A stretch of 64,000 nucleotides of DNA from Acetobacter suratthaniensis. Its GTDB lineage: Bacteria > Pseudomonadota > Alphaproteobacteria > Acetobacterales > Acetobacteraceae. The stretch is taken from the NCBI RefSeq assembly GCF_017377745.1, contig NZ_JAFVMG010000001.1, forward strand, positions 1 through 64,000, written 5' to 3'. Below, piece after piece: positions 1 to 64,000 of the stretch; the first letter of the stretch is position 1, and each line of letters begins with the position of its first letter. The position numbers and the translations under genes are program-made. The notes under the pieces are model-generated. The model made no database searches. It saw only the letters and a list, made by a program, of their open reading frames with translations, and had not been told where the DNA came from.

Positions 1-394
1 CTTGTCCTGCGCACTGTCCATGTGATCGCTTCCATCTTCTTGTTGTTGGCAGGGACGGGCCTGCATCGTGTTCAGGGTTGTGGCGACCCGCGTGCCTGTG
101 ATCTGTTGATGCGGGATTTATGGTTCTGGTTTAATGTTTCTGCCAGAAAGGCAAGCATAGAAGTAAATCTGGCCCATGAATGTGTCTTTTGTGCAACGCT
201 CTGTGGAAAACACTTGAGCTTGACAAAACACCCCACCTATATGCAGGCCAGTATCTTCAATGCAGGCGGTAGTCGCATTCCATGGCTGTTTCCATCAGAC
301 GGCATGGAGCGGCGGGCCGTGTTACTTTGACACACTGAACGAGTTTTCCTTAGTTACGATAGGGTGTCCGGTTAAGGCGCCGAAGCGGGGGTTT
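1..394. other. Region upstream of hpnH with no gene recognised
   Basis: No convincing coding region or RNA gene is visible. The reading frames that cross it have no family resemblance and no ribosome-binding site. A TTGACA hexamer lies at 220-225, but the only A/T-rich -10-like stretch (about 238-243) is too close to it, so a promoter for hpnH cannot be placed with confidence. Confidence 0.4.
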
Positions 395-1606
395 ATGGCT
401 GTACCGATAATGCAGGCCGTCAGGGTCGGCAGCTACGTTGTCAAACAGCATATTACGGGGCGCAAGCGTTACCCGCTTGTACTCATGCTTGAGCCGCTTT
501 TTCGTTGTAATCTGGCCTGCGCAGGGTGCGGCAAGATCGATTATCCGGCGGCTATCCTCAACCAGCGTATGACAGTGCAGGAATGCCTTGACGCGGATGC
601 CGAAGCTGGTGCGCCCGTCATTGCTGTGGCCGGTGGTGAGCCGCTGCTGCACAAAGAAATGCCGGAAATCATCCGTGGCCTGATCGCCCGGAAAAAGTAC
701 GTCTATCTGTGCACGAATGCGCTCCTGCTTGAGAAGAAGATGGACGAATACGAGCCGTCTCCCTTCTTCTCGTGGGATGTGCATCTCGATGGCGACAAGA
801 CCATGCACGATGCCTCCGTCTGTCAGGACGGTGTGTACGAACGTGCCGTGGCCGCCATCAAGAAGGCCAAGGCGCGCGGTTTCCGTATTTCCATCAACTG
901 CACCCTGTTCGATGGGGCTGATCCCAAGCGTGTAGCCTCCTTCTTTGATGAAGTGATGGCTATGGGTGTGGACGGCATCATGACCGCGCCGGGCTATGCT
1001 TACGAGCGTGCGCCGGATCAGGAACACTTCCTGAACCGCCAGAAGACGAAGCAGCTCTTCCGGGATGTGTTCCGTCTGGGCAAGGGCAAGAAGTGGCGCT
1101 TTACGCAGTCGCCTCTGTTCCTGAACTTCCTCGCTGGCAATGAGCAGTATCATTGCACGCCGTGGGGCAAGCCGCTGCGTAACGTGTTTGGCTGGCAGCG
1201 TCCGTGCTATCTGCTGGGTGAAGGCTATGCCAAAACCTTCAATGAGCTGATGGAAGACACCAAGTGGGACGACTACGGCACCGGTAACTACGAAAAATGC
1301 GCCGACTGCATGGTGCATTCCGGGTATGAATCCACCGCCGTTATGGATGCCGTGCGTCGCCCCTGGCATATTGCCAAGGTTGCGCTGTTCGGACCTGAAA
1401 CCGAAAAGCCGATGGCGCCGGAAATCTCGCTGGCTAACCAGCGTCCTGCCCAGTACGTCTTCTCCAAGCAGGTGGAAGAGCAGATGGAGGCCATCGCTGC
1501 ACGCAAGCCCGCCAAGGCGCCGCGCGTGAAGGTGATCCGCACTGAAGGTGCCAATGATGCCGCAGTGAAAGCCGAAACCTCGGCTGAATCCACCGCAGCA
1601 GACTGA
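395..1606 (+). CDS. hpnH: Adenosyl-hopene transferase HpnH (radical SAM)
   Basis: A 403-residue radical SAM protein. The cluster-binding motif CNLACAGC (CX3CX2C) is near residue 42, followed by the GGEPLL motif typical of the SAM-binding region. HpnH joins the 5'-deoxyadenosyl radical from SAM to diploptene, giving adenosylhopane, the first step of extended (C35) hopanoid synthesis; it acts at the cytoplasmic membrane. The start at 395 was chosen because the family begins MAVP(I/L)MQ; an upstream in-frame ATG at 260 would add residues unlike the family. Later cysteines (CADCMVHSGYES) are family-typical. No other hopanoid gene is adjacent, so it stands as a single transcription unit closed by the hairpin at 1649-1671. 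Confidence 0.95.
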   Translation: MAVPIMQAVRVGSYVVKQHITGRKRYPLVLMLEPLFRCNLACAGCGKIDYPAAILNQRMTVQECLDADAEAGAPVIAVAGGEPLLHKEMPEIIRGLIARKKYVYLCTNALLLEKKMDEYEPSPFFSWDVHLDGDKTMHDASVCQDGVYERAVAAIKKAKARGFRISINCTLFDGADPKRVASFFDEVMAMGVDGIMTAPGYAYERAPDQEHFLNRQKTKQLFRDVFRLGKGKKWRFTQSPLFLNFLAGNEQYHCTPWGKPLRNVFGWQRPCYLLGEGYAKTFNELMEDTKWDDYGTGNYEKCADCMVHSGYESTAVMDAVRRPWHIAKVALFGPETEKPMAPEISLANQRPAQYVFSKQVEEQMEAIAARKPAKAPRVKVIRTEGANDAAVKAETSAESTAAD

Positions 1607-1648
1607 TTATACAGGCAGACTTGCCCGCGAATCGTGCGGACTGAATGA

Positions 1649-1677
1649 GGCGGCTCCGATCAGGGGCCGCCTTTTTT
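1649..1677 (+). terminator. Rho-independent terminator after hpnH
   Basis: GGCGGCTCC pairs with GGGGCCGCC (one G-U) around the loop GATCA and is followed at once by TTTTTT. Confidence 0.85.
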
Positions 1678-1888
1678 CATGTCGGGTTGATAAAAGAATA
1701 CCATTTTTGTCCGCTTTAACGGAGGAGCAGGCATACGGCTGTCGCATGGGTTTTTGCCCCGCCGCCATGCTGGCCTGTGGCGCGTTCAGGGCTTGGCGGC
1801 TGGTATCCTGCCGGATCATCTCTTATCGTGGCGCGGCCCGGCGTGATCGCGCGGGGTGCGGTTCTGTGTGGGGGTGTGGTTTTCGTTC

Positions 1889-3187
1889 ATGCTTGTCTCT
1901 CTTCTTATTATTCTGTTTCTGGTGGTGCTGAACGCCATTTTTGCGATGGGCGAGCTGGCGCTTATTTCCGTTCGGAAACCACGGCTGGCCAAGCTGTACG
2001 AAAACGGTGTGCGGGGAGCGGACAGGGCGCTGCGTCTGGCGGAAGATCCCCAGATATTCCTGCCTACTGTGCAGATCGGTATGACGCTGGTCTCGATTCT
2101 TGAAGGTACGTTCGGCGGTATCAAGATCGAGGCGCGTCTGACACCCGTGCTGGAACAGATTCCCGCCTTGCGGCCTGTCGCTCCCCAGCTTTCCATGGTG
2201 CTGGTAGTGATGGTGATTACAGGCCTGATGCTGGTGCTGGGGGAACTGGTGCCCAAACAGCTTGCCCTGCGCGAACCGGAGGTTGTGGCGGCCCGGCTGG
2301 CCCTGCCGCTTGAAATTCTGGCGAGCGTCACACGGCCGGTCGTGTGGCTATTGCGGCAGTCCTCCAATCTGGTGCTGCGTCTGGTTGGGGCGGCGGATGC
2401 AGTTAACCGCACCCTGACGGAAGATGAACTCAAAGCTTATATTGCCGAGGGTGCGCGTCTGGGTGTGCTGGAGCATGAGGAGCGTACGATGATCGAGCGC
2501 ATGCTCCGTCTGGCGGATCGGCCCGTGCGTGCGATCATGACCCCGCGCACGGAACTTTACTGGATAGACCGCCATGCCGGGCGTGAAGCGCTGGTACGCG
2601 CTCTCAAGCAGACAACCTATGCCCGCATCGTCGTTTGCGAAGGGGGTATGGATAACCCTGTAGGGGTGGTGTTGGCCAAGGATATGCTGGATCGCATGCT
2701 GGATGGCATGCCAGCCTCTATCGAGGCGGGCCTACGGCCTATGGTGGTGGTGCCGGACAGTATTTCCGCGCTGGACATGCTGGCGCGTATGCGCGGTATC
2801 CCGCTGGGTATGGCGTTTGTGTTTGATGAATACGGTTCGTTCGAAGGGATCGTGACGGCTTCTGACCTGTTTGATGCCATTGTGGGCGAGACCGCGCATG
2901 AACCCCAGCAGATGACGGATGCCACCACACTTCCCGCACAGGATACGGTGCTGACACTCGATGGCACGGAATCGGCTGATGAGGTGAAAGACCGGCTAGG
3001 CCTGCGCCTGCTACCGGGGGAAGGCAGCTACCATACGCTTGGCGGGCTTATTCTGGCACTGTTACGGCGGGTGCCTGCCGCAGGCGATAAGGTTGCGTAT
3101 GAAGGCTGGTTGTTCGAGGTGCTGGAAGTGGAAGGCCGCCGCGTATCGCGGGTTCGGGCCAGTCGGCAGGCGCTGGCGGAAAACTGA
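1889..3187 (+). CDS. CNNM/HlyC-CorC family membrane protein with CBS pair
   Basis: A 432-residue protein. The N-terminus has an uncleaved hydrophobic helix (MLVSLLIILFLVVLNAIF) and the CNNM-type membrane domain with the GELVPKQLALREPE segment, then a CBS pair (from RPVRAIMTPRTELYWID onward, about residues 220-330) and a C-terminal CorC_HlyC domain. The family (YtfL/YoaE/PaeA/CorB-like, often misnamed haemolysin) is linked to divalent cation or polyamine efflux at the inner membrane; which substrate applies here cannot be read from sequence. The start at 1889 places the first helix at the N-terminus; an alternative in-frame ATG is at 1856. The gene is monocistronic and converges on the lytic transglycosylase across a shared terminator. 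Confidence 0.88.
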   Translation: MLVSLLIILFLVVLNAIFAMGELALISVRKPRLAKLYENGVRGADRALRLAEDPQIFLPTVQIGMTLVSILEGTFGGIKIEARLTPVLEQIPALRPVAPQLSMVLVVMVITGLMLVLGELVPKQLALREPEVVAARLALPLEILASVTRPVVWLLRQSSNLVLRLVGAADAVNRTLTEDELKAYIAEGARLGVLEHEERTMIERMLRLADRPVRAIMTPRTELYWIDRHAGREALVRALKQTTYARIVVCEGGMDNPVGVVLAKDMLDRMLDGMPASIEAGLRPMVVVPDSISALDMLARMRGIPLGMAFVFDEYGSFEGIVTASDLFDAIVGETAHEPQQMTDATTLPAQDTVLTLDGTESADEVKDRLGLRLLPGEGSYHTLGGLILALLRRVPAAGDKVAYEGWLFEVLEVEGRRVSRVRASRQALAEN

Positions 3188-3209
3188 CGATACGGGTCTG
3201 AAAATACAA

Positions 3210-3262
3210 AAGGCGGGCCGGGCATAACGGGGGCAATCCCCCGGTTACACCCGGCCCGCCTT
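3210..3262. terminator. Bidirectional terminator between convergent genes
   Basis: A perfect 13-bp stem (AAGGCGGGCCGGG / CCCGGCCCGCCTT) with a second, slightly bulged G/C stem inside it. A-rich sequence precedes it and TT follows, so it can serve both the CBS protein and the transglycosylase. Confidence 0.85.
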
Positions 3263-3283
3263 CTGACGTTCTGCCTGTGCGGA

Positions 3284-5236
3284 TTAATGCACGGTGTGGG
3301 CCAGCGCCCTTTCCTGTGCAAAGCTTGGCCAGTCACCCTTGGCCAGAGCGGCCAGCGATGGTGCGGGAAGCTTCATCTTGCCAGCATAGCGCCACAGATA
3401 GGTAAGCGTGCGATGCACATAATCGCGCGTTTCCACATTGGGGAGCAGCTCGATATACAGCAGAGGGTCAGCCGGAGCGGCCCCTGTGTTTTCCCAGTGT
3501 GCCAGAGCCGCAGGGCCGACATTGTAGCTGGCCAGCAGGCGAATCATGTCGCCCCCTTCCGCATCGGTATGGCTGGTCTGGTGGGTAAGCTGCGCCAGAT
3601 AATGCACATAGCGTTGCCCGATTTCCAGATTGATAGCCGGGTCATGCAGTGCGGAAGACGTGCGCTCATAGTAGTGCGTATTGCTCGAAGGGGAGCTGCT
3701 GGTCACGAAATCCGCCGTGGTCGGGCGGATCTGCATAAGCCCCTGTGCACCCGCGCCGGAGACGGCCCGGGGGTCGAAATTGGATTCAACACGGGCCAGC
3801 GCATAAACCAGAGCCGGGTCCATGGTGAAGCCATGACGGGGGTGGAACGGCGGCAGGGGGGCATCATCCGCAGTACGGGTGTGGCTGTCCCCAGCGCGCA
3901 GGGCTTCCGCCATTTCGGTCGAGAGGTCGTGTAGGCCCGCACTATTGGCCACGAGCTGGAAGGCGCGGGCCAGTGTCACATCGTGCAGATCGGGCCAGAC
4001 ACGCCGGATTACGTTTTCCGCCAGTGCGTTCTCGCCAACCTGTAAAAGAGCAAAAACACGTCGCCCGGCATCGGTAGCGCCAACCGCCTCAATGTCGATT
4101 TCGGTCAGAACCGGGTTGGACACGGTGCCGGTATTGGCGGCCTCCATCGGAGCGAAGCCAGCAATATGCCCGCTTTCGGCTGGGGAGGGCGTGCTTTCAC
4201 GCTCTTCGGTCAGGCTGGCGTGCTGGAGAATGCCAGCGCCCAGAAGACCGTAGAAAGTGTGTGGAAACGCCGCTGCCCGTTGCAGCCACAGATGGCGGTT
4301 ATGGGTGTTGCCCAGCTTTTTGTAAGCGCGGGCAGCCCAGAAAGCGCCTGCTGCTTTCATATCTGGTGCGGCATGGGAGGCGCGCGACGTGTTCTTGAAG
4401 AACTGCGCGGCTTCGGCCCATTCGCCCTTCTGCCACAAGGCCAGACCAGACATGAAGGCGGCCAGAGCATTGTGCTCACGGGCCTCCTCAAACGCATTGC
4501 GGCTGATGTCGAGGGCGATGTCGGTCTCGCCCTCAGCCAGCAGAGCCTGAGCTGTTTCCGCCTGAAGCTGCGAGGCATAGGCGGGGGTAATGCCCGGTGT
4601 GATGCTGATCAGATGCAGCGCACTTCTGGCCCCCTTCAGACCGGCATTGGTGCGTTCACGCACCGTGCGGTCCAGCAGGGGATTGCGGGAGAATTCCTGC
4701 ACTTTTGGGGCGGCTGCCAGCGCCATGTGTTGCGGAGCCAGCCTGTCGGCGGGCGGCGCGGGCGGCAGGGGGCCGCCACGGTCAGGCAGGGCGGCCAGTC
4801 TGGCCCAGATAGCGGGCGCATCGGCATAGCCAGTGTACTGCTTGAGCCAGTTGCGCAGCTCTGTGGCATTGGGGAGGTAGGCCGGGTTGAGATAACGGTC
4901 GGCTTCCAGCTCACCCAGCAGGGTAGAATCTGTCAGATGGGTTGTGGCGTTGATCGCCTCAGCAAAGGAGCCCTGATGTTGCAGGCGGAAAATAGCGCGG
5001 ACTTCTGCTGCTACTTCGGGGGGAAGAGGTTTGGGTAGGGCAAGATCATCTCCTTCTGGAAACGCCGGACGTGGCACGACCATGGCCAGCTGCTCATCGC
5101 TGTATGGCTCGTGCCCGTTTTCCGGGGGCTTGGCATGGGCTCTCGTCATGTTGACGGAAGCGCTGGCCAACAGGGCGGCTCCGGCCAGGATGGCCTTTGC
5201 CGCGATCTGATGGGGGATATGACCTATCGCTCGCAT
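3284..5236 (-). CDS. Soluble lytic murein transglycosylase (Slt70-like)
   Basis: A 650-residue periplasmic protein. A signal sequence (AILAGAALLASASVNMTRAHA) is followed by a long helical superhelix (U/L domains) and a C-terminal SLT/GH23 domain. The catalytic glutamate is in ALARVESNFDP near residue 484, followed by GAGAQGLMQIRPTT, the family's second motif, and by ASYNVGPAAL, the third. It cleaves the MurNAc-GlcNAc bond of peptidoglycan, leaving 1,6-anhydroMurNAc ends. Length matches Slt70 homologues. It is a single gene convergent with the CBS protein. Its products could feed the amino-sugar operon at 32-38 kb, but that link is inference. Confidence 0.92.
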   Translation of the reverse strand: MRAIGHIPHQIAAKAILAGAALLASASVNMTRAHAKPPENGHEPYSDEQLAMVVPRPAFPEGDDLALPKPLPPEVAAEVRAIFRLQHQGSFAEAINATTHLTDSTLLGELEADRYLNPAYLPNATELRNWLKQYTGYADAPAIWARLAALPDRGGPLPPAPPADRLAPQHMALAAAPKVQEFSRNPLLDRTVRERTNAGLKGARSALHLISITPGITPAYASQLQAETAQALLAEGETDIALDISRNAFEEAREHNALAAFMSGLALWQKGEWAEAAQFFKNTSRASHAAPDMKAAGAFWAARAYKKLGNTHNRHLWLQRAAAFPHTFYGLLGAGILQHASLTEERESTPSPAESGHIAGFAPMEAANTGTVSNPVLTEIDIEAVGATDAGRRVFALLQVGENALAENVIRRVWPDLHDVTLARAFQLVANSAGLHDLSTEMAEALRAGDSHTRTADDAPLPPFHPRHGFTMDPALVYALARVESNFDPRAVSGAGAQGLMQIRPTTADFVTSSSPSSNTHYYERTSSALHDPAINLEIGQRYVHYLAQLTHQTSHTDAEGGDMIRLLASYNVGPAALAHWENTGAAPADPLLYIELLPNVETRDYVHRTLTYLWRYAGKMKLPAPSLAALAKGDWPSFAQERALAHTVH

Positions 5237-5450
5237 AGCAGGCGCGGTCTAGTCGCTTCGCGTTCAAAAAGCAAGTTTCATGTTTGTAAGCATCGGAAGC
5301 GAGGGCTGTAAAACTCATATCCGGGTAGGTTGGAACAGTCAGGAAGGAGTGGTGGAATTTCTTTGTTTTACTGCAGGTATTCTGGAAAAATGAATGTGGC
5401 AATTCTTTGTGGAGGTTGTGGCGTTATTGGTGGGGGCGGAGTGGCTGTTT

Positions 5451-6329
5451 TCAGCTCTCGGTGCGGAGGCTTTGCATCACCATCATAAGGGCTTGCCATA
5501 TTTCACGCCGGGCTGTGGCGCTGGCCTGTAACTGGAGCGGATGGCGCATGGCCAACACCGGTCGTGCGGGCTGGCCGGGCTGTTCAAAAGACAGCCATTG
5601 ACGGCGTGGGGGCGTGGTGTCCGCACCCAGCAGCATATGAGTGGCCAGACGCCCACATAATATAATGCGTTGTGGCGCTAGCAGGCTGATGGCCCGTTCA
5701 AGAAAGGGGCGGCATAGGCGTTGTTCGAGGTCTGATGGCGGGCGCCCGCCCGGTGGCCGCCAAGGTAGGGCAGGGGCCAGCGCCAGCGTGTCGCGTGCAA
5801 GAGGCAGGGGGGCGAGCATTTCATCCAGCGCCGCACCACAACGGCCCGAGAAAACCTGCCCGCTCCGGTCTTCGTCCGCATCGGGGGCATCGCCAATAAA
5901 AAGAAGTGGCGCGTTGAGCGGGCCGCGTGGGGCGACCGTGTGGGTGGCCGTGGTGCGCAGGGGGCAGGCGTCAAAGCGGTTCATGGCTGCCAGCAATGCG
6001 TCCAGCGTGTCGGCTTTCGCTGCGATCTGTCTGGCCTGTTCAAGGGAATCGCCAGCCGCAACGGGGGCTCCAGCGGGCGTGCGGGCACTGGCGGGACGTC
6101 GCGGAGCCGCCTTACCCGCCTGCGGTAGTGCCGCTGGGCGCCGTGCCGGGGCGGAGGCTGTGTCTGTATGGGGTATGTGCGGGAGTCGCAGGGCTGTTTC
6201 CTGCGGGGCGCGGGCAGCGCGCGGCAGGTCGGCCATGGCGAAATCCACGCCCCATTCGGTATAGAGACGCAGCAGGGACAGGTGGGCTTCCATCCCCAAT
6301 GCTTTACCATAACCTGTTCTGGCGGCCAC
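5451..6329 (-). CDS. Uracil-DNA glycosylase family protein (UDG family 4/5-like)
   Basis: A 292-residue protein. The first third is an alanine/arginine-rich low-complexity tether; the UDG fold begins near residue 105. FIGDAPDADEDRSG is the uracil-binding/catalytic motif (GEAPGxxED in relatives), followed by FSGRCGAALDEML and the late LCGRLATHMLLG segment with surrounding basic residues. The family excises uracil from DNA. Thermophilic family-4 enzymes hold a 4Fe-4S cluster with a CxxC pair near the N-terminal end of the domain; here that place reads DACPLR with a single cysteine, as in many alphaproteobacterial members, so cluster binding is uncertain. It is divergent from the TPR gene. Confidence 0.85.
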   Translation of the reverse strand: MAARTGYGKALGMEAHLSLLRLYTEWGVDFAMADLPRAARAPQETALRLPHIPHTDTASAPARRPAALPQAGKAAPRRPASARTPAGAPVAAGDSLEQARQIAAKADTLDALLAAMNRFDACPLRTTATHTVAPRGPLNAPLLFIGDAPDADEDRSGQVFSGRCGAALDEMLAPLPLARDTLALAPALPWRPPGGRPPSDLEQRLCRPFLERAISLLAPQRIILCGRLATHMLLGADTTPPRRQWLSFEQPGQPARPVLAMRHPLQLQASATARREIWQALMMVMQSLRTES

Positions 6330-6454
6330 ACGGTTTGGCGGTTTGGCCGTGCCGGGGTAGAGAATAAGGCAGCCATTCGCGTTGTTCCCCCATCTGGGTG
6401 GGGCGGTTGCAGAGGCCAGCCCGGTATCACCGATCCAGCCTGTTAAGGGGTCTT

Positions 6455-8305
6455 ATGCTGTTCTGTCGTATTCTGCCTGCGGTCTTTCTGCTGTCCGCCT
6501 CCCTGTCCTGTGCATCCGCGCTGAGTTCGCCAGCATTGGCCGCCGGAGCAGCGCAGGAGGGAGCCAAAGCCCGGACAGACGTTGGATACATCGATTCGGG
6601 AGCGTTCCTGCGCGGGATCGTGGCCGTTCGTCTGGAAGATGATACCGAAGCCGCACAGGCTTTCCGTCAGGCGCTGGCCTCTGATCCGGGCAATGCGGAA
6701 CTACTGCGTCAGGCGTTGGTGCGCAGCATCATGTCAGGCGCACCCGATGCTGCGGGGCTTGCCCGCCGTGTGAACGACCAGCCTGCCAGCCGTAATCAGG
6801 TTTCGGTGCTGGCGCTGGGTAACGAGGCCGCCCGGCGGGGGCGGTGGGGTGAAGCGCTCGGTTATTACCGCAAGGCCGAATCCGATTTGCTTACGCACCT
6901 GATCATGCCCCTGCTGATGGCGTGGGGGGAACAGGCGCAAGGGCACGCACCCGAGGCGATCAATACCCTGCTGGGGCAGGATGGCGGCGGGCTGACCCCT
7001 TTTTATACGCTGCATGCGGGCCTGATAGCCCGTGCGGGCGGCATGGATAACCGTGCTCAGGAACTGCTTTTCCGGGCGCAGAAACTCATGTCCGGCTCCG
7101 ATGTGCTGGCCGCGCGGTCCTGTGCCGCATGGCTGTGGCAGCACGGCCAGCGCGAAAAAGCACGCGAACTGCTGCGTACGCTGGGAACAACAGACCCACT
7201 GCTGACTCTTGCCGGGCCGGGTCTACAGGAAAATATTGGTGTCTTTCCTGTGACATCGGCACTGGAGGGTGTCGCCCGGGCCTATCTTCTGGCGGCTTTT
7301 ATTCTCAACCAGCAAGGGCGTGAGCAGATGCGCGCCAACACGGCAGGGCAGGGTCGCCTGGCCGCGGCACAGGGGAATACGAGCGCTTTCCAGTTTAATG
7401 AAGCCAGTCGCCTGATGATTGGCTTTGCCTTGGAAATGGACCCGACTCTGGTGGAAGCCCGGCTGATGCTGGCGGAAATCCAGAGCGAGGAAGGCCATCC
7501 CGATGCCGCGCGTGAAACGCTGCTCAAAGTACCTTCCACCGACCCACTGGCTCCCGTAGCCATGTTCCGGCTGAGCATGTTCGATATTGCTTCCGGGCGT
7601 CTGGATGACGGGATTGCCCTGCTGCACAAGCTGTCGAGCGAAGCGCCGGAACAGACAGCGGGGCAAGCGCAGGTGCAGCGGGTTCTGGGTGGCGCTCTGC
7701 TGGAAAAGAAAGACTGGCCGGGCGCGATTGCAGCTTACACACGTGCGATGGAGCTTGACCGCAAGCTTGGCACGGTGGACTGGGCGCTGCTGTCCATGCG
7801 TGCAACGGTTTATTATGAAGCCGGAGACTGGGCGCATGCCCGCGCGGATGCCCGTGCAGCACTGGCTTATGCGCCGGATGAGCCGTCCTTGCTGAATTTT
7901 CTTGGTTATTCCATGACCGAGCGTCATGAAAACCTGCCTGAAGCAGAAGAGCTTTTGCGCAAGGCCCACCGTCTTGCGCCGGAAGAAGCCGCCATTACCG
8001 ATAGTCTGGGCTGGGTGCGTATAGAACGCGGAGATGTCGGCGGCGGTCTGGCCATGCTTGAGAAAGCAGTCCAGCAGATACCGGAAGATCCCGAGGTCAA
8101 TTATCATCTGGGCGAAGCCTATTGGCGTCTTGGCCGCAGGACGGAGGCGATAGACCAGTGGAATATGGCGCTGGGTCTGCACCCTACCCCCTCGGATGAA
8201 GCGCTGATCCGCGCCGCACTTGCCCGTGCTGATCTGACGCCGCAGATCAGGCTGGATGAAAAAAAGAGTGATCAGAACACTCAAAAAGGAGAAAAAGCAC
8301 AGTGA
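6455..8305 (+). CDS. Exported TPR-repeat protein
   Basis: A 616-residue protein with a signal peptide (FCRILPAVFLLSASLSC..SALA) and at least seven tetratricopeptide repeats, clearest in the C-terminal half (ALLEKKDWPGAIAAYTRAME, AEELLRKAHRLAPEEAAITD, ALAMLEKAVQQIPEDPEVN-type units). This is the common alphaproteobacterial architecture of TPR proteins located next to ispE; the partner is unknown. The start at 6455 has AAGGGG 4-9 bases upstream and gives the signal peptide directly. Its stop overlaps the GTG start of ispE (GTGA), so the two are translationally coupled. Confidence 0.85.
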   Translation: MLFCRILPAVFLLSASLSCASALSSPALAAGAAQEGAKARTDVGYIDSGAFLRGIVAVRLEDDTEAAQAFRQALASDPGNAELLRQALVRSIMSGAPDAAGLARRVNDQPASRNQVSVLALGNEAARRGRWGEALGYYRKAESDLLTHLIMPLLMAWGEQAQGHAPEAINTLLGQDGGGLTPFYTLHAGLIARAGGMDNRAQELLFRAQKLMSGSDVLAARSCAAWLWQHGQREKARELLRTLGTTDPLLTLAGPGLQENIGVFPVTSALEGVARAYLLAAFILNQQGREQMRANTAGQGRLAAAQGNTSAFQFNEASRLMIGFALEMDPTLVEARLMLAEIQSEEGHPDAARETLLKVPSTDPLAPVAMFRLSMFDIASGRLDDGIALLHKLSSEAPEQTAGQAQVQRVLGGALLEKKDWPGAIAAYTRAMELDRKLGTVDWALLSMRATVYYEAGDWAHARADARAALAYAPDEPSLLNFLGYSMTERHENLPEAEELLRKAHRLAPEEAAITDSLGWVRIERGDVGGGLAMLEKAVQQIPEDPEVNYHLGEAYWRLGRRTEAIDQWNMALGLHPTPSDEALIRAALARADLTPQIRLDEKKSDQNTQKGEKAQ

Positions 8306-9213
8306 CGACCGCCGTTGCGCCTGCTGAGGTGACTTTTGTGGAAGCTGCCCCCGCCAAGATCAACCTGTATCTGCATGTAACGGATCGTCGGGCGGATGGT
8401 TATCACTGTCTGGACAGTCTGGTGGTGTTTGCTGGCGCGGGCGATGTGCTGCACTATCAACCCGGTGAAACACCACTAACCTTAAAGCTTGCCGGGCGTT
8501 TTGGCGCAGTACTGGGCGAAGATGCGGCCGGGCCGGATAATCTGGTCATAAAGGCGGCCAACGCGCTGCGGACACAGGCCGGGCCAAAGGCAGCGGTGCG
8601 GGGTGGCACACTGGTACTGGAAAAAAACCTGCCGGTTGCATCAGGTATCGGGGGCGGTTCGGCGGATGCCGCTGCGGCACTCCGCCTGCTTGATCGTGTT
8701 TGGGGTGTGCAGGCCGCGCAGGCTGATCTGTTGCGTCTGGCGGAAGGGCTTGGGGCAGATGTGCCGGTCTGCCTGTTGAGCCACACCGCGCGGATGGAAG
8801 GCATTGGCGAGGTATTGAGTGCAGCTCCCGCCCTGCCTGAGTGCGGTCTTGTTCTGGTCAATTGTGGACAGGCTGTTTCTACGCCTGCCGTTTTTCGTGC
8901 GCGTGAAGGTGGTTTTGTGCCGAGAGCCGCCCTGCCGGAACGCTGGGAGAACGCACAGGCGCTGGTCAGCACGCTCCAGAGTCTTGAAAACAGCCTTGAA
9001 GCTCCGGCCTGCGCCCTGTGCCCGACAGTGGAAAAAGTGCTGCATGATATTGCCGCCCAGCCGGACTGCCTGATGGCTCGCATGAGTGGTTCAGGCGCGA
9101 CCTGCTTTGGTCTGTTCCCGAGTGTGCTGGCTGCTGAACAGGCCGCAGCCCGCCTGGCGGATGCACATGAGGCATGGTGGGTCTGGGGTGGTGCCTTGCG
9201 CGAAGGCGCATAA
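8302..9213 (+). CDS. ispE: 4-diphosphocytidyl-2-C-methyl-D-erythritol kinase IspE
   Basis: A 303-residue GHMP kinase. The N-terminal APAKINLYLHV motif and the glycine-rich ATP loop PVASGIGGGSADAAAALR are both intact, as is the C-terminal MSGSGATCFG motif. It phosphorylates CDP-methylerythritol in the MEP pathway, which supplies the isoprenoids used for hopanoids and quinones. The GTG start at 8302 is preceded by AAAAGGAGAAA and overlaps the stop of the TPR gene by four bases. Confidence 0.96.
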   Translation: MTTAVAPAEVTFVEAAPAKINLYLHVTDRRADGYHCLDSLVVFAGAGDVLHYQPGETPLTLKLAGRFGAVLGEDAAGPDNLVIKAANALRTQAGPKAAVRGGTLVLEKNLPVASGIGGGSADAAAALRLLDRVWGVQAAQADLLRLAEGLGADVPVCLLSHTARMEGIGEVLSAAPALPECGLVLVNCGQAVSTPAVFRAREGGFVPRAALPERWENAQALVSTLQSLENSLEAPACALCPTVEKVLHDIAAQPDCLMARMSGSGATCFGLFPSVLAAEQAAARLADAHEAWWVWGGALREGA

Positions 9214-9245
9214 GGAAGGCACCAGCGTTCAGGAGGTGCGACGGT

Positions 9246-11393
9246 TCAGGCGAATGCGTGCTGGATGACAGGGCTGGGGCGGCCGAGCAGGTAGCCCTGA
9301 GCCTGCGTACACCCCATAGCCTTGACGATCTGGAACTGCTCCTCGGTTTCCACACCCTCGACAATAATCACCATTGAGCGAATGGCCGCAATGCTGACAA
9401 TGGCCTGAATGATTTCCCGCGCAGTGGGGTCTGAAAGCCCCTGCACAAAGCTACGGTCGATCTTGATTTTGTCAAAAGGGAATTTCCACAAATAGCTTAA
9501 TGATGAATAGCCGGTTCCAAAATCGTCAATGCTGATCCGACATCCGATATTGCGGATTTCGCTGAGAATGGAGCTTTTGAATTCAACGTTATCAATCAGA
9601 ACATTTTCAGTTATTTCTATTTCGAGCCGGTGCGCGGGCAGGCCTGTGCCTTTTAAGGTCTGGCGAATAATTTCTGTCAGTTTACGGTTTTTAAGCTGGG
9701 CAGGCGAAACGTTGACCGATACCGCAACATCCTGTGGCCATTGTGCCGCCTGTTCACAGGCCATCCACAGGATACGCTCTCCAAGCTGGTGAATAAGCCC
9801 TGTTTCTTCTGCCAGCCGAATGAACAGATTGGGCGGAATAGCCCCGCGTTCCGGGTGGTGCCAGCGGGCCAGAGCCTCATATGAGCGCACCCGACCGCTT
9901 CTGAGGCAGCAGATCGGCTGGTAATGCAGGCTCAACCCTTCGCCTTCCGCCAGCCGGGAGAGGGCTGTCGTTAATTCCATGCGCTCGCGTATGGCGTGGC
10001 TGAGTTCGTTATCGAATACCTTGTACTGGCAGCGGCCAAGAGCCTTGGCGCGGTACAGCGCCATATCCGCATACTGGAGCAGCGTTTTGATGTCCGTGGC
10101 CTGATTGGGGAAATAGGCCGCGCCAATGCTGGCACCGGATGCGGCCTCATTTCCCTCGACTACGTAAGGGACTTTCAGATCATTAATCAGTCCGGCCAGG
10201 CGGTGCTCAATTTCTGCGCTCATGGCGTGCAGCGGCCAGATGATGGCAAATTCATCGCCGCCCAGCCGGGCGACGAAGTCATGATCGCGGCAGCAGGCTG
10301 TCAGGCGGGTTGCGGCTTTGATCAGTAGTTCATCGCCTGCGCCATGACCGTAAACATCGTTGACGGATTTGAAGTTATCCAGATCAATGTAGAGAAGAAG
10401 AAAAGGGCTTGCCAGATTTTCAGACAGTGCCTTGAGATGCGAGTGAAAGAAATTGCGGTTGGGCAGGCCGGTCAGGTTGTCATAATGCGCCAGCCGTTCG
10501 ATCCGCTGCTGGGTTTCGCGGTATTCGGTTACATCATCGGTGGCGGTCAGTTCCCAGCGTTCATGCTCGGTGTCATCGCGCAGGCGCAGGCGGCGGCTGG
10601 AGAGAATGCGCTCATGGCCATCATGGTCGATCAGGGTCTGTTCAGATTTGGCGCTTTCGGTGGCCGTGCGCGTGGGCTGGCTGATGTCGGGCGTTGTGCG
10701 GGCATGCAAGCCCATGCTTTCGGCCGCCCTGTTGTGCAGGATAACCGACCCGCTTTCGAGTTCACGCACCTGAATGGCGGTGGGAATACTCTCGATAATG
10801 CTGGAAATGAACAGCTTGTCGCGCAGGGCGCTGCGGTTGGCCTGCCGTAATTCTGTTGTGGTCTGGTTGAGTTCGGTAATGGTGTTCATGGCCTGCGTGT
10901 GCAGGGCCTTGGTCAGACCGAGGGTGGTGCCGACACCGTGGTAAAGGCCATGATCGGTAATGATGAAACCGGTCAACTGGTTCAGAGCCTGAGCCTGTAG
11001 GCTTTTATTGACGAAGTCCGCCACCGGGTGGTTCAGGTCAACCAGAATGGGGTCGGTATCCATCAGCAGGGCAACGGGGCGGTTGGCGAACAGCTCGTAA
11101 CCGAAGCGATTGCCCACCTTGAGCAGGAAGTCCCATCGGCCAATAAGCCCGATGGGGCGGTTGTCCGCATCCACAACCGGAATTTGCGAGAGGGTAGGGG
11201 TATCGTTGAACAGAGCCAGAATGTGCGCACCACTTTCGTCAGGGGAGACGGGGTGTACGGACAGGGCAATGTCTTTCATGCGGTGCTGGGTGGTGCGGTC
11301 GCACATGATTACCTCAAGAGACAGGGAGTGCGAGCGGGCGAGAACAGGCAGTGCATGAAGACGTTCCGGTTCAGGCAAGAGTCTGTTATTCAT
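9246..11393 (-). CDS. CBS-PAS-GGDEF-EAL cyclic di-GMP enzyme
   Basis: A 715-residue cytoplasmic protein. It has a CBS pair (about residues 40-165), a helical linker, a PAS-like domain (about 195-290), GGDEF (residues 378-382, motif intact), and EAL (E506-A-L508 in SYEALARW). An inhibitory I-site RDHD lies at 369-372, exactly five residues before GGDEF. EAL catalytic motifs EITENVL, DDFGTGYSSL and DKIKIDRSFV are all present. Both diguanylate cyclase and phosphodiesterase activities are therefore possible. The CBS pair suggests control by an adenine nucleotide. No membrane segment is seen. The gene ends 32 bases from ispE (convergent) and is divergent from the M1 aminopeptidase. Confidence 0.9.
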   Translation of the reverse strand: MNNRLLPEPERLHALPVLARSHSLSLEVIMCDRTTQHRMKDIALSVHPVSPDESGAHILALFNDTPTLSQIPVVDADNRPIGLIGRWDFLLKVGNRFGYELFANRPVALLMDTDPILVDLNHPVADFVNKSLQAQALNQLTGFIITDHGLYHGVGTTLGLTKALHTQAMNTITELNQTTTELRQANRSALRDKLFISSIIESIPTAIQVRELESGSVILHNRAAESMGLHARTTPDISQPTRTATESAKSEQTLIDHDGHERILSSRRLRLRDDTEHERWELTATDDVTEYRETQQRIERLAHYDNLTGLPNRNFFHSHLKALSENLASPFLLLYIDLDNFKSVNDVYGHGAGDELLIKAATRLTACCRDHDFVARLGGDEFAIIWPLHAMSAEIEHRLAGLINDLKVPYVVEGNEAASGASIGAAYFPNQATDIKTLLQYADMALYRAKALGRCQYKVFDNELSHAIRERMELTTALSRLAEGEGLSLHYQPICCLRSGRVRSYEALARWHHPERGAIPPNLFIRLAEETGLIHQLGERILWMACEQAAQWPQDVAVSVNVSPAQLKNRKLTEIIRQTLKGTGLPAHRLEIEITENVLIDNVEFKSSILSEIRNIGCRISIDDFGTGYSSLSYLWKFPFDKIKIDRSFVQGLSDPTAREIIQAIVSIAAIRSMVIIVEGVETEEQFQIVKAMGCTQAQGYLLGRPSPVIQHAFA

Positions 11394-11537
11394 AAAAGAA
11401 AATGGTCGGCCCCGTCATCGTTTGATGGTGTGAATTTATTGTTAATGGCAAGGCCGCGACCCCGGGTGGGCCAACGCGGAAGGCTGCGAGCCCGCAGGCA
11501 ACCCCACCCGAACGGGAGCGGTAGAAGGAGCAGCGGT

Positions 11538-14255
11538 TTGGTAAAGTCCTGTCAGGGTATGGTTGTGTGGCTGGCTGCGGTCGGAAGTGTTCTGTCGGTG
11601 CCATTGGCCATGCCTGCCCGCGCGGGAACGCCTTTTGTGTCTGCCGCGACACCGGGGCAGTTACCCAAGACAGTGGCCCCGCTGGCCTATACGATCGACC
11701 TGACCCCAGACCTCAAGCGCCTGAGCCTGCGTGGGCATGAAAGCGTGCGGATCATGCTGGCGGGCCCCACGGATACGCTGGTGCTCAATCAGGCCGGGCT
11801 GACACTATCTTCCGCCATGGTCGATGGTGTTGCAGCCCGCATTACACAGGATGAGGCGGAGCAGACCGCCACATTCCAGTTGCCAAAGGCTCTGACGGCA
11901 GGGGAGCATACACTGGTGGTGGAGTATACCGGCCCCATTCCCCAGACTCCTAACGGCATTTATTATAACGATTACACCAACCGTGCAGGCCAGCACAGGC
12001 GTATGCTGGTGACGCAGTTCGAGGTGGCGGATGCCCGGCGGATGTTCCCCGGCTGGGATGAGCCCTCGTTCAAGGCGCATTTTACGCTAAGTGTAACCCT
12101 GCCGGATGATCTGCTGCCCTTGAGCAACATGCCTGTCGCCAATGCTTTGCCTGCGGGCGAAGGGTTGCGGCGTACGATATTCCAGCCCACGCCGCGGATG
12201 TCCACTTACCTGCTGGCCCTAGTGGCGGGGCATATGGCACCGTTCGCCGGGCATGCCGATGCTACTCCCGTGCGTACCTACGCCCCCGAAGGGCAGGAGA
12301 AGGACGGCGCTTACGCCACGCAGTCTGCTGTCAGGATACTGCCTTACTACAACAATTATTTTGGCGTTCGGTACCCGCTTCCCAAGCTCGACATGATTGC
12401 TATCCCCGGCAATTATGAGGCCGGAGCGATGGAAAACTGGGGAGCCATTACCTTTATAGATGACGCCGTGCTGTACGACCCGCAGCACAGCGCACCAGAA
12501 ACCAAAGAGCGGGTTTTTCTCGTTGTGGCGCATGAAATGGCGCATCAGTGGTCGGGTGATCTGGTCACTATGGCTTGGTGGGATGACCTGTGGCTGAACG
12601 AGGGTTTTGCCACATGGATGGAAACCCGTGCGCTGGATCGGTTCAACCCCACATGGGAAATCTGGCCCCGCCAGCATGAAGACCGTGAACGGGCTATGGC
12701 ACAGGATGCCCTGCCGACTACGCACCCCATCCAGCATCCTATCCATGACATCAGCGAGGCCAGTTCGGCGTTTGACAGCATTAGCTACCAGAAGGGATCA
12801 CAGGTGATCCGCATGCTGGAAAGCTGGTTGGGTCAGGAAACATTCCGCGCGGGTATGCGGCGTTATATGAAGGCTCACGCTTACGGTAATGCGACCAGTC
12901 AGGATTTGTGGAGCGCACTTTCCGCTGTATCGGGGCGGAATGTTGGGGTAGTGGCGCGGACTTTTACCGAGCAGCCGGGTATTCCGCTTGTGCAGGTGGC
13001 GCGTCGCTGTGTGGCGGGCCGTAGTGTGCTGAGCCTGCGGCAGGAGCGGTTCACCATACATGATCCTTTCCCTCAGCCGTTGACATGGCAGGTGCCGGTG
13101 GTGGCTGGTGCGCCGGGGGTGCCTTCGCACCGGGTCGTTCTGGGCGCAGAGCCAGTCTCCCTGTCTTTTCCGGGTTGCGGGCAGGCGATTACAGTCAATG
13201 TGGGCGAAAACGGCTATTATCGCGCCCAATATGATACACAGGGGCTGAGCGCCCTGCGGAGCGGCTTTGCCCGGCTCAGCCCTGCGGAGCGGGCTAATGT
13301 GCTGGGTGACCAGTTCGCCCTGTTTGAAGCAGGGCGTGCGCCGCTGGCGGAGTATCTGTCTTTTGTGGCTCTGCTGCCAACAACAGGCGAACGCAGCACG
13401 GCTGTCTGGCAGGAAGCGCTGACCCACCTGTTGCAGATTGACCGTATGGAGCGCGATACGTCCTCTCGCGCGGCGTTCCGGGCTTTTGCCCGTGGCGTTC
13501 TGGCTCCAGCCTTTGCCCGGCTGGGTTGGGAAGAAAAAAAGGGCGAGGCCCTGCCCGAGGCCCTGCTCCGGCCCATGATCATAACCGCGCTGGCGACCCT
13601 GAACGACCCGGACGTGATCACGCAGGGGCTTAAGCGGTTTGATGCGTGGCAGCAATATCCGCAATCGCTGCCATCCGGCCTTATCGGGCCTGTGGCCAGT
13701 ATTGCCGCGCAGTATGGTTCCAGTGCGGATTTTGACACGCTGGCCCGCCTTGTGCGTCAGGCTCCTGATACAGAAAACCGGTTGCGCCTTTTTTCCGCAC
13801 TGGCTCATACACATGATCCAGCACAGATTGAACAGGCGGCCATACTGGCCACCGATGGCGGTACTCCTAACGGGCGGATTGTACGCGCTTTGGCTCAGCT
13901 GGCCCGGCAAAGTGAGCAGCCTGAACTGGTGTGGCGGCTTGTGCTGGCCCGTCAGGCGGGCATACGCCAACGCCTGACGCCGGGTGGGCAGGCCATGCTG
14001 TTGTCGGCGGTGGCCGCGCAGTCAACCGACCCAGCGACAGGGGTCGCGCTTATGGCGGACCCAGCAAGCCGGGCTTCGGCTGGGGCCAGACAGGAAGCCC
14101 GCAAGGCGGAAGAACAGATCGGGCAGACCGTTGAACTGACCGGACGCACGCATACGGCAGTGACAGACTGGCTGAATACTCTGGCCGCTAGCCCGGCGAC
14201 AGCGCCGGAGGGGCTGCGTGCGTTCCTTGAGCGTCTGCCGCCCAAGGTTCCCTGA
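11538..14255 (+). CDS. M1 family aminopeptidase (exported)
   Basis: A 905-residue zinc metallopeptidase. The exopeptidase motif GAMENWG is followed by the zinc site HEMAHQ..E (HEXXHX18E, first His near residue 332, WLNEGFATWME). The C-terminal half is the ERAP1-like helical domain. It removes N-terminal residues from peptides and is probably periplasmic. The start is placed at a TTG codon because GAAGGAG lies seven bases upstream and the resulting N-terminus is a signal peptide (MVVWLAAVGSVLSVPLAMPARA). An ATG at 11559 lacks a ribosome-binding site, and upstream in-frame codons reach into the divergent c-di-GMP gene. Confidence 0.9.
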   Translation: MVKSCQGMVVWLAAVGSVLSVPLAMPARAGTPFVSAATPGQLPKTVAPLAYTIDLTPDLKRLSLRGHESVRIMLAGPTDTLVLNQAGLTLSSAMVDGVAARITQDEAEQTATFQLPKALTAGEHTLVVEYTGPIPQTPNGIYYNDYTNRAGQHRRMLVTQFEVADARRMFPGWDEPSFKAHFTLSVTLPDDLLPLSNMPVANALPAGEGLRRTIFQPTPRMSTYLLALVAGHMAPFAGHADATPVRTYAPEGQEKDGAYATQSAVRILPYYNNYFGVRYPLPKLDMIAIPGNYEAGAMENWGAITFIDDAVLYDPQHSAPETKERVFLVVAHEMAHQWSGDLVTMAWWDDLWLNEGFATWMETRALDRFNPTWEIWPRQHEDRERAMAQDALPTTHPIQHPIHDISEASSAFDSISYQKGSQVIRMLESWLGQETFRAGMRRYMKAHAYGNATSQDLWSALSAVSGRNVGVVARTFTEQPGIPLVQVARRCVAGRSVLSLRQERFTIHDPFPQPLTWQVPVVAGAPGVPSHRVVLGAEPVSLSFPGCGQAITVNVGENGYYRAQYDTQGLSALRSGFARLSPAERANVLGDQFALFEAGRAPLAEYLSFVALLPTTGERSTAVWQEALTHLLQIDRMERDTSSRAAFRAFARGVLAPAFARLGWEEKKGEALPEALLRPMIITALATLNDPDVITQGLKRFDAWQQYPQSLPSGLIGPVASIAAQYGSSADFDTLARLVRQAPDTENRLRLFSALAHTHDPAQIEQAAILATDGGTPNGRIVRALAQLARQSEQPELVWRLVLARQAGIRQRLTPGGQAMLLSAVAAQSTDPATGVALMADPASRASAGARQEARKAEEQIGQTVELTGRTHTAVTDWLNTLAASPATAPEGLRAFLERLPPKVP

Positions 14256-14261
14256 AAAGAC

Positions 14262-14286
14262 GGGTTGACGTCATTCAGCCCTTTTT
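14262..14286 (+). terminator. Terminator after the aminopeptidase gene
   Basis: GGGTTGA pairs with TCAGCCC (one G-U) around CGTCAT and is followed by TTTTT. Confidence 0.7.
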
Positions 14287-14306
14287 CGCTTTATAATTGA
14301 GCCGGT

Positions 14307-15308
14307 TCAGCCCCGGCGGCGCTTATGGCGGACAAGACCGATCAGCACTGCACAGGCTAGCGTGCCAAGCAGCCCCGCCCGCAAGCCAGCAGGCACGAAC
14401 AGGCTGAGAGGACTGTCCAGCCTGCGTGAGCGGGTTTCGAACGGGCCATGTGCGGCCAGTGCGCCGGGGGCCGGGGCGTACAGGTTGTCAGGCTGGGGGG
14501 CTTCAAGCCAGTCATGGCCCATCTGGCTTTTATAGGCATGCTTTGCCAGCCAGGATTCGCGCCAGAGCGGGGTTACGCGGCGCCACAGGGCATGGAGCGT
14601 TTCTCCCAGCCCGATTGAAATGGAGCGGTGGCGGCCGAACACGGCCCGACAGATGGCCTCTGCGGCTACTTCAGGTTCATAAACAGGGCCATAGGGCTCC
14701 AGCGGCTTGCCTGTTACGTTGCGGGTGTGGGCATAGCGTGGTGTGTTGATGGCGGGCAGATTGACCATGGCGATGCGGATTGAATCCGCATCATGCAGCA
14801 GTTCGCTCCGCAGGCTTTCGCAGAAACCCCGCAAAGCGCCCCGTGCGCCACTTTCTGCTGCCTGAAGGGGCAGGCCACGCAGGGCTTCGGCCAGATCGAG
14901 ATTGACGATGGTGCCTTCACCTCGGCGGCGCATAACGTCAAGTGCTGTCAGCGTGCCGTTGACGCTGCCCAGATAGGTGACTTCGGTTGCGCGGCGGATG
15001 TCCTGTGCATCCAGTGCAGCAACCTGCCCGACCACCGTAGCGCCCGCACAGTTGACCCAAACGGAAATCGGGCCAAGTTCCGCCTCGACCCGTGCGGCTG
15101 CCGCATTCAGGGCCATTGCATCAGCGACATCGGCCTCAAGAATCAGGGTGCGGACAGAATGGCGTGCGAGTTCCTGTGCCGCATCGGACAGACGTTCGGC
15201 GTTGCGCCCCAGCAGGGCGATGTCAAAGCCTGCGCGTCCCAGAGCCTGCGCTGTAGCGCGGCCAATGCCTGAGCCCGCGCCCGTTACAACGGCAATTTGC
15301 GATGGCAT
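14307..15308 (-). CDS. SDR family oxidoreductase with C-terminal membrane anchor
   Basis: A 333-residue short-chain dehydrogenase/reductase. The cofactor motif is TGAGSGIG at residues 9-16 and NCAGA marks strand beta4. In place of the usual YxxxK the expected position is occupied by AAESGARGAL, so the standard catalytic tyrosine-lysine pair is not seen and dehydrogenase activity should not be assumed. The C-terminus is hydrophobic (LFVPAGLRAGLLGTLACAVL) followed by basic residues, consistent with membrane anchoring. The substrate is unknown. Confidence 0.8.
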   Translation of the reverse strand: MPSQIAVVTGAGSGIGRATAQALGRAGFDIALLGRNAERLSDAAQELARHSVRTLILEADVADAMALNAAAARVEAELGPISVWVNCAGATVVGQVAALDAQDIRRATEVTYLGSVNGTLTALDVMRRRGEGTIVNLDLAEALRGLPLQAAESGARGALRGFCESLRSELLHDADSIRIAMVNLPAINTPRYAHTRNVTGKPLEPYGPVYEPEVAAEAICRAVFGRHRSISIGLGETLHALWRRVTPLWRESWLAKHAYKSQMGHDWLEAPQPDNLYAPAPGALAAHGPFETRSRRLDSPLSLFVPAGLRAGLLGTLACAVLIGLVRHKRRRG

Positions 15309-15424
15309 GGCGGCAGTTCCTTTTGTCTGTCGTGCAATCCTGACCCTTCTGTTGAACAGGCGGGCAGGGTGAAAAATGGTTTCTCGCTCATGGCGTTGGT
15401 GCGCGCAAGGGCGGGATAAGGCGC

Positions 15425-16003
15425 TTACAGGTAACGCAACGCCAGCACGCCGCCGATCAGCAGCAGCGCGAACACGCTGGTAACCAGTGGCAGGCGGCGC
15501 TCCAGAAAGCGCTCGATTGGTGCGCCAAAGCGTTGCAGCAACCCGGCGACCAGAAAGAACCGCACGCCACGTGTAACCAGACTGGCCACCATGAAGGGCA
15601 ATAGAGCGAAATGCGCCATGCCGCTGGCGATGGTGACAAATTTATAGGGGACGGGGGTCAGCCCCTTGAGCAGCACAATCCAGACCCCCCATTCCCTAAA
15701 CCGCATTTGAAGGGTCTCGAGCGTATGGTCGGCATGGTAGAAATGCGCGATTGGGCGGGCCACGCTATCGAGTAGCGCTGCGCCAATCAGCCAGCCCAGC
15801 AGCCCCCCGGCTACGCTGGCCAGCGTGCAGAGTGTTGCATAAAACCACGCGCGTTCGCGGTTGGCTAGCACCATCGGCACCAGCAGCGTTTCGGGCGGCA
15901 GGGGAAAGAAGCTGGCTTCTGAAAATGCGAGGGCGGCCAGCCACCAAGGGGCATGGGGGCTGGCGGCGTGGCTGATCACGCGGGCATAAAGTCTGGACAA
16001 CAT
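15425..16003 (-). CDS. YqaA/DedA-type VTT-domain membrane protein
   Basis: A 192-residue protein with four or five hydrophobic segments and the VTT/SNARE-associated signature: EASFFPLPPETLLVPM near the N-terminus and LKGLTPVPYKFVTIASG near residue 115. DedA relatives act in lipid scrambling or membrane homeostasis at the inner membrane; the YqaA branch is poorly characterised. It is nine bases downstream of the small DUF6582-like gene on the same strand and may be co-transcribed with it and the MATE gene. Confidence 0.85.
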   Translation of the reverse strand: MLSRLYARVISHAASPHAPWWLAALAFSEASFFPLPPETLLVPMVLANRERAWFYATLCTLASVAGGLLGWLIGAALLDSVARPIAHFYHADHTLETLQMRFREWGVWIVLLKGLTPVPYKFVTIASGMAHFALLPFMVASLVTRGVRFFLVAGLLQRFGAPIERFLERRLPLVTSVFALLLIGGVLALRYL

Positions 16004-16012
16004 GGAGAGAAG

Positions 16013-16222
16013 TTACGGCCTTTCGTTGTGCAGCACCGCTTCCGCCTTGCGGTGGATGGTGTCGTATTCATCTTGGCTCAGTTCACCGCGATGCAGCATT
16101 TCGCTGGCGCGGGCCAGAGCATCACGGGCATGGGTAGCGTCATGGATAGGGTAGCGGCGGCCCGGCAGGGCAAAGGCGCTATCGGGAAGGGCGTTGCGTT
16201 CTGCGGCTGTCAGCTTCGACAT
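16013..16222 (-). CDS. Small DUF6582-like protein
   Basis: A 69-residue soluble protein. LTAAERNALPDSAFALPG followed by RRYPIHDATHARDALAR matches the small proteins, often fused to phage structural proteins, grouped as DUF6582. Function is unknown. It overlaps the 3' end of the MATE gene by 44 bases in another frame and lies nine bases before the YqaA-like gene. Confidence 0.8.
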   Translation of the reverse strand: MSKLTAAERNALPDSAFALPGRRYPIHDATHARDALARASEMLHRGELSQDEYDTIHRKAEAVLHNERP

Positions 16223-17702
16223 CTTGGCTCATCCTGTCTTGCGTGTACACAATGCCAGCGCTTTCCACATCATCCAGTTCGGCCATGGCGGCTTCGGCAC
16301 TGGTGGTGGGGATATCCGACACTGGCACGCTTTCGGGTGGTCGTGCCATGACGTTTGTGCAGGTTGCCGACGTCTTGAGGTTCCGCGTAACGCGGAAGGC
16401 CGTCAAGATGGCGAGTGTGCCGAACAGAACCGCGCCGATAGCCTGCCCCGCCTGCACGCCCAGTGGCCCGAACCGCGCACCCACCAGCACAAAAGGGACT
16501 GTGCCCAAGGTCGCCCGGCCCCAGTTGAAAGCCGTGGAATAGAGCGGAAAACCAAGGTTGTTGAAGGCGGAATTGGCGACAAACAGCATGCCAACAAACA
16601 GGTAGCTGCCGATTGTCCATGTGCAGAACAGGTGGATAAGGGCGGCTGCCTCGTCATGTGCGCTGTAAATATCGACGATCAGGCCCTGCGCGCAGGCAAG
16701 GAGCAGCCATGTCAGGCTGACGCTCATCACTACAATCTTGAGGGCAGCGGTCAGGGTCTGGTTGACACGGTCATAACGCCCGGCCCCCAGATTTTGCCCC
16801 ATGATGGGGCCTATCGAACCTGTTAGCGCGAAAACCAGTGCGAACAGCACCGGAATCATGCGCTCGATCGATGCCTGACCGGCAACGGCTTCAAGCCCGA
16901 ATCCGGCCATGGCGCTGGTGACATAAACGCCGCCCGCCGGGGTGGCCAGATTGGTTAGGATGGCGGGCAGGGCGATATTGGCCACCCGGCGTGAATCCGG
17001 CAGCAGGCGGGACAGGCGGGGCATGGCCAGCATGTCATGACGCATGGCCCCACGCAGCCCGGCAAAGCTGACCACCAGCCGCGATAAAAGCGTGCTGATG
17101 GCAGCACCCGTCAGCCCTTCATGGAAGCCAAAAATAAACAACGGGTCGAGGATGGCGGCCACAACCGCGCCAACCAGCGTGATGTTCATGGAGCCTTTGG
17201 CATCTCCCACCACGCGCATCAGGGCGGAAGTAGCCATGCCAAGGCAGATCAGTGGCATAGCGGTGCTGACGGCGCGCAGATAGGTGGTGGCGGCTTCCAG
17301 TGCATCGCCCCGTGCGCCGAACACGGCTAGAATGGGCCGTGCCCAGATCAGGGTGGCCACACCCAGAATGGCGGTGACGATCAGCGTTACAGTCAGCGCC
17401 GAGGAGGCGAGTGCCTGCGCTTCCTGATGGTTGCCCGCTCCGATTTCGCGCGCGGTGGCAGCACTGATACCAATGGTCAGCCCGATTGCGACGGCAATTT
17501 GCAGGCCAATGACCGCGCTGGCAAAGCCGATGGCCGCAGTCAGGGCCGTGCTGCCCAGATGGCTGATATAGATCATGTTCAGCATGTCCACCGCGAACAC
17601 GGCCATAAGCCCGATAGCGCCGGTGCCCGACATGACAAGAACATGCCGCATGATGCTGCCTGTTACAAAACAGGCCCTGTTGCGGCTACCGGGCGTGGGC
17701 AT
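16179..17702 (-). CDS. MATE family efflux transporter
   Basis: A 507-residue protein with about twelve transmembrane helices in two homologous halves and the MatE fold (IGQ-type segments such as GPIMGQNLGAGRYDR near the middle). The family exports cationic drugs or metabolites in exchange for Na+ or H+. Two long polar extensions stand out: a short basic N-terminus and a C-terminal tail of about 55 residues rich in acidic residues. It appears to be the first gene of a three-gene minus-strand unit with the small DUF6582-like and YqaA-like genes. Confidence 0.9.
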   Translation of the reverse strand: MPTPGSRNRACFVTGSIMRHVLVMSGTGAIGLMAVFAVDMLNMIYISHLGSTALTAAIGFASAVIGLQIAVAIGLTIGISAATAREIGAGNHQEAQALASSALTVTLIVTAILGVATLIWARPILAVFGARGDALEAATTYLRAVSTAMPLICLGMATSALMRVVGDAKGSMNITLVGAVVAAILDPLFIFGFHEGLTGAAISTLLSRLVVSFAGLRGAMRHDMLAMPRLSRLLPDSRRVANIALPAILTNLATPAGGVYVTSAMAGFGLEAVAGQASIERMIPVLFALVFALTGSIGPIMGQNLGAGRYDRVNQTLTAALKIVVMSVSLTWLLLACAQGLIVDIYSAHDEAAALIHLFCTWTIGSYLFVGMLFVANSAFNNLGFPLYSTAFNWGRATLGTVPFVLVGARFGPLGVQAGQAIGAVLFGTLAILTAFRVTRNLKTSATCTNVMARPPESVPVSDIPTTSAEAAMAELDDVESAGIVYTQDRMSQDVEADSRRTQRPSR

Positions 17703-18127
17703 TGAGGCTCCGTTGGGGCGTGCGACTTGCGATGGATGGCAGGGGGGGTAAGGGTGATAAGGGGGGCCAGTATGTCACGCCTGCACCGTAAAGCGAACCA
17801 TCAGAGCAATGAACCCCGGTCATGAGAGCCGTGCCGTTCCGGCAGTTCCTGTGCGGGAGGCCTGACCTTTGCGGGGCAGGCCTGCATACGCTCCGGCCTT
17901 TTGCTGTTTCTGCAGTTACGGCGGAAGAACGAGACTAGAGAAAACCCGACACCGATGCAAGGTCAGGCGACAGGGCGCGCGGCTTTTTTGCCACTGGATG
18001 AGACGCAAGGCACACAGGGGTGTTCGCCAAGGATGACAAGGCGGGCCGTCGTTGCTAAACCGCCCTCGCTTGCGATGCCGCGTGCATGTCCATGTAACAC
18101 CTGTAAGGCCGGGATTCTTTAACAGCC
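17703..18127. promoter_or_regulatory. Divergent intergenic region between MATE gene and prs
   Basis: About 425 bases with no credible gene. It must hold the promoters for the MATE gene and prs. An inverted repeat AGGCCTG (17858-17864) / CAGGCCT (17877-17883) could form a hairpin in a prs leader. No defined -35/-10 pair was found. Confidence 0.4.
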
Positions 18128-19060
18128 ATGAAGATCGTCGCTTGTAACAGCAACCTGCCGCTGGCCGAAGCCGTCGCCGCAGAACTTAGCCTGCCCCTGT
18201 GCAATGCCACCGTCCGGCGCTTTGCGGATATGGAAGTCTTTGTAGAAATCCATGAAAATGTCCGTGGTGAGGACGTGTTCGTGGTGCAGAGCACCTGCAC
18301 ACCCACCAATGACAACCTGATGGAACTGCTGATCATGCTCGACGCGCTGCGTCGGGGGTCGGCCAAGCGTATTACGGCGGTCATGCCGTATTTCGGCTAT
18401 GCCAGGCAGGATCGTAAGTCCGGCCCGCGCACGCCGATCAGCGCCAAGCTGGTGGCCAACCTGCTGGTGGAGGCCGGGGCCAGCCGAGTGCTGACACTGG
18501 ACCTGCACGCGATGCAGATTCAGGGTTTCTTCGACATTCCGGTTGATAACCTGTATGCGGCCCCGCTGTTCGTGCGCGATATCCGTGCGCAGTATGGTGA
18601 TCGTGATCTCATGATCGTCTCGCCCGATGTTGGTGGCGTTGTGCGTGCGCGCCAGCTTGCCCAGCGGCTGAACACCGATCTGGCCATTATCGACAAGCGC
18701 CGCGAACGTGCGGGCGTGTCCGAGGTCATGAACGTGATTGGCGATGTCAAAGGGCGGCACTGCCTGCTGGTGGATGACATTGTGGATAGTGGCGGCTCTC
18801 TGTGCAACGCGGCCCGCGCCATTGCGGAGCGGGGCGCTGCCTCGGTTGGCGCGTATGTGACGCATGGTGTGCTGACTGGGCAGGCCGTGGAGCGGATCGG
18901 AGATTCGCCTATCGAAATGCTGACCCTGACAGACAGCATCATGGCGACAGAACCGGTGCAGGCTGCACGCAATATCCGCCAGATCACTATTTCCGGCCTG
19001 CTGGCTCGCGCCATGCGCGCCGTGGCGGATGAAAGCTCTGTTTCGTCTCTGTTCGACTGA
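18128..19060 (+). CDS. prs: Ribose-phosphate pyrophosphokinase
   Basis: A 310-residue PRPP synthetase. The N-terminal [16 protein letters not shown], the ATP/ribose segment [12 protein letters not shown] and the PRPP-binding loop [13 protein letters not shown] (about residues 217-230) are intact. It makes PRPP from ribose 5-phosphate and ATP for purine, pyrimidine, histidine and NAD synthesis. It is followed 48 bases later by a histidine phosphatase gene on the same strand. Confidence 0.97.
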
Positions 19061-19108
19061 ACGGTTACGCACAGCACAGCCCCCTAGTACGACAGGTGAC
19101 AAGGTTTC

Positions 19109-19705
19109 ATGACCCAGCTTTTCCTCCGGCCATACTGGTATTTGCGCCACGGACAGACTGACTGGAACCGGGCGGGCCTGTCGCAGGGGCGCACGGATGT
19201 GCCGCTGAACGAAACCGGCATAGAGCAGGCCAGCGAGGCAGCGGTTCTGATCGGGCAAGCTCTTGATGCCGTGGGTGAGGCGGGCATTGTGCGGATTGTG
19301 TCCTCGCCGCTGGAGCGGGCGCTGCGTACAGCTACCATCGTGCGCGATGCGCTGGTGGCGCGTGGTTTGCCCGCCCTGCCGCTGAGCATTGAGCCTGATC
19401 TGGCCGAAGTCAGCTTTGGTGAGCAGGAAGGCCAGCCGATCAGTGACTGGTATGATGACTGGATTGCCGGAGATTACACCCCTCCGCAGGCCGAAAGCTT
19501 TTCTGTTTTGCGGGCGCGGGCGGTGGGTGCCATCAATCGGGCGACAGAGACCGAAGGACGCCCCCTGATTGTGGCGCATGGGGCATTGTTCCGTGCCCTG
19601 CGTGCCGCGATGGATCTGCCCGCCAATGTGCGGCTGGCCAATGCCGTGCCGCTGAGTGCCGCGCCGACACAGGCGGGCGGCTGGGCGTTGCAGGAACTGC
19701 CCTGA
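19109..19705 (+). CDS. Histidine phosphatase (phosphoglycerate mutase-like)
   Basis: A 198-residue protein. The catalytic loop LRHGQTDWN at residues 11-19 carries the phosphorylated histidine; SSPLERALRTA holds the phosphate-binding arginine, and LIVAHGALFRAL the second catalytic histidine. Family members act on phosphoglycerates, phospho-sugars or alpha-ribazole phosphate; specificity cannot be told. It probably shares a transcript with prs and ends at a strong terminator. Confidence 0.88.
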   Translation: MTQLFLRPYWYLRHGQTDWNRAGLSQGRTDVPLNETGIEQASEAAVLIGQALDAVGEAGIVRIVSSPLERALRTATIVRDALVARGLPALPLSIEPDLAEVSFGEQEGQPISDWYDDWIAGDYTPPQAESFSVLRARAVGAINRATETEGRPLIVAHGALFRALRAAMDLPANVRLANAVPLSAAPTQAGGWALQELP

Positions 19706-19711
19706 GGCAAC

Positions 19712-19735
19712 GGCTTTTGGGGCAAAAGCCCTTTT
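19712..19735 (+). terminator. Terminator after the histidine phosphatase
   Basis: A perfect 8-bp stem GGCTTTTG / CAAAAGCC with loop GGG, followed by CTTTT. Confidence 0.8.
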
Positions 19736-20121
19736 CAGTCGTTGTGCAGGAGAAAAAACGGGTTGTTGTGTGCCCGTATGCGGATGCAGTGGGGCAGGAG
19801 TTCACTCACAGCCTTTTGCAGATCAAGCCCGGATAGCCCGGTATGCTCCGAAAATGCCATCAGTTCCGTACGGGTAACCAGTGCGCGGATTTCCTTGGGG
19901 GTCGCGTAGGCGTTCTGTTGGGATTCCCGCCAGCGTAGGAGCGTTTCCAGCATGCCGGCGGCACGGGCGCGCCTGTCCAGTTTGCTGGGGCGGTCGGGGC
20001 GGGGAACAGGGCCAAGCACTTCGTTTAGGACAGTGAGTAACGCTGAGGTATTTAGCGGCGTTCCGGGTACGACAACCCTTTTCCGGCGAACAACGGATTT
20101 TACAGCGTGCAGGAATGACAT
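19735..20121 (-). CDS. Conserved hypothetical protein, weakly YidB-like
   Basis: A 128-residue soluble protein. The C-terminal segment TGLSGLDLQKAVSELLPHCI recalls the helix pair of YidB/DUF937 proteins (a short Leu-Ser-x-x-L helix before a LP end), but the resemblance is weak. The start at 20121 is chosen because the preceding 28 residues of an extended frame look non-coding. It converges on the histidine phosphatase. Confidence 0.6.
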   Translation of the reverse strand: MSFLHAVKSVVRRKRVVVPGTPLNTSALLTVLNEVLGPVPRPDRPSKLDRRARAAGMLETLLRWRESQQNAYATPKEIRALVTRTELMAFSEHTGLSGLDLQKAVSELLPHCIRIRAHNNPFFLLHND

Positions 20122-20221
20122 TGCATTGTATCCGTTCCGAAAAAGGATGTTTGAAGCCAACGGCCAGCAGGAGACGAGGTTTCCGGCCCTTATGAACAAA
20201 AGCACCCGGCCCTGCCATCAT

Positions 20222-20660
20222 ACAGTGTCTTTACCTGATTCTGTATGAACAAAGGATAAGGTCATTCGGATTATTTGCAGGCTATGTTGGCAAATTCGTG
20301 ACCGTGGCGGTTTTTGAGGCACGCTGGTCGTTGGGGTATGAGTGTGCTAGCGTAATGAGGCGCTTGGTCGCGCACGCAAAACGAAGTGGCTCCCCTTGTC
20401 GGGTGGCCTGCGAATACAACACCCGGCTTCGGCCAATCGTGGTGAACGGTGACGGCTGTTCATTATGATGGGAATAAGCAGGGCAGCGTTCACTTCGTTA
20501 TCGTTGCGACCAACCACCTGACGCCAGGAGGCTGTCAGCGTTTTTACACGTCCTTGGTCGGACCAAAAAACGAGGCACACAATGTTTCCTTTTAACACAA
20601 TAACGCGCTTTTTAAGTAGAGTATGGGCTTCCCCTCATACGGAGGGCCGCAATATTTTTA
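20222..20660. other. Intergenic stretch with no gene recognised
   Basis: About 440 bases. Short frames exist on both strands but none resembles a family or has a ribosome-binding site. It has the scrambled look of decayed coding DNA, but no transposase signature could be confirmed. Confidence 0.35.
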
Positions 20661-20876
20661 GTGGGTGATATGGTTCACGTATATACAGGACACCCACGAA
20701 ACTACGATCTGAACTTTATTGGTAGAATAGAGGATATAAAAACTGATATTCTACCTGAAGAAAGGCACCTTCCCCTTCGAGAAGTTCATCGCTTTGGCAT
20801 TAGAATGCCTCATGGGGTTATTTATTATTTCAGTGAAGCTGAAATATTTAGACTGCGAAACCCACATAAAAGCTGA
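20661..20876 (+). CDS. Small hypothetical protein
   Basis: A 71-residue protein of unknown function with an ordered globular composition (VHVYTGHPRNYDL, REVHRFGIRMPHGVIYYF) and no membrane segment. Start GTG at 20661 is uncertain: GGAGGG is 14 bases upstream, and an in-frame ATG lies at 20670. Codon use is more A/T-rich than its neighbours, so it may have been acquired by transfer. It converges on the Rieske gene. Confidence 0.5.
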   Translation: MGDMVHVYTGHPRNYDLNFIGRIEDIKTDILPEERHLPLREVHRFGIRMPHGVIYYFSEAEIFRLRNPHKS

Positions 20877-20920
20877 TTTCTGGGTGATCCTGCTTAAAGC
20901 ATGGATTCCATCACCGGCGT

Positions 20921-20957
20921 AACGAAAACGGGGCTGTTTGATAAGAACAGCTCCGTT
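20921..20957 (-). terminator. Terminator after the Rieske gene
   Basis: On the minus strand AACGGAGCTGTT pairs with AAACAGCCCCGTT (one wobble) around a short loop and is followed by TTTTCG. Confidence 0.6.
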
Positions 20958-20990
20958 CCGTGCGGCCCGGTGGGTTTGCAGGCCAAGAAA

Positions 20991-21620
20991 TCAGATCTGC
21001 ACGATACTACCAAAATCAAAGGTTTTGCCGGTCGGGTTTTCGCCCAGCCGAATTGTGGACGGGTCGGGCATGGCATGCGGGGGGACGGGCAGATTGTAAG
21101 GGGCAGGCACCCCCTTGAATACGCGCCCTGCCAGATCAAACCGGGAGCCGTGGCAGGGGCAACCGTAAAGCCCGCCTGCCGGAGCGCCCGCGCCGTCTTT
21201 AACATAGGTGGGTACACAGCCCAGATGCGTGCAGATTCCAACATAAACCCCGTATTCAGGCACGAGTGAGCGGTGCCAGTTACGGGTGTAGTCGGGTTGC
21301 TGATGAGCGTCGGATTCCGGGTCACGTAGCTGGGTAATGAGGGCTGCATCCTGCAATCTGTTCAGGTCCTCAGGCGTGCGGCGGATAATGAAAACAGGTT
21401 TACCCTGCCAGACAGCGGTCATCTGCTGTCCGGGGGCCAGATGCGAAATATCGACATCAACCGGCAGGTGGGCCGCCGCATTGTCCGGTGGTTGCAGGCT
21501 TTCCACAAAAGGGATGGCGCAGGCTGCCGCACCTGTGGCAACGCCCGCAGTCGTGACAAGGCCAAGAAAGCTGCGCCGACCGGGAGGGTGGTTTTCTGCG
21601 CTGTTGGGTTCTTCGGTCAT
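20991..21620 (-). CDS. petA: Rieske iron-sulfur protein (ubiquinol-cytochrome c reductase type)
   Basis: A 209-residue protein. A twin-arginine motif RRSFLGLV precedes a hydrophobic anchor helix, as expected for Tat export of a folded 2Fe-2S protein. Cluster box 1 is CTHLGC and box 2 is CPCHGS, separated by a QcrA/PetA-type insert ([18 protein letters not shown]). In the bc1 complex it carries electrons from ubiquinol to cytochrome c1. No petB or petC gene follows: the strand runs into a terminator and a convergent small gene. It is divergent from a c-type cytochrome gene, which suggests a shared respiratory role. It could be the sole Rieske gene, displaced, or a paralogue. Confidence 0.9.
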
Positions 21621-21807
21621 GCTTGTGCTTTCGCGCTATCCGCTGAGTCTGGCGGTTTCTTATATCTGTGGCCCCTCTGCCGAGGGAGGCCGGGCTTGCT
21701 TATAACCTGCGGGCGAGGGGTTCATCCAGCCTGTGGGGCGGGATGGTGGGGTGTGTCTGTAATGCGTATCAACCCGCGACTATGTGCTGACAGAGCTTTT
21801 GATATGT

Positions 21808-21830
21808 AATGATAATTTAAAATTGTCATT
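21808..21830. promoter_or_regulatory. A/T-rich palindrome in the Rieske/cytochrome c divergent region
   Basis: AATGATAATT and AATTGTCATT form a 10-bp inverted repeat with one mismatch around TAA. The sequence resembles Fur-type GATAAT boxes and lies about 140 bases before the cytochrome gene. The regulator is not known; the site is read from symmetry only. Confidence 0.4.
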
Positions 21831-21966
21831 AACCCCGCAGGGCGGGTGCCCTTATAAGGACTGCGGAAATGTATGACTGCGCTGTATGCGTTATTGCGTT
21901 TAAGGGCGTCGTGCAGCGGCTCTTTGCGGGGTTGATGGTTGGTTTAATGGTACGGGGATGGAACGC

Positions 21967-22446
21967 ATGAAAGACGGGATCAGGCTGCACGGTGCAGCCG
22001 TGGCCTTCTTGCTCGTGGCAGCGCTGCCGGGTGGGCAGGCTATGGCTGCTAATGGATGGGATCTTTACAGCGCGACCTGTAGCCTGTGCCATCAGACTGG
22101 AGCCAAAGGCCTGCCGGGCCAGTTTCCCCCCCTGGCTGGACGGGTGGACCGGATCGCTGCCACGCCGGAGGGCAGGCGTTATCTGGCGCATGTGCTGCTG
22201 AACGGCCTTTCGGGCGAGATCAAGGCAGATGGCCAGACCTATAAAGGATATATGCCTTCATTCGGCTCCCAGCCGGATGAGACGATTGCCGCAGTGCTGA
22301 CTTATGTGGCGTCACTTGGGGCAACCACCCCGCCTCCGACTTTTAGCGCTGACGAGATCAGAGCCGCTCGCGCGGATGGAGCCTTGTCGCCAGCCGCTAT
22401 TCTTGACGAACGGACTAAACTGAATGCGGCGCACCCTCTGCCGTAA
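21967..22446 (+). CDS. Exported c-type cytochrome
   Basis: A 159-residue protein with a signal peptide (GAAVAFLLVAALPGGQAMA), one haem-binding CSLCH motif and the distal methionine ligand in GYMPSFG. It is a class I monohaem cytochrome c, similar to the cytochrome subunits that accompany membrane dehydrogenases in acetic acid bacteria. The ATG at 21967 has ACGGGG at a proper distance; the ATG nine bases upstream abuts that G run. It probably accepts periplasmic electrons; the Rieske gene is divergent. Confidence 0.88.
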   Translation: MKDGIRLHGAAVAFLLVAALPGGQAMAANGWDLYSATCSLCHQTGAKGLPGQFPPLAGRVDRIAATPEGRRYLAHVLLNGLSGEIKADGQTYKGYMPSFGSQPDETIAAVLTYVASLGATTPPPTFSADEIRAARADGALSPAAILDERTKLNAAHPLP

Positions 22447-22506
22447 TGCAGGGGGCGAGCGGCCTTGGTCTTTGATGTTTTTGCGCTATGGGAAAGAAAA
22501 CGCTTC

Positions 22507-23874
22507 ATGATTTCGCGTTGTTTTTCGGTGAGCACCTGTCTTTTCTTCCAGTTTGCGGCCGTTCAAGCTCTGGCTCAGGAAAAAATCCCGGCTGAAAGCG
22601 AAGGCCGTCCGCTGGTTACGGAAGAAACAGCAGCAGAAAAGCGCGATGCTGCGCGTATTCCCGTTTCTCTCGCCCCCCAGAAAAGCCATAGCTGGTTTGA
22701 TGATCTTGAAGGCCATGTGGTGGTGGAAGCCGGCGTGAACGGCAACCCATGGACCCAGACCGGGCGCAACTGGGCGCAATATTATGTTGATCGCGCCAAT
22801 ACCGGTACGCTCAATCAGATTACCGGCACACTTTCCCATCCTGTCAGTGATCTGGGTGGAGGCTATGGTCTGGGGTTCCTGTTTGAGGTGATGTACGGCT
22901 CCGATGCCCGGTTTACACCGACGATTGGGATGGGGGACGGTAATCTGACCGGTATGTATCAGTGGGCGCCCACACAGGCGCATATTGATGCACATCTGCC
23001 ATGGCTGACCAAAGGGGGCATTGATCTGAATATCGGGCAGATGTACGGCCTGCTGGGTTACGAAGGTACAGACGCGCTGGAAAGGCCGTTCTATAGCTAC
23101 AACTATTCGTCTGACTATATTGTGCCGTTTGAGGTGGTGGGTGTAACCGCTACCGTGCATCTGAGCGATCATACAAGCTGGATTGTCGGGATTAATGCTG
23201 GTAATTCCACAACCTTTGGGAATGCTGGAAATAATAACCGACCCAAAGGTTACTTTGGTTTTCAGTTTGAAGGTCTGGCCGATGGCAAGCTGGACATGAC
23301 AGCGCTGACCTATGTTGGCCCGCAGCAGAATATGCACAATCCTGATATCGGGTCAGATGCAAACCGTGAGATGGAATATATTGGCGACTTCGTTGCTACC
23401 TACAAAATTAATGACACAACCAGTGTTACTCTGAACGCCACCTATTTTCATGATGATTACCTGCGGGATGATGCGTATGGTGTGACCACCTATTTCGCTC
23501 ATGATTTCTACCCGTGGCTGACATTCAATGCCCGTGGTGAAATCTTCCGTGATAACAACGGCAATGTTGTTGGCATGAACACATCCACCATGTCGTATAT
23601 CAATTATTTACGGGGGGCGGAAAGCTATCCGTATGATCAGGCCCCGGGCACAACCTATGGCGAATTGACAGTGGGTGTTTCCTACCGCCCGCAGTTCCTG
23701 CATTTGCCCAAGGGCAGTCTTGTTATTCGCCCTGAGGTCAGGCTGGATCGCTCTCTTAATGGCACAAAGCCTTTCAACCGTGTTTCACCGACGGATACAC
23801 CGGGCTATAATTTTGCTGATAATGGCATGGACACTATGTTCTGGTTCAGTTGCGATGCTGTGTGGTCTTTTTGA
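22507..23874 (+). CDS. Outer-membrane beta-barrel protein (BBP2 porin family)
   Basis: A 455-residue protein with a signal peptide (VSTCLFFQFAAVQALAQ). The body has alternating aromatic/hydrophobic strands, and the final residue is phenylalanine (CDAVWSF), the outer-membrane insertion signal. YDQAPGTTYGELTVGVSYRP and LVIRPEVRLDRS near the end match the putative beta-barrel porin 2 group. The transported substrate is unknown. The start at 22507 puts the signal peptide at the N-terminus. It follows the cytochrome gene by 60 bases and could be co-transcribed. Confidence 0.82.
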   Translation: MISRCFSVSTCLFFQFAAVQALAQEKIPAESEGRPLVTEETAAEKRDAARIPVSLAPQKSHSWFDDLEGHVVVEAGVNGNPWTQTGRNWAQYYVDRANTGTLNQITGTLSHPVSDLGGGYGLGFLFEVMYGSDARFTPTIGMGDGNLTGMYQWAPTQAHIDAHLPWLTKGGIDLNIGQMYGLLGYEGTDALERPFYSYNYSSDYIVPFEVVGVTATVHLSDHTSWIVGINAGNSTTFGNAGNNNRPKGYFGFQFEGLADGKLDMTALTYVGPQQNMHNPDIGSDANREMEYIGDFVATYKINDTTSVTLNATYFHDDYLRDDAYGVTTYFAHDFYPWLTFNARGEIFRDNNGNVVGMNTSTMSYINYLRGAESYPYDQAPGTTYGELTVGVSYRPQFLHLPKGSLVIRPEVRLDRSLNGTKPFNRVSPTDTPGYNFADNGMDTMFWFSCDAVWSF

Positions 23875-23995
23875 AAAACAGCCCACCCCCGTTATGCTTT
23901 GGTGTATTGCGGGACGGTAGAAGCAGGCTGCCGAGAGGGGGGGGCTGTGCCGGCTGTTTGAGGCATGACGTTCAGCCGACACCTGCCTGCGGCAC

Positions 23996-24021
23996 CCTGA
24001 CAGCCCGTGCAGGCTGTCAGG
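23996..24021 (-). terminator. Hairpin between the porin and the TonB receptor
   Basis: A perfect 10-bp stem CCTGACAGCC / GGCTGTCAGG with a 6-base loop, ten bases past the receptor stop. No T-run follows on either strand, so intrinsic termination is uncertain. Confidence 0.45.
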
Positions 24022-24030
24022 ACGAGGGGG

Positions 24031-26343
24031 TTAAAACCCCTGTGAGATACCGCACAGGATGGTGCGGCGCAGGCCGTATTGTGGTGCGCCCACGCCAATG
24101 CCGCTGCCATCACGCAGCTGGTAGGTGTGATCTCCCAGATTGAGCACGTCCAGACGGAATTGCGTATCGCCTTTCCAGCGGGTGCCAAACGTGTTGTGGA
24201 TAGTCTGCACGGCAGAAAAATTGACCGTGGCATAAGGGGAAACCGATGCGCCGTTCGGAATGGTCAGGTCGCGAGTAACTTCGTAATCTTTTCTCAGGCC
24301 CGATCCGTACACCAGCGTTGCCGACAGGCGCAGCGGAAAGCGGGTGGTGCGGAAGAACGCATAAGCCGCACCAGCCGAGGCTGTCCAGCGCTGGTCGTGG
24401 TCAAGATGTACCCAGTGGCTGTTGATGTAGTTCAGATCATCTTGCGAGAAATTGAACTGCGCACTGGTAATATCCTTACCAATGGCACGTGACCATCCAA
24501 AATTACCGTAGAGCGAAAGTGGGCCATGGTCGTAGGAGAAGGCGACTTCATAGCCATTCACCTGACCGCGGCGGTAGTTGAAGCCACTCAGGATAATCGG
24601 CGCGCCAAACTGGCCTTCATCAATCATGTTCTTGGCCAGCTTGTAATAAGCATCGAACGAAACGCGCAAGCCGGGCAGAATGGTCTGTTCAATCCCGGCA
24701 TCGAAGTAATGATCGCGCTCGGCTTTAACCGGACTATTACCGTTGCTTGCAGCTTGCGCACTGGTGTTGTTGAAGCGGGCGATAGAGGCGCTGCTGACCA
24801 CTTCAAACGGCGGCGGGGTAAAATAGCGTGAATACCCTGCATGCAGCACGCCGCCGGTCCAGGGCTTCCACACCACGTTAATGCGGGGGCTGACCTGATT
24901 TTCCGACGTATACTCGCTGACACCGTCAAAGCGCAGGCCGTAATTGATAGTCAGGTTATGCAGAACACGCCATTCGTCCTGTGCATACAGGCCGTAGATC
25001 ATACCGGTTTTGCCGCTGCCTTCCTGTATGGTGCGGGGGTTGGACAGATCGTAATTTGGCAGCATGTTAGTGGCATCGTCGGGATCTGGGTAGTATGTGC
25101 CATCTTGATCGAATACGGTCGAAGAGGCTTTGGACACATTGCGTTCGACAAAAATCTGGAAACCAAAGCGCACGGTGTGGTCAGGTGCTGCCCGCCATGT
25201 GACATCATGCTGAGTGCCAGTGGAAAAAACCGAACGTGCAGCATGCTGGGCTATGCCCATGTAATACAGATCGCCCTGTGGGTCGGGGGAGTAGCGCAGG
25301 CTGCTGTAGCGGGTAAAAACGGAATCCTGCAGGCTGAAAGCACCAATTTCTTTTTGGAGCGCCAGAACGGCAAAGTCCGTGATCTGCTTCTGATGTTCGT
25401 TAAGCGTGTTGCTTGCTGGCATGTTTGCAGGCGGTGTGTAGTTCTGACGCCACTTGCCGGGTAGCTGGCCCGGATTATTGGGCAGTTGATATTCTGCATT
25501 GGAAACGCCTGCAATCAGGCTGATGCGGGTATCGTCATCGACCGTGTAGCGGGCATGACCGAGGAAATGATACTGATTGCTCAGGTCATGCGGGGCGTTG
25601 AAGTTGGGTGTCGTGTTTTCAATGCCGGTGCGGTCATGCACGAAATCGGCCGTGGCAAAGAAATCCCACTTTCCTTCATGAAAACCGTATTGCACGGAGG
25701 GGAAGAAGTAATCCCGTGCGCCGCCGTAAACCGAGACATTGCCGCCCGGATTGGTGGTGCCGTTCTTGGTGGTGATATCGACCACACCTGCCTGCAGGAA
25801 TCCGAACTGGCTGGGCAGAGCTCCCGTGGTGAGGGACATGTGGTCGGCAAAGCGGGTCATGAGCGCCTGACCGAATACGTTCAGCCCCTCGGGCAACTGC
25901 ACGCCATCAAGGCGGAACTGCACCTCGTTATGATCGCCACGGACATGGATCTGACCATAGCTGTCCTGCGCAACGCCAGGTGCCTGCAAAAGTACCTGAT
26001 TAATAGGGGCATTATCGCCACCGGGGATGGTTTCAAGGTCTTTGCGGCTGAAGGTGCGTACCGTCGCCCCGGTAGAGGGGGAGAGCGCTATGCGCTGCTG
26101 ATCCAGATGGGCGGTTACGATAACCTGTTCGGCTTCGTTGGGGGTGCGCCCGACAATGTGCACGGTGCTCTGGTGCGCGGGGGCATGTGCCTGTTTTGCC
26201 TGCGGCACGCTGGTGTTGGCGGCGGCTTTTACAGGCGGGGGCGTTATGGGCTTTGTATCAGGCGTCTGTGCATGGGTTTTGATCAGGGGCAGCCCGGCCA
26301 GAACGGAGGAGCAGAGAAGAAGGCGCGGAATGCGGCGTAGCAT
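24031..26343 (-). CDS. TonB-dependent outer-membrane receptor
   Basis: A 770-residue receptor. A signal peptide (RIPRLLLCSSVLAGLPLIKTHA) and a linker with VIVTAHLDQQRIALSPSTG leading into the plug domain (NQVLLQAPGVAQDS, HVRGDHNEVQFRLDGVQLP) precede a 22-strand-type barrel ending in phenylalanine. It imports an unknown ligand with energy from TonB-ExbBD. A carboxypeptidase-like N-terminal domain is absent. Start 26343 gives the signal peptide. No transporter for the next step is adjacent. A palindrome 45 bases upstream may be a regulatory site. Confidence 0.92.
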   Translation of the reverse strand: MLRRIPRLLLCSSVLAGLPLIKTHAQTPDTKPITPPPVKAAANTSVPQAKQAHAPAHQSTVHIVGRTPNEAEQVIVTAHLDQQRIALSPSTGATVRTFSRKDLETIPGGDNAPINQVLLQAPGVAQDSYGQIHVRGDHNEVQFRLDGVQLPEGLNVFGQALMTRFADHMSLTTGALPSQFGFLQAGVVDITTKNGTTNPGGNVSVYGGARDYFFPSVQYGFHEGKWDFFATADFVHDRTGIENTTPNFNAPHDLSNQYHFLGHARYTVDDDTRISLIAGVSNAEYQLPNNPGQLPGKWRQNYTPPANMPASNTLNEHQKQITDFAVLALQKEIGAFSLQDSVFTRYSSLRYSPDPQGDLYYMGIAQHAARSVFSTGTQHDVTWRAAPDHTVRFGFQIFVERNVSKASSTVFDQDGTYYPDPDDATNMLPNYDLSNPRTIQEGSGKTGMIYGLYAQDEWRVLHNLTINYGLRFDGVSEYTSENQVSPRINVVWKPWTGGVLHAGYSRYFTPPPFEVVSSASIARFNNTSAQAASNGNSPVKAERDHYFDAGIEQTILPGLRVSFDAYYKLAKNMIDEGQFGAPIILSGFNYRRGQVNGYEVAFSYDHGPLSLYGNFGWSRAIGKDITSAQFNFSQDDLNYINSHWVHLDHDQRWTASAGAAYAFFRTTRFPLRLSATLVYGSGLRKDYEVTRDLTIPNGASVSPYATVNFSAVQTIHNTFGTRWKGDTQFRLDVLNLGDHTYQLRDGSGIGVGAPQYGLRRTILCGISQGF

Positions 26344-26388
26344 GGTGCAGGCGATCCTGGCTGGAGTGAATTCCTGCACAGGGATAGA

Positions 26389-26403
26389 TGTTACAGTATA
26401 ACA
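26389..26403. promoter_or_regulatory. Palindrome upstream of the TonB receptor
   Basis: TGTTA-CAGTA-TAACA, a perfect 5-bp inverted repeat. On the minus strand it overlaps TATACT, a -10-like hexamer, so a bound repressor would cover the promoter. Confidence 0.35.
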
Positions 26404-26496
26404 TAACAATTACTTTTTGCTGAAAAACGCAGGTCAGGCCCGCGCCCCATGCAGGAGCTGCGTGCCTGTTGCAATATTGTCGCAGTTTCGTTGGGG

Positions 26497-27270
26497 CTAT
26501 TTGGTCGTGTAACCGCCATTGACCAGAATGGTCTGCCCGGTCATCCACCAGCCTTCAGAGACGATAAAGCGGATATAGGGCGCAATATCCTCGATTTCTG
26601 TCAGCCCACTGGGGCTGAAGGCCGAGAGGGCGGCGGCTATTTTATGGTAGGCCACGGCCTCTGGGGCTTCCTGTCCGTAAAAGAAGGGTGTGTCCATCGG
26701 GCCGGGGCCAATGGCATTGACCGAAATACCCCGTGCGCCGAACTCTTTCGATGCCGCGCGGGTAAAGTGCTCTACCGAGGCCTTGGACCCCGCATAGGTG
26801 GCATAAAACGGTGTATAGGCCCCCAGTAGCGAGGTTACGAGTGTCAGCAGCTTGCCATTGTCGTTCAGGTGTCGGCCGGCTTCGCGGATAAACTGGAAGG
26901 CCACGCGGGTGTTGACCGCGAACATGGCCTCATATTCCTCATCTGTGGTTTCAAGAATGGGTTTTTTCAGAACCTTGCCGACGGTGTTGATGGCAATGTC
27001 AGGCGCACCCGCAAGAGTTTTGGCTTGGGTAAACAGGCTAGCCACGGCACCGGGCCGTGTCAGATCGGCCTGCACGCTAAAACCCTGTGCGCCATTATGC
27101 TCGATCTCGCGCACGGTGTCCTGTGCCGCCTCAGCATCAGCCGGGTTGTGATAGTGAATGACAATCCTGCCCGCACCGTGGGCGGACAGGTCGCGGGCCA
27201 CAAGTCGGCCAAGGTTCTTGGCGCCGCCGGTTATCAGAACCGTTTTGCCGTGCAGGGAATGGTTCGCCAT
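26497..27270 (-). CDS. SDR family oxidoreductase
   Basis: A 257-residue classical short-chain dehydrogenase. Cofactor motif TGGAKNLG at residues 14-21, NTVGK at beta4, catalytic serine in VTSLLG and YAGSK (YxxxK) near residue 160, then the IGPGPMDTPF loop. The ending WMTGQTILVNGGYTTK is family-typical. It is an NAD(P)-dependent reductase of unknown substrate. It is divergent from the LysR gene, which probably regulates it. Confidence 0.9.
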   Translation of the reverse strand: MANHSLHGKTVLITGGAKNLGRLVARDLSAHGAGRIVIHYHNPADAEAAQDTVREIEHNGAQGFSVQADLTRPGAVASLFTQAKTLAGAPDIAINTVGKVLKKPILETTDEEYEAMFAVNTRVAFQFIREAGRHLNDNGKLLTLVTSLLGAYTPFYATYAGSKASVEHFTRAASKEFGARGISVNAIGPGPMDTPFFYGQEAPEAVAYHKIAAALSAFSPSGLTEIEDIAPYIRFIVSEGWWMTGQTILVNGGYTTK

Positions 27271-27342
27271 TGTGTGTCTGTCCTGTTTGTGGGTTGATCG
27301 TCTTCACCATATCAGTCGGAAAAATCTGATAAATGGGCAGGC

Positions 27343-27361
27343 TCTGACATGATATGTCAGA
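27343..27361. promoter_or_regulatory. Candidate LysR operator in the SDR/LysR divergent region
   Basis: TCTGACAT-GAT-ATGTCAGA is a perfect 8-bp inverted repeat containing the T-N11-A pattern of LysR sites, centred 36 bases before the lysR start. Flanking half-sites (ATCTGAT at 27334, ATCAGA at 27364) extend the symmetry. Confidence 0.6.
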
Positions 27362-27388
27362 AAATCAGAACAATGAGGCAGGGCGAAC

Positions 27389-28300
27389 ATGGATCGGGTC
27401 GATCTTTTGCGGGTGTTTACCTGTGTGGTGGATATGGCCAGTTTTACCCGGGCCGCCAGTATGCTGGACATGCCGCGCTCCAGTGTGTCCGCTGCTATTC
27501 GTGAACTGGAGGAGCGTCTGGGCGCCCGCCTGCTGGCCCGAACGACCCGCACCGTTACCCCCACCCCGGATGGCGAGGCATTTTATGCCCATGCGCAGCG
27601 GCTGGTCATGGATATGGAAGAAGCCGAATCCCTGTTTCGGCCGGGAGCCGCCGGGGTGCGTGGCATGTTGCGCGTCAATCTGCCCGCGCGTCTGGGGCGG
27701 CTGGTCGTAGCACCTGCTCTGCCGGATTTTCTGGCGGTGCATCCCGCTATGCAGATTACGCTGGGCATGACGGATCGGCCGATCAACCTGACGGGAGATG
27801 GTGTTGACTGCGCCCTGCGGGTAGGGGCGCTGCGTTCATCCGGGCTGGTGGCACGGCCCATGGGGGAGCTGACGCTGGTCAATGTTGCAAGCCCGGCCTA
27901 TCTCGCCCGCCATGGTATGCCGCAGCACCCTGAAACCCTGGCGGCGGAGGGGCATGAGGCCGTGCTATATGCCTCGGCCACCTTGGGGCGGGTCGAGCCG
28001 TGGGAGTGGCAGGAGGCGGGAGCGACACATCTGGTTGAACTGCCGGGCCGCGTGACAGTCGAGTGTTCAGAGGCGCAGATCGCCTGCTGTCTGGCCGGGC
28101 TGGGGCTTATTCAGGTCCCTTTATACGATGTACGCGCTCATCTGGTCGCAGGAGACCTGGTAGAGGTGCTGCCACACTGGCGTGCAGCCCCTATGCCCAT
28201 GGCCTTGCTTTATCCACACCGCAGGCATCTTTCCGCGCGGCTGCGGGTTTTTGCAGACTGGCTGCACGGTGTTTTGTCCTGCCATGTGCTGGATACCTGA
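27389..28300 (+). CDS. LysR family transcriptional regulator
   Basis: A 303-residue regulator. The N-terminal winged HTH includes SFTRAASMLDMPRSSVSAAI and RELEERLGARLLARTTRTV; the rest is the type 2 periplasmic-binding effector domain (about residues 90-300). It probably controls the divergent SDR gene and itself through the palindrome at 27343. The effector is unknown. Confidence 0.92.
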   Translation: MDRVDLLRVFTCVVDMASFTRAASMLDMPRSSVSAAIRELEERLGARLLARTTRTVTPTPDGEAFYAHAQRLVMDMEEAESLFRPGAAGVRGMLRVNLPARLGRLVVAPALPDFLAVHPAMQITLGMTDRPINLTGDGVDCALRVGALRSSGLVARPMGELTLVNVASPAYLARHGMPQHPETLAAEGHEAVLYASATLGRVEPWEWQEAGATHLVELPGRVTVECSEAQIACCLAGLGLIQVPLYDVRAHLVAGDLVEVLPHWRAAPMPMALLYPHRRHLSARLRVFADWLHGVLSCHVLDT

Positions 28301-28324
28301 CGGCACTGTCCTGATTCGGGGTGA

Positions 28325-30208
28325 ATGTCACTTGCATCCACTGCCAGATACGGCCAAGCACAAATGATTATGCTGACTGTCCAGACCGTTCTTTTGCTGC
28401 TGTGGCTTGCTGCGTTCAGCAGTCTTGTGGCGACTGCGTGCCGCCAGAAGGTTCCCCAGCCCATCATTCTGATTGTGCTGGGGGTCGGGGCAGCACTATG
28501 CGGCCTGCATATTGGCATACGGCCTGAACTGTTCATGTTCGTGTTCCTGCCACCGTTGCTGTTTGCGGATGCTTTCCGCATGCCCCTGCGTGAGTTCAGG
28601 GAGATGCGGCGGGCTATCCTGTTTCTGGCTTTCGGGCTGGTTATCCTGAACACTATCGTGTGCGGCTATATCATTCACTGGATATTGCCGGTTTTTACGC
28701 TGCCAGTGTGCTTTACCCTTGCGGCGGCTCTCTCCCCTACAGATACGGTGGCAGTTTCCAGTCTGCTACAGGGGCGCAAGGTGCCGGGGCGGCTCCTGCA
28801 ACTGCTCTCGGGCGAAGCCCTGTTCAACGATGCCTCGGGGCTTGTGTGCTTCCGCTTTGCCATGGCGGACGCCATGACAGGCGAGTTTTCCTACCGGCAG
28901 GCCTTTGGCACTTTCATTCTGGTGGCTTTCGGGGGGCTGTTTATCGGAGCACTTGTTGCGTGGGTGGCGTCACGTATCAACCATGAGCTGATCCGGCGTA
29001 AACTGGATGAAGCGCGTTCTCAGATCGTGCTTGTGCTGCTGCTGCCGTTTGCCATGTATGCGGCGGCTGAGGCGGCAGGCTGTTCGGGCATTCTGGCGGC
29101 CGTGGCAGGGTGCATGGTTCTCAAGCTGTCCGGCTCGGTGGAAGAAGCCGCCACCATGACGCGGATACAGGCCAATACGGTCTGGAATATTGTCAGTTAT
29201 GTTTTTAACGGGCTGATCTTTCTGTTCCTTGGTTTGCAGCTTCCCTCCCTTGTGGGTAGTGCCCGCGATCTGGTGCAGGTTCATAATGCCGCCTTCTGGC
29301 AGTATGGTTTGCTGGTGGTTGAAGTGTACGGGGCCATGCTGATCATGCGCCTGTTTGGGCTTTTGTTATGCGAGGCAGGGCGCTGGGCGGGTGCGCGGCT
29401 TAACCATATGCCCTATGAGCGCACGGGGTTTGCTGCCAACCTGTTGCTGACATTTGCTGGCGTACGCGGCGCTGTAACACTGGCGGCGGTGTTGTCCTTG
29501 CCGGTGGGGCTGGATGGTGCCGCGGCTTTTCCTGCGCGTGAAAGTGTCGTGGTGATTGCAACAGGGGTTATCATTCTGTCGCTGATCTGCGCTGGGGTTT
29601 GTATTCCGTTCTGTCTGCGGTTTATCCCGCCTGAACTGGTGGACAAGAACGCACAGGAAGAAAATCTTGCCCGCCAGAAGCTCATTCGTGCAGCGCTTGG
29701 CGTCTTGCGCAAGGTGCATGACGCGGCCGTGGTGGAGGCACCTGCCACGGCCACTCCGGCTCCAGCTCCAGCTCTTCCGGTGGCACAGGCTGCGGTCGTA
29801 GCCGGTGCGGCGCAGCCTCAGGCTGGTGTTTCGGTGGCCCCTGCTGTTGTTCCTGCAACGCCCGTCGGGGCTGGTACGCAGGACTCATCCGGCCCTTCGG
29901 AGGAAGACTGCCAGCTCCGGCGCGAGGTATCAGATAGGCTGATCCAGCTTTACGAATGTCGACTGGATGAGGAAGACGCCACACCCCGCATTGGGGTGGA
30001 AGACCGGCAGAGTGCGGTGCGGCATGCACGGCTGGAGCTGGCGCTCCGCTTGCAGGTACTGCGGATGGAGCGGCAGGTCATGCACCAGATGGTCACCCGG
30101 CGCGAAATCAATGACCAGACGGAATGGAAACTGCAGCAGGAACTGGATTACGAAGAGCAGGTGATCCGCTACCAGTCCTTGCGCCTCCCGCGGGAAGACC
30201 AGGGATAG
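28325..30208 (+). CDS. CPA1 family Na+/H+ antiporter
   Basis: A 627-residue protein with about twelve membrane helices. FMFVFLPPLLFADAFRM and the ion-pathway stretch SPTDTVAVSSLLQGRKVPGR, followed by SGEALFNDASGLV, mark the NhaP/NHE group. A C-terminal cytoplasmic tail of about 200 residues has an alanine/proline low-complexity linker (about residues 470-520) and then charged helices (MERQVMHQMVTRREINDQTE). It exchanges cytoplasmic Na+ for H+. The start at 28325 has CGGGG just upstream; an alternative ATG is at 28364. Confidence 0.9.
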   Translation: MSLASTARYGQAQMIMLTVQTVLLLLWLAAFSSLVATACRQKVPQPIILIVLGVGAALCGLHIGIRPELFMFVFLPPLLFADAFRMPLREFREMRRAILFLAFGLVILNTIVCGYIIHWILPVFTLPVCFTLAAALSPTDTVAVSSLLQGRKVPGRLLQLLSGEALFNDASGLVCFRFAMADAMTGEFSYRQAFGTFILVAFGGLFIGALVAWVASRINHELIRRKLDEARSQIVLVLLLPFAMYAAAEAAGCSGILAAVAGCMVLKLSGSVEEAATMTRIQANTVWNIVSYVFNGLIFLFLGLQLPSLVGSARDLVQVHNAAFWQYGLLVVEVYGAMLIMRLFGLLLCEAGRWAGARLNHMPYERTGFAANLLLTFAGVRGAVTLAAVLSLPVGLDGAAAFPARESVVVIATGVIILSLICAGVCIPFCLRFIPPELVDKNAQEENLARQKLIRAALGVLRKVHDAAVVEAPATATPAPAPALPVAQAAVVAGAAQPQAGVSVAPAVVPATPVGAGTQDSSGPSEEDCQLRREVSDRLIQLYECRLDEEDATPRIGVEDRQSAVRHARLELALRLQVLRMERQVMHQMVTRREINDQTEWKLQQELDYEEQVIRYQSLRLPREDQG

Positions 30209-30404
30209 AATGTCCTGAGATATATGGGCCCAGAACCCTACCATGATGTTTGCCGCCTGCTTCAGGCGGAGTGTATCGGGGTGGGCTCTTAATCTGTTCG
30301 TGAGTGAGCGCAGATTATTTGTTTTTCAGGTGAATTACAAAACCTGAACCGGATTTTTTCTATAAAATCAAAGTGTTTTATGCTCTGATATACCGTGCGG
30401 TTTC

Positions 30405-30647
30405 ATGATGTATGCCTGCCGGAATTATGTTGCAAAAGCTGTCAATAACGCGGTTGCAACCATTGAGCAGGGCACACGCCAGAATGCTGCGATGGTTGAG
30501 CAGACATCAGCCGCCAGCGCCAACATGGCAGGGCAGGTCAGTCAGGTGCGCGGTTTTCTCTCAGGGTTCTGGCTGGAGGATTTTGCGCGTCCCCCAAACA
30601 GGATCAGGCCGGGATTGTTCTCCTACCTTTTCGATATCAGGTAAGTC
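30405..30647 (+). pseudogene. Chemoreceptor C-terminal fragment
   Basis: Residues 14-48 of this 79-codon frame (VNNAVATIEQGTRQNAAMVE, then QTSAASANMAGQV) match the C-terminal helix of the methyl-accepting (MA) signalling domain, where receptors carry VNxAVxxxDxxTQQNAAMVE. Neither the sensor, membrane helices nor the MA hairpin tip is present, and the tail is unrelated, so it is a relic of a larger gene. It lies about 155 bases upstream of a protein that contains an MA hairpin tip, which suggests a local duplication or rearrangement. Confidence 0.6.
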
Positions 30648-30801
30648 CGATCTAACCATGACCGATGTGCGGAGGGTAGGGAATTTATTATTCCACTTTC
30701 GTTTCAAAATAATCCGCGATAGCCTGCCCGAGAGCCGGTTTGTCATGCAGGCGAACGGCAGAGCCGCATGGGGTGGTTGTCGCGGATAAGGAGAAACGGT
30801 T

Positions 30802-31986
30802 TTGGGCGAAACCATGATACGGAGCGATGCCCCCAGTGCGTTGTCCGGCAAGACGGAGCGCGGCGCGAGCACCATCCAGCGCGTAAAATCCATGGTCACA
30901 GGGCTGGAGCGCCGGTTTGAGGAAATCGCATCCATGGCGGATGTGATCAATCAGGTGGCCAAGCATACAAAATTACTGTCCTTCAATGCCACGATAGAAG
31001 CCACACGGGCCGGAGAAAGCGGGCGGGGTTTTTCTGTTGTCGCAACCGAAGTCCGCACATTGGCGGAACGTACGGCTACTGCCACGGCGGACATCAACCG
31101 CATACTGCCCAGCGTCAAACGTGAAATTACCGAAGCCGTGCATGATGTGGAGCGTGAGGAGGCCGGGGCTCTCATGCAGGCGGCTGTCAGTCTGGCCGGG
31201 TTGGAAGCGGCCCGAATTGAGGCCTGGTTTCAGCGGATCGCAACCCTGCTTGATGCGCTGCGCCATACACTGGGCGGTCTGCGCCGGGCCAGCACAACAC
31301 TGTCCCGACCGGTGTTTGATGCGGTCATGACCGAGTTTTTGGAGAATAATCCAAGTCTTCTGGGTATTTTTTGCGGTATGGAGCCCGATGCTTTTGACGG
31401 GCGCGATGCCGAGCACGCCAATACGCCCGGCACGGATGCAACCGGGCGCTATATCTCCTACTGGCATCGTGAGGGGGGGCGGATCGTTCTCGAACCGCTA
31501 TTGGGATATGATATTCCCGGCCAGAACGCCTATTACGATCAACCCCGCCGGGCAGGCACCACGGTTATGCTCGAACCCTATGATTACCCCATAGGCGGGC
31601 GGATTGTAAAAGTGACATCGCTTGTATTCCCTCTTGTATGGAACGGGCGTTTTGTCGGGGTGCTTGGGGCGGATTTCCTGCTGGATGAACTACAGGCCAT
31701 GCTGGCAGACCGTAAACCGTTTGGCAGCGGGAGCCTGATGCTGCTTTCCCATGCCGGGGTGTACGCTACCCACCCTGACCCGGCGCGGATCGGGCATGAG
31801 GCAACCGACCTGCCCCTGAATGTCAGGCAGGCAGTGACGCAGGGTCTGTCCTGCCATGTCCGTGACCCGTCAGGTATTGTGCGTATTCTGCACCCGCTCA
31901 GGCTGGGGGCGGCGGATCAGCCGTGGTCGCTCCTGCTTGAATTTGACATGCACCGGGTGCTTAACGGCATGGGTGTGCAGGTATAG
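30802..31986 (+). CDS. Soluble MA-core / Cache-domain signalling protein
   Basis: A 394-residue protein. Residues 30-95 hold the hairpin tip of a chemoreceptor signalling domain (NQVAKHTKLLSFNATIEA, RAGESGRGFSVVATEVRTLA). Residues 150-390 are a Cache/PDC sensor domain (YISYWHREGGRIVLEPLLGY, VTSLVFPLVWNGRFVGVLGA, LLSHAGVYATHPDPARIG). The order is the reverse of ordinary receptors and there is no signal peptide or membrane helix, so the sensor would face the cytoplasm. It probably couples a small-molecule signal to CheA/CheW arrays or serves another role. TTG at 30802 is the start: AAGGAG lies eight bases upstream, while the ATG at 30814 is too far from it. Confidence 0.8.
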   Translation: MGETMIRSDAPSALSGKTERGASTIQRVKSMVTGLERRFEEIASMADVINQVAKHTKLLSFNATIEATRAGESGRGFSVVATEVRTLAERTATATADINRILPSVKREITEAVHDVEREEAGALMQAAVSLAGLEAARIEAWFQRIATLLDALRHTLGGLRRASTTLSRPVFDAVMTEFLENNPSLLGIFCGMEPDAFDGRDAEHANTPGTDATGRYISYWHREGGRIVLEPLLGYDIPGQNAYYDQPRRAGTTVMLEPYDYPIGGRIVKVTSLVFPLVWNGRFVGVLGADFLLDELQAMLADRKPFGSGSLMLLSHAGVYATHPDPARIGHEATDLPLNVRQAVTQGLSCHVRDPSGIVRILHPLRLGAADQPWSLLLEFDMHRVLNGMGVQV

Positions 31987-31992
31987 GGCTAA

Positions 31993-34257
31993 TCAGGGCC
32001 TGTCCTGCCCCGCCAGAAGGGCTATGCCCGGCGTAATGCGCTGGATCAGATCGCCCGCAGGCTGGTGTGCCTGCGTGACGACATGAATGCTGGCCGAGGC
32101 GGCAATATCGCTCTGGGCCGTGTCCAGTGCTGCATGAGCGCGCTCCCGCCAGCCGGGGGTGCGGCCTTGACCCAGTGCGGCTAGCCCGGCCTGAGCCAGT
32201 GCAGCCAGCTCAGCCGAAGCACCCAGCCCGGCTGTCAGGGAGGGGTGATGGGCGGCTGCCCGCTGGAAGGCTTCATCATTATCAGCCCAGAGGGTCAACA
32301 TGCGGATCAGGTCGGGTTTGAGAGCCGTTTCTCCCGCGATAAAGGCTGCAACCTCGGTATTGAAAAGATCAGCCAGCGGTGTGTCAGGCAGAGCAATATC
32401 CGCCAGTGCGCCCAGCGGTTGCTGTGTTGCGGTTTCTTTATGCCGGATCTGAAGAAATTCGTGATTATGCGCGTAGTTGCGTACGGGTGAGACAGCGGAG
32501 AGCAGTACCTGTGCAGGGCCGGTTTCGCCGGGGGCCATGCGCTCCAGCCCCTCCAGCGTCTGCTGTGTGGTATGCAGGCCCAATAGGTCGAGCCTGTCGC
32601 GCATGACGGTAAGGCGGGGGGCGAGGCTTTCTCCCTTACAGAGTGCCGCAGGTGACCAGAAGCGCTCCGCCAGGGCGGCCGTGCGTGGCCACAACCGGGC
32701 GTCGAGCATGCTGTCGTCAATCACTTCCGTCCACAAAACGGCCTCAGCCCCCAGCACATGGGCAACCTGTTCGGTAGAGAGCGGGGGCAGGAGGGTATCC
32801 TCGGCCTGTCTGTTTTCCGGTGTGGATGAGGCGGAGGCTAGTGAGGCTGGGGCTGTGCCGCCCGGCCCCGTTGTCTGGGCAGCGGCGGCGGCCTCGGCGG
32901 CCCCTTTTCTGGTGTCGAGCGGGTCTGTTTCGTAATAAGCGCGGGCGGGCAGCAGGCGGTCTAGGTAATATGCGCCAGAAATGATGGTGCCATACCCCGC
33001 GCGGGTTGCATCAAGCGTGTGGCTTGGGCCGCGCCAGCTCTGGATCAGGGTGCCGGGGGGCAGGTCTGCGGCCAGAATTTCATCCCATCCCATAATGGTT
33101 TTGCCGCGTGCATGCAGCGCCAGCGCAACCTGTTTTGAAAAACCTGCCTGTAGGGCTGCTGTATCCGCAAGCTTATGCTGCTTCATGTAAGCCGCAATAT
33201 GGGAGTTTTGCAGCCATTGCCGGGCAACGACTTCATCCCCCCCGATATGGAAGACGGGATCAGGGAACAGGCGGGCCATTTCCGCATAGAGACGGTTTAC
33301 AAAAACAGGGGTGGCAGGGTTTGTCGGGTCCATGGCCGCGCGGTTGATCTCAGCACGGTCGGTTGTGTTCAGTGGGTGCTGGGCGGCCAGTTCCGGGTAG
33401 GCGCGCAGGATTGCGAAGGTGTGGCCGGGGGTATCGAACTCTGGCACCACGCGAATACCCCGGTCGGCAGCGGCGCGTACAAGCTGGCTGATTTCCGCCT
33501 GCGTGTAGAATGTCCGCAGGCCATCGGGCTGCTCTGTGCCTGTCAGGCGGGGATAGAGCCTGCTTTCAACCCGGAAGGCCGCGCCATCGGACAGATGCAG
33601 GTGCAGGACGTTGAGCTTGACCATTTCCATAGCGTCAAGCTGGCGCAACAGGGCGGGCAGCGGCATGAAGTGGCGGCTGGTGTCGATCATCAGCCCGCGC
33701 CAGATAAAACGGGGGCTGTCCGTAATGCTTGCCTGCGCAATGACCGGGCCGGATGCCTCAAGCCGCACAAGCTGGAGCAGAGTAGCCAGCCCACGCAGGA
33801 TGCCCACAGGTTCCTGCGCATCCAGTTGTGCCTGTGTGCTGGTGGTGTGCAGGCTGTAGTCTTCGCGCATGGCGGGGCGGGGGAAGGCGGCATCCTGCCT
33901 GTAATGAATATGCACGCTATAGGCTGCGGGGGCCGCACCCGGCAGACTGGCCGTATTCTGGGGGGTGGTCAGGGTCGCCAGATGCTGCTCAAAGCGTTGT
34001 ACGGCCAGACGCAGGGCAGGTGTGGCCGGGCTGTCCCAGTGTATGTCCAGCCGGGGCGGGAGAGGAAATGCCTCACCGCTGCTCTGCATGGTGGCGGGGG
34101 TTGGCATGAGCACAGGGGGTGTGGCGGCACTCAGGGTGGCAGCCGCTATGGTATCCGCCAGCGCATAGGGTGCGGCAGGCTGTGCCTGCGCCTCAGGCCG
34201 GGGCAGCAGGCACAGCAGGCTGAGGCAGGCCATGCCCGGCAGAAGAAAACGGATCAT
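31993..34257 (-). CDS. Exported beta-N-acetylhexosaminidase (GH20)
   Basis: A 754-residue enzyme with a signal peptide (MIRFLLPGMACLSLLCLLPR..AQA), an N-terminal GH20b domain and the catalytic (beta/alpha)8 barrel. RGLMIDTSRHFMP opens the barrel, and the catalytic Asp-Glu pair lies in FHIGGDEVVARQW near residue 345. It releases terminal GlcNAc from peptidoglycan fragments or chitooligosaccharides in the periplasm. The tail (about residues 540-754) is a helical extension. It is the last gene of a four-gene operon; its ATG overlaps the kinase stop by four bases. Confidence 0.93.
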   Translation of the reverse strand: MIRFLLPGMACLSLLCLLPRPEAQAQPAAPYALADTIAAATLSAATPPVLMPTPATMQSSGEAFPLPPRLDIHWDSPATPALRLAVQRFEQHLATLTTPQNTASLPGAAPAAYSVHIHYRQDAAFPRPAMREDYSLHTTSTQAQLDAQEPVGILRGLATLLQLVRLEASGPVIAQASITDSPRFIWRGLMIDTSRHFMPLPALLRQLDAMEMVKLNVLHLHLSDGAAFRVESRLYPRLTGTEQPDGLRTFYTQAEISQLVRAAADRGIRVVPEFDTPGHTFAILRAYPELAAQHPLNTTDRAEINRAAMDPTNPATPVFVNRLYAEMARLFPDPVFHIGGDEVVARQWLQNSHIAAYMKQHKLADTAALQAGFSKQVALALHARGKTIMGWDEILAADLPPGTLIQSWRGPSHTLDATRAGYGTIISGAYYLDRLLPARAYYETDPLDTRKGAAEAAAAAQTTGPGGTAPASLASASSTPENRQAEDTLLPPLSTEQVAHVLGAEAVLWTEVIDDSMLDARLWPRTAALAERFWSPAALCKGESLAPRLTVMRDRLDLLGLHTTQQTLEGLERMAPGETGPAQVLLSAVSPVRNYAHNHEFLQIRHKETATQQPLGALADIALPDTPLADLFNTEVAAFIAGETALKPDLIRMLTLWADNDEAFQRAAAHHPSLTAGLGASAELAALAQAGLAALGQGRTPGWRERAHAALDTAQSDIAASASIHVVTQAHQPAGDLIQRITPGIALLAGQDRP

Positions 34258-35318
34258 GCTGTAGGCTCCGGCAGAGAGGAGGCGGCGTGTCTGTGCAGGT
34301 TGTGTGCCAGCGTGCTGATCCAGTCAGGCTCGCAGGGCCAGCCCGCCAGCCGTGCAGCGCTCAGGGCTGCCCCGCCCAACGGGGGCAAACGGGGGGGGTG
34401 GGGAGCGCGTTCCAGCAGGGTGGTTAACGCGTTGCGCAGGAAAGGACTGCGCATGACGCTGCCGCCATAACTCCAGTGTAGAGTGGTTGTTTCATCAAGC
34501 TGATCGGTCGTGGCCTGAGCCTGCGCGGCCAGATGCTCAGCCGCCCGGCGCAGCAGGGCCATGGCGGTGGGGCTGCCTGTTTCGGCCTGTTGGGCAACGA
34601 ACACGGCCAGTTCCGCAATGGCGGAACGCGGGTGTGCGCGGGTGCGTAGCCATTCGCGCAGAGCGTTGGCGGCCTCCGGTCGTGTAGTGATGGCCGCGAT
34701 GGCCGGTGGTGCGAGGGTGAGGATGCTATCGGGCAGCGGCAGGCCGAGCCTGCGCAACAGGGCATGGGCGAATGTGGGGTCTGGCGCGTGGGGGGTATCA
34801 AGGCAGTGGGCAGCGTGGCGCAGGGCTTTTCGACCCAGCCAGTAGCCGCTGCCCTCATCGCCCAGCAGCCAGCCCCAGCCACCAGCGCGTGCTGAGCGGC
34901 CCTCTGTCGTACGGGCCATAACGACTGATCCGGTGCCAGCCAGAAGGAAAAGCCCCGGCCCACCCGCAAACGCGCCACGATGCGCCGTTTCGACATCATT
35001 TTCCAGGCAGAGTGCCACATCCGGGCCTAAAATCGCCCGCACGAGGTTTTCCTGCGCCATGCAGGAAGGACGCTCGGCATCATAGCCCGCCATGCCAAGG
35101 CCCGCTGCGATCAGACCGTGCCGGGGCAGGCGTTCAAGCAGGGCGCGCAGGCTGTCCGCCCAGTCGGGGCGGTCGAATGGATTGCAGCCGGGGCCTTCCG
35201 CATGGGCGGTTATCTGCCCTTCGCGGGTGATGATAAGGGCGCGTGTGTATGTGCCGCCACCATCGAGTGCCAGAATGCTGGTGGGGGCGGCCAAGCCGGA
35301 TTGCATGGTTTGTGTCAT
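34254..35318 (-). CDS. BadF/BcrA-type N-acetylhexosamine kinase (NagK/MurK-like)
   Basis: A 354-residue ASKHA kinase. LDGGGTYTRALI is the phosphate-1 loop, LAGTGSVVMA the phosphate-2 loop, and GWGWLLGDEGSGYWLG the conserved stretch shared with eukaryotic GlcNAc kinase and Clostridium MurK. Bacterial MurK of this family phosphorylates both GlcNAc and MurNAc. Lying between murQ and a hexosaminidase gene, it would supply GlcNAc-6P and MurNAc-6P from imported sugars. It overlaps murQ (ATGA) upstream and the GH20 gene downstream. Confidence 0.87.
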   Translation of the reverse strand: MTQTMQSGLAAPTSILALDGGGTYTRALIITREGQITAHAEGPGCNPFDRPDWADSLRALLERLPRHGLIAAGLGMAGYDAERPSCMAQENLVRAILGPDVALCLENDVETAHRGAFAGGPGLFLLAGTGSVVMARTTEGRSARAGGWGWLLGDEGSGYWLGRKALRHAAHCLDTPHAPDPTFAHALLRRLGLPLPDSILTLAPPAIAAITTRPEAANALREWLRTRAHPRSAIAELAVFVAQQAETGSPTAMALLRRAAEHLAAQAQATTDQLDETTTLHWSYGGSVMRSPFLRNALTTLLERAPHPPRLPPLGGAALSAARLAGWPCEPDWISTLAHNLHRHAASSLPEPTA

Positions 35319-36259
35319 GCCAGCATGGGGGCTGTCTGGCTCAGCCGCTCAAACGCAAGCCCCAGCCGCCCGTTGCATAAGGCCAGCAGGGTGCGGGCCT
35401 GTGCTGGTTGCAGCCCCATATTTTGCCCCTGCAGAAGAAGGGCCGCCAGTTTGATACTGCCTTCGGCCCGTTGCAGGGCCATTTCGGCCTGTGGTTGCGT
35501 GCAGTCGGTCAGGTGCTGGAGCATGCGGTGGGCGCGGCGCACCAGTTTGGCATTTGACAGGCGCATATCCACCATCTGGCCGCGCCATGTATGGCCCAGA
35601 CGCACCATAAGCCCGGTAGAGAGCAGGTTGAGCGTTATTTTCTGGGCGGTGCCTGCCTTCATGCGGGTGGAACCGGCAATGACTTCCGCCCCGGTGTAGG
35701 TCAGAACCGGGCATTGCGCTTCGGCCAGCAGGCGGCTGTCCGGGCTACAGGCCATGCCGATTGTCAGGCTGCCTGCGGCCCGCGCACGCCCTATAGCGGC
35801 ACAGGTATACGGGGTGCCGCCGCTGGCGGCGATACCGATCACCACATCATCGGGCGTGGGGGCGTGGGCCAGCAGGGTGCGGATGGCTTCGGCCTCGTCA
35901 TCCTCCGCTCCTTCCACGGGGCTGAAAAGGGCCGCGTCGCCACCAGCCAGCATCAACACCAGTCGGGTGCGCGGCCAGTTATAGGTCGGGATCAGTTCCA
36001 CACCATCCTGCAGGCCCAGCCGCCCGGATGTTCCGGCGCCGACGTAAAAAAGGCGCCCGCCCCGTTCCAGCCGTGGCAGGGCTTCGGCCAGTGCGGTTTC
36101 AAGGGCAGGCAGGGCCGCGCGCACGCTGGCGGCGGCGTCCAGTTGGCTGTCCAGCAGGGCGGAGAGCAGGGTGGCCGCAGGCCATTGTTCCAGACTGTCG
36201 TAGCGGGGATCCAGCGTTTCCGTGCGGGCCGGTGCGGGAGGGGGGGCATACTCGGTCAT
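35315..36259 (-). CDS. murQ: N-acetylmuramic acid 6-phosphate etherase MurQ
   Basis: A 314-residue SIS-domain lyase. VGAGTSGRLGLQDGVELIPTY carries the sugar-phosphate loop and the acidic residue of the active site, VVIGIAASGGTPYTCAAI the second SIS motif, and EVIAGSTRMKAGTAQKITLN the late family motif. It removes lactate from MurNAc-6P to give GlcNAc-6P. The start at 36259 is preceded by AGGAG at seven bases and overlaps the transporter stop by four; the frame open upstream is antisense to the transporter and should not be included. Confidence 0.95.
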   Translation of the reverse strand: MTEYAPPPAPARTETLDPRYDSLEQWPAATLLSALLDSQLDAAASVRAALPALETALAEALPRLERGGRLFYVGAGTSGRLGLQDGVELIPTYNWPRTRLVLMLAGGDAALFSPVEGAEDDEAEAIRTLLAHAPTPDDVVIGIAASGGTPYTCAAIGRARAAGSLTIGMACSPDSRLLAEAQCPVLTYTGAEVIAGSTRMKAGTAQKITLNLLSTGLMVRLGHTWRGQMVDMRLSNAKLVRRAHRMLQHLTDCTQPQAEMALQRAEGSIKLAALLLQGQNMGLQPAQARTLLALCNGRLGLAFERLSQTAPMLA

Positions 36260-37761
36260 GAAAGGCTCCTGTTCCGGCGGGCGGTATGGCGCATGCGGCC
36301 TATAGCATGGCTGGCCAGTGCCACCACGCATAGTACGGCCATGCCAGGCACGATCAGCCATGCAAAAGCCAGAGGCTGCCCGTGCGGGTGTATGAACAGC
36401 ATGCCCAGCACGGCGGCAGGCAGGCTGAGGCAGAACGCGGGTACGAGATCTTGCGCACGTAACTTTGGCAAAAGCATGCCCGCCAGATAGCTGCCCAGCA
36501 TGGGGCCATATCCGCAGGCGGCAATGGAGAGCCCGACAAGTACCGCAGCCTGCCCGGCATGGGCAAACAGGCTGGCGCACACCACAAGAGCAACCGCCCA
36601 GAACACGGTAATGCTACGGGCAAGGCGCAGTCGCGCCCGGTCAGGGTTTTGTGTGCCGCTTAACCGCAGGAGCGCACGGCAGAGCGATGCAAAATCTCCC
36701 ATAACCGCCGCCGTCATGGCGGACAGGGTAGAGGAGAGCGATCCCATGGTGGCGGCAAGAATAGCTGCGAGCATCAGCCCCCGCAGGCCCGATGGCAGAT
36801 CGTGGGCGATATAGGCCGGGAAAATCGCATCGGTGCGGGTAAAACCCGCCTGTGATGCAGGCAGGCCCCCATGATGCACCCAGAGCAGAATACCCACCAG
36901 CGAGAGCAGGCCAAACAGCAGGCCCGCACCCACGGCGCTGCCCATGAGTGCCAGCCGGGCATCGCGCAGGCTACGGGCTGCCAGCATGCGCTGTACCATA
37001 AGCTGGTCAGTCCCGTGCGAGGCGAGCGAGAGCACAGCTCCCCCGCCAATGGCGGCCAGTGGGGTGAACGGGCTGGTAAAGGCGGGCGTGTGATGGGTGA
37101 ACAGCTTAAAGCGTCCGGCTTCATGCAGCATACCCAGTGTGCCGGAGGGTGCTGCCCGCCATAACAGGGCAGCACAGGCCAGACTGCCCCCCACATAGAC
37201 CGCAAACTGGATACTGTCCGACCAGACCACCGCGCGCAGCCCGCCTTGTAGGGTGTAAGCCAGTGTCAGCAGCATGATGGCGGCCAGCAGGATAGGGGCG
37301 GATACGGACAGATGCAGTGCGGCCAGTATGGTGGCCAGTGGCAGCATGCCCGCGAAGAGGCGCACGGCCTCGGCCAGCAGGCGTGTGACCAGAAAAGTAC
37401 CCGATGCCAGCCGTTGCAGGCCCGGCCCAAAACGCTGGCCGAGCCAGTCATAGGCACTGAGCATACGCCCCTGTCGGTAAAGCGGTAGAAAGGCCCAGGC
37501 TACAATCCCCCGGCCCAGCAGGTAGCCGAGTGCCAGCCCCACGAACACCATGCCGCTGCCATAGGCAATGCCCGGCACACTGATGAGTGTCAGGGTAGAG
37601 GTTTCTGTCGCGACCAGTGACAGGCATAGCGCCCACCATGGTAGATCGCCGTGGCCTTCGAGATAGGCATGGGCCGAAGCCTGTTTTCCCGCCAGCGCCA
37701 GCGCCAGAGCGGGCATGCCCGCCAGATAGGCAAGCAGGGTCAGCCAGTCCAGTGTGGTCAT
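36256..37761 (-). CDS. Sodium:solute symporter (SSS family)
   Basis: A 501-residue membrane protein with about thirteen helices and the SSS signature (VATETSTLTLISVPGIAYG, YTLQGGLRAVVWSDSIQFAV). As the first gene of an operon with murQ, an amino-sugar kinase and a hexosaminidase, it most likely imports GlcNAc, MurNAc or anhydroMurNAc; relatives next to nag/mur genes do so, but the substrate here is inferred. It starts at 37761 and is divergent from msrB. Confidence 0.9.
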   Translation of the reverse strand: MTTLDWLTLLAYLAGMPALALALAGKQASAHAYLEGHGDLPWWALCLSLVATETSTLTLISVPGIAYGSGMVFVGLALGYLLGRGIVAWAFLPLYRQGRMLSAYDWLGQRFGPGLQRLASGTFLVTRLLAEAVRLFAGMLPLATILAALHLSVSAPILLAAIMLLTLAYTLQGGLRAVVWSDSIQFAVYVGGSLACAALLWRAAPSGTLGMLHEAGRFKLFTHHTPAFTSPFTPLAAIGGGAVLSLASHGTDQLMVQRMLAARSLRDARLALMGSAVGAGLLFGLLSLVGILLWVHHGGLPASQAGFTRTDAIFPAYIAHDLPSGLRGLMLAAILAATMGSLSSTLSAMTAAVMGDFASLCRALLRLSGTQNPDRARLRLARSITVFWAVALVVCASLFAHAGQAAVLVGLSIAACGYGPMLGSYLAGMLLPKLRAQDLVPAFCLSLPAAVLGMLFIHPHGQPLAFAWLIVPGMAVLCVVALASHAIGRMRHTARRNRSLS

Positions 37762-37882
37762 GACGGTGGAAAAAGCGCGCGCGACACCATATCGTGCATG
37801 ATAGGCCTGTTCGCCCCGGATCGGAACGGCCTTTATATAAAACCCGGCCAGCGGACGGGAGTGGAAAAAAGGAGGCAGGTAT

Positions 37883-38287
37883 ATGCCAGAGCCGAGCAGT
37901 CAGAACGGATGTGGGCCAGCAGCCTGTGGCGCCCTCAGCCCTGAGCAGGAGCATATCCTGCGCGGGCATGGCACGGAGTATCCCGGCTCAAGCCCGCTTA
38001 ATCATGAAAAACGCGAGGGCGTGTATTGCTGTGCGGGCTGCGGCACGGTGTTGTTCAGTTCTGCTACCAAATATGAGAGCGGCAGTGGCTGGCCCTCATT
38101 CTGGCAGGCAGAGCCTGAAGGCGTTGCCACCCGGCGGGATACCAGCCACGGCATGGTGCGTGTCGAGGTACACTGTGCGCAGTGTGAGGGGCATCTGGGC
38201 CATGTATTCCCTGATGGGCCGCCGCCCACGGGAGAACGCTATTGTATCAATGGTCTGGCGCTGGTGTTCAGGCCCGCCAGAACATAA
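37883..38287 (+). CDS. msrB: Peptide-methionine (R)-S-oxide reductase MsrB
   Basis: A 134-residue protein. Two CxxC pairs for structural zinc (CAGC, CAQC), GSGWPSFW in the substrate pocket, [14 protein letters not shown], and the catalytic cysteine in [10 protein letters not shown]. It reduces methionine-R-sulfoxide in the cytosol using thioredoxin. The normal residue after CIN is Ser; Gly here is a mild variant. AAGGAGGCAG precedes the start. It is divergent from the amino-sugar operon. Confidence 0.95.
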
Positions 38288-38328
38288 ACACGGCATAGCC
38301 GAGCGTATGCGCGGTGCTGTCTGCCGTA

Positions 38329-38982
38329 TCAGGCGGCAGGAAGCCCGTGGCGTCCGCCGACCGCGCGCAGGAAAAATGTCCATGCGCGGTTGAAATACGC
38401 CTCACGTTCAGCCTTGTTCCTGAGGGGGTCGAGCCCGAACAGGCTGTCTTCAAGCGGCCAGCCGGTAATCAGGCCTGTCAGCAGGTGGGCGGCGGTATCA
38501 TCCGCATTGCCGGGCTCGATCTGGCCTTTGCTTTCCGCAGCCTTGAGCAGGCGCACGATTGAATTATGGAAAGGCTGGCCGATGGCCTCCACTGCCTGCC
38601 GGAGTAGCGAGGGGTGGCGGTGTCCATCAGCAATCAAAATCCGGTAGGTGCCCAGTGAATCCGGCCGCAGCGTGAGATCGAGCAGCAGGGTGCTGATATG
38701 GCGCAGCTCCTCAAGCGGGTCTTTGAGCGGAGTGGCCGCCATGGCTTGCAGCACGGTGCCGGTCAGATCTGAAATAACCGCGATAAACAGCGCTTCCTTT
38801 GAGGGGTAGCGGCGGTAGATGGTCTGCTTGCTGGCGGAAGCCTTGCGGGCGATCTGGTCTATCGAGGTGCCCGCATAGCCATGCTGTACAAACAGGCCCG
38901 CTGCGATTTCCAGCAGATACTGGTCAAGTTCTTCCGTATCATGGGCCGTGGGGCGGCCGCACCGGCGCTTGCGGCCCTTCAT
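38329..38982 (-). CDS. TetR family transcriptional regulator
   Basis: A 217-residue regulator. The HTH lies at about residues 25-65 (GYAGTSIDQIARKASASKQT, IYRRYPSKEALF) after a basic N-terminus (MKGRKRRCGRP). The C-terminal domain is the TetR_C type found in AefR-like proteins. Start is not certain: 38997 (five residues upstream) is also possible and neither has a strong ribosome-binding site. No obvious target gene is divergent within 300 bases; dps follows on the same strand upstream. It ends close to msrB, convergent. Confidence 0.85.
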   Translation of the reverse strand: MKGRKRRCGRPTAHDTEELDQYLLEIAAGLFVQHGYAGTSIDQIARKASASKQTIYRRYPSKEALFIAVISDLTGTVLQAMAATPLKDPLEELRHISTLLLDLTLRPDSLGTYRILIADGHRHPSLLRQAVEAIGQPFHNSIVRLLKAAESKGQIEPGNADDTAAHLLTGLITGWPLEDSLFGLDPLRNKAEREAYFNRAWTFFLRAVGGRHGLPAA

Positions 38983-39318
38983 GCAGGGGTTAAGCATATC
39001 CAGCAGGCGGGTCGGGCGCCGTGTGGCATCCGTTTCTTTGCTGGAAGAAGGCGGGCGGGTCTCGGACACTGATCTGTTCGTTCTGCTCTTGCCTGCACGC
39101 GCAGGCATGCGGTGCTTTCTTGCTTGTTCCGGGGCTGGCGTAGGCCGTTGTCGGGTGTTTGTAGTCTGTCCGGTGAACAGGTTGCAAGCAAAGGATCACA
39201 CCCGCCCGACTGCCGGGGCGGTGGAACAGGCGGTCTGGCCCCTGATAAGGAGCCGGGGCATGCGCCAGCCATAAGAGCCCTTCTGGCGGGCCGCTCATGC
39301 GGCTGGCGCCAAACCCTG

Positions 39319-39852
39319 TCAGTCGTTTTTGCCAAAGGCCGGGCGGGTGCTTTCAAACAGGAACCACGTCCTGCGCTCGCCTTCGTCAATCCAGTTTTCA
39401 ATCAGGCTGGCGGTTGCGACATCATGCGCCTCGTCACACAGGTCATGCACGGCGCGCAGGCGGCGGACAAGTGTTTGGTTGTCTTCACGCAGTTCAGCCA
39501 GCATGTCTTCGGGCGTGACATATTCAGCGTCGTTGTCGGCAATGACCGTCTTGCGGCTGATTTCACCGATGGAATGCAGGGTTGTGCCACCGACTTTTCT
39601 GGCGCGTTCGGCCAGCGGGTCAGTCATGGCGAACAGTTCCTGACTCTGCTCATCCAGCAGCAGATGGTAGTCGCGGAAATGGCGGCCGCTCATGTGCCAG
39701 TGGAAATTTTTGGTCTTGATATACAGAGCAAAGACATCGGCCAGAACGTCCGCCAGCCCGGCTGTTACGGCGTGGAGTTTTTTTGCGTCCAGATCGCTGG
39801 GCGTGCCCAGATATTCGCGGATATGGGCTTGCGAGGCTGTCGTCTTGGTCAT
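39319..39852 (-). CDS. dps: Dps DNA-protection ferritin-like protein
   Basis: A 177-residue ferritin-like protein. The ferroxidase site motif KTKNFHWHMSGRHFRDYHLL is followed by LDEQSQELF, as in Dps. It oxidises Fe(II) with peroxide and stores it, protecting DNA in stationary phase and stress. The start at 39852 is chosen since residues further upstream do not fit the family. The C-terminus (WIDEGERRTWFLFESTR) is standard. Confidence 0.95.
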   Translation of the reverse strand: MTKTTASQAHIREYLGTPSDLDAKKLHAVTAGLADVLADVFALYIKTKNFHWHMSGRHFRDYHLLLDEQSQELFAMTDPLAERARKVGGTTLHSIGEISRKTVIADNDAEYVTPEDMLAELREDNQTLVRRLRAVHDLCDEAHDVATASLIENWIDEGERRTWFLFESTRPAFGKND

Positions 39853-40052
39853 GGTTTCGGCCTTTTTTCCGTTAATAACCAACGTGCAGTCAGGGTGTGT
39901 ATGCCAGACTGCCTGTGGTTTACGTGGCGGCTGCGCTCCGCCATGCAAGGGAGGCCCATGAAGATGGGGAGAAAAAACGCCCCATCGCACGGAAACGTGA
40001 AAACAATGACAACCTTGTGACAGACCTTGGCGCAGCCTTAATGCGCCATAGG

Positions 40053-41027
40053 CTAGGGGGTGCTTTCGTATTCCTCTTTCAATGGGCGGCTGAGTAGTTG
40101 GGCCTGTGCGTGAGACAAGGTAAGCCGCCCCTCCAGAAAAGCCGCAATGCACTGGGTGATCGGGGCTTCCACACCTGCCTGAGCGGCCAGGGTTACAAGC
40201 GCATCGGCCGTGGTTACGCCTTCCGCGACACCGGGCAGGCTGGCCAGAGCTTCGGTGGTGGAGGCACCGCTGCCAAGGGCCAGCCCCATGCGGTAATTGC
40301 GTGATTGATTGCCCGTGCAGGTCAGTAGCAGATCGCCCAGCCCGGCCAGTCCGGCCAGTGTGGCGGCTTGCCCACCCAACGCGCAGGCCAGTCGTGTTAT
40401 TTCCGCCAGACCGCGCGTAATCAGAGCGGCACGGGCATTTTCGCCCAGTCCCGCACCAATGCAGATGCCTGCCGCAACAGCGATGACATTCTTGGCAGCC
40501 CCCCCCAGTTGCACCCCGGTGCAGTCCTGACTGGCGTAAAGGCGGAAAAGCGGCGTAGCCAGTGTGTCGGTCAGGTGGCGGGCCAGAGCGATTTGCGGTG
40601 CGGCAATGACCGCAGCAGCAGGTAGGCCCGCGGCAATTTCATGCGCGAAATTGGGGCCGGATAACACGGCGCCCGGCACATCGGGGCGTTCACGCGCGAG
40701 AATATCGAGCGGGAAGGCAAGACTCTGCCGTTCTATGCCTTTGCAGCACAGAATGGCCGGTATGCCTGTGGGGAGCAGCGGCATAATGCTGGACAGGGAC
40801 TGCGTAGGGATAGCCACCAGCACAGCTTCATATGCGGTATCTGCCAGTGTTGATGTCACCTGCACGGAGGCCGAGAGCGGAAAATCGGGCAGGCGGGGCA
40901 TAGCGCCCGATGGCAGCGTGCTGGTGGACCGGGCCCACAGGTGAACCTGTGCGCCAGTGCGGGCAACATGCAGGGCCAACGCTGTACCCCATGCGCCAGC
41001 ACCCATGACAAGAAACGGTTTGTTCAT
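40053..41027 (-). CDS. gpsA: Glycerol-3-phosphate dehydrogenase [NAD(P)+]
   Basis: A 324-residue enzyme. N-terminal Rossmann motif GAGAWGTALA at residues 8-17, KG segment CCKGIE, catalytic lysine in GGAAKNVIAVAAG, and the C-terminal GLAGLGDLLLTCTG. It reduces dihydroxyacetone phosphate to sn-glycerol 3-phosphate for phospholipid synthesis in the cytosol. The start MNKPFLVMG at 41027 places the Rossmann motif at its usual position. Confidence 0.97.
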   Translation of the reverse strand: MNKPFLVMGAGAWGTALALHVARTGAQVHLWARSTSTLPSGAMPRLPDFPLSASVQVTSTLADTAYEAVLVAIPTQSLSSIMPLLPTGIPAILCCKGIERQSLAFPLDILARERPDVPGAVLSGPNFAHEIAAGLPAAAVIAAPQIALARHLTDTLATPLFRLYASQDCTGVQLGGAAKNVIAVAAGICIGAGLGENARAALITRGLAEITRLACALGGQAATLAGLAGLGDLLLTCTGNQSRNYRMGLALGSGASTTEALASLPGVAEGVTTADALVTLAAQAGVEAPITQCIAAFLEGRLTLSHAQAQLLSRPLKEEYESTP

Positions 41028-41111
41028 GCTTCGAGCCGTGCCAGAAGCCCCGCTGTTACGCAAGATCACCTGTTCTGGCCTGATGATCTGTTTTGCTGGT
41101 GTCTGCCGCGT

Positions 41112-41354
41112 TCAGGCAGACAGTGCGATTCCAGCTTCGGCTGCGGGGGCCATAGCCTGCCGGGCTGCGGCTTCATGGGCAAGCTGGTGCTTTTTACGGG
41201 CTTCGCGCAGCAGGCACACAACACCCTGCACGCAGTTGCCGCACTGTGCCCGGCATCCGCGCGCGGCATAAACCTCGCGTGGGTGGGTTGCGCCACCAGC
41301 GACTGCGGTTTCCACATCAACATGGGTAAGTCGGTTACACGAACAGACAACCAT
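41112..41354 (-). CDS. Bacterioferritin-associated ferredoxin (Bfd)-like protein
   Basis: An 80-residue 2Fe-2S protein. The four ligands are Cys4 and Cys6 (VCSCN) and the QCGNC pair near residue 39, the Bfd pattern. Bfd docks on bacterioferritin and passes electrons that release stored iron. Expression under iron limitation is suggested by the A/T-rich Fur-like box just upstream. Confidence 0.85.
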   Translation of the reverse strand: MVVCSCNRLTHVDVETAVAGGATHPREVYAARGCRAQCGNCVQGVVCLLREARKKHQLAHEAAARQAMAPAAEAGIALSA

Positions 41355-41397
41355 AGATCACAGTCCTGAGTCGTTGCGTCCTGAAGCGACGATAACA

Positions 41398-41418
41398 ACA
41401 AATGATAATTAGTCGCAA
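41398..41418. promoter_or_regulatory. Fur-like iron box upstream of the bfd gene
   Basis: The minus strand reads TGCGACTAATTATCATTTG, close to the GATAAT-type Fur consensus, about 50 bases before the bfd start. Assigned by resemblance only. Confidence 0.4.
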
Positions 41419-41508
41419 TACTTTTGTGTGGAATCCTGTCTCAGGGGCTTTTGGGTAGCCCCTGCTGAGCCTGCGCCAGCGCGTTGGATGGCGCATATAA
41501 GCGGGCAG

Positions 41509-41991
41509 TCAGGGAATAACGATCGTGCTGCCAGCCTTGACCCTATCCAGTGCAATCAGGGAGCGATAACTCGCAACCGAGTCATTTTGCGCGAAAAGGC
41601 GGCGGGTGATTTCCTCGTAAGCACTCATATCTGGTGCAACGACAATCAGGATAAAGCTGATACCCCCTGTCACGTAGTAACATTGCTGAACTTCCGGCGC
41701 GCTGCGAAAGAGGGTTTTTGCGGTATCGACCGTTTCAATACGCTCATCCTTGAGGCGTATTTCCACAATGGCGGTAATGCTCATGCTGACTGCCTGCACA
41801 TTCACCACAGCGGTATTGCCAGCAATGATTCCCGCATTTTCCATGGCGGCAATCCGCCTTTGCACGGCTGCGGCTGAAAGATTGACCCGTTCGGCAATCT
41901 GCCGCTGCGGCATTCTGTTGTCTTTCTGGACAATGCGCAGAATGGCCCTGTCGAACTCATCCAGCGGGCGAGGGGTGTTTTTTTTGCTCAT
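41509..41991 (-). CDS. Lrp/AsnC family transcriptional regulator
   Basis: A 160-residue regulator. N-terminal winged HTH (LDEFDRAILRIVQKDNRMPQ, RQIAERVNLSAAAVQRRIAA) and a C-terminal RAM effector domain. The start at 41991 (MSKKNTPRPLDEFDR) is typical. It is divergent from a DMT-family exporter gene, the common arrangement in which the regulator senses an amino acid and activates its efflux. Confidence 0.92.
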   Translation of the reverse strand: MSKKNTPRPLDEFDRAILRIVQKDNRMPQRQIAERVNLSAAAVQRRIAAMENAGIIAGNTAVVNVQAVSMSITAIVEIRLKDERIETVDTAKTLFRSAPEVQQCYYVTGGISFILIVVAPDMSAYEEITRRLFAQNDSVASYRSLIALDRVKAGSTIVIP

Positions 41992-42081
41992 ATGCGAGTT
42001 TTTGTTGCATTCAGGTGACCAATCAAGAGCGCAAAAATCACTTTCCTGATGATATGTCTCTGTCGCAAGGAGACAACAGGC

Positions 42082-43077
42082 GTGACGATCATGGCAAATA
42101 ACCAACAGGCAGATACGGCAGGGGCTATTCCTCTGGGCATGCTGTGTGGCGCAGGGGCTGGCGCGTTATGGGGGCTGGTTTTTCTGGCGCCCGAACTGGC
42201 CCGCCCGTTTACGCCGTTGCAGGTCGCGGTTGGGCGTTATCTTGCCTATGGGCTTCTCTCCGTCATCATGATTGCGCCACGTTGGAAAAATCTCAAACGC
42301 AGTATAACGAAAAAAGACTGGGAGGCCCTGTTCTGGCTCTCGTTATGCGGCAATATTGTCTATTATGTCATGCTCTCGCAGGCTGTGCAGAAAGGCGGCA
42401 TTGCGCTGTCATCGCTGGTGATCGGGTTTTTGCCTGTCACGGTTACAATCATTGGCAGTAAAGATAAGGGAGCGGTGTCTTTTCTCGCTCTTCTGCCCTC
42501 GTTGCTGTTCTGTCTGGCTGGGGCGCTGTGCATTACCTGGCAGGCTTTTGATGCGCCTCAGGCGGGCAGTCATTCAGTGAGCGGCTTTTTCTGTGCGCTT
42601 GTAGCGCTTGTTTTGTGGACGGCTTATGCTGTGGGCAACAGTCGTTGTCTTGTGCGGCTGCATGCCTTGTCTGTTCATGACTGGAACCTGTTGACCGGCA
42701 TTGTCACGGGGGCACAGGCGTTACTACTCAGCCCGGTTGCGCTTTTAAGCGGGCCCTTGAATTATGATGCCGGGACGTTGGGGCGGTTTGTGGCCGTATC
42801 CTGTGCGGTGGCCGTTGTCGCGTCCATTTTCGGTAATGCCTTGTGGAACCGCATGAGCCGATTGGTACCGCTGACCATGACCGGGCAGATGATCCTGTTC
42901 GAAACTTTCTTTGCGCTGATTTACGGTTTTCTATGGGAGAGCCGGTGGCCGCGCCCGCTTGAGGTTGTGGCTTTTGTCTGCATTACTCTGAGCGTGCTTA
43001 CCTGCGTTTCAGTACATCATAAACACGCCACCAGAGGGCGCAGGGCCGTCGATGGCTTGATGGAAAATGGAGTATAA
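42082..43077 (+). CDS. DMT/EamA family transporter
   Basis: A 331-residue membrane protein with ten hydrophobic helices in two EamA repeats (GAGALWGLVFLAPELARPF, FETFFALIYGFLWESRWPRP). It probably exports an amino acid or related metabolite. The GTG at 42082 has AAGGAG nine bases upstream; the ATG at 42091 is an alternative. The divergent Lrp/AsnC gene is probably its regulator. It ends just before csaA (4 bases apart), so co-transcription is likely. Confidence 0.88.
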   Translation: MTIMANNQQADTAGAIPLGMLCGAGAGALWGLVFLAPELARPFTPLQVAVGRYLAYGLLSVIMIAPRWKNLKRSITKKDWEALFWLSLCGNIVYYVMLSQAVQKGGIALSSLVIGFLPVTVTIIGSKDKGAVSFLALLPSLLFCLAGALCITWQAFDAPQAGSHSVSGFFCALVALVLWTAYAVGNSRCLVRLHALSVHDWNLLTGIVTGAQALLLSPVALLSGPLNYDAGTLGRFVAVSCAVAVVASIFGNALWNRMSRLVPLTMTGQMILFETFFALIYGFLWESRWPRPLEVVAFVCITLSVLTCVSVHHKHATRGRRAVDGLMENGV

Positions 43078-43081
43078 TGTC

Positions 43082-43420
43082 ATGTCCACACTCTCATTTG
43101 ATGATTTCATGAAAGTGGATATCCGCGTTGGCACAATTGTTGATGTCCAGCCTTTTCCAGAAGCCCGTAAACCCGCATGGAAACTGACCATTGATCTCGG
43201 GACGGAAATCGGCACCAAGCGTTCGAGTGCTCAGATTACAGATTTATATGGTATCGAGGATCTGGTTGGCCGACAGGTTGCCTGCGTGGTTAATCTTTCA
43301 CCACGTCAGATTGGCCCTTTTCTCTCAGAAGTGCTGACACTCGGCTTTCCCGATGCCACTCACAACGTGGTTTTGGTAGCCCCGGAACGAGCAGTGCCCA
43401 ATGGTAGCCGTCTGTTTTAA
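43082..43420 (+). CDS. csaA: CsaA-type tRNA-binding chaperone
   Basis: A 112-residue OB-fold protein with the tRNA-binding motif FMKVDIRVGTIVDVQ and the dimer segment VACVVNLSPRQIGPF. CsaA has Sec-related chaperone activity and binds tRNA. Length matches the family. GGAG at 43069-43072 precedes the ATG. It is the last chromosomal gene before the integrated element. Confidence 0.92.
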   Translation: MSTLSFDDFMKVDIRVGTIVDVQPFPEARKPAWKLTIDLGTEIGTKRSSAQITDLYGIEDLVGRQVACVVNLSPRQIGPFLSEVLTLGFPDATHNVVLVAPERAVPNGSRLF

Positions 43421-43504
43421 ATGCGGGTGAAAGAAAGAGCGTTTTGCAATAACAGGGCTTTATAAAGCACGCTAGAAAAGACAGATTTTTTGGGTAAACC
43501 GTTG

Positions 43505-43527
43505 CAGGCGGCTGGTGGAGCTGAGGG
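43505..43527. repeat. attL: left copy of the 23-bp direct repeat
   Basis: Identical to 59318-59340. It contains the complement of the last bases of tRNA-Ala including CCA. Bases on both sides differ from the right copy, so the identity is exactly 23 bp. The rest of the tRNA is absent here. Confidence 0.9.
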
Positions 43528-43552
43528 CCACTAATCCGGCTTCTCTGGGCGG

Positions 43553-43581
43553 TTCTGTCTGGCGCAAATTCGTGCTATAAT
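43553..43581 (+). promoter_or_regulatory. Candidate integrase promoter
   Basis: A consensus TATAAT at 43576-43581 with TTCTGT 17 bases before it as a weak -35. It lies about 95 bases before the integrase start. Confidence 0.45.
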
Positions 43582-43648
43582 ATCAATGATTTGCAAGATA
43601 GTCCGTCCCCCTGTGTGTCTGCCCGACTTTGCTTGGCGCAGTTTTTAA

Positions 43649-43668
43649 GGGGGGTTTTAAGAGGGGTA
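43649..43668. repeat. Left copy of a 20-bp element-end repeat (putative integrase arm site)
   Basis: GGGGGGTTTTAAGAGGGGTA, identical and in the same orientation to 59251-59270. It lies 122 bases inside attL and ends nine bases before the integrase ATG, where it also supplies the ribosome-binding site GAGGGG. Confidence 0.7.
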
Positions 43669-43676
43669 TCCCGGTT

Positions 43677-44879
43677 ATGAGTCGGGTTTCACCACACCAG
43701 CTTACGGCTCGACAGGTCAGCGCCCTTAAAGACGGGGCGCTGGCGGACGGAGGCGGCTTGTGGCTGGTCGCTCAGGGAGGGGCCAAGTCCTGGTATTTCC
43801 GCTTCACCAGCCCCGTGACCGGCAAGCGGCGGGAAATGGGAATCGGCTCGGTGGCCAACATCACGCTGGCGGATGCCCGCAGGCGTGCGACCGAGGCCCG
43901 CCACCAAATGGCGGATGGCTTAGACCCCATAGACGAACGGCGCAGGCAGAAGGCGCAGGATCGCAAGGAAACCGGCATCACCTTTGCCGAGGTCGCCCAG
44001 CGCTATATCAAGGAGATGACACCCGGCTGGCGGGATCCACGGGCTGCCACCATATGGACAAGCTCTCTCAAGCGACTGGCCTTCCCCATTGTCGGCGCCA
44101 ATCCGGTTGCAGAGGTGGAAACGAAGGACGTGCTGTCCATCCTCCGCCCGATCTGGCAGACCACGACAGAGACGGCCGACCGGTTGCGGGGCCGCATCGA
44201 ACGGATCCTCGATTATGCCCGCACGCATGGCTGGCGCGATGGTGAGAACCCGGCCCGCTGGCGGGGGCATCTGGCCAATATCCTGCCCAAGCCGTCCGCT
44301 GTCACAAAGGTGCGACACCATGCCGCCGTACCCCGGCAGGACATTGCCCGCGTCATGGCCAGGCTGGTCGAATCGGAAGGGATGGCGGCCAAGGCCGTGC
44401 GCTTCACCTGCCTGACGGCCGTGCGCTCTGGCGAGGTCAGACACGCTATCTGGCTGGAAATCGACATGACCGCCCAGATTTGGACTATCCCGGCCGAGCG
44501 GATGAAAACCGGCAAGGAACACCGCGTCCCGCTTTCGGAAGGTGCAATGGCTATTCTGCATGAAGTCCTGCCCCTGCGCGACCGGCGGGCGGGCGATCTC
44601 GTTTTCCCGGGCGCGAAGCGAGGCCGTCCGTTATCAGATGTGGCGTTGTCCAAGGCCCTGCACCTGGCCGCCGGCACAAAAGAAGTGACCGTGCACGGCC
44701 TACGCTCCACATTCCGCGACTGGGCGGCCGAGGAGACTGATTACCCGCGGGAAGTAGCCGAAATGGCTCTGGCCCATGCCATCAGTGACAAAGTGGAAGC
44801 CGCTTATAGGCGAGGCGACCTGTTTGATAAGCGGCGGGAGATGATGGCTGAATGGTTCGTAGTTCAACAATCCACCTGA
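43677..44879 (+). CDS. Tyrosine-type site-specific integrase
   Basis: A 400-residue integrase of the P4/DUF4102 branch. N-terminal arm-binding domain (LTARQVSALKDGALADGGGL, MGIGSVANITLADARRRATE), a central core-binding domain, and a C-terminal catalytic domain with Arg in TAVRSGEVRHA, HGLRSTFRDWA (His-x-x-Arg), and the late nucleophile region ISDKVEAAYRRGDLF with Tyr. It inserts the element into the tRNA-Ala 3' end. ATG at 43677 has GAGGGG at a spacing of ten. The 3' end overlaps the convergent hicB by 16 bases. Confidence 0.95.
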   Translation: MSRVSPHQLTARQVSALKDGALADGGGLWLVAQGGAKSWYFRFTSPVTGKRREMGIGSVANITLADARRRATEARHQMADGLDPIDERRRQKAQDRKETGITFAEVAQRYIKEMTPGWRDPRAATIWTSSLKRLAFPIVGANPVAEVETKDVLSILRPIWQTTTETADRLRGRIERILDYARTHGWRDGENPARWRGHLANILPKPSAVTKVRHHAAVPRQDIARVMARLVESEGMAAKAVRFTCLTAVRSGEVRHAIWLEIDMTAQIWTIPAERMKTGKEHRVPLSEGAMAILHEVLPLRDRRAGDLVFPGAKRGRPLSDVALSKALHLAAGTKEVTVHGLRSTFRDWAAEETDYPREVAEMALAHAISDKVEAAYRRGDLFDKRREMMAEWFVVQQST

Positions 44880-45196
44880 GATAGAGCATCCGCCACCAGC
44901 CGGTTAAGGCTCACTCCACGGGCAGCAGCAATTTCAGCGGCGCGCGCATGAACATCCTCGGGCAGGCGCACGACGAACCGGCCGGAGTAGTGCTTGACCG
45001 GATCCAGCCCCTTTTCGGCGCACATCTCAAGGAACACGCGCAGCGAGGTCTCGCCTTCCTGCTGGAGACCTCCAACACTGTCAGCATAGAAGTCTGCCCC
45101 GCCGTTGAGGCCCAGAAACTCACCCCGGAACATGCCGATTTCCGGGTCAAACTGAATGACAGCCCGATGGCCGCCAATTTCCATCACATTATTCAT
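44864..45196 (-). CDS. hicB: HicB family antitoxin
   Basis: A 110-residue antitoxin. The N-terminal partial RNase H fold (IQFDPEIGMFRGEFLGLNGG, FYADSVGGLQQEGETSL) neutralises HicA, and the C-terminal ribbon-helix-helix (RLPEDVHARAAEIAAARGVS) binds the operator. ATG at 45196 overlaps the hicA stop (ATGA), which fixes the start; an in-frame ATG at 45223 lies inside hicA. It probably stabilises the element. Confidence 0.9.
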   Translation of the reverse strand: MNNVMEIGGHRAVIQFDPEIGMFRGEFLGLNGGADFYADSVGGLQQEGETSLRVFLEMCAEKGLDPVKHYSGRFVVRLPEDVHARAAEIAAARGVSLNRLVADALSQVDC

Positions 45197-45447
45197 GGTG
45201 TCACCCCATTTGCTTCGAGCCATTTTCGTATGGATGCAACGGCCCCTTTGTCTGTATCCGGCTTTGGATGAGGCCGATGGAACACCCGCACCTCACCGAA
45301 CAGGAACATACCAACGCGAGAACCTTCGCGCTCTGAAACCTCACCACCGAGGGACACGAACAGCGCTTCAATATCCGCCCACGGCACATTGCCGGATACG
45401 GGACGTTTGAAGATCAGTTCCAGCGTGCGGCGATGCTTAGCTTTCAT
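45193..45447 (-). CDS. hicA: HicA family toxin
   Basis: An 84-residue double-stranded-RNA-binding-fold toxin. LIFKRPVSGNVPWADIEALF and the ending DKGAVASIRKWLEANG are family-typical. The usual SHHxF catalytic segment is replaced by GSRVGMFLFGEVRVFHRPHP, as in a recognised alphaproteobacterial subgroup, with histidines in HRPHP. HicA cleaves mRNA when unbound. It is encoded first, followed by hicB, with a palindrome upstream. Confidence 0.88.
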   Translation of the reverse strand: MKAKHRRTLELIFKRPVSGNVPWADIEALFVSLGGEVSEREGSRVGMFLFGEVRVFHRPHPKPDTDKGAVASIRKWLEANGVTP

Positions 45448-45454
45448 AGCATGA

Positions 45455-45477
45455 TTGATACTGATTTATAGTATCAA
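45455..45477. promoter_or_regulatory. hicAB operator/promoter palindrome
   Basis: TTGATACT-GATTTAT-AGTATCAA, a perfect 8-bp inverted repeat eight bases upstream of hicA. Its A/T-rich centre could also be the -10 region, giving autorepression by HicB. Confidence 0.6.
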
Positions 45478-45729
45478 ATGCAAGAGGGGACTGGGGTGCT
45501 TGGCCGAACCGACATGCCTTGCATAGTTAGATACGCGCGTTGCACAATTGAGGTGCGACCGTTGTACAATTAAGAGGTCACGGGGTTACGGGTTCGCATC
45601 TGGTTTTCAGTTTGGATGGCCTGCATGCCTTGCAGTTCCAATTTGGGTCGCCTGCTCCAGCCTCTGCATCGCAGTTCCGGCGACCACTTTCTATTGTACT
45701 GACTGCCGCTCCTGTACTATGATTTTGGC
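45478..45729. promoter_or_regulatory. Intergenic region before rusA with repeated TTGNACAATT motifs
   Basis: No gene. CGTTGCACAATTGAG (about 45538) and CGTTGTACAATTAAG (about 45558) are imperfect direct repeats about 20 bases apart; TTGGACAATTGAAG recurs near 53765. Their role is unknown. Confidence 0.35.
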
Positions 45730-46170
45730 ATGGAACCCGCGGCATCCGAACAGCCCATTTACCGTATCATCATCCCTGGTCTGCTGAGGGCCAAAGGCCG
45801 CCCACGCTTTGGGAACGGACGCACTTTTACCGATGCCAAAACGGTGCAGGCTGAAAAGCATATCCAGCGCCACGCCATAGAGCAGATTGGCAAGCCATGC
45901 CTGAGCGGGCCGCTTCATGTTTCCCTGACAATCAACATTGCACCACCCCCGTCATGGAGTAGGAAGAAGACAGCAGATGCGTTGGCAGGGCGCATACTCC
46001 CAACCAGCAGGCCAGACATAGACAATCAGATGAAGACCGCAGCGGATGCCTTAAACGGTATCGCGTGGAAAGATGATGCCCAGATTGTGGATGCCAACCT
46101 GTCGCGCCGCTACGGGCCGGAGAGCGTGACCGTGATTGTTGTACGGCGTCTAAATTCATTGTGCGTATAA
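45730..46170 (+). CDS. rusA: RusA family Holliday junction endonuclease
   Basis: A 146-residue protein. N-terminal RAKGRPRFGNGRTFTDAKT, then the metal-binding aspartates in SRPDIDNQMKTAADALNG and WKDDAQIVD, matching the three catalytic Asp residues of RusA. It resolves Holliday junctions in phage replication and recombination and acts as a dimer. The gene stands alone on the plus strand, and a strong hairpin lies 100 bases downstream. Confidence 0.92.
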   Translation: MEPAASEQPIYRIIIPGLLRAKGRPRFGNGRTFTDAKTVQAEKHIQRHAIEQIGKPCLSGPLHVSLTINIAPPPSWSRKKTADALAGRILPTSRPDIDNQMKTAADALNGIAWKDDAQIVDANLSRRYGPESVTVIVVRRLNSLCV

Positions 46171-46270
46171 TTTTCAGCCACCAATTTAAAAGTATACAGC
46201 CAAGAAAAATTACATGCTACTGCGCTCAATATCTCAAGATAATTATAAAAATGAAAGCAGCATAATAATA

Positions 46271-46296
46271 CGAGGGAGATAAAAATATCTCCCTCG
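46271..46296. terminator. Bidirectional hairpin between rusA and the small minus-strand gene
   Basis: CGAGGGAGAT-AAAAAT-ATCTCCCTCG, a perfect 10-bp stem flanked by A/T-rich sequence. It lies nine bases past the stop of the small gene on the minus strand. Confidence 0.65.
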
Positions 46297-46305
46297 TAAA
46301 TTATT

Positions 46306-46446
46306 TTAGACCGGGATCAAAATCGGCCAAGCCTTAAGCCCGAAATTACGAGCATAAAGCACTTTGCCAGATTTCGCACATTTCCGCCATGAACGGAAAA
46401 TATAGCGATATCCTGGCGGCGCTGGCGGTAAAGGTTTCTTCACCAT
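46306..46446 (-). CDS. Tiny conserved phage-type protein (46 residues)
   Basis: A 46-residue basic protein. PPAPPGYRYIFRSWRK, then KVLYARNFGLKAWPILIPV, has the PPPGYR-(W/Y)xF...G-xx(I/L)YA-xxYGLKA-(W/F)-P/xL pattern seen in many tiny proteins encoded near integrases of alphaproteobacterial phages and islands. Function is unknown. AGAGGAAG precedes the ATG by six bases. It is the last gene of the minus-strand group with ImmA and XRE, 95 bases away. Confidence 0.7.
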   Translation of the reverse strand: MVKKPLPPAPPGYRYIFRSWRKCAKSGKVLYARNFGLKAWPILIPV

Positions 46447-46540
46447 CACGCTTCCTCTGGGGCGACATTTGCCTTGACAGAGCATCCAACCTGTACCACT
46501 TGTACGGCTGTTGAGACCTCGTTGGCGCTCTGTGGCTTTC

Positions 46541-47152
46541 CTACCAGCTAGCCCCTTGCCCAGCAGGAAAAGTAGAGACTTGAGGATTTATCCTCAGGTC
46601 TTTATTTTTTTGTGGAAGAATCCTCCCTTTGCGATGCAAATATGACAGTCTATTGGCTGCAGCTTGATAGCTGACCCCATGTCTTAGCATCACGGTGTCC
46701 GGAGTATCTTCCGCAGAAAAAAATCTAGCAGGCATAAGCAACTCGCTAGCAAATTGATTAGCTTGCGGTTCGCTCTGCCTAAAGATAGGAACACTCTGCT
46801 CTGGTTGAACCCGAGCCAACTGTACATTTGTATGCATGTCCCAATGGCCTAGTTCATGAGCAGCAGTGAAACGGTCTCTAGGTTCACCTTCCCATGCACG
46901 TCGATATACATCTTCTCGAAGATAAATCGCTTTACCTGACTGATCAGTATACCCCTCGGCACTACCCATTTCTTGATTTTCTACAATAATTAAATCAAAA
47001 AAATTAAGCTTATTGTCGAGAACTTTCTCCAAAACCTCCATTATTGGAAAAAAAGGATCATTTTCCAATCCTAAAATTCTGCGCCATTTGAGTGTATTAT
47101 TCTCAATTTTAGACCAGCTTAAAGGGGGAACAATAAAACCATTTCCATTCAT
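46541..47152 (-). CDS. ImmA/IrrE family metallo-endopeptidase
   Basis: A 203-residue protein. The zinc site HELGH in TAAHELGHWDMH is followed by the ligand glutamate in EPQANQFASELLMPARFF. ImmA-type proteases cleave a partner XRE repressor and derepress a mobile element after DNA damage or host signals. Its partner is encoded immediately upstream, five bases away. G+C is lower than in the neighbours, suggesting separate acquisition. Confidence 0.9.
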   Translation of the reverse strand: MNGNGFIVPPLSWSKIENNTLKWRRILGLENDPFFPIMEVLEKVLDNKLNFFDLIIVENQEMGSAEGYTDQSGKAIYLREDVYRRAWEGEPRDRFTAAHELGHWDMHTNVQLARVQPEQSVPIFRQSEPQANQFASELLMPARFFSAEDTPDTVMLRHGVSYQAAANRLSYLHRKGRILPQKNKDLRINPQVSTFPAGQGASW

Positions 47153-47157
47153 TGTTT

Positions 47158-47514
47158 CTACTCACCTTTATCCTTACTGAGAATAGCCAGAATCTCACTT
47201 AATTGTTCTTCAGATAATTCATTCATACGCCTCGCCATCAGGCCTGCTGTATCTCGTCCTAAAATGCTGCATGGCTCAATAGTGAAACTCTTACGTGCTC
47301 TGTCAGCAACTTGTTTTAGTTTCTCTCCGACATCTGCGGCTAAACCGTAAGCCTGAGCAATAATGTCTTCGAATCCATGCGGCGGAGATTTTTTTCCGAC
47401 TTCAACTGCAGAAATAAAAGCAGAGGATTTTCCGATTTTGTCCGCCATATCCATCAACCGTTCATCACGGTCAATGCGGATCTTTCGAAGCTCCTTTCCA
47501 AATTCTGTCACCAT
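47158..47514 (-). CDS. XRE family repressor paired with ImmA
   Basis: A 118-residue protein with an N-terminal HTH (GKELRKIRIDRDERLMDMAD, KIGKSSAFISAVEVGKKSPP) and a C-terminal helical part that may be the ImmA target. It probably represses its own operon through two identical-symmetry operators in the 100 bases upstream. Confidence 0.88.
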   Translation of the reverse strand: MVTEFGKELRKIRIDRDERLMDMADKIGKSSAFISAVEVGKKSPPHGFEDIIAQAYGLAADVGEKLKQVADRARKSFTIEPCSILGRDTAGLMARRMNELSEEQLSEILAILSKDKGE

Positions 47515-47553
47515 TCCTTGGCACCTCCTGTTGGGGTCTAGATTATATAAATC

Positions 47554-47606
47554 AACCTGATGGGTTAAATCAAGTGTCTGGGTAAAAAAAATAAACCGTT
47601 CTGGTT
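47554..47606. promoter_or_regulatory. Two AACC-N5-GGTT operator-like palindromes
   Basis: AACC-TGATG-GGTT at 47554-47566 and AACC-GTTCT-GGTT at 47594-47606, with starts exactly 40 bases apart, i.e. about four helical turns. They lie just upstream of the XRE-ImmA operon and would suit cooperative binding by the XRE repressor. Confidence 0.6.
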
Positions 47607-47674
47607 AATTTTTGTCGTATTCCATTACGCCAGCTACATGCAGACGTTAGATTTTACCCTTTATTGATCTCGAA

Positions 47675-47914
47675 CTAACATTTCACTTTCCTCAGCCTTA
47701 CCCCAGCCCCGCCACCATTCTCAGCAATGAACTCAACGCCAGCGGCTTCCAGAGCAATGCGGATGGCGGAAAGTGTTCGTGGATAAGGGGCTCTAGCCTC
47801 TCTCTCAAAATCAGCAATAGTTTTTTTCGCTACCTTTGAGGCATCTTCTAACTGACTTTGAGACCAGTTTAATAGCGCGCGTGCTGCTCGGCATTGTGGG
47901 GGAGTAATTTCCAC
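47675..47914 (-). CDS. Second XRE family HTH regulator (cI-like)
   Basis: A 79-residue single-domain HTH protein (ARALLNWSQSQLEDASKVAK, KTIADFEREARAPYPRTLSA) with the short C-terminal GVEFIAENGGGAGVRLRK tail common in phage and island regulators. It is divergent from the long plus-strand operon, so it is the likely repressor of that operon. Confidence 0.88.
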   Translation of the reverse strand: MEITPPQCRAARALLNWSQSQLEDASKVAKKTIADFEREARAPYPRTLSAIRIALEAAGVEFIAENGGGAGVRLRKVKC

Positions 47915-47920
47915 TTATAA

Positions 47921-47979
47921 AGTAACCTTACATCAATGATGTTGACTTATCTTCTGGAGTAAGGTTACATCATAGATGT
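47921..47979. promoter_or_regulatory. Paired 22-bp repeats in the lysogeny-type control region
   Basis: AGTAACCTTACATCAATGATGT (47921-47942) and a second copy at 47958-47979 agree at 18 of 22 positions, in direct orientation, 37 bases apart. Each contains GTAA(C/G)(C/G)TTAC, itself near-palindromic. They sit between the XRE gene and the divergent operon and are probable operators. Confidence 0.55.
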
Positions 47980-48068
47980 GATGTGAATTATCTGCAACAC
48001 AAGACGGCTAGCTTAGTGATTACCAGTCACAAAGCTAGCCTAACCACAACCGAACTGGAGTTTCGGCC

Positions 48069-48242
48069 ATGGCTAACTATCCCTATAGCACGCTCACGCA
48101 TGCTCACGCGTTCAATATTATAAACTCAAGGCTCCCCGCTCTCATAGCTCCGGCTTTAATCGCTTTAGCCTTGTTAGGGCTGGCAACACCTGATCCAGTT
48201 ATATCAAGCCGGATCGTTCATATTCAGGAGGTGGCACAATGA
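48069..48242 (+). CDS. Small hydrophobic protein, first gene of the coupled operon
   Basis: A 57-residue protein with one hydrophobic helix (LPALIAPALIALALLGLA). TGGAG lies eight bases upstream of the ATG, and the stop overlaps the next start (ATGA). Not recognised; possibly a membrane-inserted regulator or accessory protein. Confidence 0.6.
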   Translation: MANYPYSTLTHAHAFNIINSRLPALIAPALIALALLGLATPDPVISSRIVHIQEVAQ

Positions 48243-48469
48243 CCCCTCTGGAACATGCAGCTTACGCTCTGAACTGGCAGGCTGATCACCAGCGCCGCGT
48301 TGCGGTGATCTGTGATGCACTTACGGACTATCTGGCCAACAAGACCGGTGGTCCTGATGGTAGTGACGCGGAAATGTGCAGTGGGGTCGCCCTGTTCCTG
48401 TCCGCTTATATCCGGCACGGGGCAGATGTGGCCGCAGAAGACGCCAAGCACGCGGAGGCAGGAGCATGA
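48239..48469 (+). CDS. Hypothetical phage-type small protein
   Basis: A 76-residue acidic, alanine-rich helical protein (LEHAAYALNWQADHQRRVAV, DALTDYLANKTGG). No family recognised. AGGAGG precedes the start; both ends join neighbours by 4-nt overlaps. Confidence 0.65.
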   Translation: MTPLEHAAYALNWQADHQRRVAVICDALTDYLANKTGGPDGSDAEMCSGVALFLSAYIRHGADVAAEDAKHAEAGA

Positions 48470-48735
48470 CTGGCCTCTCACCCCTGACTGCTTTTGAACA
48501 GGAAAGCGTTAAGGCCCTCAGAGTCCCTGACGTGGTTTTGAATGATGCTAGGAAGCTATCAGGGCTGGTTGTGGCCGTGGCCGAAAGTGGCGTTGGCGCT
48601 GGCCGCGAGATCACCGAGCCAGAAGCCCTGCTGTGGCTAGCTCATCGCCTGCAAGACAAGCTGGACCTGTTGGCTGCGCTATCTGGTGACGGAAACGCTC
48701 CCGGCTGGATGCAACCCGAGGAGGTGCAGCCATGA
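48466..48735 (+). CDS. Hypothetical phage-type protein
   Basis: An 89-residue acidic, helical protein without recognisable domain. Start fixed by the ATGA overlap with the preceding gene (48466); GGAGGCAGGAG precedes it. Overlaps the next gene by four bases. Confidence 0.65.
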   Translation: MTGLSPLTAFEQESVKALRVPDVVLNDARKLSGLVVAVAESGVGAGREITEPEALLWLAHRLQDKLDLLAALSGDGNAPGWMQPEEVQP

Positions 48736-49001
48736 CCCCAGATGAATCGTGGGCCGTCTTTGGTGTGTCTGACCCGATCGCACGCGGGAAGGCGTGGGCC
48801 GAGTCCGTGTGGGGCGTTGATGGCCTGCCCATGCCCTTAGCTGTTCGGCTCGTGGTACAGGAGGCGGACGCTCTGGGCAAAACCATGAAAGCGCGGGGCG
48901 GCGCTCCGCTGGTCGAGCCGTATTGCAGCGCCTTCACCATTTCAGCCAAAGCCCGGCTGTTTGACCTTTACCTGTCCCAGCACCACGGAGGCCACGCATG
49001 A
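48732..49001 (+). CDS. Hypothetical phage-type protein
   Basis: An 89-residue protein (WAVFGVSDPIARGKAWAESV, VVQEADALGKTMKARG). No family recognised. Four-base overlaps with both neighbours and GAGGAGGTG before the start. Confidence 0.65.
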   Translation: MTPDESWAVFGVSDPIARGKAWAESVWGVDGLPMPLAVRLVVQEADALGKTMKARGGAPLVEPYCSAFTISAKARLFDLYLSQHHGGHA

Positions 49002-49258
49002 CCAGCCCCATTCAGGTGGCCACCATTGCCGCCCTCAGTTCCGATCGCTGCTGTTGGAAGGAGCAGACCCTTGATGCGGGTCTGCCTCATAGCCGCCGTT
49101 TCAACAGGGCTTACCGCCGGGTGGCTTCCGTACGGGCGCGCACCCTGAAAGACCTGCAATGCAAGGCCCGGCTGATCCTGCTGACAATGGAGGAACCGGA
49201 CAGCATGGAGGCTAGCCTTGCCCGCGATGTGCTGGCGTTCACGGGAGGCCAGCCATGA
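48998..49258 (+). CDS. Hypothetical phage-type protein
   Basis: An 86-residue basic, helical protein (RRFNRAYRRVASVRARTLKD) that could bind nucleic acid by composition only. Overlaps both neighbours by four bases. Confidence 0.65.
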   Translation: MTSPIQVATIAALSSDRCCWKEQTLDAGLPHSRRFNRAYRRVASVRARTLKDLQCKARLILLTMEEPDSMEASLARDVLAFTGGQP

Positions 49259-49491
49259 CCCGTAAACCACGGCCGGAAATCCCGGTTGCCACGCCAGATC
49301 GGATCGACCTTATCCAGACTGCAAGCTTGGAATTGAGCGCCATTTCCACTTGTCTTTCAGCTATGGGCCGTGAGCTTATTCACGCGCCGGGAGCCGGAAG
49401 ACGCCTGCCGGATGCGGCTGGAAGCGCAATGGAGTGGCTTGCCGCTGAGATAGAGCACCGGTGCGCCCTGATTGATGAGGTGCTGTCATGA
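49255..49491 (+). CDS. Hypothetical phage-type protein
   Basis: A 78-residue protein with no recognised domain. Start fixed by ATGA overlap with the preceding gene, and its own stop overlaps the start of the AT-rich gene by four bases. Confidence 0.6.
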   Translation: MTRKPRPEIPVATPDRIDLIQTASLELSAISTCLSAMGRELIHAPGAGRRLPDAAGSAMEWLAAEIEHRCALIDEVLS

Positions 49492-50141
49492 GTATAAAGA
49501 GCCGCAATTTAAATAAGGTGTTCGAGAGAGCTCTGTCTCCAAATGTAGAGATGCTGTCGGAAGCTTTTTCCGTCTCTGGGTTTTCTGGGGATGTTAATAA
49601 AGAAATATTAAAGGTTTTTATAAAAAATGAAAAAGAGGTTAGTATTTCGTTTACCAATACTAAAAAGAGAGAGATTGGAGATTTTGATAGAGGGGTGCAG
49701 AATTTAGAAAAAATGCGCATGGCGATTAAAGCAATTAACGAATGTATAGATTTCAATAGAAATTCTACAGAAATTTATTTTCGCTATTATTCTGAAAAGA
49801 ATTTTGATGAATTAGAAAAGGAGTGGAAGGAAAAATGCGATAATCTTAAAAAATCTCTTTTTGATATTCCGCCGCCAAAAAAACAAAATGTTATTTGGCA
49901 TGAAATTGCAGTATTTTATTTTTGTTTTTATTGCGCTGTGACAGGGGCTGATTCGTTTTCTAGGTCTGGTCCGGCGGTTCGCTTTATCTCATCTATTCTT
50001 GGTGGTGATGTTTCTCTTGCCTCAATTGAAGGTGTTCTTAACAAGTGGAAAAAGAGAAACTCTTTTCTAGCCCACAATGATATGCCGTTGTGGAAATTTT
50101 CCATTCAAATAGTGGCTCAAAGTTTTGAGGGGCTTACGTAA
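49488..50141 (+). CDS. AT-rich hypothetical protein, likely acquired cargo
   Basis: A 217-residue protein, not recognised. It is charged and helical in the first half (KEILKVFIKNEKEVSISFTN, FDELEKEWKEKCDNLKKSLF) and has an aromatic/cysteine segment (IAVFYFCFYCAVTGADSFSR) near residue 140. Base composition is far lower in G+C than every neighbour, so it is probably a late insertion, yet its ATG is coupled to the previous gene by an ATGA overlap. Phage morons and defence genes often look like this, but no known defence motif is seen. Confidence 0.7.
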   Translation: MSIKSRNLNKVFERALSPNVEMLSEAFSVSGFSGDVNKEILKVFIKNEKEVSISFTNTKKREIGDFDRGVQNLEKMRMAIKAINECIDFNRNSTEIYFRYYSEKNFDELEKEWKEKCDNLKKSLFDIPPPKKQNVIWHEIAVFYFCFYCAVTGADSFSRSGPAVRFISSILGGDVSLASIEGVLNKWKKRNSFLAHNDMPLWKFSIQIVAQSFEGLT

Positions 50142-50240
50142 AAATGGCAGAGGCTTATTTTGCGTAAGGACGCAGTTGCCTATGCTCCCTATTTTGTCCT
50201 TGCAACCATATAACTCCACATGGGCACAAGGATATTTTAT

Positions 50241-50489
50241 ATGAATACTGAGCAACCATCGAACAGTTTTCGTGAAGCATCTGACTTGCCAATTCTGGTC
50301 TCTATGGGTTCTGCCCCGCAGACCTTTGGGATGTCTCGCTCTTATATTTATGAATTAGCTGCTCAAGGAAAAATCAGTCTAAAAAAAATGGGCCGCTACA
50401 CCATGGTCGTAACAGAAAGCATGCTGGCTTACATCAATGCCTTACCGAACATGACACCAGTAACCCGCAAAAAGAAACCGTCAGCCTGA
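50241..50489 (+). CDS. AlpA/excisionase-like HTH protein
   Basis: An 82-residue protein. APQTFGMSRSYIYELAAQGK matches the MerR-type winged HTH of AlpA/Xis-like proteins that bind element DNA, and KKMGRYTMVVTESMLAYINA the following wing. It may act in excision or in transcription of integrase. AAGG lies nine bases before the ATG at 50241. A CCGTCAG/CTGACGG hairpin overlaps its stop at 50478-50503. Confidence 0.75.
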   Translation: MNTEQPSNSFREASDLPILVSMGSAPQTFGMSRSYIYELAAQGKISLKKMGRYTMVVTESMLAYINALPNMTPVTRKKKPSA

Positions 50490-50593
50490 GAACAGACTGA
50501 CGGCCCTGAAAACCCCTCACCTAGGGATTTCTTAATACCACGGGCACTCGTCAGGTACAATTGTAATCTCAGGCAAGTAATGGAGAATTTTTC

Positions 50594-51463
50594 ATGAACA
50601 CGCAAAAGCGTGAACGCTCTCGGCTTGCCTCTATTCTGCCAGATCCAACAGTCACGACAGGCAAATGCGTATTGCAGGATATCACCTCTGATGGCGTTAT
50701 CGATTGGGAGCATGTTTGCCACCTATGGGTTTTCCCTGTGGGCAACGGCAATGGCGTGGCTTATGCCCCCTGCGTTGTATTTTTGGATAACTCATGGGCC
50801 ATGATCGGGCCTATTGGCACGCTGGAGGCAGCACGTCAGCTTTGCTTCCGGTGGAGCGCCTTGCATGACCGGGGCGTATGCGACCAGACACGCCCGGCAG
50901 TTCCTATGCCAGTTGTACGCACCGGTCGTCTGGTAGACATACCGCCATCCGAGTTGCCCAATACCCTGCCCGGAGACCCGTGGACCTTCAACGAGCACCT
51001 GAACCGCTTCCAGCTTGATCTGCTCCAGCTTGGTATTGGCATAGCCAATGAGGCCGAGGGGATTACGCTTGATGAACGTATTGCTCAGGTTGATGCAAAA
51101 TTGCAGGAGATCGGCAGCTTCTTTCGCGCCAGCGATGTTATCCAACCCCATCTGGCCAAGGCCTATATTGCCAAAGCGCGCGAAGCCGCAGTGTTCTGGG
51201 CAACCGAGGCACAGGCCGTAGAGGATGCCGAAGTTGATACCCCAGAGGACACGGCCAGGAACTTTGTGGATGACATCCGCAAGGGTGGCATCACCTTTGC
51301 CGAGGCTTACGACCATCTGAACCAGTACATTGGCTTTGTGTATGGCAACATGACCAACGAGGACGGCTCCCCCTTTGCTGAGCGGGCTGCTTACGCCAAG
51401 CGGGCTTATGATGCTGGTTATGCGCGCCTTCAGTATTTCTTCAAGCAGGCGGTCCCCCAATGA
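50594..51463 (+). CDS. Hypothetical protein of the replication operon
   Basis: A 289-residue protein, not recognised. The N-terminal half (GVIDWEHVCHLWVFPVGNGN) is a mixed alpha/beta region, the C-terminal third is helical and alanine-rich (AHLAK-type repeats, AKAREAAVFWATEAQAVEDA). Its stop overlaps the start of the prim-pol gene by four bases, so it is co-expressed with replication genes. Confidence 0.65.
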   Translation: MNTQKRERSRLASILPDPTVTTGKCVLQDITSDGVIDWEHVCHLWVFPVGNGNGVAYAPCVVFLDNSWAMIGPIGTLEAARQLCFRWSALHDRGVCDQTRPAVPMPVVRTGRLVDIPPSELPNTLPGDPWTFNEHLNRFQLDLLQLGIGIANEAEGITLDERIAQVDAKLQEIGSFFRASDVIQPHLAKAYIAKAREAAVFWATEAQAVEDAEVDTPEDTARNFVDDIRKGGITFAEAYDHLNQYIGFVYGNMTNEDGSPFAERAAYAKRAYDAGYARLQYFFKQAVPQ

Positions 51464-52269
51464 GCGCGGCCCTCGATCAGTCGGATCGGCCGGTATCAGG
51501 GGATCCGGTAGCAGCCTACGCGCAGAAACTGGCCCGGCATGGTCTTAAGGTCTTTCCCTGCCAGCAAGACAAGCGGCCGACCTGCAAATGGGGTGAACTG
51601 GCTACTAACCGTCCCCAAAGCGTTCCCATGTTGTGGCGCACTTATCCCGGCCCGCTCATTGGGGTGATGACGGGGGCGGTTTCAGGGTTTGATGTGCTTG
51701 ATCTGGACTGGGGGAAAGGGGGCGATGACTTCCATCAGGAGCATTGCCCCCGGCTGACTGGCACCCGTACGCATCGGACCCGTTCGGGCGGGCTCCACCT
51801 GCTCTTCAAACATCGGGAGGGCATGCGGAACAGCGCCAGCCGGATCGCGCATGGCGTGGATGTGCGGGCCGATGGTGGATACGTTATCTGGTGGCCAGCC
51901 GCTGGGCTGGAGATCGTTGACCGTAGCCCAGCCCAGCAGTGGCCTGCCTGGCTGGTTGAACGGGCTCAGCCGCCTATTCCGCCGAAAGCCAGTTTAGAGG
52001 CTACCAGTCTGGATCTGCAGGATGCGGAGAAGAAGGTTCGTAATGCCGTGCGCTCCGCTGTGCGGTCTGTAGCTTCTGCCCCTGAAGGACGCCGGAACGA
52101 TACCCTCAATGCCGAAACGTACGCGATAGCCCGTTTTATTGCGGGTGGGCATCTGACCGTTGCGCAGGTTGTGGATGCTGTGGCCGCGGGTGGCCTGCAG
52201 GCGGGTCTGACGCACCCGGAAATTGAAAAGACCATCGCGTCCGCTCTGCGGGCAAGGGTGGGGGTATGA
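51460..52269 (+). CDS. Bifunctional primase/polymerase (Prim-Pol) domain protein
   Basis: A 269-residue protein. KVFPCQQDKRPTCKWGELAT, the metal-binding VLDLDWG motif near residue 75, and HRTRSGGLHLLFKH define the archaeo-eukaryotic primase fold of mobile elements. It can synthesise primers and extend them. The C-terminal helical part (EGRRNDTLNAETYAIARFIA) is the usual linker to a helicase, which here is encoded by the next overlapping gene. Together they would form a P4-like primase-helicase module. Confidence 0.87.
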   Translation: MSAALDQSDRPVSGDPVAAYAQKLARHGLKVFPCQQDKRPTCKWGELATNRPQSVPMLWRTYPGPLIGVMTGAVSGFDVLDLDWGKGGDDFHQEHCPRLTGTRTHRTRSGGLHLLFKHREGMRNSASRIAHGVDVRADGGYVIWWPAAGLEIVDRSPAQQWPAWLVERAQPPIPPKASLEATSLDLQDAEKKVRNAVRSAVRSVASAPEGRRNDTLNAETYAIARFIAGGHLTVAQVVDAVAAGGLQAGLTHPEIEKTIASALRARVGV

Positions 52270-53659
52270 CAGAAACGACCAGTATTGATGATGTGGTGCG
52301 TCAGGGGCTGAGGCAGGCCCAGAACGTGCCGGGTAGCAATAGCTACGCGCTGCTGACCGAGCATGGAATGGCAACGGCTTTTACCAACCGCTACAAGGAT
52401 GAACTCCGTTTCGATCATCAGGTTGGGCGCTGGTTTCTGTGGGCAGGAACGCATTGGGATGAGGACAGCATGCACCGTGCCTTCAGCTATGCCCGTGAGC
52501 TGGTGGCTGAGGCCAATCGGAACAGTGAGTTCAAGGAGCAAGCCATTACAGGCAAAGCGTCCTTTTGCAGCGGCGTGGAAAGGTTCGCGCGTGCCGACCC
52601 CGCACATGCTGTGGTGCCTGATGACTGGGACAGGGATCCATATCTACTTGCAACCCCGGAGGGACTGTTGACCTGAAAACGGGTATCCTCAGGCCTGCTG
52701 CCCCTGATGATATGATCACCCGCGTAGCGGCGGTTGCGCCAGCCGAAATACCTTGCCCGCGTTGGCTACAGTTCCTGCAGGAGGCTACCAACAGAGATGA
52801 GGAGCTGATTACCTTTCTCAAGCGCTGGTGTGGATACTGCCTGACAGGTGATACGCGTGAGCACGCTCTGGTGTTTGGTTGTGGCCCGGGTGGAAATGGA
52901 AAGAGCGTTTTCCTCAATGTGTTGGCAAAGATCATGGGAGATTACGCCACAGTCGCGGCCATGGATACGTTCACCGCCAGCCATGGGGACAGGCACTCAA
53001 CCGACCTTGCCATGTTGCGTGGCGCCCGTCTGGTCAGCGCTTCAGAAACGGAAGAGGGCAGGGCTTGGGCCGAAAGCCGGATCAAGCAGATGACAGGTGG
53101 TGACCCCATTACCGCGCGTTTCATGCGGCAGGACAACTTTACCTTTTTACCCCAGTTCAAGCTCACTATCGTGGGTAACCACAAGCCAGTGCTCAAGAAC
53201 GTGGATGATGCGGCCCGCCGGCGCTTCAATATCGTTCCGTTCATTCACAAGCCCAATAGCCCCGACAAGGATCTGGAATTCAAGCTTCAGGAAGAATGGC
53301 CGGGTATCCTGCACTGGATGATACAGGGGTGTCTGGAATGGCAGCGTGAAGGTATGCCCCGCCCCGCAGTCGTGAGGGAGGCAACGGCTGAGTATTTTGA
53401 GGCGCAGGATACGTTTGGCCAGTGGCTGGCTGAAAGATGCATTCTGGATGTTGGTCTGGAGACGAAGCCCAGCATGCTGCTCAAGGACTTTCAGGAATGG
53501 TGCCGTAACAACGGGGAACCTGAGAGCGATAACAAGCGCATGCGCGGGATGTTGGAGCGGACAAACGGTATTCGCTATGTGAAGACACGAGGTATTCGAG
53601 CTGTGCGAGGTGTTGGCTTAAAACCGTCCCTTTCTGAGCAAAACCGATGGATGGATTAA
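52266..53659 (+). pseudogene. P4/D5-type primase-helicase, frameshifted
   Basis: The first frame (52266-52676, 136 residues) ends DRDPYLLATPEG and then stops. The continuation in another frame reads TVDLKTGILRPAAPDDMITR from 52664 onward and includes the D5 helicase Walker A (GPGGNGKS) and a P4-type AAA+ core to 53659. Expected protein TPEG-TVDLKTG is restored if one G is added to the GGG run at 52661-52663. So the gene is interrupted by a single-base loss (or a homopolymer sequencing error). Length when repaired, about 464 residues, suits the P4 family. An internal ATG at 52712 could start a helicase-only product but has no ribosome-binding site. Confidence 0.82.
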
Positions 53660-54040
53660 ACCGGGGGCAGGGTGGGGCGGGGTTATCCGATTTGGCGCCA
53701 CACGCGCGCGTACATGAGGGATAACGAATTCACCTATCCCCACCCCGCCCCCTCTTCGATGCTTGTTGGACAATTGAAGGTTTTTCGGCGGTTGCTCGGA
53801 ATTTCCGAGGATGTCGGAAGGTGTTTTTAGGGGGTGTAGGGGTGTGCTCGGAAAAATCTCCCCCTGTGGTTAGCCTTCTTCCACTGTCGCATTGGCATGA
53901 CAGGCACGGGCGCTTGTCTCAAAAGGCAAGCCTTTCAGGACGTGGAAAACGTGGGACAGAATGACGGAATGTCTTAGTCCTAAAAATTACCATTTGACTT
54001 TTAGGACACGCAAGGAATGACCTCTTAGGAGTTTTAGGAC
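53660..54040. other. Non-coding region after the helicase; candidate replication origin
   Basis: About 380 bases without a gene. CTCGGAA-T-TTCCGAG at 53795-53809 is a perfect palindrome; further TCGGAA copies are at about 53814 and 53847. It is followed by the resolvase repeat array. P4-type elements place origins next to the primase-helicase gene, so this is a plausible origin, by position and repeats only. Confidence 0.4.
53977..54040. repeat. TTTTAGGAC repeat array upstream of the resolvase
   Basis: GTCCTAAAA at 53977-53985 and TTTTAGGAC at 53999-54007 form a perfect inverted repeat; TTTTAGGAC again at 54032-54040 ends at the resolvase ATG. The two direct copies start 33 bases apart. They fit binding sites for the serine recombinase (res-like or autorepression). 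Confidence 0.6.
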
Positions 54041-54622
54041 ATGAGGCCAGTCATGAAGATCGGATACGCTCGCGTTTCAACCGTAGATCAGGACGCCGGA
54101 CTGGAAGCGCAGATACGTGACCTGACTGCGGCAGGGTGCGAGAAAATTTTTGCCGAAAAGGTCAGTGGCACAGACAGTCAGCGCCCAGCCCTAATGGAAG
54201 CTCTGGAGTATGTGCGCCCGGGCGATGTGCTGGTTGTGACCAAGCCCGACCGTCTGGCCCGCTCTACTGCTGATCTTTTGGGGTATGTGCAGACCGTGCA
54301 GGCTAAGAAATGCGGGCTGATCGTCCTGTCCATGAATGGCACGACCCTGGACACGACAAGCCCCACCTCCAAGCTGATGCTGACCATGTTGGCGGCCGTG
54401 GCAGAGTTCGAGCGTGACCTGATGCTGGAGCGCCAGAGAGAGGGGATTGCCAAAGCCAAGGCGGAAGGTCGCCCCATGGGCCGCCCCCGCACGGTCCTGT
54501 CGAAGACCCAGACCATCCGCAAAATGAGACAAAAAGGCCTGTCAGCGGCTGCCATTGCCAAGCAGTTAGGCATTGCCAGATCGGGCGTTTATCGGGCCCT
54601 TGGCGGTCAAGGTGAGAGTTGA
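54041..54622 (+). CDS. Serine recombinase (resolvase/invertase family)
   Basis: A 193-residue recombinase. The nucleophile serine is in GYARVSTVDQD at the N-terminus; DRLARSTADLL and AVAEFERDLMLERQREGIAK follow, and the C-terminal HTH is IRKMRQKGLSAAAIAKQLGI. Small size and the Hin-type HTH indicate a resolvase or invertase. Start is uncertain: the ATG at 54041 has GGAG ten bases upstream, and the ATG at 54053 (MKIGYARVS) is an alternative. A repeat array lies immediately upstream. Confidence 0.92.
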   Translation: MRPVMKIGYARVSTVDQDAGLEAQIRDLTAAGCEKIFAEKVSGTDSQRPALMEALEYVRPGDVLVVTKPDRLARSTADLLGYVQTVQAKKCGLIVLSMNGTTLDTTSPTSKLMLTMLAAVAEFERDLMLERQREGIAKAKAEGRPMGRPRTVLSKTQTIRKMRQKGLSAAAIAKQLGIARSGVYRALGGQGES

Positions 54623-54792
54623 TAATTTCGCAAACATCATTGTAACAATTTGTGATGTTCGGAATTCTGTTGTCTCCCTGCGTCTCCTGCTGTGTCTGTG
54701 TGACGCAATGAAACGGGAATATCCCTTCTATATAAAGGTGGTTTCCAATTTAGGTTTTGATGCGGTGGGAATGCCCCGGTTATAAAGGGGGT

Positions 54793-55146
54793 ATGAAAAA
54801 GATAGGTCCCCATTCGCGGCCGGATAGTCTCAGGAAACTCGACGGAAGAAGCAAGGAAGCGCGGCTCCTCAAAAGCGTGCGCTCTGCATTGGTTGAGCAT
54901 CTGGGGGGTGATCCTTCCATTACCCAGTTTGTCCTGATCGATAGGGCAGCTTGGCTGATCCTCCATATGGGGCTGATGGACAACCACATGCTGCAAGGTG
55001 GTGCTCCGGCGGAACGGGATTCCCGGCAGTATCTGGCCTGGGCTAACACGTTAACCCGTACCATGCGCTCGCTCGGGCTCGACAAGTCCCCGACCGTTAC
55101 CCGTGGTCTCGATGCCCTTCTGGCGGAGCGGAGGGCGCAGGCATGA
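54793..55146 (+). CDS. Terminase small subunit-like protein
   Basis: A 117-residue protein. DGRSKEARLLKSVRSALVEH, LIDRAAWLILHMGLMD and RQYLAWANTLTRTMRSLGLD match proteins that precede large terminase genes in alphaproteobacterial phages. Role as DNA-binding small subunit is inferred from position (4-nt overlap with terL). AAGGGGG precedes the ATG. Confidence 0.65.
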   Translation: MKKIGPHSRPDSLRKLDGRSKEARLLKSVRSALVEHLGGDPSITQFVLIDRAAWLILHMGLMDNHMLQGGAPAERDSRQYLAWANTLTRTMRSLGLDKSPTVTRGLDALLAERRAQA

Positions 55147-56594
55147 GCGTGACCGTTCTACAAGCCATGCACGATCCAGCCCTGTTCGGGGCCGAGTTCG
55201 ACAAACCCACATGGACCGCATGGGAAGCCTTCCTGGCAGCATTGCTTGGCGAGGGTATGACAGATGAGCAGAAGCTTATCTGCCAGACGCATACGGGCCG
55301 GACCGATCTGCCAGCCCAGGTATTCCGCCGGGCAGCATTGGTCTGTGGACGGCGCGCGGGCAAAAGCCGCATTTTGGCGCTGCTGGGCACCTCCCTTGCA
55401 ACCCTGAAGGATTACCGGCCCTACCTGTCAGCAGGTGAGGTTGCCACGGTGGGCATTATCGCTGCCGACCGCAAACAGGCCCGCACCATCTTCCGTTACG
55501 TGCGCGGCCTTCTTGCTCTGGTGCCGGAAATGGAGGCAGAGGTCACGCGCGAGACGGACGAGATCATAGAGATGGCGGGCCGCCGCGTGGTGATAGAGAT
55601 CGGCACAGCCAGTTTCCGTGCAACCCGTGGTTACACTTATGCTGCTGTGCTGTGTGACGAGATCGCCTTTTGGCGTGACGATAGCAGCGCGAACCCGGAC
55701 GAGGAAATCCTGCGGGCCCTCCGCCCTGGCCTTGCGACCATACCAGGCTCCATGTTGCTGCTTGCCTCCAGCCCGTATGCACGCCGGGGCGTGCTGTGGA
55801 AAACCTTCAAGCGCTATTACGGTCAGGAAGGTGCGAGTACCCTCGTATGGAAAGCAGCCACCCGGGATATGAACCCGGAATTTGACGTGCAGGAAGAGCG
55901 GGACGCCTACGAGGAAGACCCCGCCTCTGCCGCCGCTGAATACGGGGCCGAGTTCCGTAGCGACATTGCCTCCTTCGTAGCCCCCGAGGTGGTGGAGGCC
56001 TGCACCGTGCAGGGCCGGCACGAACTGCCGCGTAACAGCCGGGTGCGGTATGCGGCCTTCGTAGATCCCTCTGGCGGTTCGTCTGACAGCATGACCTTGG
56101 CCATTGCTCATTACGAGGGGGATAGCGCCATCCTTGATCTGGTGCGCGAGCGTAAAGCTCCGTTCAGCCCAGAAGCTACCGTGATCGAATTTTCTGCGGT
56201 TCTGAAAACCTATGGCCTGGTCAGTGTCACAGGCGACCGTTACGGCGGGGAATGGCCCCGTGAGCAGTTCCGCAAGCATGGCATTGCCTACAACCTGTCC
56301 GATAAACCCCGCTCCGACCTGTACCGCGATCTGTTGCCGTTGCTGAACTCCGGCAAAGCCGAATTGCTCGATCTGCCAGTTCTGGCCCGCCAGCTCTGCG
56401 GTCTGGAGCGGCGTACCGGCCGTGGGGGACGGGACAGCATCGATCATGCACCGGGTGGGCATGATGACGTCGCCAATGCTGTCGCAGGCGCGCTGCTTAT
56501 GCAGCCAAGGCGGCGGATGCCAAAATTCACACCTGAAGTCGTTCAAAAAATCGCTAATCAGAGCATGAGAGGATATCAAACATGGGCCGTGTAG
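55143..56594 (+). CDS. Phage terminase large subunit
   Basis: A 483-residue packaging ATPase/nuclease. Walker A-like CGRRAGKS near residue 70, Walker B LCDEIAFW near 177, coupling SSPYARRG, and a C-terminal RNase H-like nuclease with acidic residues in AFVDPSGGSSDSM, GDRYGGEW and HAPGGHDDVANA. All motifs look intact, so it could package DNA into capsids if a procapsid were supplied. No portal gene follows. It overlaps terS by four bases and the next gene by 13. Confidence 0.93.
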   Translation: MSVTVLQAMHDPALFGAEFDKPTWTAWEAFLAALLGEGMTDEQKLICQTHTGRTDLPAQVFRRAALVCGRRAGKSRILALLGTSLATLKDYRPYLSAGEVATVGIIAADRKQARTIFRYVRGLLALVPEMEAEVTRETDEIIEMAGRRVVIEIGTASFRATRGYTYAAVLCDEIAFWRDDSSANPDEEILRALRPGLATIPGSMLLLASSPYARRGVLWKTFKRYYGQEGASTLVWKAATRDMNPEFDVQEERDAYEEDPASAAAEYGAEFRSDIASFVAPEVVEACTVQGRHELPRNSRVRYAAFVDPSGGSSDSMTLAIAHYEGDSAILDLVRERKAPFSPEATVIEFSAVLKTYGLVSVTGDRYGGEWPREQFRKHGIAYNLSDKPRSDLYRDLLPLLNSGKAELLDLPVLARQLCGLERRTGRGGRDSIDHAPGGHDDVANAVAGALLMQPRRRMPKFTPEVVQKIANQSMRGYQTWAV

Positions 56595-56905
56595 AAGTGG
56601 CTATTGGCCGCGCCATAGATCGGGAACGCAAAAGGCGTCAGGAGGTGGAGACAGCCCGGCGAGTGGTCGCTCCCTTGGTGGGTGATGTATTGGGCATGGA
56701 CAGTGCTGCCGAAATCTACAGTCATACGCTCAGACAACACGGTGTTGTACCGGGTGGGGCCGGCACGGCCGCCCTGCAGACCATGGTTCGCATGCTGCTG
56801 AACGGTAATGGCAGTGGAGTAGTCAGTGCGCCCTCTTTTGCGATTGCGACGGATGAGGCCAGCATGGCCACGGACTATGGCGTGCCCACGCCTCGCAAGC
56901 TGTAA
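56582..56905 (+). CDS. Hypothetical protein after terminase
   Basis: A 107-residue protein with a basic helical N-terminus (IGRAIDRERKRRQEVETARR). Not recognised. It overlaps the end of terL by 13 bases. Confidence 0.65.
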   Translation: MGRVEVAIGRAIDRERKRRQEVETARRVVAPLVGDVLGMDSAAEIYSHTLRQHGVVPGGAGTAALQTMVRMLLNGNGSGVVSAPSFAIATDEASMATDYGVPTPRKL

Positions 56906-56918
56906 GGAGGCCATATCT

Positions 56919-57653
56919 ATGGACACATCCCCACATGATTTGCGTCAGTCCCTTGCCGATGCCATTGGGAAACGTGATGCGCTCCGGCGCGAGTTTGGCG
57001 GCATTAAGGACGCACAGGACCGGGTCCAGAACACCATTTTTGAGCTGAGGACCAAACTCCAGGCAGCGGAGGCCTCTTTTGAACAGGCCCGCCAGACGAG
57101 TGTGACCTATCTGGTGGACGAAGCCCTTGGGCAGACTACGGAGGCGCGGCCCTCGCTGCGGCAGATGCGCTCTGATCTGGCGGTTGTAGAAGATGAGCTT
57201 GCCGCCGCCAGAGATGCGAAGGCAGTGCTGACCGATCGGCAAAAAGCGGTTGAAAGCAAGCTGTCCTGGGCGAAAAGTGAGGTTCGGTCGGCTTTGTCTG
57301 TAGTGGTGCAGGGTAGCCTAGAGGTTACGAAGCTTCTGGAGGAAGCGAAGGCCCTGGAAGCACAGCTCATCGAACGTATGGCCCAGATCGCTTATCTGGT
57401 TGGTGCGGGCGTGCTGTTCCCGGGGGTTTATGATCCCTTTACGTTGCACCCATTTGGCAATCACCTGATACCGTGCCCTACTCCGGGGCAGTCTTGGGCG
57501 TTCCTGCTGGAAAAGGAGGGGCGTCGTGAAAATCCCGAATGGCATGCAGCGTTGACAGCACTGGATGTCGATGCACAGGCTCCTCTTCCCAGTGGCGTCA
57601 CGGCCTCTGCTTCGGGCAAGGGCGGCCTACGCAAAATGCTGGGAGGGCGGTGA
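56919..57653 (+). CDS. Coiled-coil hypothetical protein
   Basis: A 244-residue protein. Residues 1-155 are heptad-rich (FELRTKLQAAEASFEQARQT, DELAAARDAKAVLTDRQKAV), giving a long coiled coil. The C-terminal part is not recognised. It could be a scaffold- or tail-related phage protein. TAAGGAGG is nine bases before the ATG at 56919, which fixes the start. Confidence 0.7.
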   Translation: MDTSPHDLRQSLADAIGKRDALRREFGGIKDAQDRVQNTIFELRTKLQAAEASFEQARQTSVTYLVDEALGQTTEARPSLRQMRSDLAVVEDELAAARDAKAVLTDRQKAVESKLSWAKSEVRSALSVVVQGSLEVTKLLEEAKALEAQLIERMAQIAYLVGAGVLFPGVYDPFTLHPFGNHLIPCPTPGQSWAFLLEKEGRRENPEWHAALTALDVDAQAPLPSGVTASASGKGGLRKMLGGR

Positions 57654-57654
57654 G

Positions 57655-58185
57655 ATGAAGCAGTCTCAGGCCGATCGGCTGACCGGTTTTCTGGAAGAGC
57701 GCCTGCCACCCGAAGCTTACACTGATTTTTACGACATGCTGGAAGATTTGCTGGAAGCCTCCGATGGTGCCGGGGCTGATGACACCGAAGTGGCTATGCG
57801 GACGGTGGATCTGTTGAATTTTCTGGATGAACGGCTACCGGAAGACGAGGTGAGCCGAGTCCGTAAGATTATTTTCGGGACCGACGATCAGGGAAAAATT
57901 GTGGCTCAGGATGCAGCATTGCGCGTGAAATGTGCAATGCGCGCGGAGCAGTATGCGAAAGCACGAGTTATGCGGGCGACCGGGGCGGATGCAATGGCTT
58001 GCGACAGTGCTGCGGATGCTTACCGTCTGGGGCTAACTGCTCTTGGGCAGGATGCCACACACGTCACGGATGACGCCGCCCGATCCATTTTCGAGGGTTT
58101 TGTAGGCCAGCGCAAGCAACGGGTGGTGGCATTGTCCGATCTGGAGGTGCGTCTTGGGACCAAAGCACCCCGGAACTTCGGGTAG
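57655..58185 (+). CDS. Hypothetical protein, possibly phage virion-associated
   Basis: A 176-residue acidic protein. Two short similar segments (LTGFLEERLPPEAYTDFYDM and LLNFLDERLPEDEVSRVRKI) form an internal repeat about 50 residues apart. Function unknown. The start at 57655 lies within GGAGGGCGGTGAG just after the preceding stop. Confidence 0.65.
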   Translation: MKQSQADRLTGFLEERLPPEAYTDFYDMLEDLLEASDGAGADDTEVAMRTVDLLNFLDERLPEDEVSRVRKIIFGTDDQGKIVAQDAALRVKCAMRAEQYAKARVMRATGADAMACDSAADAYRLGLTALGQDATHVTDDAARSIFEGFVGQRKQRVVALSDLEVRLGTKAPRNFG

Positions 58186-58192
58186 TGGCGGC

Positions 58193-58378
58193 ATGACGGA
58201 CACCACCGTCGACACCGTCACAATCCCCGGGTTGCTGCGTGGTAAGGGGTGGACGGATCACCAGAAAACATCTCGCAAGCCTAGGCCGCGTTTCCAGAAA
58301 CGGTACCCTCGTAAACCAACCCTGGCCCGCATTGCCCGCTTCGAAGCCATGCGTGCGAGGCTGATGGGAAAGGATTAG
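58193..58378 (+). CDS. Small basic hypothetical protein
   Basis: A 61-residue very basic protein (KTSRKPRPRFQKRYPRKPTL). Not recognised. The N-terminal VTIPGLLRGKG resembles the first strand of RusA proteins, but no catalytic region follows. The preceding gene ends seven bases upstream. Confidence 0.5.
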   Translation: MTDTTVDTVTIPGLLRGKGWTDHQKTSRKPRPRFQKRYPRKPTLARIARFEAMRARLMGKD

Positions 58379-58382
58379 CAGA

Positions 58383-58454
58383 ATGGCCACAGTAATTGAT
58401 GCCCTTATGGGGCTTAGGGGCGGTATGGAGTGGAGCTGGTGCGACAGATCATAG
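58383..58454 (+). pseudogene. Truncated tape-measure-like N-terminal stub
   Basis: A 23-codon frame starting MATVIDALMGLRGG. MATVIDAL is the usual opening of tail tape-measure proteins (MATVIDALVVTLGLD in many). The frame then breaks into unrelated sequence, consistent with a deletion that removed the body of the gene. Short length makes the identification tentative. Confidence 0.35.
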
Positions 58455-58506
58455 CTAAACGAGTTGGAAGAGCAGGCAGAGTCCCACACATTCAGGAACT
58501 AAAATC

Positions 58507-59244
58507 ATGGTCATGCAAACAATCGCCCAGCCGGTGACAGCCAATGTCATTCCCGGCGCGGGCGTTCCCAAACTCTGGTCAACTGTCATTTCCGATGCGG
58601 AGGCCGTGGCCTCGGTCGAGCTTGATACCCTTCTGCAAAGCACGCTTATCAAGCAGGCGGACAAGCAGTGGGGATTGTTCGACAGCAGCAACAAGCCGGT
58701 TCTGACCTCGGGTCGGGTACGGGCCATTGATGCGCACGCAGCCGGGCAGATTACGGATGCACCGCAGGAAAACGGCGCCTTCATGTCCTACAACAAGGTG
58801 AAAATTCCGGGGCAGATCATGCTTGAAATGCTGTGTGATGGTTCCACCATGAGCTACGGGAATTATAGCGCCATCAGCAACCTGCTTTCAGCAACGGTGA
58901 TAACCGGGCTTTCATCTGAGGGGCAGGCGCGGAAGGAGTTCATGACCAAACTGCGTGCGCTGGTTACTGACCTGAACCTGTATACCGTCACCACCCCGGA
59001 AACGACCTACGCCAACATGAACGTGGTTGGATACGGCATGCGCCGCGCATCAGACCGGGGCATTACGCTTCTGTGGGCGCAGATCATGCTTCAGGAGGTG
59101 AGGTTGACGGCGCGGGTCAGCCGGGCATCAGACGAAAGCACAAAAACCCCCGCAGGGGCTACCCAGAAGAATAGCGGGAATGTGCAGGCTCAGTCCGCCA
59201 CAGGCAAGCAGGCAGAGGCGTTCCATAGGAATGCTATCGCATAA
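58507..59244 (+). CDS. Phage tail/baseplate-type protein
   Basis: A 245-residue protein. The central region (MSYNKVKIPGQIMLEMLCDG, LYTVTTPETTYANMNVVGYG, GITLLWAQIMLQEVRLTARV) has the alternating pattern of phage tail-associated proteins that follow the tape-measure gene, where a YNKV start and TPE-x-x-Y-x-N motif recur. It is the last gene of the element and probably a relic of a tail operon. AGGA precedes the ATG by nine bases. Confidence 0.65.
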   Translation: MVMQTIAQPVTANVIPGAGVPKLWSTVISDAEAVASVELDTLLQSTLIKQADKQWGLFDSSNKPVLTSGRVRAIDAHAAGQITDAPQENGAFMSYNKVKIPGQIMLEMLCDGSTMSYGNYSAISNLLSATVITGLSSEGQARKEFMTKLRALVTDLNLYTVTTPETTYANMNVVGYGMRRASDRGITLLWAQIMLQEVRLTARVSRASDESTKTPAGATQKNSGNVQAQSATGKQAEAFHRNAIA

Positions 59245-59250
59245 CTTTGA

Positions 59251-59270
59251 GGGGGGTTTTAAGAGGGGTA
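59251..59270. repeat. Right copy of the 20-bp element-end repeat
   Basis: Identical to 43649-43668 and in the same orientation, 47 bases inside attR. Five more bases upstream match with one difference. Confidence 0.7.
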
Positions 59271-59317
59271 GCTTGTAATCATAGTTTAAAAAACATAATG
59301 ATTACGGTGCGTTAGAT

Positions 59318-59340
59318 CAGGCGGCTGGTGGAGCTGAGGG
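59318..59340. repeat. attR: right copy of the 23-bp direct repeat
   Basis: Identical to 43505-43527. It covers the 3' terminal 15 bases of tRNA-Ala including CCA plus eight bases beyond. Confidence 0.9.
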
Positions 59341-59401
59341 GAATCGAACCCCTGACCTCCTCATTGCGAACGAGGCGCTCTCCCATCTGAGCTACAGCCC
59401 C
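59326..59401 (-). tRNA. tRNA-Ala (anticodon CGC)
   Basis: A 76-base gene with encoded CCA. Acceptor GGGGCTG pairs with CAGCTCC and contains the G3-U70 pair that identifies alanine tRNAs. The anticodon stem CCTCG/TGAGG holds the loop TTCGCAA (anticodon CGC), D-arm AGCTCAGATGGGAGAGC and T-arm with GGTTCGATTCC are normal. It reads codon GCG. It is the insertion site of the element and remains intact at its right end. Confidence 0.96.
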
Positions 59402-59518
59402 GCCTGTCTTTTCGGTGAGCCCGTGTATAGGGCTTACCAATTTTCTGTCAAGCTGTATTATGGGGTATCGTACCCGAAAAACGGCATGTCCTGCCCGGCG
59501 GAAGGATCAGGTTCTATC

Positions 59519-59821
59519 GTGTTTGTACTGTTTGTGATTTTGACCCGTGTACTGGAAATCTATTGCTGGATTTTGCTTGTATCCTGCATTTTCGTGAACC
59601 TGTACGCGTTTGGCATTCTGGACAGCCGCAACCAGATCGTCTGGAAAATCGGCATGTTTCTTGAGCGTCTGACCGAGCCTGTGTTGGCTCCCGTGCGCCG
59701 TGTCCTGCCCACGCCCGGTGGTATTGATTTCAGCCCCATGGTGGTACTGCTGGTCATTCAGTATGTATTGCAGCCCACGCTGGTCAAACTGCTTTACCTG
59801 TCCATGCAAAATGGTGGCTAA
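59519..59821 (+). CDS. YggT family membrane protein
   Basis: A 100-residue protein with two hydrophobic regions separated by the family motif LTEPVLAPVRRVLPTPGGID-F-SP. YggT proteins are linked to cell-envelope integrity or K+ handling, without firm function. The GTG at 59519 gives the usual length; an ATG at 59486 is an alternative. GGAAGGA is 12 bases upstream of the GTG. Confidence 0.88.
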   Translation: MFVLFVILTRVLEIYCWILLVSCIFVNLYAFGILDSRNQIVWKIGMFLERLTEPVLAPVRRVLPTPGGIDFSPMVVLLVIQYVLQPTLVKLLYLSMQNGG

Positions 59822-59851
59822 GGTTCTGTGGCGCTAAAAGTATGAGTTTAT

Positions 59852-59892
59852 AAAAAACGCCGGACTTTCCGTAAAGGAAGTCCGGCGTTTTT
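59852..59892. terminator. Terminator after yggT
   Basis: AACGCCGGACTT pairs with AAGTCCGGCGTT, flanked by A-run and T-run; can act in both directions, serving also the minus-strand small gene. Confidence 0.9.
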
Positions 59893-59970
59893 GTATCTGG
59901 GCCAGAAAAAACCAACCCAACAGAATTCCCCTCCGTGCCTTACCTTACAGTAAGGCAGCGGGAACTGTTG

Positions 59971-60150
59971 TTAGTGGTGGGCCGGGGCCGGGCTGTTGTC
60001 TTTTTCAATATGCACGAGGGTATAGCCGCTCATGATGATAACCGGCACCAGGAAGGTGATGACCGTCGCGCCCAGCGCAGAAGTGTTCATGCCAAGGAAA
60101 AAAGCGATCAGGTCAAAACCCAGCAGCGCCACGCACACAAACATGCCCAT
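59971..60150 (-). CDS. Small two-helix membrane protein
   Basis: A 59-residue protein with two hydrophobic helices (FVCVALLGFDLIAFFLG and ATVITFLVPVIIMSGYTL) and a short polar tail ending PAPAHH. Not recognised. The first ATG is at 60150; a second in-frame ATG two codons later (60144) may be used. Confidence 0.55.
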   Translation of the reverse strand: MGMFVCVALLGFDLIAFFLGMNTSALGATVITFLVPVIIMSGYTLVHIEKDNSPAPAHH

Positions 60151-60282
60151 CTCTTGAAAACCCTCTTGTTTGGGCGAGACGCCCTGACCATTTTCTCACC
60201 AGCGCCCTTGTCTGCCAAGAGGGCTGTGGGGTCAGATCCCACCACAATCGTTCACAAACCAAACAGCCGTTACACTACTCCT

Positions 60283-61365
60283 TTAGCTTTTGTGGTCAAG
60301 CGGCGCAGCGCATGGCGCCTCGGCTTTTTCGGTTGAGGTGGCGCTGGTCTGTGTCCTGCTGTTTGCAGGGGAGGATGGGGGTGGGCAGGTGCTTTCTGGC
60401 GCGGCATCGGGGTTGGTCGGGTCGATGGCGGCTGCCTGATTGCTGCTTTCCGTAGTGCCTGTCGTAAGCGTTGGGGCATCGTGTGCGGGTGTGGCGCTCG
60501 CCGCGCCCTGTGCCGTGGAAGCCTGTGCGGGTGCTGGAGAGGCCGGGGCTGCTTTGGCTGTAGTCGCAACGGCATTGGGGCTGCTGGTGGCTGTGTCCAG
60601 CGCGGGGGGCGTGGCAGGCTGCGCGGGGAGCTGAGGCAGACTCGGAGATGTTCCCTGTTCAGGCGATGCAGCGGGTGCCGCGTTTGTTGAGGCGGCGTCG
60701 GGCAGCCCTGATACCGGGGCAGGTAGCGGGTCCAGCGTATCCTGCGGGGCTGTGGCGGTGGTGTAATGCACGGCGGGTTCATGCGGTTTGGGGGCACCGG
60801 GTACGGGCAGGCTTGGCGCATGAAAAGCCGACACCGGCCCGAAAATCGGGTTGTTACTGACAGAATGCGCCGATGCGGGCGGTGTGGTCAGGCAACCTTT
60901 AACCAGCGTTGCACAAACACCATCCGAACCGATCATGCGGTCATTGTCGCCGCTGTAATGCATGTCGGTAACGCGGCCATCAACCAGACGGATGGACGCA
61001 ATACAGGTCTTGCCCGCGCCCCCCATGGAGGTCTGGGTCAGATTGACCATCGTTTGCAGCGGAAAGAGCGTTGAGTCGTTGGTGGAAGGAACGTTGATGG
61101 TGCGGGTGTACTGAAAAATCTGCACATGATCGTCCAGCCGTGCGGTTTTGTCCGGTATGCCCGCACAGGCCTGAAGGTCTTCGTTGGTCATGCCGATCAC
61201 GGCCAACTGTCCTTTATGGGCGCTCCGTGAATCGTTATAGCCACACGCAGTCAGGCTCAGCAGCGCGAGTAAGGCCGTGGCGTGTCGCAGGTTACGGGCG
61301 TGAATGTAACGGTGCTGGGCAATACGGAGCGCAGTACGGCCGGTGCGCGAAACGTGTTCCTTCAT
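60283..61365 (-). CDS. Putative lipoprotein with Pro/Ala-rich C-terminus
   Basis: A 360-residue protein. A lipobox LTAC near residue 41 follows a hydrophobic segment (HATALLALLSL), giving a lipid-anchored protein. Residues 45-165 form a small globular domain (MTNEDLQACAGIPDKTARLD, IASIRLVDGRVTDMHYSG) resembling outer-membrane-assembly-type (SmpA/OmlA-like) domains by layout. The last 190 residues are alanine/proline/threonine/serine rich and probably extended. The basic N-terminus is long for a signal peptide, so the true start may lie later. Confidence 0.65.
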   Translation of the reverse strand: MKEHVSRTGRTALRIAQHRYIHARNLRHATALLALLSLTACGYNDSRSAHKGQLAVIGMTNEDLQACAGIPDKTARLDDHVQIFQYTRTINVPSTNDSTLFPLQTMVNLTQTSMGGAGKTCIASIRLVDGRVTDMHYSGDNDRMIGSDGVCATLVKGCLTTPPASAHSVSNNPIFGPVSAFHAPSLPVPGAPKPHEPAVHYTTATAPQDTLDPLPAPVSGLPDAASTNAAPAASPEQGTSPSLPQLPAQPATPPALDTATSSPNAVATTAKAAPASPAPAQASTAQGAASATPAHDAPTLTTGTTESSNQAAAIDPTNPDAAPESTCPPPSSPANSRTQTSATSTEKAEAPCAAPLDHKS

Positions 61366-61537
61366 GCGTCCTCAACAGAGCTGGGTCAGGCGTGGGGCCG
61401 GGGACGGGCCATGAGCGGATGTGCATACCGCTGTTTGGGTGAGTTGTCATGAGGAGGTTTTTATGTCCTCTTTGCCCAGTACAAAGGGCTTGCCATGCTG
61501 GCGTGCTCTTGGGCTGAAACCCTACAGGAATGAGAAC

Positions 61538-61921
61538 ATGATCTATCGCAAGGTGGCTGTGGTGGCCGCCGTTATGCTGTCTTCGGCTCTTGCCGTGAGT
61601 GCCCATGCCGAACCCGGCGGGTGTCTCAAATATGGAGCCGCCGGGGCTGTGGGTGGACATCTGGCAGATCATCATAGTGTTCTGGGTGCGACGGCGGGCT
61701 GCGTGGTAGGGATGTACAAGCGGCATGAATACCGCAAGGAAGCGCGTATGAAGGCGCATCTGTACGATCAGGAACATCCCGGTGCCAAAGGCACCTATGA
61801 GCAGAAAGCCACGGCGTATGATGTGGAACATTCCACAGCGCCCGGTGCCATGACGCCATCAGAAGCCCCCAAACCTGCCCAGCCGCCCGCGCCCCCTCCG
61901 GCACCGGCGGAACATCTGTAA
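61538..61921 (+). CDS. Exported hypothetical protein with glycine-zipper-like segment
   Basis: A 127-residue protein. The signal peptide (KVAVVAAVMLSSALAVSAHA) precedes a glycine-rich stretch (YGAAGAVGGHLADHHSVLGA, TAGCVVG) like glycine-zipper proteins, then a charged helix and a proline-rich tail. Function unknown. AGGA lies nine bases before the ATG at 61538. Confidence 0.72.
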   Translation: MIYRKVAVVAAVMLSSALAVSAHAEPGGCLKYGAAGAVGGHLADHHSVLGATAGCVVGMYKRHEYRKEARMKAHLYDQEHPGAKGTYEQKATAYDVEHSTAPGAMTPSEAPKPAQPPAPPPAPAEHL

Positions 61922-61955
61922 GGGGCGGCCAGCCTACAAACAGGGGGCATGCAGC

Positions 61956-62630
61956 TCAGTCGCGCGGGTTTGCCGCAGTCGCCTGCATGCTCCGCAGCGC
62001 ATAACCCGTGATGACTTCCAGAACATGACTGAATGTTTTGTGGAGTTCGGCCATATCCAGCAGGTCGTAGCGGTGAAGCGTGTGAATGATAAAAGCCAGA
62101 CCGTTGAGGTCTGGCTTTTTGCGTAGCCAGTCGGTTTGTTTCAGCCGCCGGGCATTCAGCCTGCATACGCTCAGCAGCACCACATCAAGTGCCAGATGCC
62201 CGCCCAGCACCCGCCCCAGCGGAGTTTGATCCGCGTAGAGAGAGGGTATGATGGAATGGATCTGCCAGTTCTGGATACTGGAGGCGTAATGCACCGAGTA
62301 ATAAAGATATTCTGAAAAATTGATGCGGTCCGGTGCACCTAGATCATGGGCCGAGACATCCATCAGTGTCTTGCACAGGCGCGATGCCGTTTCGAATGAC
62401 AGAGCATGTTCATGAAGACGGAACAGGCGGGCGGCAAATTGTAAAACGGCTGGAACGCGGAGCTGTGCGGTTGTCAGGCAGAGCGAGGTTGTGGCCAGCA
62501 GTTCGTTTTCCTGCATGCCGCAGAGCAGGTGATGAAAGTCATGCCTGCCGCCTTCCATCAGCATGGAAAGTTCCTGACGGAAGGCCTCAGCCTGTTGTGG
62601 GCACAAACTAGGGGGGAGCGAATGGGTCAT
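61956..62630 (-). CDS. Conserved hypothetical protein
   Basis: A 224-residue soluble, helical protein. No recognised motif. Segments such as MQENELLATTSLCLTTAQLR and NWQIHSIIPSLYADQTPLGR are ordered and rich in leucine and histidine. It converges with the exported protein gene and its start overlaps the following plus-strand frame by two bases. Confidence 0.7.
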   Translation of the reverse strand: MTHSLPPSLCPQQAEAFRQELSMLMEGGRHDFHHLLCGMQENELLATTSLCLTTAQLRVPAVLQFAARLFRLHEHALSFETASRLCKTLMDVSAHDLGAPDRINFSEYLYYSVHYASSIQNWQIHSIIPSLYADQTPLGRVLGGHLALDVVLLSVCRLNARRLKQTDWLRKKPDLNGLAFIIHTLHRYDLLDMAELHKTFSHVLEVITGYALRSMQATAANPRD

Positions 62631-62850
62631 GGAATACGGATGGCTTGAACAAAAGGAGGGTTTTCCTGAAATTTATAATGCTTTTCAGGCTGGTCGATCT
62701 GATTGGGAAAATAATGTGCCTGCTATGATCGCACGCCTGCGTGCTCAAGGTCTTACGAACCCTAATGCCCAGAACTTTATGAATAAAGTGTTGAGATTTA
62801 TATTTTTTTTCACAATGTCACAGTCGCGCCCCCTAAGGGGGAGCGTTTAA
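62629..62850 (+). CDS. Uncertain small frame, possibly a gene remnant
   Basis: A 73-residue frame. Residues 5-50 look protein-like ([40 protein letters not shown]), but the tail is a run of phenylalanine and unrelated residues, so it may be a truncated gene. No ribosome-binding site fits the ATG. Confidence 0.3.
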
Positions 62851-63923
62851 TCTGTTTCTGACGGGATGGTGTGCTCCATCTCCTCGCGCGTGGCGTGCTG
62901 GCGGCGGATATTTTCTTCCTGTCGCAGGCGCTTGCGGGCGCGCTCTTCCGCCATATTGGCCCCCAGATGGCTATCTCCCCGGGCGGAGGCCAGGCGTGCC
63001 TGATGTTCGCGCTCGGCGTGGCGGGCGCGGCGTTTATCATCCCACTGGCCATGACAGGCGGGGCAGCTTATCCCGGCTTCATAGAGAGGCGAGGTCTTAT
63101 CCTGCGGTGAAAGCGGCGCACGGCATGCATGGCACAGCTCCATCTCGCCCGGTTGCAGCCCATGGCCAACCGTTACGCGCTGGTCGAATACAAAGCATTC
63201 GCCTTCCCACAGGCTTTCCTGCTCGGGGATTGTCTCCAGATATTTCAGAATACCACCCTGTAGATGGTACACTTCGTCAAAACCTTCGGTCTTGACGAAG
63301 GCTGTCGCCTTTTCGCAGCGTATGCCGCCCGTGCAGAACATGGCCAGCCGGGGCTTGCGGCCTGCCTGTGTGAAGGTATCGCGGTTTTTGCGGAACCACT
63401 CGGGGAATTCGCGGAATGTTTTGGTGCGCGGATCAGTGGCACCACGGAACGTGCCGACAGCCACTTCGTAATCGTTGCGGGTGTCGATCAGGATGGTATC
63501 GGGGTCTTCAAGCAGGGCGTTCCATTCCGCCGGAGCAACATAGGTGCCAACTGTTCGGTTGGGGTCCATATCCGCCACCCCCATGGTGACGATCTCCTTT
63601 TTCAGCCGGACTTTCATCCGCAGGAACGGCATGGACGGCGCGCGGGAGAACTTGACCTCAATGGCAGCGCAGCCCGGCAGGGTGCGGATAAAGGCCACCA
63701 CGGCATCAATCCCGGCATCGGTGCCCGCAATTGTGCCGTTTATGCCTTCTTTTGCCAGAAGCAGAATGCCCTTTACGCCCAGCTCTGTACAGGTTTGGAG
63801 CAATGCCTGACGGATTTCCGCCGGGTTTTCAAATGGTGTGAACCGATAGAGCGCTGCCACGCGGTAGGGCAGGGCGCTGTCATCCAATGCGGTGGCGGCA
63901 GGGCTGGTGCGGGAGGTGGTCAT
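62847..63923 (-). CDS. trhO: tRNA uridine(34) hydroxylase TrhO (rhodanese family)
   Basis: A 358-residue protein. The N-terminal acylphosphatase-like domain ([36 protein letters not shown]) leads into the rhodanese domain with active-site cysteine in [11 protein letters not shown] near residue 190, and a C-terminal CxxC pair ([15 protein letters not shown]). TrhO makes 5-hydroxyuridine at wobble position 34 of tRNA. The start at 63923 is supported by AAGGA nine bases upstream; the C-terminus is a basic coiled tail longer than in E. coli. Confidence 0.94.
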
Positions 63924-64000
63924 GGCGGTGTCCTTGCGGTTGCGCGGCATCGTGCCGGATAAAACCGGCAAGGGGAGCATAAGTGGCGTGAAGCCCTACA

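Follow-up and report, generated by a model that had tools for sequence, protein, structure and literature searches.

Gene organization of the element

The element spans 15.8 kb (positions 43505-59340) of the window, meaning the whole 64,000-nucleotide stretch of DNA that was analysed, and exact 23-bp repeats delimit it, at the 3' end of a tRNA-Ala(CGC) gene (Table 1). Both the repeat match and the ARAGORN tRNA call confirm the att sites given in a preliminary description of this sequence. Occupancy of attB was also compared, and the unoccupied site (csaA, tRNA-Ala(CGC), yggT) is present in two sister genomes of the genus, where the 23-bp core is either identical (L189) or carries one difference (L188). 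Chance exact repeats of at least 15 bp upstream of terL were seen in 4 of 280 random control segments from loci of this TerL family, segments that included any overlapping tRNAs. A further pair of direct repeats, 25 bp in length, lies just inside the two ends and could possibly represent arm sites for the integrase or Xis.

The ORF calls come from a simple longest-ORF script, which performs poorly in GC-rich DNA. The left-hand genes are those of integration, regulation and replication. The integrase is 67-87% identical to those of kin over the parts seen. The D5 helicase is a single ORF of 463-466 aa in all five of the relatives L054-L058 and is split in the window copy. Because of this frameshift the replication module is not intact, and the window copy may be replication-defective; the integrase and replication genes described earlier are present, the helicase gene in two pieces. 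PADLOC, applied to the window proteins scanned, returned only ImmA-like domain matches. The ATPase of one relative gave weak matches with the same program.

Table 1. Features of the element and its integration site
Feature	Position	Strand	Evidence
att core repeat, left (distal) end	43505..43527		Identical over 23 bp to 59318-59340; core unbroken in empty site L189
Tyrosine integrase	43629..44879	+	phrog_1 E 6e-50; ATG 16 codons inside ORF
25-bp direct repeat just inside left end	43644..43668		96% match to 59246-59270
HicB-like antitoxin	44864..45223	-	PF05534 E 1.6e-16
HicA-like toxin	45193..45447	-	PF07927 E 3e-10
RusA-like Holliday junction resolvase	45730..46170	+	PF05866 E 5e-25
ImmA/IrrE-like metallopeptidase	46541..47152	-	PF06114 E 6e-14
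Xre-like regulator adjoining ImmA	47158..47514	-	HTH_31 E 2e-4, below Pfam cut-off
Second Xre-like regulator	47675..47914	-	PF01381 E 2.5e-6; homologues in kin
Small-ORF run	48239..49491	+	Conserved in part among Acetobacter kin
AlpA-like small HTH protein, candidate excisionase/regulator	50220..50489	+	HTH_17 E 0.0065, below cut-off; conserved position
Conserved protein 5' of primase	50594..51463	+	No Pfam match; 40-92% identical in kin
Bifunctional primase-polymerase (Prim-Pol)	51460..52269	+	PF09250 E 7e-21
D5 N-terminal piece of replicative helicase gene	52266..52676	+	PF08706 E 4e-14; ended by frameshift
Helicase piece, other frame	52712..53659	+	DUF5906 E 1e-13; phrog_6088 E 3e-94
Serine resolvase/invertase	54041..54622	+	PF00239 E 4e-45
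TerS-position protein (ORF opens at 54757)	54793..55146	+	Position and conservation
Terminase large subunit (TerL)	55143..56594	+	phrog_2 E 1e-26; PF03237 just at cut-off
p1, scaffold-like C-terminal domain of head maturation protease, alone	56582..56905	+	phrog_2229 E 2e-14
p2, long helical protein, also in kin, no family name	56919..57653	+	Alignment in kin
p3, second protein with protease C-terminal domain, ends APRNFG	57655..58185	+	phrog_2229 E 3.6e-5
p4, short ORF like start of RusA gene	58193..58378	+	Likeness by eye; RusA-like gene there in L054
p5, Dit-like / tail-tube-initiator-like tail protein, 245 aa	58507..59244	+	PF21821 E 3e-6
25-bp direct repeat just inside right end	59246..59270		Partner of 43644-43668
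att core repeat, right (tRNA) end	59318..59340		Exact 23-bp match to left copy
tRNA-Ala(CGC), integration site	59326..59401	-	ARAGORN

Distribution of the family

Related terL genes occur at 253 loci of the genome collection; 13 of the 200 genomes searched in the bacterial family carry one (in one case a fragment with stops), as do 8 of 49 in the genus, the source genome included in both counts. The set examined consists of the window and the best 80 of the 253 loci, 81 in all. The integrase cluster is present in 56 of these and the serine resolvase cluster in 23, and 28 are bounded by repeats in tRNA genes, with lengths of 9.6-18.0 kb (median 13.3 kb). The order int-rusA-primase-res-terS-terL is common to the Acetobacter kin, and much of it is found in Gluconobacter and Brytella. 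Similar gene orders recur in several species and genera, in different tRNA genes and at TerL identities of 60-95%, while the TerL family as a whole spans many genera and, judging by record titles, several phyla, MAGs included. The window element has the features by which the family is recognized, namely the TerL lineage, an integrase, att repeats in a tRNA gene and a size of at most ~18 kb. The search for this gene order in other genomes, proposed at the outset, returned kin that carry terL, mostly without detectable head genes, across many genera.

The close kin share this short layout. The next tRNA follows terL after 2,292 bp in L054 (95% TerL identity), 2,860 bp in L058 (89%), 1,666 bp in L055 and 1,632 bp in L057 (both 85%). 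The preliminary description had named, as evidence against a satellite, full prophages that are nearly identical, have these flanks and reveal a deletion junction by comparison; none was seen among the loci examined.

Two relatives, L037 (9,338 bp) and L038 (9,705 bp), are circular. In these circles the sequence found at the far end of a chromosomal relative (L087) adjoins int on its upstream side. Direct terminal repeats were present in 3 of 27 full-length viral contigs tested.

Terminase

The TerL alignment (17 sequences) contains invariant columns that include catalytic-looking positions, and the ATPase and nuclease motifs are present. The gene is free of internal stops in 77 of the 81 loci, and dN/dS values of 0.063, 0.041, 0.051 and 0.044 against L054, L058, L055 and L057, respectively, place it under strong purifying selection. 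Together with the phrog_2 match, these features bear out the earlier view of an apparently intact large terminase, and the dN/dS values rule against a terminase-only relic. The proposed terS-terL pair is upheld by family match for TerL, but for TerS by position and conservation alone: the ORF has no Pfam or PHROG family match, and a homologous ORF lies directly 5' of terL in 75 of the 81 loci.

At an E-value of 1e-5 the TerL lineage has matches in just 9 of 50,697 phage records. Large viral contigs also carry relatives of TerL, some of them interleaved with satellites in the tree, and the idea that the lineage is exclusive to satellites was dropped on this account.

Search for head genes

Pfam and/or PHROG searches of 23 of the 26 ORFs gave no portal or capsid match, the remaining three (78-89 aa) having been scanned with PADLOC only, and no head-tail operon of an intact prophage was found in the window element. 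Profiles of the phiAO1-type portal and capsid likewise found nothing in the element, nor in any of the 81 loci or three circles; in control phage loci the same profiles recovered the portal in five of five stretches and the capsid in one (L280); the remaining four are short and lie around the portal. The reported lack of portal and capsid genes is borne out for the element. Of the 27 att-bounded relatives two (L072 and L131) encode a capsid protein, as does the circle L247. The Pfam check of these 27 covered 124 of their 211 ORFs (those of 220 aa or longer), and its second half lists 25 of 36 families, so that a weak portal match could be hidden among the rest. Because of these three cases the TerL family is not uniformly headless, and the notion of a strictly headless family was dropped.

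Genes downstream of terL

The genes 3' of terL vary among family members. In the window copy, p1 aligns to positions 330-412 of the 428 in phrog_2229. The earlier statement that no protease is encoded stands, yet the C-terminal domain of one, the head maturation protease, is found in both p1 and p3. Compared with the phage cluster of the same genome, p1 is 40.6% identical to the protease end over 106 aa, p3 29% (blastp), and p5 46% identical to its counterpart, with E-values in this comparison relating to six sequences only. The likeness to the protease end extends to the last residues, PRKL versus PRKF in the cluster. The dN/dS values of p1 and p3 (0.09-0.22) indicate purifying selection. AlphaFold2 predicts three helices and a low-confidence tail for p1 (mean pLDDT 70.8), and helices at 5-69, 80-131 and 134-162 for p2 (mean pLDDT 79.5). 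The short p4 is probably a RusA remnant.

The tail relics of the preliminary description come down to one protein, p5, and complete tail genes are indeed lacking. Homologues of p5 are annotated 'tail tube initiator', the best match being to phage phiAO1 (38.8%). Acinetobacter phages dominate the phage matches of both p5 (80 of 113) and the hub (79 of 134), and the p1 search gave no match to them. Six p1s, four p3s and the protease of the source genome went into the p1 profile, and its matches to these members follow by construction.

Tail-measuring genes are found in relatives. In att-bounded elements nine long downstream ORFs were tested: seven match tape measures, in three PHROG groups, and two (L080 and L091) do not. 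The tape measure stands with a baseplate hub in L082 (also designated L021), and is preceded by a tail chaperone in L043. The window copy has neither tape measure nor hub; for this reason, and given its broken helicase and RusA remnant, it may be decaying.

A candidate helper

The source genome holds a phiAO1-like, myovirus-type phage cluster, which is the most likely helper. It is largely collinear, host flanks included, with its counterpart in a sister genome and is kept under selection; no integrase was noticed in it, and it looks vertically inherited. A PF05065 capsid was not found in the source genome, and the capsid of the cluster is called DUF2184-type by likeness to phiAO1 (E-values for one cluster comparison relate to one contig).

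In five kin (L055, L056, L057, L059 and L061) the protease is 112-186 aa shorter than helper-type proteases. Most of the scaffold part is gone, and the end is kept as RI[QK]V[KL] versus RITVKA. Satellite and helper ends agree by type in all five genomes where both are readable, a match of low power (1 in 10 by label permutation, 3 versus 2) among related genomes. The satellite ends in Gluconobacter (NRKA), Brytella (RRKA) and A. sicerae (RLKA) are of a different type, and no helper with any of these three ends was seen. A helper-type portal accompanies the satellite in 6 of 8 satellite genomes versus 22 of 41 others; this difference is not significant (p 0.24), and a statistical link to phiAO1-type helpers was dropped.

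It is conceivable, if rather unlikely, that the satellite parasitizes a domesticated phage, the co-resident cluster possibly being a maker of gene-transfer-agent-like particles. If so, the satellite terminase, with mimicry of the scaffold end and tail initiator, would turn the DNA-exporting particles of the cell into private carriers.

Comparison with known satellites

Sid, Psu and Ogr-Delta type genes are markers of P4-like satellites, and none was matched by Pfam or PHROGs among the window proteins scanned. The element resembles P4 in its integrase, primase and AlpA-like gene but has its own TerL, where P4, in the portions of the literature compared, has Sid and uses the helper terminase. 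Relative to Gram-negative PICIs, the integrase and Prim-Pol are clear and the AlpA-like match is below cut-off; those PICIs have no TerL of their own, unlike the element, and redirect the helper TerS through an Rpp-type protein. The sections consulted of the papers cited below offer further comparisons. SaPIs bring TerS at most (PMC10690885), in contrast to the TerL found here. Like the cf-PICIs (capsid-forming phage-inducible chromosomal islands), the element is a small integrated, probable satellite that has its own TerL (TerS by position only) and would take other virion parts from a helper; however, cf-PICIs have genes for capsid, protease, portal and connectors, and need only the tails of a helper (PMC10690885), whereas no capsid or portal was found here, but scaffold-like and tail-starting parts were. 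A capsid gene does occur in two of the att-bounded relatives. The Streptomyces satellites MulchRoom and MiniFlayer share with it a large and a small terminase, but are the reverse otherwise, having capsid and portal and no primase (PMC10690885). Pseudomonas AH14b, a 16.8-kb element packaged in helper heads, has a similar integrase, AlpA-like gene and primase, but its authors found no terminase gene (PMC4936722). PICMIs lie next to fis and have no packaging genes (PMC10803314), unlike this terL-bearing element in tRNA-Ala(CGC).

There are also parallels for p1. The N-terminal protease of P2 gpO is followed by a C-terminal internal scaffold (residues 195-284; PMC7552001), and p1 corresponds to such a scaffold end in another phage group. 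CpmB of SaPI1 is a short protein with the same capsid-binding peptide, RIIK, at its C-terminus as the helper scaffold (PMC5644958); the helper-like ends APRKL or RIxVKG seen here suggest a comparable arrangement on sequence grounds, with no homology claimed. In the portions of the satellite literature compared, the VEIME description lying outside the comparison, no satellite with its own terminase and no shell is described, which agrees with the initial suggestion that a self-supplied terS-terL pair without head genes is a distinct arrangement.

Proposed function and alternatives

Of the two alternatives first put forward, a satellite is favoured over a prophage that lost its structural genes because a conserved, independently integrating family exists, mostly without detectable head genes. 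We consider it likely, with a probability of roughly 0.7, that the element belongs to a widespread family of tRNA-integrating satellites with their own TerL (TerS by position) and usually no capsid or portal, which use the particles of a helper. The integrase would excise the element to a circle, the primase and helicase would replicate it, and its own terminase would package the DNA into procapsids of helper shell and portal proteins. Small assembly-directing proteins would imitate those of the helper, with a scaffold-like end supplied by p1 and p3 (in relatives by the shortened protease-scaffold) and parts for starting or measuring the tail by p5 (in relatives by hub and tape measure). Circular relatives and the helper-type mimicry speak indirectly for transfer in helper particles. 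The capsid would be redirected, probably to a smaller shell, and so would the tail.

A simpler packaging parasite, whose terminase fills full-size helper heads with concatemers while the scaffold-like and tail genes are carried over with no role in size or tail, is possible but unlikely. Full-size helper heads are reported in the sections seen for PICMIs (PMC10803314) and AH14b (PMC4936722), and the variation 3' of terL would suit such a parasite; however, selection on p1 and p3 is purifying, and both retain a helper-like peptide at the C-terminus. There is a smaller chance that the element is armed against its helper, decoy TerS and TerL and dominant-negative pieces of scaffold, hub and tape measure blocking assembly while the helper terminase packages satellite DNA. 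As partial or single pieces, p1, p3 and p5 could poison assembly, and Tai blockers of tail assembly are found in satellites (PMC11364771, as excerpted), but TerL is well conserved with its catalytic-looking positions invariant, and a tape measure accompanied by a chaperone, as in L043, suits a working protein. Least probable is a temperate phage decayed to terL and relics after loss of its head and most tail genes: the frameshifted helicase, RusA remnant and lone tail protein of the window copy fit this, but similar gene order across genera and tRNA sites, selection on terL and circular relatives do not, and no full prophage of the same layout was noticed in the 81 loci (27 scanned with Pfam, all with phiAO1-type profiles). 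A one-off deleted prophage is rejected by the family evidence, and a gene-transfer-agent cluster by the integrase, att sites and lack of head genes.

As a satellite family of this kind, these elements would fill a gap between published satellites that, in the parts of their descriptions compared, borrow the helper motor (P4, PICIs and apparently PICMIs) and those that bring motor and whole capsid (cf-PICIs and the Streptomyces satellites), by carrying a motor and assembly guides but no shell. This would imply a terminase able to serve a foreign portal, and satellites that copy tape measures and tail initiators besides scaffolds, which could extend redirection to tail length and host range. Through the paired peptide ends (APRKL; RIxVKG), helper specificity is open to a direct test. 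Phage genomes are widely recognized by TerL as a marker gene; with a lineage often found in capsid-less elements and with few phage-record matches, such elements could be miscounted as phages.

The element integrated in the window is very probably a phage satellite of a widespread family that carries its own terminase (probability about 0.9). Packaging probably relies on this terminase, with assembly guided by a helper. The preliminary description left open a prophage that had lost its structural genes or a satellite packaging its own DNA with its own terminase in helper capsids. The satellite is favoured by 253 related loci, tRNA-bounded elements, selection on terL and circular relatives, but a strictly capsid-less family is contradicted by three relatives (L072, L131 and L247). 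No description of a satellite with terL and a tape measure but without capsid was found in the literature searched, in which subscription journals were incompletely covered.

The element and its site

The proposed integration into tRNA-Ala(CGC) is borne out by the predicted tRNA gene and the exact att copies. The suggested comparison of attB occupancy also revealed empty sites: in two sister genomes of the genus (L188 in G227, L189 in G225) csaA, tRNA-Ala(CGC) and yggT adjoin without an insert, and the core in L189 is identical to the 23-bp repeat. Eighteen other csaA loci retrieved are uninformative on occupancy because tRNA-Ala is absent from the stretch. Inside the element lie integrase, HicBA, RusA, ImmA/Xre, small ORFs and an AlpA-like HTH gene, followed by Prim-Pol, D5 helicase, resolvase, an ORF in the terS position, terL and p1–p5. 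Replication genes and terL are present as first described, but the D5 gene is split by a frameshift; in L054–L058, among them A. garciniae L054 and A. okinawensis L058, it is a single ORF of 463–466 aa (5/5). The 25-bp repeats just internal to both ends are perhaps integrase arm sites. ORF p4 looks like the start of a RusA gene, and a RusA-like gene occupies the same place in L054.

Coordinates of features in the window and of related loci
Feature	Location	Strand	Basis or remark
Element	43505–59340		
att copies, 23 bp	43505–43527; 59318–59340		exact; repeat search
tRNA-Ala(CGC), integration site	59326–59401	minus	ARAGORN
Inner direct repeats, 25 bp	43644–43668; 59246–59270		96% identical
Region around ImmA/Xre genes	46001–48000		G+C down to 0.44, under most of window
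p1	56582–56905		
p2	56919–57653		
p3	57655–58185		
p4	58193–58378		
p5	58507–59244		
phiAO1-like cluster (L135/L136)	G000:C8 ~25.6–43.9 kb		own genome
Capsid gene region, L072	11748–13494		with protease
Capsid gene region, L131	11515–12645		
Capsid gene region, L247	2151–3338		
Circle L037	9,338 bp		60-bp terminal repeat
Circle L038	9,705 bp		114-bp terminal repeat
Circle L247	8,117 bp		114-bp terminal repeat

Distribution of related elements

The window TerL matched 13 of 200 genomes sampled from the bacterial family (own genome counted; one match is a fragment with stops), and relatives occur in 8 of 49 genomes of the genus. A genome_contigs scan yielded 253 loci encoding TerL relatives, the best 80 of which (identity at least 49%) were fetched. 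By record title these 80 are mostly from Alphaproteobacteria (Acetobacter, Komagataeibacter, Gluconobacter, Rhizobium, Bradyrhizobium, Methylobacterium), with some from Gammaproteobacteria and from MAGs labelled Acidobacteria, Nitrospira and others. The search of other genomes that had been proposed recovered related terL loci, with no capsid match in 25 of the 27 att-bounded ones scanned with Pfam.

Among 81 loci (the window and the best 80 of 253), a homologue of the terS-position ORF lies upstream of terL in at least 75, an integrase from one broad cluster is present in at least 56 and a resolvase in at least 23, these being lower bounds because fetched flanks were 10 kb or less. In 28 of the 81, a tRNA gene shares an exact repeat of 17–58 bp with the opposite side of terL; repeats of at least 15 bp occurred in 4 of 280 random control segments. 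The elements so delimited span 9,603–18,048 bp (median 13.3 kb, n = 28), and all except L132 contain the cluster integrase (27/28). Their sites are tRNA genes for twelve amino acids (Ala, Lys, Glu, Arg, Cys, Ser, His, Leu, Gln, Met, Asn and Trp). A single wrecked prophage is rejected by the number of these loci and by the tRNA repeats that 28 of them possess. The tRNA end lies just 1.3–2.4 kb past terL in L105, L127 and L131, and the next tRNA is 1.6–2.9 kb from terL in the window kin L054, L055, L057, L058 and L063.

Two terL genes of the family share a genome, by record name, in five cases (L112/L132, L084/L105, L076/L090, L095/L110 and L003/L014), which suggests repeated acquisition. Fragments of terL occur in two genomes of the bacterial family (L012, L013), at a contig edge in G076 and with two stops in G113.

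Selection and the terL lineage

Between the window and its kin, dN/dS of terL is 0.063 (L054), 0.041 (L058), 0.051 (L055) and 0.044 (L057). Against L056 the synonymous sites have reached saturation, and more distant pairs give 0.13–0.19 with dS >1. Values for p3 are 0.088 (L054) and 0.095 (L058), for p1 0.216 and 0.172 (same order) and for p2 0.195 (L054). Internal stops are absent from 77 of 81 terL matches. An alignment of 17 TerL sequences shows invariant columns, some of which we take to be the Walker and nuclease motifs. Only 9 of 50,697 phage records match the window TerL at E 1e-5, with 23–33% identity. TerL relatives occur in 94 viral contigs, some 60–116 kb long, and the 17 viral rows of the TerL tree are partly interleaved with other rows.

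Head genes and circular relatives

A Pfam scan of 124 ORFs of at least 220 aa from 27 att-bounded relatives gave no capsid match in 25; Phage_capsid was found in L072, with an S78-type protease, and L131. A DUF2213 protein is encoded in L124. No portal is among the Pfam matches listed, which cover all 25 families matched by 53 of the ORFs and 25 of the 36 matched by the other 71. Portal and capsid profiles of phiAO1 type matched control phage loci and had no match in the 81 loci or three circles. A few family members carry a capsid gene, and a portal was seen in none, including the three with capsid.

Direct terminal repeats mark 3 of 27 wholly contained viral contigs tested as circles (8.1–9.7 kb), all with the window-type terL lineage. 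L037 and L038 have most of their sequence in common and both encode integrase, terL and tape measure; a replication initiator was matched in L038 and a tail-completion/neck protein in L037. A stretch near the far (tRNA) end of the chromosomal relative L087 lies directly upstream of int in these two circles, as excision predicts. In the third, L247, a capsid protein is encoded (phrog_10, E 3e-37) without a recognised integrase.

Candidate helper

The candidate helper is a myovirus-type cluster of phiAO1 kind on own-genome contig C8, with terL, portal, protease, capsid, sheath, tube, p5 homologue, hub and baseplate J genes. A portal of this type is carried by 28 of the 49 genus genomes, among them 6 of the 8 with a satellite (p 0.24). 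From 19.9 to 54.2 kb, host flanks included, C8 is largely collinear with G227 (81–85% nucleotide identity, few gaps). Cluster genes show purifying selection (dN/dS 0.03–0.20) and dS of 0.43–0.94, similar to the 0.57 of a single adjacent host gene. With satellite integrases as the queries, no integrase gene was noticed in the cluster, and a study of mitomycin-induced particles describes phiAO1 as an incomplete prophage without an integrase gene (PMC8566455). On these grounds the helper could be a domesticated phage, which we consider unlikely; the cluster is a candidate gene-transfer-agent-like element.

Scaffold-like ends

The match of p1 (107 aa) is confined to the C-terminal end (330–412 of 428) of the phrog_2229 head maturation protease (E 2e-14), an end that p3 matches too (E 3.6e-5). 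In phages such an end is part of proteases of 376–418 aa (Aeromonas 2_D05, Xanthomonas PhiXhv-28). The end of the C8 protease is 40.6% identical to p1 over 106 aa, with PLVGDVLGMDSA common to both and final residues PRKF versus PRKL in p1. A profile built from p1s, p3s and the own-genome protease also recognises this domain in short proteins of L028, L082 and, weakly, L030, in p3 of both L060 and L063, and at protease C-termini in other Acetobacter prophages and phiAO1. Instead of p1, a DUF2213-type protease of 250–290 aa follows terL in L055, L056, L057, L059 and L061. Its protease part is 52–67% identical to helper-type proteases of 402–436 aa; the scaffold segment is mostly gone, and the end is RIQVKG or RIKVL(G) versus helper-type RITVKA.

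Satellite and resident phage have the same end type in all five genomes with both readable: APRK[LF]/TPRK[LF] in G000 (own genome), G209 and G220, and RIxV in G214 (RITVKA) and G229 (RIGVRG). Outside this comparison are G215 (protease unreadable) and G217 and G232 (no portal of phiAO1 type). The agreement is a lead, since it has a chance of 1 in 10 under label permutation, among genomes that are related to one another. By sequence and analogy, p1, p3 and the shortened proteases may imitate the scaffold end of the helper. Two studies describe a RIIK capsid-binding end common to SaPI1 CpmB and the 80alpha scaffold (PMC5644958) and a scaffold behind the protease in P2 gpO, residues 195–284 (PMC7552001). 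The comparison of p1/p3 with CpmB, a satellite protein sharing the end of its helper's scaffold, and with the scaffold end of gpO is an analogy.

Tail parts

The p5 protein is Dit-like (PF21821, E 3e-6) and resembles proteins annotated 'tail tube initiator', with Acetobacter phage phiAO1 as top match (38.8%) and 46% identity to the C8 homologue. Like p1, both p5 and the L058 hub match phage groups of Aeromonas, Xanthomonas and Klebsiella, though most matches of p5 and the hub are to Acinetobacter phages, a group absent from the matches of p1. Baseplate hubs are encoded in L058 and in L061, the latter with p5 (66%), and tape measures in L056 and L064 (= L015). When nine long ORFs downstream in att-bounded elements were tested, seven proved to be tape measures (L070, L072, L073, L077, L078, L086 and L103) of three PHROG groups (973; 991; 19914/20862), and those in L080 and L091 gave no such match. 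Another tape-measure type accompanies a phrog_196 hub in L082 (as L021). In L043 a tail-assembly chaperone is followed by the tape measure and then by a phrog_817 protein, a group also matched by p5. The role of these tail parts, rather than one gene lineage, seems to be conserved, which favours functional parts over leftovers.
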